DNA from: a virus
IMG/VR virus record: IMGVR_UViG_3300038701_002991
Location: 1 to 31,968 of that record
Length of the DNA: 31,968 bases
Reading direction: 5' to 3' (one strand)
The translations under genes and the position numbers were made by a program. Within the stretch, counting starts at the first letter, position 1; the number at the start of each line of letters is the position of its first letter. A model generated the notes under the pieces. The model made no database searches. It saw only the letters and a list, made by a program, of their open reading frames with translations, and was not told where the DNA came from. Shown here piece after piece: positions 1 to 31,968 of this stretch.

Positions 1-35
1 AAACGGTACGTGTTGATGTAGCATATAATAAATAG
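1..35 (+). CDS. possible 3' end of a rightward gene
   Basis: The first 35 bases can be read as the last ten codons of a rightward gene (TVRVDVAYNK, then TAG at 33-35). It is followed within 10 nt by a rho-independent terminator, which supports a gene ending here. Another frame stops at 19-21, so the frame is not certain. Nothing can be said about function from ten residues. Confidence 0.3.
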   Translation, partial: TVRVDVAYNK

Positions 36-43
36 ATACTCGA

Positions 44-72
44 ATACCCATCATATAGGTGGGTATTTTTTG
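44..72 (+). terminator. rho-independent terminator
   Basis: Perfect 7-bp stem ATACCCA (44-50) / TGGGTAT (60-66) with a 9-nt loop, followed by a T-run. It separates the gene ending before it from the promoter at 81-112. Confidence 0.75.
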
Positions 73-80
73 CATTATTA

Positions 81-112
81 TTTGGTAGTTTCATTTATAT
101 GCCTTATCTTTA
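81..112 (+). promoter_or_regulatory. host-type promoter P1
   Basis: TTTG (81-84), 20 nt, TATCTTTA (105-112). This matches the Bacteroidetes -33 TTTG / -7 TAnnTTTG layout apart from the last base. The next start codon, at 138, is 26 nt downstream. Confidence 0.8.
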
Positions 113-137
113 TACTATAATTAAAAACACATATATC

Positions 138-440
138 ATGAAAAAATCAAATCAAAGTGCTAATTTCTCATCATTCCATGGAACTGTTATAAAAACCTCT
201 GTTAACCATTTGAAACAAGTTGTTGGAGAACCAGAATGGTCTGATAACACAGGTGAAGATAAAACTAATTTTAAATGGGTTTGTGAAACTCATTTTGGAG
301 ATGTTGTTACAATCTATGATTGGAAGGAATATAGATCTATCTCTGAGGATGAAATTATTGAATTTCATTTAGGTGGTTTCTCTAAGTCTTCTACTGAAGA
401 TGGTAAGATTGAATTATTAATTGCTTTAGCTAACATATAA
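138..440 (+). CDS. hypothetical protein, 100 aa
   Basis: No family recognised. The protein is small and soluble, with a short basic start (MKKSNQ) and a mixed acidic body. A longer reading frame starts at 99, but that ATG lies inside the promoter P1 -7 region, so the ATG at 138, with an A-rich leader typical of Bacteroidetes genes, is preferred. The stop codon overlaps the next start (TAATG at 438-442), so it is probably translationally coupled to the 57-aa gene after it. The two form one short unit between P1 and the terminator at 631-676. An early host-takeover role is possible from this layout but is only inference. Confidence 0.7.
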   Translation: MKKSNQSANFSSFHGTVIKTSVNHLKQVVGEPEWSDNTGEDKTNFKWVCETHFGDVVTIYDWKEYRSISEDEIIEFHLGGFSKSSTEDGKIELLIALANI

Positions 441-613
441 TGGAACAATCTAAAGACTTTATTAAATTCGTTTTAACCCAGGTATTCGGCGTTCAATTAG
501 ATTTAATTGAATCATATGACTTTGAGGATATGAAAACTATTTTAGTTGAATACCTCGCAGTTAATCCGGATGTTGATCTCTATGCTTTAGGAAAATTGTT
601 TTTGAAACAATAG
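440..613 (+). CDS. hypothetical small protein, 57 aa
   Basis: The protein has 57 residues, beginning MEQSKDFIKFVLTQVFG and ending in GKLFLKQ. It is acidic and helical-looking, with hydrophobic residues spaced as in a small helical bundle. No family is recognised. Its start overlaps the stop of the preceding gene (TAATG), a usual coupling signal. It ends in TAG, 17 nt before a strong terminator, and is the second and last gene of the P1 unit. Coding is supported by the coupling, the ATG start and its amino-acid make-up. Confidence 0.6.
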   Translation: MEQSKDFIKFVLTQVFGVQLDLIESYDFEDMKTILVEYLAVNPDVDLYALGKLFLKQ

Positions 614-630
614 TTATAATATTTTTATGG

Positions 631-676
631 TAGTGCTCGTGCTGTGTTTTTTAATTCAGCGGGCACTATTTTTTTT
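631..676 (+). terminator. rho-independent terminator
   Basis: Two-part stem TAGTGC (631-636) / GCACTA (663-668) and GCTG (641-644) / CAGC (657-660), then eight T. It ends the P1 unit. Confidence 0.8.
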
Positions 677-685
677 GTCTTTTTA

Positions 686-717
686 TTTGTCTATCTCAAA
701 CTTTCTTTGTATCTTTA
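686..717 (+). promoter_or_regulatory. host-type promoter P2
   Basis: TTTG (686-689), 20 nt, TATCTTTA (710-717). No ATG follows at the usual 16-31 nt, so it may drive a small RNA or read through towards P3. Confidence 0.7.
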
Positions 718-785
718 CTCTGGAGCTTTGTTGGTAAACGATAGTTGCTACCACTCTTTAGTCCCCAGTGTATAGGAAAATTCGA

Positions 786-817
786 TTTGTCTAATTCATT
801 ATTTCTCCGTATCTTTA
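786..817 (+). promoter_or_regulatory. host-type promoter P3
   Basis: TTTG (786-789), 20 nt, TATCTTTA (810-817), then TAGTA as in P4. An ATG lies at 844, 27 nt after the -7 element, the same spacing as for P1. Confidence 0.75.
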
Positions 818-843
818 TAGTACAAGACTGCCCGTAAGGTGTA

Positions 844-987
844 ATGAACAGGCTCCATTGTCGGCATACGCGTGGTGTTTCAACCCGGGTGCCCGTTGGG
901 CCTTCCAGCCCCTCCCTCGATCGTTACTATAAAGATACAAACTTTATCTCATATAGACACGCTTTTTCTCAATTATTTTTCAGATAA
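844..987 (+). CDS. possible 47-aa ORF behind promoter P3
   Basis: This frame opens with ATG at the expected distance from P3 and runs 47 codons to TAA at 985-987, inside the left arm of a 14-bp inverted repeat. It starts MNRLHCRHTRGV. The first half is unusually GC-rich for this genome and gives an Arg/Pro/Ser-rich peptide, which looks more like a translated structured RNA than a protein. The second half is ordinary. It overlaps a leftward -7 element at 930-937. The segment could equally be a non-coding RNA. Only the promoter spacing supports coding. Confidence 0.25.
   Translation: MNRLHCRHTRGVSTRVPVGPSSPSLDRYYKDTNFISYRHAFSQLFFR
930..960 (-). promoter_or_regulatory. leftward promoter M1, weak -33
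   Basis: TAAAGATA (930-937) reads TATCTTTA leftward, and the following TAGTA also matches P3 and P4. At 20 nt the -33 triplet is GTG (958-960) rather than TTG. It faces P3 across about 110 nt. Confidence 0.45.
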
Positions 988-1036
988 TCAATTGGCCCAA
1001 ATCGTTTGGCGCCACAAAGTTTCTGAAAAATAATTG
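970..1036. repeat. 14-bp perfect inverted repeat
   Basis: CAATTATTTTTCAG (970-983) pairs perfectly with CTGAAAAATAATTG (1023-1036) across a 39-nt spacer that itself contains TTGGCCCAA and TTGGCGCC palindromes. Read rightward it is followed by TGATTTTTG, so it could end the P2/P3 transcripts. It lies directly in front of promoter P4. Confidence 0.8.
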
Positions 1037-1045
1037 TGATTTTTG

Positions 1046-1076
1046 TTGGTTTGTATGGATTAATTCCTTATCTTTA
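1046..1076 (+). promoter_or_regulatory. host-type promoter P4
   Basis: TTG (1046-1048), 20 nt, TATCTTTA (1069-1076). The gene start at 1099 is 23 nt downstream. Confidence 0.75.
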
Positions 1077-1098
1077 TAGTATATTAAAAACAATAATT

Positions 1099-1314
1099 AT
1101 GTCATATTACCAATTTGAAAAGCAATTACAAGAGAAGTTGGGCCTAAGATACAGACCACAAAGATTTCTAAACAGAGTGTTAGCAATCACTTGTTCTAAC
1201 AACACTACTAAAGCTTCTGATGTAATGCTAGGGTGTGACGGTAGATATTGGGTAGTATGTCTATCTGATGCAAGTAGATTATATAGACAAGGTTACCAAT
1301 TCGCTACAAGATAA
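1099..1314 (+). CDS. hypothetical small protein, 71 aa
   Basis: A 71-residue basic protein that I do not recognise. It has an aromatic/basic N-terminal half (SYYQFEKQLQEKLGL, then YRPQRFLNR) and a middle with DGRYWVVCLSDASRLYRQGY, resembling a small beta-rich fold. A longer frame opens at 1036, but this would pass through promoter P4, so the ATG at 1099, with leader AAAAACAATAATT, is the real start. It is the only gene of the P4 unit and is followed by a strong terminator at 1363-1394. Single-gene units with host-type promoters suggest early expression. Confidence 0.65.
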   Translation: MSYYQFEKQLQEKLGLRYRPQRFLNRVLAITCSNNTTKASDVMLGCDGRYWVVCLSDASRLYRQGYQFATR

Positions 1315-1362
1315 ATATAACGCCTAGGGTCGTTTAACCCTTATTCATTTTATGTAATTTTG

Positions 1363-1394
1363 CCCACTGGGGGTTGTGTCCTAGTGGGTTTTTT
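1363..1394 (+). terminator. rho-independent terminator
   Basis: CCCACT (1363-1368) / AGTGGG (1383-1388), 14-nt loop, then six T. Ends the P4 unit. Confidence 0.8.
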
Positions 1395-1420
1395 GTTTGC
1401 CTTTCTTTGCTGACACCTCG

Positions 1421-1430
1421 TTGGCGCCAA
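1421..1430. repeat. TTGGCGCCAA palindrome
   Basis: Ten-base perfect palindrome just downstream of leftward promoter M2. The core TTGGCGCC recurs at 1006-1013, and the related TTGGCGCGCC is at 1816-1825. These are the only such GC-rich palindromes I noticed in this AT-rich region, so they may be a protein-binding site. Confidence 0.5.
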
Positions 1431-1440
1431 AGCATTTGGA

Positions 1441-1471
1441 TAAAGATACGAAATATATTTAACGTATACAA
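1441..1471 (-). promoter_or_regulatory. leftward host-type promoter M2
   Basis: Leftward TTG (1469-1471), 20 nt, TATCTTTA (1441-1448). An ATG lies only 9 nt downstream and opens a 33-codon frame that looks non-native, so its product is unclear. Confidence 0.65.
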
Positions 1472-1513
1472 CCCTTGCGCGATATCTTTTTACGTACCTC
1501 TAGGGTATCAGTA

Positions 1514-1545
1514 TAAAGATACGTATATTATTTGAATTAAACAAA
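1514..1545 (-). promoter_or_regulatory. leftward host-type promoter M3
   Basis: Leftward TTTG (1542-1545), 20 nt, TATCTTTA (1514-1521), followed by TACTGATAC as in M4. No ORF follows at the usual spacing. Confidence 0.7.
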
Positions 1546-1563
1546 TGTTTTGCCCAATTCTTT

Positions 1564-1589
1564 TGACAAAAATACAATTGTAAAATTGT
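1564..1589 (-). terminator. leftward terminator-like hairpin
   Basis: ACAATT (1574-1579) / AATTGT (1584-1589) with a 4-nt loop. Read leftward it is followed by TATTTTTG. It would end the M4 transcript at about 165 nt. The stem is AT-rich and short. Confidence 0.45.
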
Positions 1590-1648
1590 TAATATTGAAA
1601 TATATTCAATGAAATCTTCTGTTGTTTGACAACTTTTCCATTCCACCC

Positions 1649-1720
1649 CTAGGATGCGCTGAACAACTTGTCAATGAAATTAGTTTTTCTTTGACAGATC
1701 TTCAATACGCTGGGGTGCAT
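1649..1720 (-). CDS. possible 23-aa peptide ORF in the M4 unit
   Basis: The first ATG after promoter M4, 20 nt beyond its -7 element, opens 23 codons (MHPSVLKICQRKTNFIDK, then LFSAS) ending in TAG. The start spacing fits other promoters here. The same stretch can fold (CACCCC / GGGGTG pairing within 1640-1720), so a non-coding RNA is an equal possibility. No family can be assigned to such a short peptide. Confidence 0.25.
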   Translation of the reverse strand: MHPSVLKICQRKTNFIDKLFSAS

Positions 1721-1740
1721 TTACCACTGAAGTATCAGTA

Positions 1741-1772
1741 TAAAGATACAAAAAATCTGTGAAATACACAAA
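1741..1772 (-). promoter_or_regulatory. leftward host-type promoter M4
   Basis: Leftward TTTG (1769-1772), 20 nt, TATCTTTA (1741-1748). The -33 element lies in a tandem 10-bp repeat, CAAATTTTCG at 1769-1778 and 1779-1788. Confidence 0.75.
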
Positions 1773-1788
1773 TTTTCGCAAATTTTCG

Positions 1789-2116
1789 TAGATTTATTTG
1801 CATAGGTGAAAAAAATTGGCGCGCCGCACTTTTCATATGTTCAATTTTTGTGTGCCAAAATGGGGTACTTTCCCCCCAATAGGTTTCAACCCGAATTGAC
1901 TAAAATCCCTCATTTTTCCTATAACCATGTCGTTTACAACGCTTTAACAAATCCCAGACCATTTTCCAGGCCCAAAACTAGGTTCAAAATCATATCAAAA
2001 CAATATAAAACACCATCCTTTTAGCCCAAAACAACAATTAAAAGTCTATTATCATCTCCTTATGTTCTTATTATGGTTAGTTGTATGGTACTTAATGAGG
2101 TTATGGTTGATGTTTA
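1789..2116. other. non-coding stretch at the convergent junction
   Basis: No convincing gene on either strand. A 72-codon rightward frame beginning with GTG at 1806 has Pro/Phe/Asn-rich residues and no promoter, and is judged spurious. The stretch contains TTGGCGCGCC (1816-1825), is C-rich on the top strand, and lies where rightward and leftward gene sets meet. No clear terminator is visible after the last leftward gene. Confidence 0.6.
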
Positions 2117-2518
2117 TTATCCTCTCTCGATTTCTTTTTTAATGAGCTTTATCTTTTCTATATCTAATTCAGAATCAGTGATTGCTAAAATTAAATTTTG
2201 AAGTTCGTGAATGTACTCCATCTTCTTATTGGCCCCGTTATCATTTTGATATCTGTAGTGACTAATAGTGAGTCTTATATCCCCGTGTATCCATCCCCAT
2301 GGGTATAATTCAAACCCTGCTTGTGTAAGTATCTTATTATCTATCTTTACCCCTCTGCATTGAGATATGTGGATAGATGGACTCAGTGTGTATTCTCCGT
2401 TTGCTTTAGGTTTCTCTGATAACCTTACGTTGATGAATTCTTCTCCGATCTTTCCTACTTCGAATATTGTATTTCTATATTCAATTAGGCTTCCTATTCT
2501 TAGCTCTGATGCTTTCAT
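2117..2518 (-). CDS. hypothetical protein, 133 aa
   Basis: The N-terminus (MKASELRIGSLIEYRNTIFEVGKI) suggests a small SH3-like/KOW-type barrel: 'ELRIGSLIEY' then 'FEVGKIGEEFINV'. The opening resembles that of the protein at 11084-11452 (MKKSDLRSGMIVEDR). The middle, VDNKILTQAGFELYPWGWIH-like, recurs in Bacteroidetes phage and prophage proteins, but I know no function. The C-terminus (YIHELQNLILAITDSELD) is a helix followed by a basic tail. It is the last gene of the leftward block and ends without a visible terminator. Confidence 0.65.
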   Translation of the reverse strand: MKASELRIGSLIEYRNTIFEVGKIGEEFINVRLSEKPKANGEYTLSPSIHISQCRGVKIDNKILTQAGFELYPWGWIHGDIRLTISHYRYQNDNGANKKMEYIHELQNLILAITDSELDIEKIKLIKKEIERG

Positions 2519-2548
2519 AGTTGTATTGTATGTATTTATTGTATTGGA

Positions 2549-2731
2549 TTATATCCACTGTCTTTTGCACCCTTTACACTGGTACATTATCTTGTCTAGT
2601 TCTGCATCATAGCTTTCTTCCATGGGTTGTTTACAGCATGGTGATTCTTCTCCCTTTAATAGTATATAGGCTACTGCCATTGCTGTTATCACCATTCCTA
2701 GTAATACCATGTATGCTAGTATATTATCCAT
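2549..2731 (-). CDS. small membrane protein with zinc-ribbon-like cysteines, 60 aa
   Basis: One N-terminal membrane segment (about residues 4-25, ILAYMVLLGMVITAMAVAYI) is followed by a short soluble tail carrying two cysteine pairs, SPCCKQP and QCKGCKRQW, spaced like a small zinc ribbon (about residues 32-33 and 52-55). Unknown function. Its first eight bases overlap the end of the upstream 38-aa membrane gene (2724-2840), so the two are probably coupled. Small membrane proteins next to one another could be lysis- or exclusion-related, but no holin signature is evident. Confidence 0.6.
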   Translation of the reverse strand: MDNILAYMVLLGMVITAMAVAYILLKGEESPCCKQPMEESYDAELDKIMYQCKGCKRQWI

Positions 2732-2840
2732 TTACAGTTACTTGGATCATTCCTAGTATGTACATTATGATAATCGTTGTGATTATACAAGTGCATATGC
2801 CACTGTAGACTTCATATAGTCCTTTGATTGCTTTCTTCAT
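2724..2840 (-). CDS. small single-pass membrane protein, 38 aa
   Basis: MKKAIKGLYEVYSG is followed by a hydrophobic stretch (about residues 15-33, CTCIITTIIIMYILGMI) and a short polar end. The positive N-terminus predicts an inside orientation. Its ATG overlaps the stop of the preceding gene (ATGA, 2837-2840), and its stop overlaps the start of the following one (ATGGATAA, 2724-2731), so it sits in a tightly coupled chain; this supports it being real despite its size. No family recognised. A holin-like or membrane-anchor role is possible but unproven. Confidence 0.55.
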   Translation of the reverse strand: MKKAIKGLYEVYSGICTCIITTIIIMYILGMIQVTVNG

Positions 2841-3109
2841 GATATTGTGAATGTATGTTTTAGTCTCCCTTTCTCATTTATTTCTTTCATGAGTTCCTCG
2901 TGATCTTTCAATGTTCTAAGCTTATGTCCAATTGGATACAATACTGTAACCTCCTTTGTAGTAATTAATAGTTTAGAACTCGGTGTTGATCTCCTACTGA
3001 GTATTTTTTCCTCTATCCATTCGTCAATCAATTCTTTAGGGATTGGTTTATTGGAGTAGGGTGCCTTTATAAGCATCTCCTCAAACTGTTGAACTAATCC
3101 TTTCATCAA
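2837..3109 (-). CDS. hypothetical protein, 90 aa
   Basis: Soluble 90-residue protein, helix-rich at the start (MMKGLVQQFEEMLIKAPYS) with a basic 'EEKILSRRSTPSSKLL' middle and a beta-like end. No family recognised. It has 4-nt ATGA overlaps with both neighbours (3106-3109 and 2837-2840), so it is part of one polycistronic leftward message from about 3351 to 2549. The second Met could equally be the start. Confidence 0.6.
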   Translation of the reverse strand: MMKGLVQQFEEMLIKAPYSNKPIPKELIDEWIEEKILSRRSTPSSKLLITTKEVTVLYPIGHKLRTLKDHEELMKEINEKGRLKHTFTIS

Positions 3110-3351
3110 TTCTCTAAAGTTACTCTTCCCTTAAAATCCTCAAATTCTTCGTGGAATGTGCTTGACATATACCCTACTGGCGAACCCATGTGATCTCCTG
3201 CAACAACTGCAGTCCCGGTGAAACTTCCATCTGGGTGTATTTTAGAAGCTAATATGATGGTTCCTGTGTCAGGACTTTTCATTAGCCTTGGATATTCTAA
3301 TTCCTGATTATCAGCTACTGCTGCTGTTGGTTCATCTACTTGAGTTTTCAT
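3106..3351 (-). CDS. hypothetical protein, 81 aa
   Basis: Residues 19-60 form a compact beta-rich stretch (YPRLMKSPDTGTIILASK, then GSFTGTAVVAGD), a pattern I associate with short uncharacterised phage proteins. The N-terminal 18 residues are acidic and probably disordered. Function unknown. It is the first gene of the coupled chain 3351-2549 and lies directly downstream of the tRNA-Ala gene, 16 nt away, so tRNA processing would release its message. Confidence 0.6.
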   Translation of the reverse strand: MKTQVDEPTAAVADNQELEYPRLMKSPDTGTIILASKIHPDGSFTGTAVVAGDHMGSPVGYMSSTFHEEFEDFKGRVTLEN

Positions 3352-3366
3352 ATATTTATATTTTAG

Positions 3367-3439
3367 TGGATCTGATGAGACTCGAACTCATATCCTTCTC
3401 CTTGCAAAGGAGGTGCTCAGCCAATTGAGCTACAAACCC
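3367..3439 (-). tRNA. tRNA-Ala (UGC)
   Basis: Complete cloverleaf on the minus strand: acceptor GGGTTTG / CAGATCC (two G-U pairs), D-arm with TAGCTCAATTGGCTGAGC, anticodon stem CTCCT / AGGAG with loop TTGCA giving UGC, T-arm TATGAGTTCGAGTCTCATC, discriminator A. The terminal CCA is not encoded. Confidence 0.93.
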
Positions 3440-3465
3440 TGGAACCGAACTAAACCCGCGATTTT

Positions 3466-3502
3466 GTAAAGGATGCGAGTGTTCGGCGTTCACTCTCCTT
3501 GT
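3466..3502 (-). other. hairpin upstream of tRNA-Ala
   Basis: GAGTG / CACTC closed below by AAGGA / TCCTT across a small internal loop, in a GC-richer spacer between the 56-aa gene and tRNA-Ala. It could be a processing or stability element. No ORF fits here. Confidence 0.35.
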
Positions 3503-3514
3503 AAATTTACTTTA

Positions 3515-3685
3515 TTAACCTATCTTTGAGACTCCTGCAGTCCTTTGAATTGTTCTGAAATTACTTGAGTCTAGGTTATAGCTATCTAATATAGCTCTAG
3601 CTTCTTCTTCTGAATGAGCTAGGATCTCTACTCTCATCCTGTTGTTTGCCCTATTCTCAAATAGGTATGTGCTTAGTGGTGGCAT
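3515..3685 (-). CDS. hypothetical small protein, 56 aa
   Basis: The peptide starts MPPLSTYLFENRANNRMR and continues with a helix containing AHSEEEARAILDSYNLDSS, the shape of a small alpha/beta protein that acts on or modifies a target. The 'SEEEARAIL' pattern is common in tiny phage proteins of unknown function. Its ATG lies 1 nt after the stop of the 53-aa gene before it, so both are read from the same message. Coding is supported by codon quality and tight spacing. Confidence 0.55.
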   Translation of the reverse strand: MPPLSTYLFENRANNRMRVEILAHSEEEARAILDSYNLDSSNFRTIQRTAGVSKIG

Positions 3686-3686
3686 A

Positions 3687-3848
3687 TTATACTTCTTGTA
3701 TTGTCATAGTTACCTTTGATAAATTCTTATCCCTTCTCATCTCTCGCTGAATCTTTCCTGATTCAATATCTCTCTTTATCTCCACGATGTCACTGATTCC
3801 ATTTTCATTAACTGTAAGTGTGGTTACTATTCTAAAAGTCCTGCTCAT
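3687..3848 (-). CDS. hypothetical small protein, 53 aa
   Basis: Highly charged 53-residue protein (MSRTFRIVTTLTVNENG start) with a strand, then a basic helix (DIVEIKRDIESGKIQREMRR) and a final strand. It begins inside the stop of the HExxH protein gene (ATGA, 3845-3848) and ends 1 nt before the next start. No family recognised. The tight coupling to a putative metallopeptidase gene suggests a shared role, such as an inhibitor or partner, but that is speculation. Confidence 0.55.
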   Translation of the reverse strand: MSRTFRIVTTLTVNENGISDIVEIKRDIESGKIQREMRRDKNLSKVTMTIQEV

Positions 3849-4519
3849 ATTATTACTTTTTTATAGTCATCTTTAGAAGTTATCTTCTCGAATAGATATT
3901 CTGATAATAGAGCTTGCCACTCTTGGCTATCGTAAGATAGATCTGTCATAGTTTCTTTTGCCCATGTATGGATAATGTGTACAATCTCATGAACCACTGT
4001 TATGTGATCTTCTACGCTATCGATTGATAAGATCAGTCTATACTGATTATCATCTCTATTCTTGCTATACAGGCAGGTAACAAAATCTCCTTCTCTATCT
4101 AATGGTATGAAATCTTCTGTCTCATAGTTATCATTAAGATACTTCATCCTATTGTCATACTCTCCTTCCAATACATCTAGGTACCATACTGATGGTGCTA
4201 TCCTGATTGATTTAGTATTGATAGTTTTGATAGATCTCTTTGCTCTTTTTATCCTGGAAAGAATAATTCGCTTCACATTCTCAATATCAATTCTGCGCTT
4301 CAAAGATAACATATCTGGGTTAGATATATCAATCAAGCTATCATAAGTAACTCCATAGCATTTATCTTCTCTATCGACATAGATGTATGTGTTACCATCG
4401 GAGTCAAAGGCTCCTTTATAACTCATTGTTATTGATACTGCCCTCATCCACTCTACGAAGTTGTCGAAACTGTTGGCTATTACAGCTATCAGTCTTTCGT
4501 TATGCTGTGCTGACTTCAT
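3845..4519 (-). CDS. HExxH putative zinc metallopeptidase-like protein, 224 aa
   Basis: Near the C-terminus is a helix with VVHEIVHIIHTW (H177, E178, H181), the zincin metal-binding and catalytic pattern, followed by an acidic helix (SQEWQALLSEYLFEKI) that may supply the third ligand. The first 140 residues (FDNFVEWMRAVSITMSY, later NTYIYVDREDKCYGVTY) are not recognised; this part may be a separate substrate domain. No signal peptide, so it would act in the cytoplasm or be packaged. It follows the lipoprotein gene by 3 nt and overlaps the next gene by ATGA. The HExxH match alone does not prove peptidase activity. Confidence 0.55.
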   Translation of the reverse strand: MKSAQHNERLIAVIANSFDNFVEWMRAVSITMSYKGAFDSDGNTYIYVDREDKCYGVTYDSLIDISNPDMLSLKRRIDIENVKRIILSRIKRAKRSIKTINTKSIRIAPSVWYLDVLEGEYDNRMKYLNDNYETEDFIPLDREGDFVTCLYSKNRDDNQYRLILSIDSVEDHITVVHEIVHIIHTWAKETMTDLSYDSQEWQALLSEYLFEKITSKDDYKKVII

Positions 4520-4522
4520 ATG

Positions 4523-4765
4523 TTAGTTATCTATTGGGCACCCTACTGAAGCCATAGCTTCTTTTCTCTCTAGCAATAACCTATTAATTGTTGCCCAATC
4601 CTTATCTGCAAATGGAATTGCTGGATCAATTAATGGTTCTAATAGTGGTGCATAGTATTCTGAAATCTGTTGTCTCAGCTCTCTACAGCTTTGTCCTATC
4701 TCTACTTCCTTAGTACACGACCCTAGCATTAGGATCATCGTAAATAATACAATTAATTTTTTCAT
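4523..4765 (-). CDS. phage-encoded lipoprotein, 80 aa
   Basis: Clear lipoprotein signal: MKKLIVLFTMILMLGSC, with lipobox LGSC giving cleavage before Cys17. The mature N-terminus CTKEVE has Lys/Glu after the lipidated cysteine, reminiscent of the charged export signal that sends Bacteroidetes lipoproteins to the cell surface. The mature part (about 63 residues) is helical, with two further cysteines (C27, C76) that could form a disulfide. Known phage lipoproteins such as T5 Llp block superinfection at the outer membrane receptor; a similar role is a reasonable inference. The gene precedes the HExxH gene by 3 nt. Confidence 0.75.
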   Translation of the reverse strand: MKKLIVLFTMILMLGSCTKEVEIGQSCRELRQQISEYYAPLLEPLIDPAIPFADKDWATINRLLLERKEAMASVGCPIDN

Positions 4766-4795
4766 CTGTCTGTATTTATATTAATAATTGTTTAG

Positions 4796-4868
4796 CGCAC
4801 TATGAAGGATTTGAACCTCCGACCATCTCCTTAACAGGGAGCTGCTCTACCAGCTGAGCTAATAGTAC
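4796..4868 (-). tRNA. tRNA-Asn (GUU)
   Basis: Acceptor GTACTAT / ATAGTGC, D-arm TAGCTCAGCTGGTAGAGC, anticodon arm CTCCC-TGTTAA-GGGAG type with GUU, T-arm GGAGGTTCAAATCCTTC, discriminator G. CCA not encoded. A 7-bp hairpin GATAGAG / CTCTATC lies just upstream at 4874-4893. Confidence 0.92.
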
Positions 4869-5019
4869 TTTGGTGATAGAGCCTCTACTCTATCATATTT
4901 CCTTGGGCTCAGTTACGATATATTAAAGAATCACCCAACTAATTCTATCAACTATATTTGATAATCTCTAACAGCTCCTTAGAACCTCTCAAATAATCAC
5001 TGTTGCTATATACTTTTTG

Positions 5020-5098
5020 TGGCGGTCTAAAAGAGTTTCGAACTCTTATTTTACTAGCGTGACAGGCTAGTTCCCAGGCCAATTGGGCTCATTAGACC
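5020..5098 (-). tRNA. tRNA-Asp (GUC) with encoded CCA and odd D-arm
   Basis: Acceptor GGTCTAA / TTAGACC, discriminator G and encoded CCA; anticodon stem CTAGC / GCTAG with loop CTGTCAC giving GUC; T-arm AAGAGTTCGAAACTCTT. The D region (TGAGCCCAATTGGCCTGGGAA) is one or two nt longer than usual, and its stem pairs only as GCC(C) with GGG, with a mismatch at the outer pair. Of the tRNAs here it is the only one with a genomic CCA. Confidence 0.8.
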
Positions 5099-5107
5099 TA
5101 TAGTATT

Positions 5108-5596
5108 TTATTTTACTATCTTAATTTCTCTTCCTAGCTCTTTACAAACTTGCTCTAGAGTCATTTCTTGCACGTCTGGAATCTCCTTCATAAAACGCCA
5201 CTCGTCTGTTGAGTATTCTTTACCATTATTAAAATCAGTTTGATCATCGAACTCTACACATACATACTTATATCGTGCCTGGCCAGGTAGTATTGCTACT
5301 AAAGTTCTCTCTACGAAGTGTTTTTCTTTATCATCTGACACCAAGACTCTTCTTGGTAGTTGATCAAGTTCATACAATTCTTCCAGAGTGACTATTTTCA
5401 TATGAGTAGACTCTACAAATGCCAGATTAAAGTTACAGAAACATCCATCCTTTAGCCCGTAATAAATAAAGATGTGTCCTGTATCTTCACTTGCACTGCC
5501 CTTGTATCCTCTTACGTCTACACCTTTTGATTTAAAATATTCTACTATCTTAGCTCCCTCTTCTAAGGTTCTTGCCTTTACTACTATGTTATCCAT
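5108..5596 (-). CDS. hypothetical protein, 162 aa
   Basis: Residues 1-50 (MDNIVVKARTLEEGAKIVEYFKSKGVDVRGY) look like an alpha/beta domain of the kind found in small phage proteins. The middle has a beta segment with KYVCVEFDDQTDF and DEWRFMKEI. The C-terminus MTLEQVCKELGREIKIVK matches a short module seen in many phage proteins, also present at the end of the 11084-11452 protein. Function unknown. It is the first gene after host-type promoter M5 (25 nt), so it is likely expressed from host polymerase, and is followed within 10 nt by tRNA-Asp. Confidence 0.7.
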   Translation of the reverse strand: MDNIVVKARTLEEGAKIVEYFKSKGVDVRGYKGSASEDTGHIFIYYGLKDGCFCNFNLAFVESTHMKIVTLEELYELDQLPRRVLVSDDKEKHFVERTLVAILPGQARYKYVCVEFDDQTDFNNGKEYSTDEWRFMKEIPDVQEMTLEQVCKELGREIKIVK

Positions 5597-5620
5597 AAAT
5601 ACTATTTTTAAATTATGGTA

Positions 5621-5651
5621 TAAAGATACAATAATTTTTTAATCTACCAAA
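5621..5651 (-). promoter_or_regulatory. host-type promoter M5
   Basis: Leftward TTTG (5648-5651), 19 nt, TATCTTTA (5621-5628) followed by TACCATAA as in M10. Gene start 5596 is 25 nt downstream. Confidence 0.8.
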
Positions 5652-5658
5652 CCTTTTA

Positions 5659-6042
5659 TCAAAAAAGTTTAAAATATTTTGTAACCCGTAGGAGGATCGA
5701 ACTCCTATTTGCAGGATGAAAACCTGCTGTCCTATCTGCCCCTTCGAATACGTGATCAGGGTTAAGATTCGCCCCGCTACCTCCCGAGGCCGACTTAAAA
5801 TTTGTCTGCTTCCTTACGAATGATATTAAACTTGCAAGTGTATATGGTGTTGTACCTGCTTCATCGTGCCATAATGCGGCATTAGCCTTTGCAATCTCAA
5901 AGGATTTGCCTGATTCTCTATCTTCCAATCTGATAGCATCTGCGCTTTCATCGTAGATAGTCGATGCCTTTTGGAAAAGCATCGACTATCTACCTGATGG
6001 CTCTACAATTATGTAGTTATCAGATAAATATATTTTATTCAT
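5659..6042 (-). CDS. phage protein interrupted by an in-frame TAG, about 126 codons plus TAG
   Basis: From the ATG at 6042, 12 nt after the terminase stop, 18 codons (MNKIYLSDNYIIVEPSGR) lead to TAG at 5986-5988. The same frame continues without a break: SMLFQKASTIYDESADAI, then WHDEAGTTPYTLASLISF, and NFKSASGGSGANL. The two parts read as one small protein of a type I associate with Bacteroidetes phages, so the TAG is unexpected. An internal ATG at 5982 could give a 107-aa product. The TAG lies in a perfect 15-bp inverted repeat (5953-5993). At the other end the frame runs into a tRNA-Glu-like sequence, so the natural C-terminus may also have been lost. Candidates: readthrough, a mutated gene, or an assembly error. 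TAG is a normal stop elsewhere in the window. Confidence 0.55.
5682..5752 (-). tRNA. tRNA-Glu (UUC)-like sequence, 5' half degenerate
   Basis: On the minus strand the anticodon arm GCAGG-TTTTCAT-CCTGC (UUC) and T-arm AGGAG-TTCGATC-CTCCT are perfect and are followed by ACGGGTT and discriminator A. The expected 5' acceptor strand AACCCGT is absent at the normal place; ATCACGT pairs at only 5 of 7 positions, and no good D-stem forms. An AACCC lies too far away. It overlaps the 3' end of the ORF 5659-6042. It could be a tRNA fossil, a fragment left by recombination, or an unusual tRNA. Confidence 0.5.
5953..5993. repeat. 15-bp perfect inverted repeat inside a coding frame
   Basis: GTAGATAGTCGATGC (5953-5967) and GCATCGACTATCTAC (5979-5993) are exact reverse complements. 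The loop adds CTTTT / AAAAG pairing with one bulged base, giving a hairpin of about 19 bp. It holds the in-frame TAG at 5986-5988 and an ATG at 5980-5982. Confidence 0.9.
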
Positions 6043-6054
6043 TATATGTTTTCG

Positions 6055-7323
6055 TTATAAGAATCCCTTTCTTCTACGAGCCCTCCTCTTCTGAGGTTTG
6101 CCCGGGTTCTTGATGGGTGTTCTACTGTTAATTCCGTATCTTAAAGCTGCTAAGATATCTGGTTCGTGAGGAAGTTTTCCTTTCTTATCCCTCTTAAATG
6201 TCATATAGTGATAATACAAATCTGATGTATCATCTCCAATCATCACTATACTCTTGTCTTGAACCTTTTTAATACCAGCTTCTACATTGCCTTTATAGGC
6301 CTTTCTAATCGATGTATAACCTCCCTGTCTGATTTCTGTAATTAGTAAAGGCATCGCGCTATCAGCATATATCTTAGCGTTAAACGGAATACCGGCCCTT
6401 CTCATCTTTGTCAGAGTTGATCTGATTGATAGTTTGGCTTCCGAAAACATTTCCTCGACATAATATACATCTTCAAACCATGTTACTTTAATACAAGCAG
6501 TCTTGTCATTACCTCCATATCCAAAGTCAAGACCATACCAAGTATCGCCAGGTTGTTCGAATATAGGATACTGACCCCATCCTGCATAGATTCTACCAGA
6601 GACCTCAAGTGTCCACTCAGCTAGAATTGTATTTCTATAATAAGTAGGATTGGTCTCTTTTAATGAGTCGTATCTTCTTACTACAGATGGATTTAGGTTA
6701 TCTATATTATCTAAATAGGTACTATGTATATATATTGTGTCTGTAAATCTTTCTTGTTTAGGTAAGCCTTCAGTGAACCATTCTTTATGGATCCAGCTTT
6801 TTACAGCTGAAGTTGGATTGTAGATTAGGACAATCTTTAATGGCTTACCTGCAATCCTGATTGATTCATCTACCTTTGAAAACTCCTCAAAGCTCTCAAC
6901 CTCTTCAGCTTCCTCAATCACCAAAGTAGTTATACCTGATAATGATTTTAGTTTTGCTGTTTGTGTCCCGGCAGATCTAATCCCTTTGAAGACAATCGAA
7001 CCGCCTGTTCTGATATTTGTTATAGTACCCTTTGATTCTCTAAAATCAGCCTGTGCTCCGATTAAAATTATCGCAGCTCTTATGTCAGCAATAGATGAAT
7101 CCTCTAAAGATGTCATCGTCTGCCTTAGATATAATATCTTGTGCTTATATTTAGAGTAAGTCAATTGAACCATAGCAATTGCTGCTGCAAATGATTTACC
7201 AGAACCACGACCTCCATATACCTGATAGTACCTAGGATCGTCTAAATTATCTTCAAATAGTGGTGAAAAGGCAGGATTTAGTTCTATCTCTCTCGATGAG
7301 TTATTCTCCATCCTTTTTACCAA
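6055..7323 (-). CDS. terL: terminase large subunit
   Basis: Packaging motor that translocates DNA into the capsid and cuts it. At 422 aa it has the usual length and both expected domains: Walker A GGRGSGKS (residues 38-44ish, K43), Walker B TTLVIEEAEE (E137/E138 catalytic), and a C-terminal RNase H-like nuclease with GLDFGYGGND (D266) and ADSAMPLL (D321). The arrangement resembles PBSX/SPP1-type terminases (Terminase_3). The start at 7323 overlaps TerS by 23 nt; a second Met, five residues in (7311), gives an 11-nt overlap and is equally possible. The very basic C-terminus (KPQKRRARRRKG) is probably a DNA-binding tail. It follows TerS and lies downstream of the portal, the reverse of the common TerS-TerL-portal order. 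Confidence 0.95.
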   Translation of the reverse strand: MVKRMENNSSREIELNPAFSPLFEDNLDDPRYYQVYGGRGSGKSFAAAIAMVQLTYSKYKHKILYLRQTMTSLEDSSIADIRAAIILIGAQADFRESKGTITNIRTGGSIVFKGIRSAGTQTAKLKSLSGITTLVIEEAEEVESFEEFSKVDESIRIAGKPLKIVLIYNPTSAVKSWIHKEWFTEGLPKQERFTDTIYIHSTYLDNIDNLNPSVVRRYDSLKETNPTYYRNTILAEWTLEVSGRIYAGWGQYPIFEQPGDTWYGLDFGYGGNDKTACIKVTWFEDVYYVEEMFSEAKLSIRSTLTKMRRAGIPFNAKIYADSAMPLLITEIRQGGYTSIRKAYKGNVEAGIKKVQDKSIVMIGDDTSDLYYHYMTFKRDKKGKLPHEPDILAALRYGINSRTPIKNPGKPQKRRARRRKGFL

Positions 7324-7723
7324 ATCTTATTATTACAGGAGGTGCGGCTTCTCCTGTACCCGCCACCTCAACCGCTATCTCTTGGGAATCCACTGATTCT
7401 AGGATATCTTCAAACTCTGATTTATATTTAGTCAATATAAATTTGGAAGCCTGAAAGTGTTGTGGGTGACTAGGATCGTTAACAATCTCCATGATATTGT
7501 CTGCTGCCATGTCTGCTATCAATTTCTTTCTAACAGTATAAGCTGCAAACAATTCTCTGTCGTTTTTAAACAGATTGTTTAGATCAAATATTGTAAGTCC
7601 TGTTGCCTTACAAATTTCTCGCCTAGTAAGTTTACCCTCATTAAGGGCAGCCATTACTAGCCTACCTCTCTCCTGGAGAAGTTTTTTTGTTTCTCTCCTG
7701 GAGTTTTTCATTGCTTTCGCCAT
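7301..7723 (-). CDS. terS: terminase small subunit-like
   Basis: At 140 aa and directly upstream of TerL, it has the expected size and place. An N-terminal helix-turn-helix (about residues 30-55, GKLTRREICKATGLTIFDLN) would bind the packaging site. The PQHFQASKFILTKY stretch (about 87-100) is typical of small terminases near their oligomerisation region. It overlaps the preceding membrane-protein gene by 62 nt in another frame and TerL by 23 nt. The start may be at Met1 or Met5. Assignment rests on context, HTH and the ASKFIL motif; moderately sure. Confidence 0.75.
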   Translation of the reverse strand: MAKAMKNSRRETKKLLQERGRLVMAALNEGKLTRREICKATGLTIFDLNNLFKNDRELFAAYTVRKKLIADMAADNIMEIVNDPSHPQHFQASKFILTKYKSEFEDILESVDSQEIAVEVAGTGEAAPPVIIRFGKKDGE

Positions 7724-7904
7724 ATGCGTTTAATTTTAAAACTTCATTCTTAGTTTGCTCCATGAGGAATTTTAGCGTGTTCTTAGTTACTGATAAAATT
7801 GAAATAGCTATTTGTAAAATAGCATTAATTAATCTTATAGGAACAAAGCATATCTGCACTATACCTATAACAATCAGCATAAGAATCGATTTGACTATTC
7901 TCAT
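7662..7904 (-). CDS. membrane protein, 80 aa
   Basis: The first 40 residues are hydrophobic and form one or two membrane segments (about 5-22, SILMLIVIGIVQICFVPI, and 26-40, NAILQIAISILSV). The C-terminal 40 residues are charged and helical. The size and layout fit a holin or small phage membrane protein but no family is certain. It lies between tRNA-Phe and TerS and overlaps TerS by 62 nt, so its C-terminal part shares DNA with the TerS N-terminus. Two copies of the 12-mer TCTCTCCTGGAG (7667 and 7690 region) lie in this overlap. Confidence 0.6.
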   Translation of the reverse strand: MRIVKSILMLIVIGIVQICFVPIRLINAILQIAISILSVTKNTLKFLMEQTKNEVLKLNAYGESNEKLQERNKKTSPGER

Positions 7905-7926
7905 ATTTGTGTATATTTATAATTTG

Positions 7927-7998
7927 TTGAGAATGCAAGATTCGAACTTGCGACGCGCAGGGCTTCAACCTACCGCTCTACCACTGAGCTAATTCTCA
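7927..7998 (-). tRNA. tRNA-Phe (GAA)
   Basis: Seven-pair acceptor TGAGAAT / ATTCTCA, D-arm TAGCTCAGTGGTAGAGC, anticodon stem GTAGG / CCTGC with loop TTGAAGC giving GAA, variable loop GCGTC, T-arm GCAAGTTCGAATCTTGC, discriminator A. No encoded CCA. It is embedded in the structural gene block between the adaptor and the membrane protein. A 5' T instead of G is unusual for tRNA-Phe. Confidence 0.9.
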
Positions 7999-8033
7999 AT
8001 GTGGTGAGTAGACCACTTTGATAGATCTACTCA

Positions 8034-8552
8034 CTAATTCCTTTCGAAGCCTTGGTTAAATGTATAACCGCCTCTATGTTCTTTTCCTCCGAATACTCGT
8101 ATTCTGGGAACTAATTTATCTGTTCTCTCCTGCTCTGTACCAGGACTCTCAGCTTCTAAAAATGTAATCACATCTTTCATATAGACATCACCCAATGAGT
8201 TCATTTCATTAGATACACTCTTAGCTGAATTTCTATCATCAGCCTCAGTCTCTGTAGTATATCCACTATCTGTAAAAGTTCCTTGAAACATCTTTAAACA
8301 TCTAGCATATGTATAGTAACATAAAGCAGGGATCACTAATTGTTTTAGGTTTTCATCAGCAGGGGTTTGTGGATCAATACACCTCTGTTCATTGACAGTA
8401 CCTATAATCCTAGCAACATCAGCCTTTTGAGCTGCAATTGAGGCAGCCTTTACTTTAGTGGGATCGATATCCAACTGAATAGATGTGTAGTCTTGTAGTG
8501 TGTCTACTATGTCAACTATAATAAGCTTGTTTTCTAATTGTGAACTATACAT
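8034..8552 (-). CDS. head-tail adaptor-like protein, 172 aa
   Basis: A helix-rich protein immediately after the portal (8-nt overlap, 8545-8552). Size, position and pattern (N-terminal helices, VIPALCYYTYARCLKMF at about 73-88, then TETEADDRNSAKSVSNE) fit the connector or head-completion proteins placed after portals in tailed phages; a similar family is common in Bacteroidetes phages and prophages. It would sit under the portal ring at the neck. No catalytic motifs. Assignment is by context and fold feel rather than a decisive motif. Confidence 0.55.
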   Translation of the reverse strand: MYSSQLENKLIIVDIVDTLQDYTSIQLDIDPTKVKAASIAAQKADVARIIGTVNEQRCIDPQTPADENLKQLVIPALCYYTYARCLKMFQGTFTDSGYTTETEADDRNSAKSVSNEMNSLGDVYMKDVITFLEAESPGTEQERTDKLVPRIRVFGGKEHRGGYTFNQGFERN

Positions 8553-9909
8553 CCTTTACCTCCTCTTCTTCTTTAACTAACCATACATCAACCTGATCAT
8601 CTGTCATATCGAATCCATCTTTTAGTAATTGTTTAGCTTGCTCAAAGGATATTTCTTCCTTAACAAACTTTCTCACAATCCTCTGGAGTTGTTGCATCTG
8701 CTTACCGGTTAAATTCTTGAATGAAGATTCAGGCTTGGCACCTTCCGCTTTTCCTTCTAACTCTGGGGTTACTTCTTCTTCGTCAGTATCTAGTTTAAGT
8801 TTATTGATTACAATCTCCTTAGTTTCAAAGATAGAATTAGACAATACTCTGTTGATTTCTGACTGTATGGTGTCTCTGCCGTGTTGTGTTACAGCATTGA
8901 ATACAAAATAGGCATCCTCTAAATTAGTGCCACTGAAACCATTTTTCTGATCAGCCCCACCTAATACTGGTGGGATTAGATATGCACCAAAGATCACTTT
9001 TTGTGATAATTCAAATGTAACAACTGCAGCATCCACAATCGCCTTAGATCCCTGTCCACCTCCACCTAATTCTTCTAAAATGGTTGCGTTCACATCCTCT
9101 GGAGCTAATCCTGAAAATGTAATGACCTTTCCAGATCCTCTTGCTCCCTGTGCATCATCAATAGCATTTTCTAAAGCAATCAAAGATGGATCTTCTGAAT
9201 CCATAGAAGTCTTCAGTAAATAGGTATTGATAAACCCTGTAGCTGTTTCTTTCCTAATCAATATACTGTTCTCAATATCTGATAGTACATAATTAATGGG
9301 TGCCTGTAGTGGTGGAATCGGATAAGAACTATGTCCTGCATCAGAATGATATAACACCTGTCCTAAATAATTTGAGATTCCTCCTTTGGTATTTCTAATT
9401 TGCTTAATCACAGCTTTAGGATTAAAGCGGTCAAACCATTTGATTTTTGTTTTTGTGGCAGTTTGATCAACTGTCTTCTTGATCTCACTAGTCCTACCAA
9501 AGTTATAGTAATATCCAACTTGACTAGCCATATTTAATTCATCAAATTCATTGAATCTTAAATCAGCTATCCTCATGGGCATTATACTGGTGACCTGTCC
9601 TCTAAGGTTATAGTTACAATGAATAGCAAATGCTCTATATGTTGCGTAGTCATCTGCTAAGATATCTACTACCTTTTTAAGTGTTAATCCATATGGACTC
9701 ACTATTTCATCCTCACCTACGAATCCTGAGCCCTTGTAAAATGCTGCTGTTCTCTCTACAGCTGGCTTAGCAATGGGTGATTGTGCAATAAGATTTCTTA
9801 AAGTACCTGGGAAAGCATTTGACTTGCCCCATCTCATGATACCTAGACTAACATCTTGTTTAGTCTCTACTTGAGTTACCTCAATGTGATTTTGTATATT
9901 AAAACTCAT
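8545..9909 (-). CDS. portal protein
   Basis: At 454 aa it has the length of a phage portal. Features: an N-terminal wing region (WGKSNAFPGTLRNLIAQSP), PAVERTAAFYKGSGF, helical stem DDYATYRAFAIHCNYN, Pro-rich PIPPLQAPINYVLSDIENS, the long clip helix region with a Gly-rich loop (EELGGGGQGSKAIVDAA), GAYLIPPVLGGADQKNGFSG, and an acidic C-terminal tail (residues ~370-454). The LGGAD..NGFSG stretch is characteristic of portal-type proteins in Bacteroidetes phages. The portal forms the dodecameric channel used by TerL. Its ATG lies in the 3' arm of a perfect 12-bp hairpin (9907-9942), suggesting translational control. The upstream gene ends 47 nt before. Confidence 0.85.
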   Translation of the reverse strand: MSFNIQNHIEVTQVETKQDVSLGIMRWGKSNAFPGTLRNLIAQSPIAKPAVERTAAFYKGSGFVGEDEIVSPYGLTLKKVVDILADDYATYRAFAIHCNYNLRGQVTSIMPMRIADLRFNEFDELNMASQVGYYYNFGRTSEIKKTVDQTATKTKIKWFDRFNPKAVIKQIRNTKGGISNYLGQVLYHSDAGHSSYPIPPLQAPINYVLSDIENSILIRKETATGFINTYLLKTSMDSEDPSLIALENAIDDAQGARGSGKVITFSGLAPEDVNATILEELGGGGQGSKAIVDAAVVTFELSQKVIFGAYLIPPVLGGADQKNGFSGTNLEDAYFVFNAVTQHGRDTIQSEINRVLSNSIFETKEIVINKLKLDTDEEEVTPELEGKAEGAKPESSFKNLTGKQMQQLQRIVRKFVKEEISFEQAKQLLKDGFDMTDDQVDVWLVKEEEEVKDV

Positions 9910-9942
9910 ATCTGTTTAATTGTATTTAACTAAACAGATATG
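9907..9942 (-). promoter_or_regulatory. hairpin enclosing the portal start codon
   Basis: CATATCTGTTTA (9907-9918) / TAAACAGATATG (9931-9942) pair over 12 bp with a 12-nt loop. In the leftward mRNA the portal AUG (9909-9907) forms the last three pairs of the 3' arm. The fold would sequester it. Confidence 0.8.
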
Positions 9943-9956
9943 ATTTCTATTTAGTT

Positions 9957-10205
9957 TTAGTTCACTTTAATATAAGAAGGAGTTTCTTGCGGTGAAATAT
10001 AATCTGGGTTCTCCAATTTTCGCAACCCATTTACACAATCTTGAAAGGAATAATCCTTCATGTTGTGGATCTCCACATTAAATTTCTGTCGATAAATATC
10101 GAATATCGCTCTTACACTTACGGGACCAAATTGTGATCTCCACACATCTACTGCGATAAAATTACTTCTTCTTGATTTTTTTCTGTTCTTTTTATTAGCC
10201 ATCAT
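9957..10205 (-). CDS. hypothetical basic protein, 82 aa
   Basis: An extremely basic N-terminus (MMANKKNRKKSRRSN) precedes a small globular segment (VDVWRSQFGPVSVRAIFDIYRQ, then MKDYSFQDCVNGLRKLE). It could be a nucleic-acid-binding protein or a head protein with a DNA-contacting tail; not recognised. It is the first gene of the portal-terminase block, 47 nt before the portal. Its upstream DNA carries the inverted-repeat hub 10206-10530 and no host-type promoter. Either of the first two Met codons could start it. Confidence 0.6.
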   Translation of the reverse strand: MMANKKNRKKSRRSNFIAVDVWRSQFGPVSVRAIFDIYRQKFNVEIHNMKDYSFQDCVNGLRKLENPDYISPQETPSYIKVN

Positions 10206-10240
10206 TTATATTTTTAAGATGGTTCTGCGGCAATATTACC

Positions 10241-10272
10241 TAAAAGTAAGCCTGATCATAGTTCAGGCTTAC
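10241..10272 (-). terminator. leftward terminator-like hairpin
   Basis: GTAAGCCTGA (10246-10255) / TCAGGCTTAC (10263-10272), 10 perfect pairs, 7-nt loop, followed leftward by TTTTA. It sits after the putative RNA at 10293-10377 and before the portal block. Confidence 0.65.
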
Positions 10273-10292
10273 AAAAACTAAAGTTATAAAAT

Positions 10293-10377
10293 CACTGTCT
10301 ATCTGCCTAACGCAGTCACGAACTCTCGGCAAAGAGCTGAGACCATGTACTTCAATGCGCGCTACTTTATGACAGTG
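10293..10377 (-). ncRNA. putative structured RNA, 85 nt
   Basis: The ends pair as CACTGTC / GACAGTG (7 bp), enclosing two short hairpins: CTGC / GCAG with loop GTTAG, and TCTC..GC / GC..GAGA around TCTTT. The segment is GC-richer than its surroundings and is followed leftward by a terminator hairpin. It has the outer shape of a tRNA with a 7-bp acceptor, but no T-loop or anticodon arm at the right places, so it is not a standard tRNA. Its function is unknown and its strand is inferred from the terminator. Confidence 0.4.
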
Positions 10378-10383
10378 TTAAAT

Positions 10384-10418
10384 GTAATCGGATTACAAAG
10401 TGTACTTTACAAAAGTAC
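10384..10418. repeat. two adjacent palindromes
   Basis: GTAATC-G-GATTAC (10384-10396) and GTACTTT-ACA-AAAGTAC (10402-10418). The second has a 7-bp stem with a 3-nt loop. Both look like protein-binding sites or small hairpins. Confidence 0.6.
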
Positions 10419-10437
10419 TTTTTCTTCTAATATAGTG

Positions 10438-10473
10438 AGTTAAAGATAACTCATTGTTATTGAATGAGTTATC
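10438..10473 (-). terminator. 11-bp perfect hairpin, possible terminator
   Basis: GATAACTCATT (10445-10455) / AATGAGTTATC (10463-10473), 7-nt loop. Leftward it is followed by only TTTAACTC, so it is a weak terminator candidate for the HD-protein gene or alternatively an operator; GAGTTA / TAACTC also pair within 10437-10452. Confidence 0.45.
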
Positions 10474-10530
10474 AAAACCAATTGAAGAATATTCAAATTT
10501 TTAACTAATTGATTGTCAATAATTTAAAAA

Positions 10531-11091
10531 TTACAAAAGGGCATTCTGGAAATTTTTATCCAGGATCATCCTGAGTTCAACGAACATGTCGAGATATTTA
10601 TCATTCCAAATAGATCTGGTAAAGTGAGGGTTCTCATCTTTGTATCTCTTATACATCTTAGATTGAGTCTGTTCAGAATATTTGGCATTTGCTATTCTGT
10701 CACATAGCTTAACAAAGGTAGCCAGTGGCGTTTGTCTTATATTACCATAATATCTTTCATCGGCCCTCTCTGCCCTAGTCCTACCCTTCTCATTTGTGAG
10801 TGCAAATACTATTTCGGCCACATCGAATCCAAACCTTTGTTTAATCTCATTATAATTTACCCTACAATCTTCGATAGTATCATGGAGCCAGCAGGCAGCA
10901 AGTACTACACCTTTATACTCATCTGGTATATGATATATAAACCTTTCGGCTACATGAGTTGTGAGCTGTAGATGATGAATATAAGGCATATTATCATATA
11001 GATGATTGGTACCTCCGTGTGCCGATGCGGCAAAATCTCTAGCATCTCTAACTAGCTGTGCCTGTTCTAAGGTTAAGTTTAAACTATTCAT
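10531..11091 (-). CDS. SpoT/MESH1-like HD phosphohydrolase (putative ppGpp hydrolase)
   Basis: 186 aa, a stand-alone HD domain of the RelA/SpoT hydrolase type. The metal and substrate residues are in place: H39/H40 (MPYIHHLQLT), H70-D71 with E74-D75 (LHDTIED) and D131/N135 (KLCDRIANAKY). In SpoT and MESH1 these bind Mn and cleave the 3' pyrophosphate from ppGpp. There is no synthetase domain, so only hydrolysis or a related nucleotide reaction is expected. By removing alarmone it would keep transcription and translation running during infection (inference). The gene overlaps the upstream one by 8 nt and is the last of its unit before the inverted-repeat hub. Confidence 0.82.
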   Translation of the reverse strand: MNSLNLTLEQAQLVRDARDFAASAHGGTNHLYDNMPYIHHLQLTTHVAERFIYHIPDEYKGVVLAACWLHDTIEDCRVNYNEIKQRFGFDVAEIVFALTNEKGRTRAERADERYYGNIRQTPLATFVKLCDRIANAKYSEQTQSKMYKRYKDENPHFTRSIWNDKYLDMFVELRMILDKNFQNALL

Positions 11092-11452
11092 CTGCTATGT
11101 ATTCAAATTCACGACCTAATGCCTCTTCTATCTGCTTGTGTGTCATTCCCCTTGGACGCTCCCAGATGGATTCTGAAGCATATAGGTCGAAGCTACCCGC
11201 ATGCTTGTTTGAATTAGGGCTCCAAATTTTAACTATGTCACGTGATCTATCTTTGCCACAAGGACCCACATATCTTAAATTTTCATCCCAACTTCGTAGG
11301 GGACTCCAAGTTCTCTCAGTTTCGGAAATTTTATCTTTTGCCATTCCTCCTCCAACAATGTCACCATGTCTTTCTGCGTTTAGTAGCACTATTCCTCTCT
11401 GCCCTCTACGGTCTTCTACGATCATCCCTGATCTTAAATCTGATTTTTTCAT
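11084..11452 (-). CDS. hypothetical protein, 122 aa
   Basis: Starts MKKSDLRSGMIVEDRRGQRG, like a short SH3/KOW-type barrel opening, and resembles the N-terminus of the 2117-2518 protein. The middle has RYVGPCGKDRSRDIVKIW and IWERP. It ends with MTHKQIEEALGREFEYI, the same kind of C-terminal module as in the 5108-5596 protein. Such modules recur in phage proteins of unknown role. ATGA overlap with its upstream neighbour and 8-nt overlap with the HD gene. No enzymatic motif seen. Confidence 0.65.
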   Translation of the reverse strand: MKKSDLRSGMIVEDRRGQRGIVLLNAERHGDIVGGGMAKDKISETERTWSPLRSWDENLRYVGPCGKDRSRDIVKIWSPNSNKHAGSFDLYASESIWERPRGMTHKQIEEALGREFEYIADE

Positions 11453-11697
11453 GATTCTAATTCTTTAATTTGACGTTTTAATTCTTTAATTTTTTGTTGC
11501 TTGATCTCTTCTTCTGAAATTTCTCTAACACATCTTATTTGGCCAGGGAATCCCCAAGCATTTGAACAGCAGTCTGGCCTCGTAAGCATAACCATATTAG
11601 CGCCCCTGGTTCTTGCCTCTACTAATCTTTCTATTACCTCATCAATTGTTTTGAGATGAAGATGACCTATTAGGTCGATGGTCATATGTGTTTTCAT
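11449..11697 (-). CDS. hypothetical protein, 82 aa
   Basis: Core MKTHMTIDLIGHLHLKTIDE is beta then helix, next VEARTRGANMVMLTRPDCC with two adjacent cysteines, then GFPGQIRCVREISEEE, and a final coiled-coil-like charged helix. The spacing of Cys residues (CC...C) could bind a metal, but no motif is definitive. Function unknown. It has 4-nt overlaps with both neighbours (11694-11697 and 11449-11452), so it belongs to a coupled chain. Confidence 0.6.
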   Translation of the reverse strand: MKTHMTIDLIGHLHLKTIDEVIERLVEARTRGANMVMLTRPDCCSNAWGFPGQIRCVREISEEEIKQQKIKELKRQIKELES

Positions 11698-11858
11698 TCT
11701 ACCATAAAGTTTCTACCAAAATAAGGTAGCTCAGGATTGTCTCCATATAGAACTCCCATAGCATCTGCCAACTCATCATTGGTACCGTTAATTAATCTAT
11801 CCTGTATAAGAGTGGCAGCTTCTACCCTGCTTATTGTTACTGTTGATTTCCAGCCCAT
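11694..11858 (-). CDS. hypothetical small protein, 54 aa
   Basis: MGWKSTVTISRVEAATLIQD is followed by a helix RLINGTNDELADAMGVLYGD and ends in PYFGRNFMVE. The 'SRVEAATLI..RL...ndELAdaM..LyGD' pattern recurs in small proteins of phages, but its role is unknown to me. It follows the membrane protein gene with 1 nt between them and overlaps the next gene by ATGA. Coding is well supported by this tight packing. Confidence 0.6.
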   Translation of the reverse strand: MGWKSTVTISRVEAATLIQDRLINGTNDELADAMGVLYGDNPELPYFGRNFMVE

Positions 11859-11859
11859 A

Positions 11860-12216
11860 TTATTTGTTTTTCAATTTCTCTTTCTCCTTTTCAATGTCTT
11901 CTATCGGTATCTCTCTTTTTAAAATCACCAACTTCAAAGCATCTATGAATAAGGCATCTTCATCATATTGATCCCAATACTCTTTTTCTGCTTTCCTAAG
12001 GTCTTCTGAGGATTGGAAATCTATTGATTGAATGAGCATACTTAGATATAACCCAGACCCAATTCCCAAAAAGAATGTCACTACACTGATTCCAAAAACT
12101 ATATCTTTTTGGATACCTTCATCCATTATACTTAAGGATACAAATCCTACCATTGATACTATAAAGCTCAATAACAAGGTTGATAGTGTGTTCTGCGTTA
12201 ATTTTTGTTTTTTCAT
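11860..12216 (-). CDS. two-pass membrane protein, 118 aa
   Basis: A basic N-terminus (MKKQKLTQNT) is followed by two membrane segments (about residues 11-30, and 38-62 with GISVVTFFLGIGSGLYLSML), then a charged cytoplasmic tail rich in Glu/Lys (KEKEKLKNK). Positive-inside rules put both ends in the cytoplasm. No family recognised; possible roles include membrane anchoring of replication or host modification. It lies 2 nt after the PEP-synthase-like gene, in the same leftward unit. Confidence 0.6.
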   Translation of the reverse strand: MKKQKLTQNTLSTLLLSFIVSMVGFVSLSIMDEGIQKDIVFGISVVTFFLGIGSGLYLSMLIQSIDFQSSEDLRKAEKEYWDQYDEDALFIDALKLVILKREIPIEDIEKEKEKLKNK

Positions 12217-12218
12217 GA

Positions 12219-13772
12219 TTATGGTTTTAATATGGTTCCTGTTTTATCTTTTGTATTGATTGTGATCCTCTCTGGTAATTCAATATCCCCTATTCCATAG
12301 ATACTTGGAATTCCAAATGCTTGTGATAGAGCTAATGCATGAGAAAATTCTGTTTTATCTCTAACTATTATAGCCTTCTTGCCCAATACTTCATTTGATT
12401 CAACTTCATTCTGAACTACAATACAGTCTTCTAGGGCTATATTCTTCTCATATCCTTCTGTGAATGAAAAGCCTGTGCAGATTAACGCACCTTCTACGGG
12501 TTGAAAACTAGATTCAAATTTAGGAGTTTTAATAGTTCTAAGTTGTACGATATAGACCTGATCATCCTTTATGACGAATTCTAGTTGAATTTGTTTACCA
12601 AGCTCTTCGTATAACTGTCTAGCTATGGGTCTGAGTTTATGATGTATAATATCAAAGTCAGCTGTGGTCGATGTTTGCTTTCCTTGAACTACCTCATGTT
12701 GCTCTCCTACATCAAATGTAAAATCACCCTTCTCTTTATAATGACAAACTCCGTTTATACCTTGCAAAAATTCTTGATAAAATACATCACATTCGTTATT
12801 AGCCCTTAGATCCTTGTTCACTTGCCAATCTTTATCTATCTCTTTCAAGGCCTTATCTAAAGTTTTTTGAGTTACCCCAAACTTTGAGTTCAAGATTCCT
12901 GGTATAGAATACTTTGGAGAAGTTCTTATACAGAACACATCTCCGAATGGCTCAATATCTATTTGTGGTATCTTAAAATCATAGAACTGCTCTAAAAATT
13001 TAAGATTACCATACTTAGCCCCATGCTTGTGTGTTGCTATTATGTAATTTCTCAAGGCATTCATCATGGTGCCTTCACCGGTAACATAAAAAGAATTAAA
13101 ATGCTCTCTCCAATTTGCCACAGCTTGAATTTGTGTATCTGTCAGTGTCACTTCCTCGTATAAATATGGATGTTTAATATTATAACATACCTTTCCACTG
13201 TAAGCTTTTGATGAAATATGTAGGCAGTAATTGTCATCCATCCAACTTCCCATGCTAGCTAATCCCACAGCTTTCAATACAGGATATAAAAAAGAATGCC
13301 CTTGGAATCCACACTCGACAAAATACCCATCTCTTGTAATAACCCCATCATGAACTTCATAGAGTGGTGGCTGCTTATAAATCTTATACCCCTCATTCTC
13401 TAGTATCTGATATTTATATCTTAATATAAAATCTTCTTTAGAGATAATGGAAAATAAGGCTTTGAAATCCTTATTACGAGATTCAGAAGCTTGTTTTATT
13501 TGATAACGCTCGCGATGATATTTATCACAAAGAGTATTCCAACCGGTAAATAGTAAGTCTTTCTTGTAATTAGATTTCTTAATTTCCAGATCTCCCTCTC
13601 TAGTATCTCCCACTAATTTTAATTTTCCATCAAAGAAATCTAGAATCATGTCATTGGTCATACCCCCGTCTTTCAATATTAAAATTGACTTATCAAATTC
13701 ACCACTTTGTATAAAATCTCTTACTAGATTAGTGAACTCCTTACCCCTTGTCCAAAATGATATATTCCCCAT
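12219..13772 (-). CDS. PEP-synthase-like ATP-grasp plus swivelling phosphohistidine protein, 517 aa
   Basis: Two blocks match the PEP synthase/PPDK/rifampin phosphotransferase family. An ATP-grasp-type part at about residues 330-415 has DVFYQEFLQGINGVCH, VGEQHEVVQGKQTST and, at its end, QLEFVIKDDQVYIVQLRT, equivalent to the D-E-W...Y-I-L-Q-x-R-P segment that closes the ATP site. The C-terminal domain has KTEFSHALALSQAFGIPSI, the swivelling domain signature with the phospho-acceptor histidine (H478). The usual C-terminal PEP/pyruvate TIM barrel is absent, as is any recognisable drug-binding domain. So it could transfer phosphate from ATP via His to an unknown acceptor. The N-terminal 300 residues are not recognised. 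Third possibility: a non-catalytic relative. Confidence 0.7.
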   Translation of the reverse strand: MGNISFWTRGKEFTNLVRDFIQSGEFDKSILILKDGGMTNDMILDFFDGKLKLVGDTREGDLEIKKSNYKKDLLFTGWNTLCDKYHRERYQIKQASESRNKDFKALFSIISKEDFILRYKYQILENEGYKIYKQPPLYEVHDGVITRDGYFVECGFQGHSFLYPVLKAVGLASMGSWMDDNYCLHISSKAYSGKVCYNIKHPYLYEEVTLTDTQIQAVANWREHFNSFYVTGEGTMMNALRNYIIATHKHGAKYGNLKFLEQFYDFKIPQIDIEPFGDVFCIRTSPKYSIPGILNSKFGVTQKTLDKALKEIDKDWQVNKDLRANNECDVFYQEFLQGINGVCHYKEKGDFTFDVGEQHEVVQGKQTSTTADFDIIHHKLRPIARQLYEELGKQIQLEFVIKDDQVYIVQLRTIKTPKFESSFQPVEGALICTGFSFTEGYEKNIALEDCIVVQNEVESNEVLGKKAIIVRDKTEFSHALALSQAFGIPSIYGIGDIELPERITINTKDKTGTILKP

Positions 13773-13777
13773 TTTCT

Positions 13778-13960
13778 TTATTTTAATCCTATTACATTTG
13801 AAACTTTAGGCAATATTGACAATGCTGTATCCTCGAAATTAATTTTCATAATTTCTAATTCACCATGTTCATATTTAATTCTGAACTCTAAATCATCATT
13901 TATCTTAATAGTGATTCTATCCGCCTCTTGTGCAGGTTGTTTATCCACCAGTACTTTCAT
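13778..13960 (-). CDS. hypothetical small protein, 60 aa
   Basis: MKVLVDKQPAQEADRITIKI, then NDDLEFRIKYEHGELEIMK: a beta-strand-rich small protein of alternating hydrophobic and acidic residues, likely a single beta-sheet domain. Function unknown. It is the first gene of the unit controlled by host-type promoter M6 (31 nt upstream) and lies 5 nt before the PEP-synthase-like gene. It could be a partner of that enzyme, but nothing in the sequence shows it. Confidence 0.6.
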   Translation of the reverse strand: MKVLVDKQPAQEADRITIKINDDLEFRIKYEHGELEIMKINFEDTALSILPKVSNVIGLK

Positions 13961-13990
13961 AATATATATTTTACTTGTTTATATCTAGGA

Positions 13991-14022
13991 TAAAGATACA
14001 AACAATAATAATACCAACCAAA
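13991..14022 (-). promoter_or_regulatory. host-type promoter M6
   Basis: Leftward TTTG (14019-14022), 20 nt, TATCTTTA (13991-13998). The gene start at 13960 is 31 nt downstream. It heads the unit containing the PEP-synthase-like and HD-hydrolase genes. Confidence 0.8.
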
Positions 14023-14039
14023 TTTTTGAGGAAATTTTT

Positions 14040-14366
14040 TTAAGATTTTTTTCTTGCTAGTATTAACTCCCCTCTCATTTTGACAGTCCTATGATATGGG
14101 TCTTCGTAAGACTCCATCTCCAACACATTCCTCTTAATTAAATCTTTCACCAGTTTTTGCACTATCTCCATACGGATGTAATCCCTGTAACGCGGGTCTT
14201 GTAGTAGATGTCTTTCTATCTCATATTCACACTCTATCTTCTCCAGATTATAATTAGTGACCCTTTGAAAATATGCATGCTGAAATTTATCCAATATAAT
14301 TACGCTAAAACACTTCTCTACCAAGCTTAATATCTTTGCCCTAATTCTCTTTTTTAGTTTTTTCAT
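14040..14366 (-). CDS. hypothetical protein, 108 aa
   Basis: A basic helix at the start (MKKLKKRIRAKILSLVEKC) is followed by a helical region YNLEKIECEYEIERHLLQDP and a C-terminal strand-like end. It is basic overall and may bind nucleic acid. No family recognised, although similar short helical proteins are common in phages. It has an ATGA overlap with the upstream membrane-protein gene (14363-14366) and ends just before promoter M6 of the next unit. Confidence 0.6.
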   Translation of the reverse strand: MKKLKKRIRAKILSLVEKCFSVIILDKFQHAYFQRVTNYNLEKIECEYEIERHLLQDPRYRDYIRMEIVQKLVKDLIKRNVLEMESYEDPYHRTVKMRGELILARKKS

Positions 14367-14644
14367 CCTTTCAATTTTTCTTTTAATCCCAAATAACTTC
14401 CAATTAGGCCGCCTGTTAAACTACATATAATTATAGGTAAATAATCCCAAGAAAATTCACTGATCACTTTATGCATTGATACGCTTCCTATTGCTATACT
14501 TACTAGCCAAGACAGGTGTACCAGTCCACTGGAGATCAACACCTGTCTCATATTTCTATCTGCAATCGCCCGGACATTCCAAGTTCTACATCCTATAAAT
14601 ACAATTTGTGTAACTAGGATTATGATTGAGTATTTAAGAATCAT
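14363..14644 (-). CDS. three-pass membrane protein, 93 aa
   Basis: Three hydrophobic segments, about residues 4-20 (KYSIIILVTQIVFIG), 35-56 (VLISSGLVHLSWLVSIAIG) and 66-86 (WDYLPIIICSLTGGLIGSY), separated by short polar turns. The 'TWNVRAIADRNMRQVLISS' stretch between the first two resembles a family of small phage membrane proteins that I have seen only as hypothetical. A holin-like role is possible, but gene context (next to a nucleotidyltransferase) does not support lysis. Overlaps: 4 nt with both neighbours. Confidence 0.6.
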   Translation of the reverse strand: MILKYSIIILVTQIVFIGCRTWNVRAIADRNMRQVLISSGLVHLSWLVSIAIGSVSMHKVISEFSWDYLPIIICSLTGGLIGSYLGLKEKLKG

Positions 14645-15540
14645 ACCTCGTTAAAGATTTTATCAATCATCGCTGACATATAACTTGGCGTGATTTTCTT
14701 TGGATCTACATTTCTAAGTGCCTCAATCAGTGTTGCGAAGTATGCAACGTCGACACCTATTAATTGTTCTTCTAGAACTTCGATATCAGTTAAATCCAGC
14801 TCAGCTATTTGAAACATGATTTTTAACATCTCACCGGCATTCATAGACCACCCTCTCAATAAAAACTTTTTCATTCTTATGATAGATGTAAGTGGATATA
14901 GTGAACCCTGGTATTTTAACTCCTTTGTCAAGATACTTTCTAAAGCCTTTTGATTTAGGATCAAACCTTCCTCAAAGGTAAAATAATTAGTAGCGTGTAT
15001 GAAGTCGAATGTTTTATGGATCTGCTCCACATTACCATTAAATCTTAATACAATTTGAATATCATCACTTAATGAGATTGCGTTTTGAGATAAAAATTCA
15101 ACTCTATACTTTGTCTTGTCATCTTCAGGATATTCTTTTCTAATCCCTGCTCCACCGATGTTCAATTTAACCTGGTCGGGTTTTAAGTTAGAATACCTTA
15201 CCCACTGCTCAGATACGTATTTCTCTCCCATATTTTCCCCATATGGTATAATTCCCTTGTTTGCAAAAATATCCGGCTTGTAGTTTTTGAGATATTCCTC
15301 CCTCTTTCTACCATCTAGTACATCACCACAATAGTAATTTGCCAGTTCTAATAACACTTCCATATCTTGGATATAGATATCATAGTCATTCACAGGCTCT
15401 TTTAATAGCATCGATGTGATAGACCCACCTGAGACTAGCAAATTTTTTCTCACTTTACTTCTCAGCTTTTCATCTGTGATTGAATCTAACCAATCCTCCA
15501 TTTTACCAATGACTACTTTTTTAATTGTCTTGATTTTCAT
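14641..15540 (-). CDS. putative nucleotidyltransferase, 299 aa
   Basis: The N-terminal part (about residues 31-55) has LLVSGGSITSMLLKEPV then NDYDIYIQD, the GG/S...D-x-D pattern of polymerase-beta-type nucleotidyltransferases, as in CCA-adding enzymes. The later block KTFDFIHATNYFTFEEG, then KELKYQGSLYPLTSIIRMKK and LLRGWSMNAGEMLK, matches a family frequently present in phages as a predicted nucleotidyltransferase with unknown substrate. A frame extends upstream by 15 codons, but that reads through the end of the preceding gene, so the ATG at 15540 is chosen. Possible substrates are tRNA, DNA ends or a small molecule. Confidence 0.72.
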   Translation of the reverse strand: MKIKTIKKVVIGKMEDWLDSITDEKLRSKVRKNLLVSGGSITSMLLKEPVNDYDIYIQDMEVLLELANYYCGDVLDGRKREEYLKNYKPDIFANKGIIPYGENMGEKYVSEQWVRYSNLKPDQVKLNIGGAGIRKEYPEDDKTKYRVEFLSQNAISLSDDIQIVLRFNGNVEQIHKTFDFIHATNYFTFEEGLILNQKALESILTKELKYQGSLYPLTSIIRMKKFLLRGWSMNAGEMLKIMFQIAELDLTDIEVLEEQLIGVDVAYFATLIEALRNVDPKKITPSYMSAMIDKIFNEV

Positions 15541-15550
15541 ATTTATAAAT

Positions 15551-15775
15551 TTATATATAACTTGCAAATAAAATCCAGCATACAACTGACACCACTATTC
15601 CTGTGCCACCTATGAAGCACGCTAAGGCGTAGCCTATATACAAGGCTTGAATAAGTGGATGCTTTGTTCTGACTTCCTTATATCCGCCCTCTACCCTGGG
15701 CCTTATACCTAGCCTATTAAAGACCCAGGTAATCATACACACAATCACTAATCTAAATAAAATTTCATCCATCAT
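15551..15775 (-). CDS. two-pass membrane protein, 74 aa
   Basis: Two hydrophobic stretches: residues 5-21 (ILFRLVIVCMITWVF) and about 48-73 (LYIGYALACFIGGTGIVVSVVCW). The loop between is basic (RPRVEGGYKEVRTKHP). No family recognised. Its ATG overlaps the stop of the gene before it (shared base at 15775). The small size fits many phage membrane proteins of unknown role. Confidence 0.55.
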   Translation of the reverse strand: MMDEILFRLVIVCMITWVFNRLGIRPRVEGGYKEVRTKHPLIQALYIGYALACFIGGTGIVVSVVCWILFASYI

Positions 15776-16035
15776 TATTCTTTTTCTTTAATTATCCAAC
15801 TCTGATCATTCAGATGTCCACACTGGTGTTGGAGGCAAAGTGCCAAGTCTCCGGTGTCTGCGTAAACTCTAAAGGCGTATCCAAAAATTTCCTGTGTTGC
15901 AGATTTTCTATGATGTATTACTGGGTATTCTTTCCCTGGTGTAAAATACTCGCTGCATCCCTCTGGTGGGATTGCTACTAATTGTTTATTAGAACCCAAC
16001 TCATCATGAGCCGCCTCTTCTCTTATGATATCCAT
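15775..16035 (-). CDS. hypothetical protein, 86 aa
   Basis: The core QLVAIPPEGCSEYFTPGKEYPVIHH is a short beta-barrel-type motif (pattern 'YFTpGKeYpV') that recurs in small proteins of marine and Bacteroidetes phages; the rest has a Cys/His cluster LCLQHQCGHLND that might bind zinc. Function not known. It lies 15 nt downstream of the phage RNA polymerase stop and is in the same transcription unit, sharing a base with the next gene. Confidence 0.6.
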   Translation of the reverse strand: MDIIREEAAHDELGSNKQLVAIPPEGCSEYFTPGKEYPVIHHRKSATQEIFGYAFRVYADTGDLALCLQHQCGHLNDQSWIIKEKE

Positions 16036-16050
16036 ATTCTTAATTTTAAT

Positions 16051-18372
16051 TTAACTAAAGAACCATTCTGATTCCATTACTACATCTAAATCCCCTTCTG
16101 AGATATTAAAGCCCCTTAGGGATGGTATTCTGATATTACTCAACATTCTCGTGGTTGCCCTTGAATCATCTGCCTGTGATCTCAACTCCTTATCTAATTT
16201 TTTCAAAGGAGACTTTCTTGCTAGCTTTCTAAATTCAATCTTTGTGAGCTCCAACATTTGAGATACATAATTGGGGTGACATCCGAAAGAATCATGAATC
16301 CAATCTGAATCCTTGATTCCAGCTCTCTGCATTTTTAAAGCCACCCTCCTCAACAATTCTGCATCCAACGAGTGGATATAGTTCGGGGAGATAGCTGACT
16401 TCATTTTTACTGGTGAAATCTTATCAGAATATTGCTTCTTTATGATAGTTGTCTTTCTGCGGGCTCCAGGTAGCATACAAACTACTTGTTTCGACTTCAA
16501 TTCTTTGTTCTTAACATGAACAACATAAAACCCGTCATCAGTAGTCCACCATATAGCCTTCCCATTCCTAGAAATGATATTATTCATCTGCTGAATATAT
16601 CCCTCAAAAGCCTTACCTCCTGATAATACCCCGGTGATAGAAGATCCTATGATACTTGCAAATAGGGACGCATTCTTTTTAGTGATCCACTTTCGTTCTA
16701 CATCCAACTCTCTCATCATGTCCCAAAGGATCTCGGCTCTACCACCCGCTGTTCCTCCATAGTTTGAAACCATCACAGGTGTTTTACAAATCTTCCTACC
16801 CTTATCTTTGAGTAAATCACGGAATAATCTATACACAGATTTTTTCTCACGATCTTTTTCATCATTGATATAACTTTCTGTAAGTGCCAATGCCTTTTCT
16901 GCCACTAACATATAGGCATCCTGCCTAAGCTGCGATCCATCCTCCAAAATAGTTGGCATAACATTGGTTGCTAGGCATCCTTCTCTATCTCCCGTAATGG
17001 CCGAGGTAAACTGTGACCCAGAATTACAAGCGTCTAGATGGATGCGTGCTTTAACTTTATACTTAGGATCATTAACCAATTGCAACATCTCCAATTGATG
17101 CGCTAAAAACTGATAAGGTTCATCAGCTTCTTTATAATCAGCTGACAATAATTCCTTACCTCGAATAATTCTTTGAGAAAATGTTATTTTGTCATCTCCA
17201 TACAGTGATGCAAGATAAGCCCAACACCAATCTTCACCATCTTTTGTGAGCTCCTCACCATTGGCATATTCAAGTAGTGCTTTGATTGCATCCGAACCCT
17301 GAGGGGATAATCCTACAGGTATTGGATATACTCTTCCCCTGAAATCATATGAGTGGGGAAAGTAGATTACTTTACCCTTGTATTCCTCGGCGATCTGAAC
17401 TGCCATTTTTACAGCCCGGTATTTTCCCACAGCTGATTCATAGTCTCCCACCTCAGCATTATATAATTCCACCTGTTCCCTGAACTCCTTTCTAATTTCT
17501 AATAAAGATTCCCTGGTCTTATCATCCAAAGCCTTTAGTTCATCGGGAAGTATCTCCCACTTACACGGTTCAGGATCTGGATAAGTTGTCTTGACAAAGT
17601 CTCCTTTGATAGGTGCTCTCAAGTCTATACTAACTTGCTTGAGCAAATGTTCATTTACCCTCCAAGGGGTGCTTTGAATATAGTTGATGGCGTCAAATAT
17701 TTTATTTGAATATAGAGAATAATCGATTGCACGATTAGCTCTTATCATCTCATATTGATAATGACTGTATCCTCCGACTAAGTATTCATCCTCATAAGAC
17801 CAATCCACAGGTGGCTCTAACATTGGCAACGGGTAGAATGCTTGCGCAGCCTCTAAAGACAGCCTATCTAGTATTTCATCACTGATGTTGCAAGTATATC
17901 TGAAGCTCCAATTAAAGGTGCCATCCTTGTGTGTTAATAGTTTTTCTACACCGAAGTACTGACTTAGTTCGATGATAACTTCTAAGAATCGCCAAGTGAG
18001 ATCGAATGACAACTCAGGAGTTACCCTAGTCTTCAATGTATTTACGTTCTTATGGCGAGACATCTTTTTATCATTATTCTGGGTGTAATCATTGTAGATA
18101 GATCCAGCCAAATACAGATATGTCTCGGATATCTTGGTCAATAAGATATCATCATTCTTAAAATATTCCTTCAGTTCTTTCCTATATACACGGGCGCTGG
18201 AATTATCTATCCAGTCACGCACTTGAGGTAACACTCGGAGTGCTTCATCCAATATGATTTGCTGGCCAAGCTGTGTTTGCGCAACGTTTTTTAGGTTACC
18301 GGTTTTGGTCTTGATGGAGCTCCAGACTTTGTCTTCACCCCTGATTTTCATATATTCCTGATTCTTACTCAT
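16051..18372 (-). CDS. T7-type single-subunit DNA-directed RNA polymerase
   Basis: 773 aa, shorter than the 883 of T7, mainly in the N-terminal promoter-recognition part. Palm and fingers motifs are complete: DFRGRVYP (343-350), motif A HLDACNSGSQF with D447, motif B GRKICKTPVMVSNYGG with R526, K530 and Y538, SPNYIHSLDAELLRR (662-676), and motif C WIHDSFG with D694. These correspond to T7 D537, K631, Y639 and D812. The C-terminus is ESEWFFS, similar to the aromatic end required in T7 RNAP. In motif A the usual QH after the aspartate is QF. It should transcribe phage genes from dedicated promoters that are not yet identified. It is downstream of host-type promoter M7 in a row of small genes, so is likely made early. 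Confidence 0.95.
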   Translation of the reverse strand: MSKNQEYMKIRGEDKVWSSIKTKTGNLKNVAQTQLGQQIILDEALRVLPQVRDWIDNSSARVYRKELKEYFKNDDILLTKISETYLYLAGSIYNDYTQNNDKKMSRHKNVNTLKTRVTPELSFDLTWRFLEVIIELSQYFGVEKLLTHKDGTFNWSFRYTCNISDEILDRLSLEAAQAFYPLPMLEPPVDWSYEDEYLVGGYSHYQYEMIRANRAIDYSLYSNKIFDAINYIQSTPWRVNEHLLKQVSIDLRAPIKGDFVKTTYPDPEPCKWEILPDELKALDDKTRESLLEIRKEFREQVELYNAEVGDYESAVGKYRAVKMAVQIAEEYKGKVIYFPHSYDFRGRVYPIPVGLSPQGSDAIKALLEYANGEELTKDGEDWCWAYLASLYGDDKITFSQRIIRGKELLSADYKEADEPYQFLAHQLEMLQLVNDPKYKVKARIHLDACNSGSQFTSAITGDREGCLATNVMPTILEDGSQLRQDAYMLVAEKALALTESYINDEKDREKKSVYRLFRDLLKDKGRKICKTPVMVSNYGGTAGGRAEILWDMMRELDVERKWITKKNASLFASIIGSSITGVLSGGKAFEGYIQQMNNIISRNGKAIWWTTDDGFYVVHVKNKELKSKQVVCMLPGARRKTTIIKKQYSDKISPVKMKSAISPNYIHSLDAELLRRVALKMQRAGIKDSDWIHDSFGCHPNYVSQMLELTKIEFRKLARKSPLKKLDKELRSQADDSRATTRMLSNIRIPSLRGFNISEGDLDVVMESEWFFS

Positions 18373-18388
18373 CGAATAGATAACTCTT

Positions 18389-18568
18389 TTAATATTTCTT
18401 TAACGATTCTTCCAACCTTCTATGGATCCTGATATATCTAGCAACTGCTAGTGAGTGACATTGGGCGCTAGGATAATCCTTATCTCGCTTAGCTATTCTC
18501 ATCAAATAACTGTTCAACTCCCACCGTCTTTTGGCCTCTTTTAATAATTCTTCTATTTTTGACTTCAT
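18389..18568 (-). CDS. hypothetical small helical protein, 59 aa
   Basis: MKSKIEELLKEAKRRWELNS and RYIRIHRRLEESLKKY at the ends form a strongly helical, basic protein, possibly a DNA- or RNA-binding coiled coil. The middle has a short loop with DYPSAQCHS. It stops 17 nt before the RNA polymerase start, and has an ATG with an A/T-rich leader. No family recognised. Coding is supported by codon quality and tight spacing to the polymerase; it could be a partner or regulator of it, but that is inference. Confidence 0.6.
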   Translation of the reverse strand: MKSKIEELLKEAKRRWELNSYLMRIAKRDKDYPSAQCHSLAVARYIRIHRRLEESLKKY

Positions 18569-18682
18569 AATCCCCTTTATTATTTATAACCTTATTTTTC
18601 TTTTTCATCTATTATATTGAGTTAAAATAGTTAATTGATAATCAATATTTTACAATGCAGATTTTTTACGGGTGTGAAAATA
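18569..18682. other. 114-nt spacer
   Basis: No ORF. Contains a palindrome ATTGAT-A-ATCAAT near 18635-18650 and A/T-rich sequence. No host-type promoter is seen. Confidence 0.5.
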
Positions 18683-18877
18683 CTAATCAGTTGATACTGA
18701 ATTAGTTAATTTATTACGCTTTCTGAAACTGATATTTTCTGCTTTTTTAAGAGCGATCATACATGCCATGTAGACATCCTCATCTTCTATATTCCAATTC
18801 CCCCAGTCTCCGCTATCTACAGTATTAATATCCAGTATAGGCGTTAAATTCTCCACCCATTTTTTTAGTTCTCTCAT
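18683..18877 (-). CDS. hypothetical small protein, 64 aa
   Basis: MRELKKWVENLTPILDINTV, then an acidic loop with DSGDWGNWNIEDEDVY and a helix ACMIALKKAENISFRKR. A small alpha/beta protein with no family I can name. It has an ATG start and an A-rich leader. It lies 38 nt after the 38-aa gene before it and before a 114-nt spacer, in the row of small genes upstream of the RNA polymerase. Confidence 0.55.
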   Translation of the reverse strand: MRELKKWVENLTPILDINTVDSGDWGNWNIEDEDVYMACMIALKKAENISFRKRNKLTNSVSTD

Positions 18878-18915
18878 ATAAATTGTCTCTAAATTTTGTC
18901 AATTCAGCTTCAACT

Positions 18916-19032
18916 TTATGATTTTTCATCCTGAGTCATATCATCGTCAACAGTGCAAGCAGAGTCTAATCCATTGCTTATTAGTGCTGTCGCTATTCTT
19001 TGTGCATGTATTTTTGCTTCTCTCTGTGTCAT
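18916..19032 (-). CDS. hypothetical small peptide gene, 38 aa
   Basis: MTQREAKIHAQRIATALISN followed by an acidic tail ending in DEKS. A single amphipathic helix of about 20 residues plus a tail with one cysteine. The ATG is 14 nt after the stop of the previous gene, and the frame has no competing ORF. Too short to assign. Tiny helical proteins of this type are common in phages and sometimes inhibit host enzymes, but that is speculation here. Confidence 0.5.
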   Translation of the reverse strand: MTQREAKIHAQRIATALISNGLDSACTVDDDMTQDEKS

Positions 19033-19046
19033 ATTATTTACAGGAA

Positions 19047-19784
19047 TTATGATTGAAATTCAGCTTCTAACTCAGCGCGATACTTAACGTAGTCCGCACA
19101 CTTCTTCTTGATCAGTTCCCAATGCTCATTTTCGCAAGCATTCTCGAAGCTGTCATGTAGTTTTGAATCTCCATCAAGGCAAACAGAAGCAAAATCCTGT
19201 TCAATGTCTTTTGCAGTTACAAATACAAAGTATTGACAGTCATAGAATCCGAATGAAAGAGAGAATACAGTTATGACTAAATTGCCATTCTCGTCGTAGT
19301 GAGAATTGTTATCCTCAACATAGTAAAGGATGGTGTTCTCGTTAATTTTTTCTTGTAAGTTCATATTTCTTGATTTTTTGATTTCTACACATTCTTTATA
19401 ATCTGCTAAGAATGCTTTCATAGTTTCACTCAAGTGGATCACATTAGCCTCTAGTTCAAACAAGTGTGGTGCATATCTGCGTTCTGCAGGGGCCAATTGT
19501 CCATAGGTTTGAACAATCTCCCAATTAGATTTGTCTGACGGATAAATATATATTGCTCTACCTCGACCATTGACACATAAACTATAGTTCTCACCTTCTT
19601 GTAACGGTAGATTGACATCATTGTGAGAATTTGTCTTATTATAGTCAAAATTTGTGTTCTCTACAACTGCCACTATAGATCCCTTGGAATATATCTCTTC
19701 TTTTGTTTGATCTGATAAGAACATATATTTTTTACCAGGACCTACATATCTTAAAAAGGTTCCTACTTCAAATGGTGATTTCAT
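19047..19784 (-). CDS. hypothetical protein, 245 aa
   Basis: Residues 1-80 look like a barrel domain starting MKSPFEVGTFLRYVGPGKKY, with strand-turn residues typical of small phage proteins. The middle (about 120-150) is a charged helix LSETMKAFLADYKECVEIKK, then a beta-rich part with ITVFSLSFGFYDCQYFVF. Ends in EYLRYRAELEAEF-type helix. No enzymatic motif or membrane segment seen. It is the second gene after M7. It might have two domains fused; I do not recognise either. Confidence 0.6.
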   Translation of the reverse strand: MKSPFEVGTFLRYVGPGKKYMFLSDQTKEEIYSKGSIVAVVENTNFDYNKTNSHNDVNLPLQEGENYSLCVNGRGRAIYIYPSDKSNWEIVQTYGQLAPAERRYAPHLFELEANVIHLSETMKAFLADYKECVEIKKSRNMNLQEKINENTILYYVEDNNSHYDENGNLVITVFSLSFGFYDCQYFVFVTAKDIEQDFASVCLDGDSKLHDSFENACENEHWELIKKKCADYVKYRAELEAEFQS

Positions 19785-19802
19785 ATTATTGTAATTTTAG
19801 AT

Positions 19803-20093
19803 TCAATTGTAATATAATTGCGTCAATATTTTGTTGACCCACTCTCTTGCTTGATCTTCTGTGGAAAATTCCTTAGCAAGGGTGATCCATCTCCATATGC
19901 AATTAGGATTACCGTCAGAATTAATATCATCTTTGATAATTTGGAATTTGACCTTATAGACATATGTATCTTTAATATCTTTTTTAGCAATGGAGCCGCA
20001 AACATTGCCCTTAAATTTTATGTCAGTGTAAGAATTACTAAAAGACCTGTACCTTCCAGTGGGCCTGTGTACCTTAAAAGTAAATTTTTTCAT
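19803..20093 (-). CDS. hypothetical protein, 96 aa
   Basis: A small beta-rich protein beginning MKKFTFKVHRPTGRYRSF, with KDTYVYKVKFQIIKDD and a helix STEDQAREWVNKILTQLY at the end. The order (strands, then one helix with EEDQAREWV) suggests a compact alpha/beta module such as an RRM-like or ubiquitin-like fold; no specific family. It is the first gene behind host-type promoter M7 (23 nt), followed by the row leading to the phage RNA polymerase. Confidence 0.65.
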   Translation of the reverse strand: MKKFTFKVHRPTGRYRSFSNSYTDIKFKGNVCGSIAKKDIKDTYVYKVKFQIIKDDINSDGNPNCIWRWITLAKEFSTEDQAREWVNKILTQLYYN

Positions 20094-20115
20094 GATAATT
20101 GTTATTTATATAGGG

Positions 20116-20146
20116 TAAATATACGACAAGATATTGAATTAAACAA
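20116..20146 (-). promoter_or_regulatory. host-type promoter M7
   Basis: Leftward TTG (20144-20146), 20 nt, TATATTTA (20116-20123). Gene start 20093 is 23 nt on. It adjoins the terminator of the upstream unit. Confidence 0.75.
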
Positions 20147-20148
20147 CA

Positions 20149-20183
20149 AAAAAGGGAAAAGTTTTTTACACCCTTCCCTTTTT
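20149..20183 (-). terminator. strong terminator, usable in both directions
   Basis: AAAAAGGGAA (20149-20158) / TTCCCTTTTT (20174-20183), 10 pairs. It follows the gene 20198-20647 by 15 nt and touches promoter M7, so one unit ends where the next begins. Confidence 0.85.
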
Positions 20184-20197
20184 CTAAATAAAAACAA

Positions 20198-20647
20198 TTA
20201 AAACAATTTCTTAAAATAACCCTGGTCATACAACCAGTTCCCATCTCCACTAATCTGTTTGAGTACGTTAACCAACTCAGATTCAGCTTTATGTTTTGAG
20301 AATGAGTATACACAGTTATATGCAGACAATTCTATATTATGGTTTCTTGCACCCGACTTGGTTCTAAAAACTTTCCTAGCCTTAGTATAAAGTGCCCCTG
20401 GTGTTCTTTCAATATTATCAGCCAATGCAATCAATAGTGGGCTTGACCTATTGCAATCATACATAGCTAAATAGGCAGCTACATAGGTTTCGGCATAAGT
20501 CCAAGTTTCAAAGGCATTCTTTGGGAACTCAGGTTCTTTCAGTATCTTATCTATTCTCTTTCGATCTTTATGAGCCCAGATTGAGATCAGTATTGTTAAA
20601 ACGATTAGTGCTAGCGGTAGTACCACAACTCTTAAAAATTCTTCCAT
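20198..20647 (-). CDS. single-pass membrane-anchored protein, 149 aa
   Basis: One N-terminal membrane segment (about residues 5-25, LRVVVLPLALIVLTILISIW), then a soluble basic domain with KDRKRIDKILKEPEFPKNAF, YVAAYLAMYDCNRSSPLLIA and TKAGARNHN-type stretches. It probably faces the cytoplasm or periplasm according to the positive KDRKR after the segment. Not recognised. Last gene of unit M8, followed by a strong terminator, so is expressed with the 145-aa gene and the frameshifted gene. Confidence 0.6.
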   Translation of the reverse strand: MEEFLRVVVLPLALIVLTILISIWAHKDRKRIDKILKEPEFPKNAFETWTYAETYVAAYLAMYDCNRSSPLLIALADNIERTPGALYTKARKVFRTKSGARNHNIELSAYNCVYSFSKHKAESELVNVLKQISGDGNWLYDQGYFKKLF

Positions 20648-20658
20648 GATTTATTATA

Positions 20659-21002
20659 TTAATTTGATTTTGAGATTAATTCTATTAATTCTTGAACTTT
20701 AGATACATCAAGTGAAATGCCTCCGAAGTTTACGGTGTTCATTCTTCTATATTGAGGTTGAGGACACTCTGAATCTCCACAGAAAGACATACCAGGAGCA
20801 CTTCCCCAGGTTGCACTAGAGGCAGTCATTATCTCTAACAATTTTTCAAGGTAATATCTATGGAAAGATATTCCGTTAATAGTAACTGTGGAACCTTCAA
20901 CAGCTATAATCTCCCTTTGCGTCTCTTCTTGTTTTAAAATAGAGGCCCAGTTGCCTTTTCAGCTGTCTTTTCAGCTTCTTTTAATGATTGTAATATTCCC
21001 AT
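20659..21002 (-). CDS. frameshifted gene: two overlapping frames joined by a -1 shift
   Basis: From ATG at 21002 a frame runs 22 codons (MGILQSLKEAEKTAEKATGP) to TAA at 20934. The -1 frame reads on without a stop from the same place: GNWASILKQEETQREIIAVE, then GSTVTINGISFHRYYLEKLL, and on to 20659, ending VQELIELISKSN. It has no ATG until well inside, but its upstream part has clear coding character. The break lies in a 12-bp tandem repeat (two GCTGAAAAG units), where the sequence TGAAAAG could allow slippage or a repeat change. Joined, the product is about 112 aa, with a coiled start and GDSECPQPQYR. It could be programmed frameshifting, a mutation, or a read error. Confidence 0.55.
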
Positions 21003-21005
21003 AAT

Positions 21006-21443
21006 TTACTTTTTTACTAGATTTCTATATCTTTTTAATTGTTTCAATTTATTTTGATAATTAGTCTCGCTCAACTGATTCAATTCATCACGTCTTTTAT
21101 AAGCAGCTTCATTGTTTTTCTTAGTTGAATAATATTCAGAACTAACATCTGATTGTTTAATAGCCTTGATAACCATTCTTCTGACCTGAGTCATTGTTTT
21201 GTTAGATAATTTTTCACACAGCTCTTTCATTTTTTTAGAAGCGTGTGTTAATTGGCACCCTTCAATATCCAATAGATATCTAAAGTTGGCAACCTGCATG
21301 CGAAAACTTCCTACTGAGGTATTACCTATTACACCATCTACTAGCGCCTGTTCGGTAATTCCAATTCCGTTCATATTCCACTTGGCCATATAATAGGCTA
21401 TTGTAAGTTCCTGATTTGTCCAAATTCTTTTAGAAGTTTTCAT
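21006..21443 (-). CDS. hypothetical DNA-binding-like protein, 145 aa
   Basis: Starts MKTSKRIWTNQELTIAYYMAKWNM, a helix pattern often seen in phage regulators and endonuclease-associated proteins, followed by LDIEGCQLTHASKKMKELCEK and a basic C-terminus ending KLKQLKRYRNLVKK. The pattern WTNQELTIAYYMAKW suggests a helix-turn-helix like that in small DNA-binding proteins. Not assigned to a family. It is the first gene after host-type promoter M8 (28 nt), so likely an early protein. 3 nt separate it from the frameshifted gene. Confidence 0.6.
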   Translation of the reverse strand: MKTSKRIWTNQELTIAYYMAKWNMNGIGITEQALVDGVIGNTSVGSFRMQVANFRYLLDIEGCQLTHASKKMKELCEKLSNKTMTQVRRMVIKAIKQSDVSSEYYSTKKNNEAAYKRRDELNQLSETNYQNKLKQLKRYRNLVKK

Positions 21444-21470
21444 AATGCGTGTTTAATATGTTTTATATCG

Positions 21471-21501
21471 TAAAGATACAAACTTAATTATTATCAATCA
21501 A
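21471..21501 (-). promoter_or_regulatory. host-type promoter M8
   Basis: Leftward TTG (21499-21501), 20 nt, TATCTTTA (21471-21478). The 145-aa gene starts 28 nt on. Confidence 0.75.
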
Positions 21502-21508
21502 CAAATAT

Positions 21509-21931
21509 CTAATATTTTTTCCAATTTTCTACATTGTCATCTAAATACTCTGTCAACTCTCTCATAAAATTGATATGAGATACTGGCACTTTTGAATACT
21601 GAAATCCATACTTTCGCTTAGTTAAATCCTTATGAACATAGATTAAGTCTTCAATTGAGAATATTGAAAAATCATTCTTTTCATCTTCCTTATCATACTC
21701 AATTGTTTCGATCAATTCCTTAGATTGTGAGAATAGTATTTTAATACTTTGTTCTCTGTAACCCATTGCTGTCATCGTCAGCCAATTCTTAACCCTAGCA
21801 TAATTCTCCTTCGAATTATACATTCTAAGAAATCCTAATACATAATCAATCTTCTGATCTACATTTTTATACTTCTTAGCATTAGTTCTAATGATCTGCC
21901 AACGAATATTGAATTTGTTCACTCTAGCCAT
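21509..21931 (-). CDS. hypothetical protein, 140 aa
   Basis: Begins MARVNKFNIRWQIIRTNAKKY, basic, followed by helices with KIDYVLGFLRMYNSKENYAR and an acidic part YDKEDEKNDFSIFSIEDLIY. A longer frame opens at 21982 but crosses promoter M9 (21947-21977), so ATG at 21931 is preferred; it lies 16 nt from the -7 element. All-helical, basic, no enzymatic motif. Unknown function; alone in its unit, directly followed by the next promoter, M8. Confidence 0.6.
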   Translation of the reverse strand: MARVNKFNIRWQIIRTNAKKYKNVDQKIDYVLGFLRMYNSKENYARVKNWLTMTAMGYREQSIKILFSQSKELIETIEYDKEDEKNDFSIFSIEDLIYVHKDLTKRKYGFQYSKVPVSHINFMRELTEYLDDNVENWKKY

Positions 21932-21946
21932 AATGTTATTTTGACC

Positions 21947-21977
21947 TAAAGATACAGATATTATTTTAAACTTCCAA
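21947..21977 (-). promoter_or_regulatory. host-type promoter M9
   Basis: Leftward TTG (21975-21977), 20 nt, TATCTTTA (21947-21954). It overlaps the 3' end of the gene 21966-22193, and defines the start of the next gene at 21931. Confidence 0.75.
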
Positions 21978-22193
21978 CACATTTCTAGTTGCCACTATTG
22001 CCTCTGCTCTAGTATATCCACACTTATCTACAAAATCTTCGATCATCTGATGTTCATCAACAGTTTCTTTTATCATATCATTCGAACCCCAGAATACCGA
22101 TACGTTCTCTCCAGATGTGGCCATGTCTAAGATAGCCCTGTGTGCTAGTGTAAAATTTGTCTTTACAACTACTGATGGTTCTATATTACTCAT
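21966..22193 (-). CDS. hypothetical small protein, 75 aa
   Basis: Core SVFWGSNDMIKETVDEHQMIE then EDFVDKCGYTRAEAIVATRN: a small alpha/beta protein with a final helix resembling 'aeaIvatRnvl', typical of compact phage regulators. It overlaps the end of the primase-helicase gene by 8 nt (22186-22193), so is translationally coupled to it and may assist replication, which is inference. No family assigned. Confidence 0.55.
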   Translation of the reverse strand: MSNIEPSVVVKTNFTLAHRAILDMATSGENVSVFWGSNDMIKETVDEHQMIEDFVDKCGYTRAEAIVATRNVLEV

Positions 22194-24051
22194 TTTGTTC
22201 TTTTAATTTTAATGCTTTTTGTAACCAATCTCTGTCACGATGGTCTCCTTCTAATTCCATTGATTCTTCATCTACAGGTATATACCTTCCTGATGGCCTG
22301 TCATATTCAAAAAATACTTCGGCCTCACGTTCTCCTAAATTGTTTTGCTTAACTTTCAAAACCTTAATCATCACCACTCCCAGTTTTCTATAAACTGTTA
22401 ATCCGTGATATGACATTTCAAAGAAAACCGAGGAACCTTTTACTGAATAAAAATCCGGAACTTTATATTCCCCTGTTTTTTCATCGATACCCATTTTAAA
22501 AGGGTGGGCGATCAAAATTACCATCACCTTCATTTGATGAGAGAAATGTGTAATCCTTCTAAAAATTTCCTCTACCTTCTCATGCCCTGAAAATCTACCC
22601 TTGATAGATAACATATTGAAGGGGTCAATTACTACATATTTAGGATTTTTACCCCGGGCTCTAAGTTCTTTAATCTTCTGAGCCAGCTTTTCAAGTATAG
22701 TATTGATATTACCTCCAACTGATGTGGCATCCAAATGATGGATCATTTCTGTGATAAAATCGTAGGCCTCATCAAATTCATCCATATTATCTGGAACAAA
22801 CCAGCTTGGGCAAGTGATATCAGTACCTACCATTTTTCGAATTAACTTGATGATGTGTTCTTGTGGTGTTTGCTCGTATCCTACAACCAGAGTTTCGCTC
22901 ATGTGTAATCGGGCTAAATCTATGATCAATTGATCAGTCCATTCAGTTTTACCATGACCAGGAATCCCTGTAATTGTTAATACTCCGGTGCCCTTGAATC
23001 TAAAGACATCTGCAAAGTTGGACAAAGATATCTCATCTCCTACTCTATCACCCTCTTTGACTGTTTCTATAACAGCACTTTTAAGTTGTTGTGGATTTAT
23101 AAACCCATCCGATTCTTCATCCTTAGGAACATCGGATTCTTCATTTGACATATAATCAGAATAATCCAAATAAGGTTCCTCTTCTTCAGCAACCCTTTCA
23201 AATTTATAGGGCCATTTTAACTGTGGGTATTCATTTGCAATTTGGGCAGCCTCTTGAAACCTTTTCTTGTTCTCTGGGGAATATTTAAAAGCTGATTCTG
23301 CATAGTCAATCACAAAACTTAAATCTTCCTTAGGATGATAAAATCCAAACTTGGCCAAGTCGAGTAAGGCTACCTGAATGTAGTGAAAATTATTGTTAGT
23401 CTTTTGTGAAATATCTTCAGCTAACACTGTGTCAAAAAAGTCTTCGGGATCTTCCCACAGATTTCTAGTATCATCTAATTTTTCTAATTCAACCTCCTGT
23501 GTGGCCACCTCTTTAAGATAAACCATGGCTGGCCACACATCCTTATTTACAAGAATATAAGGATCATATGTCATGATCAAACAATCAGTAACGCTCAGAT
23601 AATCTACGTGCCCGTAGATACTAAACTCATCTACCAGCTGCTTTCCGATCTGCCTATATGAGTCTTGGTTTACTATTTCAGGCTGTACATAATATAGAAC
23701 CTTGACACCATTTCCAGAAGGAGATATCATAGCAGCTAATACGTGATCAGTACTATCCATGATATCTTGCTTGACTTCTTCTAGGTCATCTTCTATATCA
23801 TCAATATCTAAAATGATTAAACCACTAGCTTCTATGAAGTCATTTTTCTTTCGAAAGTCTCGAAATCTACCATGCATAGCAACAGTAGGCAGTCTCTTTT
23901 TTTGTTCTGAATCGCCTGACCTAACTTTATTGACTATATCTTTATAGGCTCCATTCTTAATAGAGTCGAGAATCTCAAAAATTAAAACATCTTTCTTTAC
24001 TTCTGTATCTCTAGTATTGCTGAAGTAACTTACCTTTGTCCCTAATATCAT
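22186..24051 (-). CDS. BT4734-like primase plus DnaB-type helicase, 621 aa
   Basis: Residues 1-175 match the BT4734/VirE N-terminal family: GRFRDFRKKNDF (61-72), ASGLIILDIDD (75-85) and SPSGNGVKVLYYV (110-122) are its acidic and Gly-Lys motifs. The C-terminal half is a RecA-fold replicative helicase domain: Walker A TGIPGHGKTE (361-370, K368), Walker B KYVVIDPFNML (471-481, D476), and RFSGHEKVEE then HPFKMG for nucleotide and DNA loops. The linker 180-320 is variable. The combination fits a fused primase-helicase at the replication fork. The ATG overlaps the stop of the 56-aa gene (ATGA), and the gene overlaps the following gene by 8 nt. Confidence 0.85.
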   Translation of the reverse strand: MILGTKVSYFSNTRDTEVKKDVLIFEILDSIKNGAYKDIVNKVRSGDSEQKKRLPTVAMHGRFRDFRKKNDFIEASGLIILDIDDIEDDLEEVKQDIMDSTDHVLAAMISPSGNGVKVLYYVQPEIVNQDSYRQIGKQLVDEFSIYGHVDYLSVTDCLIMTYDPYILVNKDVWPAMVYLKEVATQEVELEKLDDTRNLWEDPEDFFDTVLAEDISQKTNNNFHYIQVALLDLAKFGFYHPKEDLSFVIDYAESAFKYSPENKKRFQEAAQIANEYPQLKWPYKFERVAEEEEPYLDYSDYMSNEESDVPKDEESDGFINPQQLKSAVIETVKEGDRVGDEISLSNFADVFRFKGTGVLTITGIPGHGKTEWTDQLIIDLARLHMSETLVVGYEQTPQEHIIKLIRKMVGTDITCPSWFVPDNMDEFDEAYDFITEMIHHLDATSVGGNINTILEKLAQKIKELRARGKNPKYVVIDPFNMLSIKGRFSGHEKVEEIFRRITHFSHQMKVMVILIAHPFKMGIDEKTGEYKVPDFYSVKGSSVFFEMSYHGLTVYRKLGVVMIKVLKVKQNNLGEREAEVFFEYDRPSGRYIPVDEESMELEGDHRDRDWLQKALKLKEQNE

Positions 24052-24218
24052 TTACTAGCTAAATAATGGATTCTTGCCAGCTCTTCTGCTGACTCAATTT
24101 GTCTTTTCAATTCTCTTCTCTTTTTAAACCTCCAAAAGGGCAAATTTATTCTCTGGATTTCAAGATCAATAGCTATATCCAGATAATCCTGCATAGAGGT
24201 TATTTTATTTGTTTGCAT
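24048..24218 (-). CDS. hypothetical small protein, 56 aa
   Basis: MQTNKITSMQDYLDIAIDLE then a helical basic part INLPFWRFKKRRELKRQIE. It bridges the initiator-like gene and the primase-helicase: it starts 14 nt before the former ends, and its stop overlaps the start of the helicase (ATGA, 24048-24051). This tight chain and the clean frame argue that it is real. Possible role as a helicase-loader or cofactor by position only. Confidence 0.6.
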   Translation of the reverse strand: MQTNKITSMQDYLDIAIDLEIQRINLPFWRFKKRRELKRQIESAEELARIHYLASK

Positions 24219-24960
24219 AAATATAGGTATATTCTTTTAATTCTCCACGTTGAATCTTTTTATTTTCAACAAAAAGTACTCTCTTAATATCTCTACCATA
24301 TCTAGTAGATTTGATTCCATTGCCTCGCTTATTACCCTGACCATCTGTTTGATAAACTCTGATTACATAAGTATCGTCATCTGATAACCCCTGAGCTATC
24401 TCATAAGTGATTTCATCACCATATTTTAAGTCTATCTTTTCGGCTGCCAAAAACGATTCCCCTTCTTTAGTCCTGAGCGCCTCTTCCAAGTATTTGTCAA
24501 ATTTGGATTTTCTAAAAATGGTTTCAGGATTCAGGTGTTTTGACATTATAGAATCATCCTTCCAAGCTATATATCTATTGGCAATAACTTTCTTGATATC
24601 ATCAACAGAATGTTCTTTGAGTCGTTCTCTCAGTGGTGTGTTATATGCTGAGGTTTTCGGATTGAACTTACGCTTATACAAACCATTCATAAAGTCAATT
24701 ATTTCAATCACCTCTGGAGTTGTTTGTTCTTTCTCTAGGATTTTTTTTGCCTTAGAATATTCACTCCATCTAATATAACCCATCTCGTGTAAAGAAACTA
24801 GATCTTGCCTAACTTTAGCTATCTTTAATTTTTTCTTAACCTTAGCCAAAGTCAGTTCAGGATCCTTTTCTCTAAGTAACAATATAGTGATTAAAATACC
24901 CCTTTGAGATGCTGTTGGTGCATCCAATATTTGAGAAGCTTTCTTAATTAATAATTGCAT
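24205..24960 (-). CDS. replication initiation / replisome organiser-like protein, 251 aa
   Basis: Residues 100-170 match the conserved phage C-terminal domain (Phg_2220_C) found in replisome organisers: FNPKTSAYNTPLRERLKEH, then DDIKKVIANRYIAWKDDSIM and LNPETIFRKSKFDKYLEEAL. The first 100 residues carry winged-helix-like segments (KLKIAKVRQDLVSLHEMGYI). Such proteins bind the origin and load the helicase. Here the gene precedes a 56-aa gene and the primase-helicase, the expected order. A weak promoter-like element lies 22 nt before the start. The terminal 50 residues add a basic region. Confidence 0.75.
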   Translation of the reverse strand: MQLLIKKASQILDAPTASQRGILITILLLREKDPELTLAKVKKKLKIAKVRQDLVSLHEMGYIRWSEYSKAKKILEKEQTTPEVIEIIDFMNGLYKRKFNPKTSAYNTPLRERLKEHSVDDIKKVIANRYIAWKDDSIMSKHLNPETIFRKSKFDKYLEEALRTKEGESFLAAEKIDLKYGDEITYEIAQGLSDDDTYVIRVYQTDGQGNKRGNGIKSTRYGRDIKRVLFVENKKIQRGELKEYTYIYANK

Positions 24961-25046
24961 AAAATATTTCTATTAATACAATAGAGATACACAAGATATG
25001 ATATCTCACCATGATCTTTTAACTGCTTTTCTGTAAATTTTTTCAT
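24948..25046 (-). CDS. possible 32-aa peptide ORF
   Basis: MKKFTEKQLKDHGEISYLVY then ten or so residues. It has an ATG 11 nt after the upstream gene stop and overlaps the initiator-like gene by 13 nt in another frame. It might be a small protein or an out-of-frame leader. Evidence is only position and start. Confidence 0.3.
   Translation of the reverse strand: MKKFTEKQLKDHGEISYLVYLYCINRNILCNY
24982..25012 (-). promoter_or_regulatory. weak promoter-like element M11
   Basis: Leftward TATCTCTA (24982-24989) 22 nt before the start at 24960, but the -33 triplet 20 nt upstream is ATG (25010-25012), not TTG. It may be a weak promoter of the replication genes. Confidence 0.3.
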
Positions 25047-25056
25047 ATCGTTTGTT

Positions 25057-25437
25057 TTAAATTAATTCTAAAATATCTAAACTGTATCCATTCCCATTTG
25101 TGCTTATAACACGGACAAACCCATCATCATCCCTTACTGTCACTTTAGCTATTTTTATAACAGTAGCTCCCCCCTGGCTATACTTGGATCTATAAATAGC
25201 ATATGAGCCTACCAAAGCTTTAGTCAAAGTCTCCTGAAGTTGAGCATTTGGTTCTTCCTCTACTATCTCTCTAGTAACAGAATCTGGTTCAATATCACCT
25301 GACATTTGTTTAATAATGTCTTGTTTTTTCCACTCGAGTATTCCGAGCAGTTCAAAGGCATTCATCCCATCATTTTGAGAACGAACACAAAAATGTTCGT
25401 TCTCATTTATTGATACTTCTAATTTATAATTTTTCAT
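25057..25437 (-). CDS. hypothetical protein, 126 aa
   Basis: Starts MKNYKLEVSINENEHFCVRS, then a helix LLGILEWKKQDIIKQMSG; the middle EEPNAQLQETLTKALVGSYA and the end with TVRDDDGFVRVISTNGN look like a mixed alpha/beta fold. No family recognised. Codons 9-18 lie in a perfect 11-bp inverted repeat (25377-25404). It follows the cysteine-peptidase-like gene by 2 nt, in the unit from promoter M10. Confidence 0.6.
   Translation of the reverse strand: MKNYKLEVSINENEHFCVRSQNDGMNAFELLGILEWKKQDIIKQMSGDIEPDSVTREIVEEEPNAQLQETLTKALVGSYAIYRSKYSQGGATVIKIAKVTVRDDDGFVRVISTNGNGYSLDILELI
25377..25404. repeat. 11-bp perfect inverted repeat within a gene
   Basis: GAGAACGAACA (25377-25387) / TGTTCGTTCTC (25394-25404), 6-nt loop, near the 5' end of the 126-aa coding region. 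Could be an operator, an mRNA hairpin, or chance. Confidence 0.75.
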
Positions 25438-25439
25438 GT

Positions 25440-25964
25440 TTATTCTATTTTATATGCTTCCTCAATTCTTGTTCTTGCTTTTTCAGCATCGCTGTAGTTA
25501 CCATATATCACCCCATCTTTTATAGTGAACATATGTCCTTTGACTGAGATGAGGTATACTCCTTTGGGATATCTTTCGATGAATCTTTCTGTGGTGAATT
25601 TACCCCAAGCCATTTTACCCCTTTTTCGATACCATCTTCTAAATAGGATCTTTGTAGAGTGCAGTTCTGGAATTAGCTCACCTAGTTCAGAAATAGATTT
25701 TCCAAAGGCCTCTTTAATCTGCGGTAGCTTCTCGTTTAAGATATAAGTTCTAGTTCCCTTCTTATTCTTTCTTTCGAAATTTTCAGCTACCCACTTATGA
25801 GCCTCTTCATATGAGATATCAAAAGCTGCTTCTACAGCTCTCACTACACAATCATTTCTCTCCGATTTTTCTAAATCAGACTGACTATCTCTATCTGGCT
25901 TAGCATACTGCAATGGTTGGCTGGCAGAAGTATAACTTACCGTGATAATTTTTTCTACTTGCAT
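25440..25964 (-). CDS. papain-like fold protein, putative cysteine peptidase, 174 aa
   Basis: SERNDCVVRAVEAAFDISYEEA (start about residue 35) carries the candidate catalytic Cys39 at the head of a helix, as in papain-like families. GVYLISVKGHMFTIKDGVIY (135-154) carries His144 on a strand, and D150 or N156 could be the third residue. The pattern 'NDC..RA ... G.Y.v.v.GH...i.dG' is common in phage proteins, where the role is uncertain. It could process phage proteins or act as an amidase. First gene of unit M10; start with A-rich leader. Confidence 0.6.
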   Translation of the reverse strand: MQVEKIITVSYTSASQPLQYAKPDRDSQSDLEKSERNDCVVRAVEAAFDISYEEAHKWVAENFERKNKKGTRTYILNEKLPQIKEAFGKSISELGELIPELHSTKILFRRWYRKRGKMAWGKFTTERFIERYPKGVYLISVKGHMFTIKDGVIYGNYSDAEKARTRIEEAYKIE

Positions 25965-25987
25965 AATTGTTGTTTTTATTTATGGTA

Positions 25988-26019
25988 TAAATATACAATA
26001 AAATAATTAACAAACCAAA
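25988..26019 (-). promoter_or_regulatory. host-type promoter M10
   Basis: Leftward TTTG (26016-26019), 20 nt, TATATTTA (25988-25995), then TACCATAA as in M5. The start at 25964 is 24 nt away. The -33 element is inside the T-run of the upstream terminator. Confidence 0.8.
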
Positions 26020-26048
26020 AAAAAGCAGAAAAATTAATTTCTGCTTTT
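26016..26048 (-). terminator. rho-independent terminator
   Basis: AAAAGCAGAAA (26021-26031) / TTTCTGCTTTT (26038-26048), 11 pairs, 6-nt loop, eight T after the stem leftward. It follows the metallophosphoesterase stop (26053) by 5 nt. Confidence 0.9.
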
Positions 26049-26052
26049 AATA

Positions 26053-27615
26053 TTATCTACAAATCTTTCCTTTAATAATATGTAATATCTGGAATTTGCC
26101 ATCCGGGTAAATCACACCGAATCCATTCATCCAGTTAGAAGGTCCTCTGTTGAATCCTACCCTGAGATAAGATAAGGTTCCTACCATTATATGTCCATCT
26201 TCTCTATGAGGATGGTGTCCGTGTCCTACTGCATTTTTGGTATTCAGATTTTTAAACTGAGTATGGCCTCCTCTTGAGCCGTTAGCTCCCAAGTGTCCAT
26301 GCATTGCCAATTCCCAATCATGTATTCTAAAGCTATCATCTAAACTTAGGGTGATAACTTCTTCACCAAATTGTTGGTCTATTAAGAACGGCAATACTCC
26401 TTTAATTTGAGCACTTTCGTTGTTGGCCAAGATGTTAGAAAGTTTAAGATAAATCTTCTTATTCTTAGCTTTCCTCCAATCAGTATTTTTTAACCAGCGA
26501 TCTAGCATGTCATCATGATTTGATCTAGCTACTACCAATTGACCATAATCCTTATGTTTCCTAATCCAATCCATTACACCTTCAATCTCCTCTTCGAGAT
26601 TATCTAACCCCTCCTCCTCTTTCTTTAAGAGTTTGAATGGATCCTTTTCATCCCAATGAAGTATTGACTCCATTTCAGAAACATCGTGAACCACTATATG
26701 TTCTGGTTCTGTTTTTTTAATGAAGTTGAAAGCTGCAGCTGTAGCTACAGGATCATTGTGCCTTACATGCACATCTCCCAAAATAGCTGCATCAATCCCT
26801 TCCTCATTATTATATACAACACCCTCTTTTACTCTCTTGTATACATCGTAGAAGTTTCCATCATCATCACAATTCACCTGTCTAATGTGGAAGAAATCTC
26901 CATCCAACTCTACTATTACAAAACCAAGCATGTGATGAAATTCTCCTTTCTTACCCGCCTTACTATCTGTATAATTAGGAACAGTACATGCTCCCGTAGA
27001 TAATAAAAGCTTATGAGGATATCCTTCCAGTACAGGTAATGATTTTAAATGCTGCCTTGGATGACCCACTACACACGACTCTAATCCTGTGATACTATTT
27101 AGTCCACTTAATGGAGTTGCTGCTGTTGGTGAAATCTTAACATCTGACAATACCTGTAAGTACTGATGTATATTATGACGATTAGCATCCAAGTAAGGTC
27201 TCACTTTGGCATCCCAATAGTCATGTTTTTCTTCAACAAATACAGAGGTAGGATTTTTATACCTACCTGCAATCACATGAAGATTGGCATTGAGATCCTT
27301 GGCATATGCTTGTATATTATCCCAAAGTCCTTGATGGATTGGTGTAGCATTTTGTGCCCAGGTAATGATAAAAGTCTTCTTTCTTTTATCAAAAGTTTTG
27401 TTCTGTGCTTGCTTAAAAGAATCAGAATTTTCTAAATCTTTCTTACCCTTACCTCTTCTGATTAATGATCTATTGATATTAATCCTTATTGTATCAGAAT
27501 AACCAATATCAAATTTTTCACACATTTTTTTGACTGCTGCTGTAATAGATAAGGTATTATCCTGCTCAAGGAGTTCTATTACATAGTCTAGTTTTTCACC
27601 TGTGTATTTACTCAT
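26053..27615 (-). CDS. metallophosphoesterase, possibly T5 A1-like, 520 aa
   Basis: The calcineurin-like metal motifs are ordered correctly: ILGDVHVRHND (D281, H283), VVARSNHDDML (N366-H367-D368), AMHGHLGANG (H439, H441) and AVGHGHHPHRED (H465, H467). N-terminal 55 residues look like a helix-turn-helix (LSITAAVKKMCEKFDIGYSD). The middle (80-270) with TFIITWAQNATPIHQGLW and LLLSTGACTVPNY is unrecognised. Similar-sized phage proteins are related to the T5 A1 early protein, which is needed for host DNA breakdown. A nuclease or phosphatase role on host DNA is therefore possible but not proven here. Followed by a strong terminator. Confidence 0.68.
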   Translation of the reverse strand: MSKYTGEKLDYVIELLEQDNTLSITAAVKKMCEKFDIGYSDTIRININRSLIRRGKGKKDLENSDSFKQAQNKTFDKRKKTFIITWAQNATPIHQGLWDNIQAYAKDLNANLHVIAGRYKNPTSVFVEEKHDYWDAKVRPYLDANRHNIHQYLQVLSDVKISPTAATPLSGLNSITGLESCVVGHPRQHLKSLPVLEGYPHKLLLSTGACTVPNYTDSKAGKKGEFHHMLGFVIVELDGDFFHIRQVNCDDDGNFYDVYKRVKEGVVYNNEEGIDAAILGDVHVRHNDPVATAAAFNFIKKTEPEHIVVHDVSEMESILHWDEKDPFKLLKKEEEGLDNLEEEIEGVMDWIRKHKDYGQLVVARSNHDDMLDRWLKNTDWRKAKNKKIYLKLSNILANNESAQIKGVLPFLIDQQFGEEVITLSLDDSFRIHDWELAMHGHLGANGSRGGHTQFKNLNTKNAVGHGHHPHREDGHIMVGTLSYLRVGFNRGPSNWMNGFGVIYPDGKFQILHIIKGKICR

Positions 27616-27626
27616 ATATTATGATT

Positions 27627-28016
27627 TTATTTATTGAAGAATTCTTTCTCTTCTTCTTCAGTAAGTTCTACATCTGCAAGTTTCCGTGTTAGCGTTGGGT
27701 TAGGTTGCATTCGGAATATCCACTTTGAGGGTATCCAAATTCTACCCGGGCTTTCGGTGCCGCCTTTCATATCATTAGCCCAATGGCCTTTTTTGATATA
27801 AGGAAATAGCATACCTAAACCTGGTATTCTCACCAACTTTTTTTCACACATTTGTTCAATGATCACATCAATTGCACACAAGAACACTTCACGAATATCT
27901 TTGTATCTATAACCCGTCCTCCTTTCAACTTCTCGGAGGACGGTTATATAAGATACTCTTTCTTTAGGCTTATGCTTTATTTGAAATATGTAACCTCTAC
28001 TTTTTTTCTTAGCCAT
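27627..28016 (-). CDS. HU/IHF-like DNA-binding protein, 129 aa
   Basis: Core VSYITVLREVERRTGYRYKD then VFLCAIDVIIEQMCEKKLVRI and PGLGMLFPYIKKG reproduce the HU order: two helices, then V-x-I-PGLG turn (about residues 63-70), the arm being GRIWIPSKWIFRMQPNPTL with the proline motif at the DNA-contacting tip. It is longer than HU (90 aa), with N- and C-terminal extensions (C-term acidic: TEEEEKEFFNK). It would bend or compact phage DNA. It sits between NrdA (stop 2 nt before) and the metallophosphoesterase, all in one leftward unit. Confidence 0.7.
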   Translation of the reverse strand: MAKKKSRGYIFQIKHKPKERVSYITVLREVERRTGYRYKDIREVFLCAIDVIIEQMCEKKLVRIPGLGMLFPYIKKGHWANDMKGGTESPGRIWIPSKWIFRMQPNPTLTRKLADVELTEEEEKEFFNK

Positions 28017-28018
28017 AA

Positions 28019-30421
28019 TTAACTACCGCACATCAGACAATCATCTCCCTCTTCAGAAGCTTGCTTGCTACTTTGAATCATAGCTCTAAATTCTTCTGTG
28101 CTCATTGGTTGATCCTCGTCTTCCTGTGGCTTTTTTGTAGTCTCTACATCTAATGTAAACTGCTTAGCATTAACTGCAGATTTACTCCTTAGATAATACA
28201 TACCTGTTTTAAGTCCTTTTTGCCAAGTATAAAAATGCATTGAAGTTAAGGTGCTCAAATCAGGATCTTGAATAAATAGATTTAAAGACTGTGATTGATC
28301 TACAAATAATCCTCTGTCGACAGACATATCAATGATATTTTTCATAGACATCTCCCATACAGTTTTGTACAATTGTTTCATATCATCTGGGATATCTAAT
28401 CCTTGTACAGAACCATTGGCTGCCATTAATTGTTGTCTCATATTATCATCCCACAATCCAAGTTCTAATAAATCTTCAATCAAGAATTTATTCACAACAA
28501 TAAACTCTCCTGAAAGAACTCTTCTTGTATATATGTTTGAGGTATATGGTTCGAAACATTCGTTGTTTCCTAGAATTTGTCCTGTAGATGCAGTTGGCAT
28601 TAAAGCTGTAACCAATGAATTTCTAACTCCATTTTGTCTTATGTCAGCTCTAAGGTGATTCCAATCCCACCTACCACTTAAATCTCTACTTGAAACGCCC
28701 CAAAGGTCAAATTGAAATCTCCCTTCTGATAAAGGAGAACCCTTAAAGGTCTGATAAGCCCCTTCTTTTTTAGCCAAGTCATTAGAACACTTCAAAGATG
28801 CATAATAAATTGTTTCATGAACATCTTTATTAAGCTGCTTTGCCTCATCTGATTCAAAAGGTAATCTCATCTTCATAAACATATCTGCCAATCCTTGGAT
28901 TCCTAATCCAATTGGTCTATGTTTAAAGTTGCTAGTTTCAGCTTGCCATACTGGATAGTAGTTTCTATCGATGACTCTATTGAGATTGTAAGTTGCTTGA
29001 TAGGCCACTGAATACAACTTCCTATGGTTGATATAATAAGTACCATCTTCAGCCTGTTCTACAAACATTGGCAATGCAATCGATGCCAAATTACATACCG
29101 CAACCTCTCCGGGCGAAGTATACTCTAAAATTTCAGCACATAAGTTAGAAGACTTAATAGTACCCAAATTCTTTTGATTGGATTTCTCATTTGCAGCATC
29201 TTTATATAACATATAAGGTGTACCTGTCTCCATTTGAGATATCAAAATTTTCTCCCAAAGGTCTCTAGCTTTAACTTGCTTAACAAATTTGCCTTGTGCT
29301 TCATATTGCCTATACGCTTTCTGAAAAGCCTCCCCATACAACTCATCAAGACCTGGACATTCAGATGGGGACATCAAAGACCACATCTCATCTGCCTTTA
29401 CTCTATGCATGAATTCGTCATTTATCCACATTGCGTAGAATAAATCTCTAGCCCTGACCTCCTCTTTTCCATGATTCTTTTTCAAATCCAGGAACTCATA
29501 AATATCTGCATGCCATGGTTCTAGGTATACTGCAAAGGATCCTTTTCTTTTTCCTCCTCCTTGATCTACATAACGAGCTGTATCATTGAATACACGCAGC
29601 ATTGGAACTAATCCATTTGATACTCCATTGGTTCCTGTGATATAAGATCCTGTTGATCTAATCTTATGTGCAGTAAATCCTATACCTCCAGCAGAGCCAG
29701 AAATCATAGCGCAGGTTTTAAGTGTATTGTAAATACCATCTAATGAATCCTCCTCCATGTCAATTAAGAAACAAGATGACATTTGTGGCATTGGTGTTCC
29801 TGAATTAAATAGAGTTGGAGTTGCGTGAGTAAAATATTTCTTACTCATCATATGATAAGTGGCAAACGCATTATCTAAATCGTAACCATGGATTCCTAAA
29901 GATACTCTCATTAACATATCTTGAGGCCTTTCAAAGATTTTCCCATTCACTTTTAACAAATAGGATTTCTCCAAAGTTTTGAACCCGAAGTAATCATAAT
30001 TATAATCATTGTCATAATCAATAGTGGCCTCAATAACTTCTGCATTCTTTTCTACAAGCTCATACAATTCCTTACTTACAATGGGTGAATGCTTTTGATT
30101 TTTTGGGTTTACATAATTATACATCGTCTCAATCCCCTCTGCGAAAGAATGAGTAACATTTTTATGCAAATTAGAAACAGCTATATTGGCAGCCAATTGT
30201 GCATAATCTGGATTGACTGTAACCATCGATGCGGCCAATTGTGAGATTTCACTATCAATCTGACTAGTCGAAACTCCATCGTATAAACTGTCAATAATTT
30301 TGATTGCCAACTCTTGTGGGTCAATAATAGATTTGAACCCAAAACTTACTTTTCTAATTCTGTCACAGATCTTGTCGAACTGCATTTCTTCGGTGGTACC
30401 GTCTCTTTTTGTAACTACCAT
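28019..30421 (-). CDS. nrdA: class Ia ribonucleotide reductase, large subunit
   Basis: Makes deoxynucleotides for phage DNA. At 800 aa it is full length. It has an N-terminal ATP-cone ([20 protein letters not shown]). Active-site residues: C217 (PQMSSCFLI), N426-C428-E430 (SSNLCAEIL), C443 (EVAVCNLAS), [18 protein letters not shown], and radical-transfer YY at 742-743 (GMYYLRSKS). The C-terminus has the redox pair CLMC (C795, C798). A partner NrdB is not in this window. The gene is packed between RNA ligase (3 nt) and the HU-like gene. The ATP-cone implies dATP feedback control if intact. Confidence 0.95.
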
Positions 30422-30424
30422 TAA

Positions 30425-31495
30425 TTATAATAAATTTCTTTTAAACATTTCAGCTACTCTTCGGCTGATATATTTGTTTACATCTTTTGGAAATAGATTT
30501 CTTTCGGTCATGATATCAGCTTCTTCTGTGTTGATATCTTTAATCATCCAACGAATCACATCACCCAATTTTTTAATATCTAACTCTGCACCTATTCCAA
30601 ATACTTCTTGACACGCTTGATCTAGTCTATTTTGAGTTGTTGAATAGTCAACAAACTTCTCAACCTGAATCAACTTCTCTGTATTCACCGGTGCCAATTT
30701 CTTAACTTTAGATACAGAGTGTTTATCTCCCTTAACCTTAAAACGGTGAGTTGTGCCATTAAAATCACAAGACCAAACAACTCCTTCACCTACTCCATGA
30801 GATCCTAGGAGTGCTGCAACAGGACACTGAGCCTCAACAGCTTCAGTAATTTTAACCAACTCCGCTGTAGCCATGTCAGCATTGCCAATATTTATATCTA
30901 AACTATAAGTAGGGAAATCATAGATGTTATAAATACCCTTACTTTCAAATTTTAGATATGGTAAATTACAATCGATCCAATATGGATTGACTTTAACTCT
31001 TGGAGATGATTCATTATCTCCAACATACCTATCTTCTATAGGTGATACTTTCACACCGAAGATATAAAATGCTCTTTCTAATTCAGATATTGCCACTCCC
31101 TTTTGGATGCCTCTTCCAGCCCACTCTCCATAGATTGAAATAGTATCTTGAGAAAGATCAATTTTATGATCATAGGCAATTGTCCTAATTAAGTTTTCAA
31201 AAGGCTTCTTGTTAGAGTCTGCGAAAAATGCAAATCCTGCATTATCACTCTCCACTGTAAGGATCCTGTTTCTAGACTGGTACCATAATCCATCTGTCTC
31301 ATTGTAACAAACCCCTGCATTGGTCCCGTGTAATTTTACAGTTCCTGTAAATGTTAGAATAGGATTCGCTATACTAGAGTCATAGATAGGATTGCCATCT
31401 AGATCTAGACCTACAAATTGTACTTGTCTTCTAATTGTAGAAATGATGTTTCTAAATTGAGCTATCTTGGGATAGCTGATGTGTTTTTTGCTCAT
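30425..31495 (-). CDS. T4 Rnl2-like RNA ligase
   Basis: 356 aa, the family size. Nucleotidyltransferase motifs: motif I VKLHGTNAGV with the AMP-accepting K54, motif Ia YQSRNRIL, motif III SIYGEWAGRG, FYIFGVK (IIIa), EGVVWSCDF (IV) and RFKVKGDKH (V). It seals nicks in RNA; in T4 such ligases repair tRNAs cut by host anticodon nucleases. Several tRNAs are encoded on this phage, consistent with tRNA protection. There is no kinase partner (Pnkp) nearby. It overlaps the end of the proteasome-like gene by 44 nt. Confidence 0.9.
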   Translation of the reverse strand: MSKKHISYPKIAQFRNIISTIRRQVQFVGLDLDGNPIYDSSIANPILTFTGTVKLHGTNAGVCYNETDGLWYQSRNRILTVESDNAGFAFFADSNKKPFENLIRTIAYDHKIDLSQDTISIYGEWAGRGIQKGVAISELERAFYIFGVKVSPIEDRYVGDNESSPRVKVNPYWIDCNLPYLKFESKGIYNIYDFPTYSLDINIGNADMATAELVKITEAVEAQCPVAALLGSHGVGEGVVWSCDFNGTTHRFKVKGDKHSVSKVKKLAPVNTEKLIQVEKFVDYSTTQNRLDQACQEVFGIGAELDIKKLGDVIRWMIKDINTEEADIMTERNLFPKDVNKYISRRVAEMFKRNLL

Positions 31496-31968
31496 CGCTA
31501 AAATTTTTAGTTATTATTATTGAATCTCCTCCACTGCCCTTGTCATAAAATTTCGCAGCTCCTAAACAGCTATATATGATCCTATGTATATCAACAGAAT
31601 CTTTAGTAAACATTTGTCCCATACTAAATAGGGCTCCTAAGGCATACTTGGCACCACTTCCAATGGCAAAATAATTTTCCCTTATCTCCCCGACCTGAAA
31701 GTCACTCTCTATTATAAAGATTTTTTCACCCAATATCATCAAGATTTTTTCATCTTCATGCATTGTATATTCTTTTTCTTTTAGGTAGGGTTTAAGTTTG
31801 CCATCTACAAAAACCTGGATTACCCATCTATAAGGATCCTGCATTCTTAAACCATTAAATTGGCGAGAGGGCTCATCTAAAAACTCCACTAATTGAATGA
31901 ACCTAAAAGATCCTACAGCTCCAGCTAAACAATATCCCTTATCAAAAATTTTAGGATTGTTTCGTAGG
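31452..31968 (-). CDS. proteasome beta / HslV-like subunit, 5'-truncated by the window edge
   Basis: The frame runs in from the window edge and continues upstream past the first possible start (GTG at 31889): edge sequence LRNNPKIFDKGYCLAGAVGS then FRFIQLVEFLDEPSRQ. This is the Ntn-hydrolase core: DKGYCLAGAVGSFRFIQL matches the 'iagfaGav.d...L' strand-turn-helix of HslV, and ENYFAIGSGAKYALGAL the conserved GSG..yAl segment. The C-terminal part is ordinary (HRIIYSCLGAAKFYDKGS). The N-terminal Thr is outside the window. It could be a degraded-protein chamber subunit or a phage maturation protease; activity cannot be judged. It overlaps RNA ligase by 44 nt. Confidence 0.7.
   Translation of the reverse strand, partial: LRNNPKIFDKGYCLAGAVGSFRFIQLVEFLDEPSRQFNGLRMQDPYRWVIQVFVDGKLKPYLKEKEYTMHEDEKILMILGEKIFIIESDFQVGEIRENYFAIGSGAKYALGALFSMGQMFTKDSVDIHRIIYSCLGAAKFYDKGSGGDSIIITKNFSDEQKTHQLSQDSSI

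Follow-up and report, generated by a model that had tools for sequence, protein, structure and literature searches.

The primary sigma factor of Bacteroidetes (sigma-ABfr, or sigma-A) reads a promoter of the form TTTG ... TAnnTTTG. Published work on flavobacterial promoters places the box at -12 to -5 and the transcription start 4-5 nt after it; in F. johnsoniae, G at -5 is described as nearly invariant and the -33 element as weak.

We analyzed a window of 31,968 nucleotides of viral DNA, positions 1 to 31,968 of IMG/VR record IMGVR_UViG_3300038701_002991. This phage is related to Cbastvirus (Cellulophaga phiST and Tenacibaculum phage Larrie), and so to phages of Flavobacteriaceae; among viral_contigs, a single-protein search found no relatives, whereas an alignment search found four. 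The window carries a family of sites that resemble the Bacteroidetes sigma-A promoter in TTG or TTTG at -33, TAnnTTT at -12 to -6, spacing, a predicted purine start 5 nt on, and short leaders without a Shine-Dalgarno sequence, but differ in having A at -5 at 14 of 14 sites where G is the rule, and in a TTG element and N20 spacing far stricter than in F. johnsoniae promoters. Because of the A at -5, we class the sites as a variant of the Bacteroidetes sigma-A promoter and not as a canonical member; the difference from the known signal is genuine but modest. The sites are very probably promoters for the principal RNA polymerase of the host, carrying sigma-A as primary sigma factor, and are best read as strong, uniform promoters of this type.

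A site family with fixed spacing

All 13 TTG-N19/20-TAT[CA]TTTA sites of the original prediction were found where it had placed them (Table 1), with N20 in 12 and N19 at 5621, TTTG in register at eight and TTG at the remainder, A as the final box base in every copy, and C as the fourth box base in 11 (A at 20116 and 25988). The ATG said to follow soon after the box is present at eight of these sites, at 15-30 nt instead of the 16-31 nt proposed. We added a 14th site, absent from the earlier list, at 930-960 on the minus strand, so that the element near -33 is TTG-N20 at 12 sites, TTG-N19 at one (5621), and GTG at one (930). Eight sites lie upstream of genes and six within non-coding DNA at 600-2117.

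Table 1. Predicted promoters and associated features in the window.
Position	Strand	Feature	Gene or neighboring element
81..112	+	promoter TTTG-N20-TATCTTTA	CDS 138-440, ATG 25 nt past box; terminator-like hairpin immediately before the promoter
686..717	+	gene-less promoter TTTG-N20-TATCTTTA	predicted start GGAGCTTT
786..817	+	gene-less promoter	opposed to 930; 47-codon frame from first ATG, G at -3
930..960	-	GTG-N20-TATCTTTA, added 14th site	faces 786
1046..1076	+	promoter TTG-N20-TATCTTTA	CDS 1099-1314, ATG 22 nt past box
1441..1471	-	gene-less promoter	33-codon frame from first ATG, 5 nt past box
1514..1545	-	gene-less promoter	followed by TACT-GATACCCT
1741..1772	-	gene-less promoter	followed by TACT-GATACTTC; first ATG opens 23 codons, T at -3
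5621..5651	-	promoter TTTG-N19-TATCTTTA	CDS 5108-5596, ATG 24 nt past box
10418..10444	-	likely phage-polymerase promoter	upstream of portal and terminase genes
13991..14022	-	promoter TTTG-N20-TATCTTTA	CDS 13778-13960, ATG 30 nt past box
16051..18372	-	T7-like single-subunit RNA polymerase, 773 aa	PF00940, E 7.7e-45; phrog_414, E 2e-134
18600..18626	-	likely phage-polymerase promoter	upstream of polymerase gene
20116..20146	-	promoter TTG-N20-TATATTTA	adjoins terminator-like hairpin; CDS 19803-20093, ATG 22 nt past box
21471..21501	-	promoter TTG-N20-TATCTTTA	CDS 21006-21443, ATG 27 nt past box
21947..21977	-	promoter TTG-N20-TATCTTTA	CDS 21509-21931, ATG 15 nt past box
25988..26019	-	promoter TTTG-N20-TATATTTA	adjoins terminator-like hairpin; CDS 25440-25964, ATG 23 nt past box

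Against the 13 sites in the whole window, 300 dinucleotide shuffles gave a mean of 0.37 (SD 0.56, maximum 2), and shuffling just the non-coding bases 1000 times gave a mean of 0.09 (maximum 2). All 14 boxes fall within the 12% of the window outside gene calls. The spacing peaks sharply at N20 with 12 sites, every other value from 10 to 30 giving at most four. An N18-21 search added three plus-strand antisense sites (2321, 3327, and 7891), with one match for the reversed-pattern control. The G-last version of the pattern occurs in the window at a single site (3499, plus strand, antisense), and the C-last and T-last versions do not occur there. Without the TTG requirement, the box is found 30 times, compared with 9.7 in shuffles, and many of these 30 matches lie inside genes without TTG. 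The A+T content of the window is 64%.

At all 14 sites, TAnnTTT stands at -12 to -6 without G at -10 or -9, the base at -5 is A and not the G of Bacteroidetes sigma-A promoters, and the fifth base after the box, which is the expected flavobacterial start as predicted from sequence, is a purine; a pyrimidine occupies the expected -1 at 13 sites. Seven of the eight genes preceded by a site have A at -3 of their ATG. In the proposed mechanism, the host enzyme would contact TTG at -35 to -33 and TAT[C/A]TTTA at -12 to -5, the latter mostly preceded by G at -13. It would start on the purine five bases past the box. The eight gene-proximal sites would drive genes of presumed early or middle timing through leaders of 11-26 nt, whereas the gene for the phage polymerase, like the late genes, would use a separate T7-like promoter.

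Gene-less promoters at 600-2117

Sites 686, 786, 1441, 1514, and 1741 have no ordinary gene at the 15-30 nt distance. Together with 930, they may drive short non-coding transcripts or act as another element. Some share a transcript start of approximately GATGCYYT with other phage contigs, which suggests that the transcript, or an operator overlapping it, matters. Three predicted transcripts fold more stably than mononucleotide shuffles, namely p1441, the most prominent (z -4.8 at 90 nt, terminator-like hairpin included), p1741 (z -3.3 at 120 nt), and p1514 (z -2.0 at 160 nt); p687, p787, and p930 are no stabler than such shuffles (lowest z -0.2). Rfam searches returned four tRNAs and three sub-threshold matches, and comparison of window DNA 600-2120 with phiST, Larrie, and L018-L021 gave no match better than E 0.02. 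One scan of viral_contigs yielded 15 stretches, with TTG at N20 in five and at N19 in one; those five represent three distinct stretches, because L054/L064 and L058/L061 are near-copies. Another scan yielded 24 stretches, 19 of them new and eight of these 19 inside an open frame of at least 100 codons, and a further scan yielded 11.

The six sites might instead serve replication-origin transcription, RNA polymerase decoys, or very short peptides, a minority reading to which we give perhaps one part in a few. The cluster lies where gene direction changes, and the facing pair 786/930, at which a perfect 14-bp inverted repeat occurs (809-822 / 925-938), has counterparts in phiST and some IMG/VR contigs; however, the shared transcript start extends beyond the promoter. 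Downstream of three sites there are short open frames (47, 33, and 23 codons), but none of these frames has A at -3.

The base at position -5

The base at -5 is A in this phage, phiST, and the IMG/VR relative G084, and G in Larrie and G081. Larrie is the nearest relative by polymerase tree, yet has G. The site layout itself is also present in Larrie and G084. Promoters of phiST share it and mostly carry A, as at 22 of the 26 intergenic sites with A or G, although their spacers often start with TGAGAAC or TGAAAAC; the 26 intergenic sites have a purine at +1 in 24 cases and, unlike the window, a pyrimidine at -1 in only 12. Larrie promoters are alike in layout and unlike in base, with G at 11 of 12 A/G sites. 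The A at -5 departs from the host box TAHHTTTG throughout the genome and is a trait of lineage; mechanistically, it would be a lineage-specific variant of that box. Phages phiST (A) and phiSM (mostly G) are recorded from one host isolate, and the choice is therefore not fixed by the host on its own; the idea that the host imposes A is weakened by this pair and by the polymerase tree.

Host boxes, above all those of rRNA promoters, mostly end in G. Upstream of host genes, TAnnTTTG is enriched 4.5-fold and TAnnTTTA mildly, 1.3-fold (208 vs 159; in G070, 24 vs 7), and from this excess host sigma-A may read the A box unaided. In 80 genomes of the Flavobacteriaceae family, with tables compared per genome by eye and unsummed, counts of strict TTTG-N19/20-TATCTTTA were near those of the reversed control, as were those of the G-ending strict pattern except in G022 (65 vs 3); the strict form is therefore not a common host promoter. 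Flavobacterial rRNA promoters were scanned with TTG accepted at N18-22 in 28 upstream regions from 30 loci (L074, with a short 113 bp, and the duplicate L096 were dropped). They likewise have TTG with mostly N19-20 spacing, but their usual box is TATATTTG, with G at -5 and with CACCCGC or CAGCCGC after it. Copying of A from these promoters is rejected, since 41 TTG-spaced boxes end in G and two in A, compared with 1 and 2 in the reversed control; where a genome contributed a second copy, that copy was counted too. TTG-spaced TAnnTTTG occurs in 22 of the 28 regions; of the other six, L090 has only an A box and five have none, four of these with at most 216 bp of upstream DNA.

Sigma region 1.2 contacts the -5 base. 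A phage-encoded factor could make the polymerase prefer A, whether as a sigma of diverged sequence or as a small protein altering host sigma-A. This fits the invariant A here where host genes mostly favor G, the genome-wide A/G choice that differs between relatives, and the phiST/phiSM pair from one isolate. We nevertheless consider it improbable, given that no match to sigma-70 region 2 or 4 was found in any of five records (phiST, phi13:1, Larrie, G084, and the window, itself a fragment) and that TAnnTTTA is in excess at host genes. These two results, and the difference in base among close relatives, leave the special sigma preference of the original prediction unsupported; its other reading, a phage-optimized host promoter, fares better, and the Bacteroidetes sigma-A layout it recognized finds support in spacing, non-coding location, expected start base, and short leaders.

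A related, speculative idea with about one chance in ten by our estimate is that the -5 base is a phage-wide mark of the phage's own promoters, with a factor weakening G-type promoters in A lineages. If so, a phage or infection-induced factor would shut down host transcription, chiefly of rRNA, while sparing that of the phage on the same enzyme, and wholesale A/G flips between close relatives would record its gain or loss.

A likely second promoter type and its significance

The window encodes a T7-like RNA polymerase, as does T7 phage, and so has the enzyme that a promoter type of its own presupposes; the enzyme is 61% identical to those of phiST and Larrie. In the window, phiST, Larrie, and G084, the polymerase and late genes are preceded by a contiguous T7-like repeat, with six matches in phiST (at most three mismatches), two exact copies in Larrie, which has one further match elsewhere (four mismatches), and two in G084. 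The window copies at 10418-10444 and 18600-18626 are, from their sequence and placement, likely the phage polymerase's own promoters. The ACTCACTATA core at 10418-10444 is shared with the T7 phage promoter; the flanks differ from those of T7, and the version changes from one relative to the next.

That the two-part boxes themselves serve this polymerase is very unlikely: the phage does encode such an enzyme, but the 31-base layout is of host type, a separate contiguous repeat precedes polymerase and late genes in all four phages, and Larrie boxes have G despite the nearest enzyme. Chance matches in A+T-rich DNA, with the box alone occurring 30 times, are refuted by the shuffle controls, the sharp N20 peak, and recurrence in relatives, and we regard this origin as next to impossible. 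Three features had escaped the original prediction, namely the T7-like polymerase along with a promoter type distinct from the boxes, the way A follows lineage, and the transcript start common to some gene-less promoters.

Read as host sigma-A promoters, the sites give a clear promoter map with predicted starts for this phage group, for which no earlier map was found in the literature searched, and two polymerases with separate promoter types are indicated. They also offer short, defined promoters for Bacteroidetes genetics. The near-invariant last base of the Bacteroidetes box becomes a testable variable, for which phiST and phiSM form a natural pair.

A host-type promoter family in uniform variant form

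The original prediction described 13 sites in which TTG or TTTG is followed, after 19 or 20 nucleotides, by the box TAT[CA]TTTA, and a motif search of the window with TTG-N19/20-TAT[AC]TTTA recovered all of them as described. The proposed comparison with random expectation gave 13 sites against 0.37 (maximum 2) in 300 dinucleotide shuffles of the window, and against a mean of 0.09 (maximum 2) when the non-coding bases alone were shuffled (n=1000). The N20 spacing forms a unique peak (12 sites), every other spacing from 10 to 30 giving at most 4. Together with an added 14th site, all 14 boxes lie outside gene calls, in the 12% of the window without called genes. The G-ending version of the site occurs once, in antisense orientation, and C- or T-ending versions are absent from the window.

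Promoter-related features of the window
Feature	Position	Strand	Remark
Promoter sites (start)	81, 686, 786, 1046	plus	
Promoter sites (start)	1441, 1514, 1741, 5621, 13991, 20116, 21471, 21947, 25988	minus	
Added 14th site	930-960	minus	
27-base block TTTAACTCAMTATAWTAGAWGAAAAAG	10418-10444	minus	near-identical copy, upstream of portal gene and late genes
T7-like RNA polymerase	16051-18372		61% identical to the phiST and Larrie enzymes
27-base block TTTAACTCAMTATAWTAGAWGAAAAAG	18600-18626	minus	near-identical copy, upstream of phage polymerase gene
Terminator-like hairpin	20116-20190 (including promoter 20116)	minus	T tract fused directly to promoter TTG
Terminator-like hairpin	25988-26045 (including promoter 25988)	minus	T tract fused directly to promoter TTG

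Base-by-base counts of the 14 sites aligned on the box revealed TAT at -12 to -10 and TTTA at -8 to -5 in all of them, and G at -13, C at -9, and TTG at N20 in 12 each, the exceptions to the last being 5621 (N19) and 930 (GTG). The fifth base past the box, a purine in 14/14 sites and preceded by a pyrimidine in 13/14, is the expected +1, because the literature places the box at -12 to -5 in Flavobacterium psychrophilum (PMC9723704) and the transcription start 4-5 nt past the box in F. johnsoniae (PMC6847099; for Bacteroidetes-type promoters see also PMC7366714). At the intergenic sites of Cellulophaga phage phiST, the +1 is a purine in 24/26, the preceding base a pyrimidine in only 12/26. Eight window sites lie upstream of genes, with the ATG 15-30 nt past the box and A at -3 of the ATG in seven, the base reported as favoured in F. 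johnsoniae (PMC6847099). The fusion of a terminator-like hairpin and T tract to the -33 TTG of the promoter that follows recurs at phiST 22401 and 17670 and at 36189 in Tenacibaculum phage Larrie; the one at phiST 22401 lies directly 3' of a gene matching window 26053-27615 (62% identity). TTTG-N20-TATCTTTATACTATA was found in 11 IMG/VR stretches, all non-coding by a crude test; five continue with ATTAAAA, as does window site 81, two encode distant terminase relatives, and two others gave weaker matches.

The family is host-type, with the layout of Bacteroidetes sigma-A promoters (usual box TAnnTTTG), in a uniform variant form, and stands beside a second, likely phage-polymerase promoter type. 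Judged from sequence, the mechanism would be recognition by host sigma-A; both the timing of these promoters and what A at -5 contributes are inferred. The sigma-70 profiles PF04542 and PF04545 had no matches in the window (a fragment), phiST, its relative phi13:1, Larrie, or the IMG/VR relative G084; a diverged sigma factor or a small co-factor is a low-probability alternative. No account of promoters in this phage group was found in the literature searched.

T7-like blocks as a probable second promoter type

The window, a virus record of 31,968 bases, resembles phiST and Larrie, both classed as Cbastvirus, in its terminase (70% identity to both) and helicase (59 and 61%, respectively) as well as its polymerase. 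phiST carries its own version of the block at both corresponding places and four others (six matches, at most 3 mismatches). Larrie likewise has a version of its own at both corresponding places, the polymerase-upstream copy lying inside a small annotated ORF, and a further 4-mismatch match occurs elsewhere in Larrie and likewise in the window. In G084 (75.8 kb), among 60 of 110 repeated 16-mers listed, a repeated block lies upstream of the polymerase, with a second copy elsewhere. Because the block patterns were derived by visual inspection of these genomes, a match with zero mismatches is not independent evidence. The independent evidence is the repetition of the block and where it lies in four genomes; TTTAACTCAMTATAWTAGAWGAAAAAG-type blocks are likely promoters of the phage T7-like enzyme. 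In the leader preceding the late genes, TAGGYAATATTGCCGCARAACC is conserved between window 10206-10260 and Larrie 26950-27000 (both minus strand), possibly as an RNA element.

Promoters without ordinary genes and a possible shared transcript start

Six sites (686, 786, 930, 1441, 1514, and 1741) lie in non-coding DNA at 600-2117. At three of them an ATG within 60 nt opens frames of 47, 33, and 23 codons, respectively, and each lacks A at -3; the region also holds a 53-codon GTG frame at 872-1033. TACT-GATAC follows the box at 1514 and 1741, as TACT-GATGCTCT does at phiST 2215 and TACT-GACACCCT at Larrie 19610 and 19785; 686 and 1441 show a looser in-register resemblance, and 786 and 930 none. 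The strict element was found in 15 IMG/VR stretches, of which five carry TTG at N20, only three of these being distinct, and one carries it at N19. The wider element was found in 24, and some stretches have facing promoter pairs, as the window does; the strict element was absent from 299 genomes of the host family. Seven of the first-scan stretches (at most 11.5 kb each) had no protein match to the window, phiST, or Larrie, except for a helicase in L056, whose element match lacks TTG, and the 19 new stretches of the wider scan had none. The shared start is suggestive of either a common 5' end of phage RNAs or an operator located where transcription would begin.

In stretch L155 (3692-3801), two promoters face each other and their transcript starts are near-inverted copies, so each transcript could fold as a hairpin. 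A block with TTGGCGCCA at its centre, a possible operator, occurs in inverted orientations at window 997-1014 and 1422-1439, near the 1046 and 1441 promoters.

The base at -5 in hosts and phages

In 594 upstream regions from 24 genomes in the family of a Flavobacteriaceae MAG, TAnnTTTG occurred 205 times and TAnnTTTA 208 times, versus 46 and 159 times, respectively, when the sequence was reversed, with no excess of T- or C-ending boxes. The A-ending excess is clear in a few genomes, e.g., G070 (24 versus 7), and absent in G022 (6 versus 12). G at -5 is nearly invariant in F. johnsoniae, according to PMC6847099, and flavobacterial rRNA boxes end in G; most of these hosts therefore tolerate A as a minority form, and its presence in 14/14 window sites is a real departure. 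The rRNA promoters (L069-L098), often two or three in tandem, have TTG, mostly N19-20 and mostly TATATTTG, then CACCCGC or CAGCCGC. G022 contains 65 TTTG-N19/20-TATCTTTG sites versus 3 in the control, far above the other 79 genomes in the draw.

With TTG-N19/20-TAT[AC]TTTX, the -5 tallies were A13 C0 G1 T0 in the window, A30 C0 G5 T6 in phiST, and A1 C0 G11 T1 in Larrie. Intergenic phiST sites (n=26) gave 22 A and 4 G, nine further sites lying within annotated genes. Of 15 context-filtered G084 sites, counted with T[TG]G permitted, 13 had A, one had G, and one had T. Without context filter, the other IMG/VR relatives G081, G082, and G083 had G in 5/5 sites, A in 2/2, and no sites, respectively. 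Eight of nine more Cellulophaga phage records carried the site, likewise unfiltered (reversed controls 0 to 4): phi13:1 (27 A, 4 G), phiSM (6 G, 2 A), phi12:1 (1 G), and the mixed phi14:2 (5 A, 5 G), phi10:1 (5 A, 3 G), phi19:1 (4 A, 3 G), phi17:2 (5 A, 6 G), and phi38:1 (4 A, 2 G). Isolate MM#3 is the recorded host of both phiST and phiSM, so if the sites in phiSM are indeed promoters, the -5 base is not determined by the host alone. In a tree of seven polymerases, with two of four inner forks open, the window (A) is sister to Larrie (G) with support of 96/94, and by parsimony on this small tree the -5 base would have changed at least twice, genome-wide each time.

Follow-up and report, generated by a model that had tools for sequence, protein, structure and literature searches.

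A perfect palindrome carrying an in-frame TAG in the gene next to the terminase of a marine phage, probably left by a replication template switch

The window analysed here, which is the whole 32-kb stretch (31,968 nt) of an IMG/VR virus record, derives from a marine bacteriophage and encodes a terminase large subunit (TerL), a portal, a T7-like RNA polymerase, a primase/helicase, a ribonucleotide reductase and an RNA ligase. Its TerL is 69-71% identical to those of Cbastvirus, namely Cellulophaga phages phiST, phi13:1 and phi19:2 and Tenacibaculum phage Larrie; the likeness to this group extends to the portal (62-66% identical) and to the T7-like RNA polymerase and ribonucleotide reductase, found in both. 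On the (-) strand, 12 nt past the TerL stop, an ATG at 6042-6040 begins a broken reading frame made up of 18 sense codons, a TAG, and a continuation that stays open in the same frame down to 5659 (Table 1), in agreement with the initial annotation of this DNA. The perfect 15-bp palindrome reported there, extending to about 19 pairs, is likewise present, and the TAG lies inside it.

Table 1. Coordinates of the features at and around the interrupted gene, numbered along the window.
Feature	Position	Strand	Remarks
TerL (terminase large subunit)	6055-7323	(-)	Intact, upstream neighbour; PHROG/Pfam Terminase_3, 3e-33
18-codon N-terminal segment MNKIYLSDNYIIVEPSGR	5989-6042	(-)	Matches the start of the five homologues
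In-frame TAG	5986-5988 (coding strand 5988-5986)	(-)	Codon 19, within the coding-strand 5' arm
Remaining part of the conserved N-terminal domain, up to about codon 83 with the frame unchanged	5794-5985	(-)	Homologue HMM, 83.1 bits
Non-conserved ORF tail	5659-5793	(-)	Without a C-terminal module of the homologue kind
tRNA-Glu(TTC)-like sequence over the ORF 3' end	5681-5756	(-)	ARAGORN; Rfam 20.6 bits against a gathering score of 29
Perfect inverted repeat, 15 bp with an 11-nt loop	5953-5967 GTAGATAGTCGATGC / 5979-5993 GCATCGACTATCTAC
Coding-strand 5' arm	5979-5993	(-)	Putative derived copy; holds the TAG and the extra codon
Coding-strand 3' arm	5953-5967	(-)	Putative template; encodes the family-like residues ASTIY
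11-nt loop TTTTCCAAAAG	5968-5978	(-)	Short inner complementarity, one G unpaired

The palindrome is a near-perfect inverted repeat with a short spacer, and it is longer than expected by chance. In its extended form, the arms at 5953-5971 and 5975-5993 are 19 nt each and 95% complementary. The 15-bp stem is the longest among the perfect hairpins of the window; the maximum in 15 Markov shuffles was 12 bp, and base composition predicts only 0.0017 stems of at least 15 bp with a loop of at most 30 in the window. As RNA, the palindrome folds at -31.4 kcal/mol (z of -9.3). It does not qualify as an intrinsic terminator, given that no U run follows the stem, and none was found at 5500-6300.

Other inverted repeats of these genomes deserve separate mention. 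The portal start codon of the window (9907-9909, (-) strand) sits inside a 13-bp hairpin at 9906-9943; perfect stems of 12-15 bp, differing in sequence, lie at or just before the portal start in phiST (L009), L053, L014, L020 and L064, and long stems appear there in Larrie (L011) and L019 if G-U pairs or mismatches are allowed, while other relatives have no portal-start hairpin. Perfect stems of at least 9 bp occur at 8 of 28 distinct portal starts versus 6 of 142 ORF starts in general, where the 8 include L018, whose terminator-like stem lies further upstream, and two of the 6 are themselves portals. One compensatory pair change distinguishes the L053 and L014 portal stems. The portal hairpin may represent an RNA structure close to the start whose sequence is renewed time and again, possibly a start-codon control element. 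Within coding sequence, a perfect 12-bp hairpin at 25376-25405 ((-) strand) lies early in a 126-aa orphan gene (25057-25437), whose frame is open and for which a homologue search found none; this hairpin and one in the Larrie helicase could not be polarised, informative homologues being lacking. Larrie also has, between annotated genes (L091, 16804-16881), an inverted repeat that is perfect over 31 bp and encloses a 16-nt loop.

The broken gene has homologues in five related flavophages (L014, L064, L083, L061 and Larrie), four of them directly after TerL, whereas in L083 the gene is flanked by a TerS-like gene and TerL; sequence similar to the TerL end (GFKGFL) precedes the L083 copy, suggesting that the module has moved. 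Protein identity of the homologues is only ~27-39%. They have in common an N-terminal domain of ~80 residues, whose predicted structure comprises seven strands and one helix, the first strands at 2-6 and 10-15, and then diverge, which would fit a pattern often found in modular virion proteins. The C-terminal part of the L083 protein resembles cyanophage proteins annotated as virion structural proteins, that of Larrie matches a PHROG of unknown function, and that of L061 is similar, judged by eye, to the gene that follows TerL in L004. Family searches with the gene returned nothing from PHROGs and only a sub-threshold DUF7611 from Pfam; the predicted fold of the intact L064 homologue is confident for residues 1-80 only, and structure searches with this fold yielded no functional assignment.

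Comparison of homologous genes at the site, which the initial annotation had proposed, shows that they align across the TAG and that none stops there. An HMM built from the five homologues alone, with the window sequence left out, aligns to window residues 1-83 without a break at the TAG and needs one inserted residue only. This one-codon insertion, the only one in the match, falls in the TAG-bearing arm, and what the opposite arm encodes agrees with the family in register. The same site in the five homologues has no stop and no palindrome (perfect stems reach at most 8 bp), which lends no support to a conserved RNA element. Homologues starting at the internal ATG (5980-5982), which had been named as grounds for rejecting an interrupted gene, were not encountered, as all five start at the upstream ATG.

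Beyond the TAG, where the homologues are open and the window copy is interrupted, the gene carries further lesions of the kind expected of a pseudogene: the C-terminal module is absent, leaving the N-terminal domain alone, and the 3' end overlaps the tRNA-like sequence. The initial annotation was thus right about the break at the TAG and missed that the gene is shortened at its 3' end too. The tRNA-Glu-like sequence is itself possibly a decaying tRNA gene; it stays below the Rfam gathering score, and the four other tRNAs of the window (Ala, Asn, Asp and Phe) pass.

Other phages also have damaged copies. Within Cbastvirus, Larrie has a counterpart gene that is broken as well (L011 7288-8360, downstream of TerL), with two frameshifts, the first at a short TTTAA repeat, and a TGA; what looks like a single ancestral gene has been annotated there as a set of hypothetical proteins. 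The 6 kb after TerL in the Cellulophaga phages phi13:1, phiST and phi19:2 yielded no homologue. The L083 copy (2083-3560, before TerL) is shifted out of frame at a G run and contains another stop, although indels in metagenomes call for caution here, the TerL of L061 being shifted too. Because the window copy is shortened, the Larrie and L083 copies are broken and none was detected in the three Cellulophaga phages, the gene seems dispensable in some lineages. Against decay everywhere stands the open 297-aa copy of L064, which indicates that the gene is alive in some phages. Also on the opposing side, the frame of the conserved domain in the window copy is intact except for the TAG, and its decay would therefore be recent.

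To us the locus probably represents the inactivated remains of a virion-type gene in which a template switch during replication created a stop. Template switching had been raised at the outset as a source of both palindrome and stop, and it is the best supported of the initial proposals: the extra codon and the TAG fall in one arm, and the other arm is family-like. Sequence comparison indicates that the TAG arm is the derived one, because the opposite arm encodes family-like sequence; at the protein level, and as seen against distant homologues, the changes appear confined to one arm, which is the reverse complement of the other. In such an event, the polymerase would stall at a short imperfect inverted repeat during replication, jump to the nascent or opposite strand, copy ~10-15 nt backwards from the right arm before jumping back, and the left arm would thereby turn into the exact reverse complement of the right one; the same event would add one codon and place the TAG at codon 19. 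The stop would have persisted because the gene was dispensable at the time or later became so, with its C-terminal module gone and its 3' end overlapping the tRNA-like sequence.

A single out-and-back switch is the simplest account, since it yields at one stroke a perfect stem, changes that cluster, an additional codon and a stop. Furthermore, both flanks of the palindrome are collinear with the homologues, as fits an out-and-back jump. One G beside the loop is unpaired, which counts against the switch and would imply either inexact copying up to the loop or a later base change. The switch itself we infer, since searches with the downstream half, the read-through domain, the L014 protein and the exact palindrome found no close relative, let alone one free of the palindrome; scanning contigs with TerL turned up a single distant locus, at 35% identity. 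Its direction and the order of the lesions are likewise presumptive, and the broken gene presumably gives rise to no functional product.

On this evidence we favour pseudogenisation by template switching over regulation, readthrough or an assembly chimera. The inverted repeat could have been made in library amplification or assembly, given that strand-displacing polymerases produce inverted-repeat chimeras in amplification (PMC9484634) and that the record, a virus contig, belongs to a public metagenome collection. Such chimeras, however, typically fold back without returning, whereas the sequence here comes back in frame to the gene that it left and agrees with the homologues on both sides with only one extra codon, making an artefact unlikely. 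Equally, the stem could act in the message to control expression through attenuation, processing or mRNA stability, with a short leader peptide or an internal start in use. The very stable RNA fold, the portal start-codon hairpins of several relatives and the greater frequency of long hairpins in these genomes than in shuffles (mostly after genes) would speak for such a role, but a comparable hairpin occurs at this site in none of the five homologues and a U tract of terminator type is absent. The internal ATG, moreover, sits inside the stem, and a start there would drop the first two predicted strands of the conserved domain; with the homologues starting upstream as well, the internal start that the initial annotation had entertained found no support, and we regard a regulatory stem as improbable.

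Dispensable genes commonly acquire nonsense mutations, and ordinary point mutations together with a 3-nt insertion might have given the stop beside a merely coincidental palindrome; with ~0.002 stems of at least 15 bp expected in the window and both changes inside one arm, this is very unlikely. More improbable still would be that the gene beside TerL serves host recognition or decoration and forms a contingency locus, repeatedly switched off and perhaps on again, with the template-switch palindrome as the switch; the off-sites would then be the palindrome in the window, the G run in L083 and the short repeat in Larrie.

Production of the full protein by readthrough of the TAG, or by its decoding into an amino acid, is very unlikely. 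An open and conserved frame on either side of the codon speaks for it, but TAG ends 8 of the 45 ORFs of the window, including 440-613, 11084-11452 and the portal, as the initial annotation had noted in calling it an ordinary stop, the tRNAs found in the 32-kb fragment are Ala, Asn, Asp, Glu and Phe with no CUA suppressor among them (a suppressor could lie elsewhere), and none of the five homologues has a stop at the site. Nor does the use of TAG in the window resemble that of TAG-recoded phages, in which TAG is avoided as a stop and stands in frame in many genes.

Template-switch pseudogenisation thus places the locus in a familiar class of mutation, of which it appears to be a clear instance, rather than among novel coding devices. 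It offers a natural case from an environmental phage in which a palindrome in coding sequence is most economically explained by one switch, with the gene both lengthened and stopped, and it cautions against taking such sites for recoding or regulation. It also presents the TerL-adjacent region in these phages as a site of virion-type gene exchange and loss. Among known cases, a single template switch can create a perfect stem, as described for the stems of RNA hairpins (PMC8794818); those stems lie in RNA genes, whereas the one here lies in a protein gene and bears no sign of RNA function. In yeast coding genes, arm homogenisation, in which one arm templates the other, leads to multi-base protein changes (PMC8604942). 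The same use of one arm as template for the other would apply here, although the yeast survey excluded genes with premature stops (PMC8604942) and the stop is the main outcome in the phage. Further close parallels are quasipalindrome template-switch mutations under the Ripley model, known from thyA and lacZ reporters in E. coli and from rIIB of phage T4 (PMC7202029), in which, as here, an inverted repeat is perfected and the changes cluster in one arm inside a coding frame. Those were observed as mutations, whereas the present one is inferred from distant homologues, and its outcome differs in being a nonsense codon together with one codon gained, in an environmental phage.
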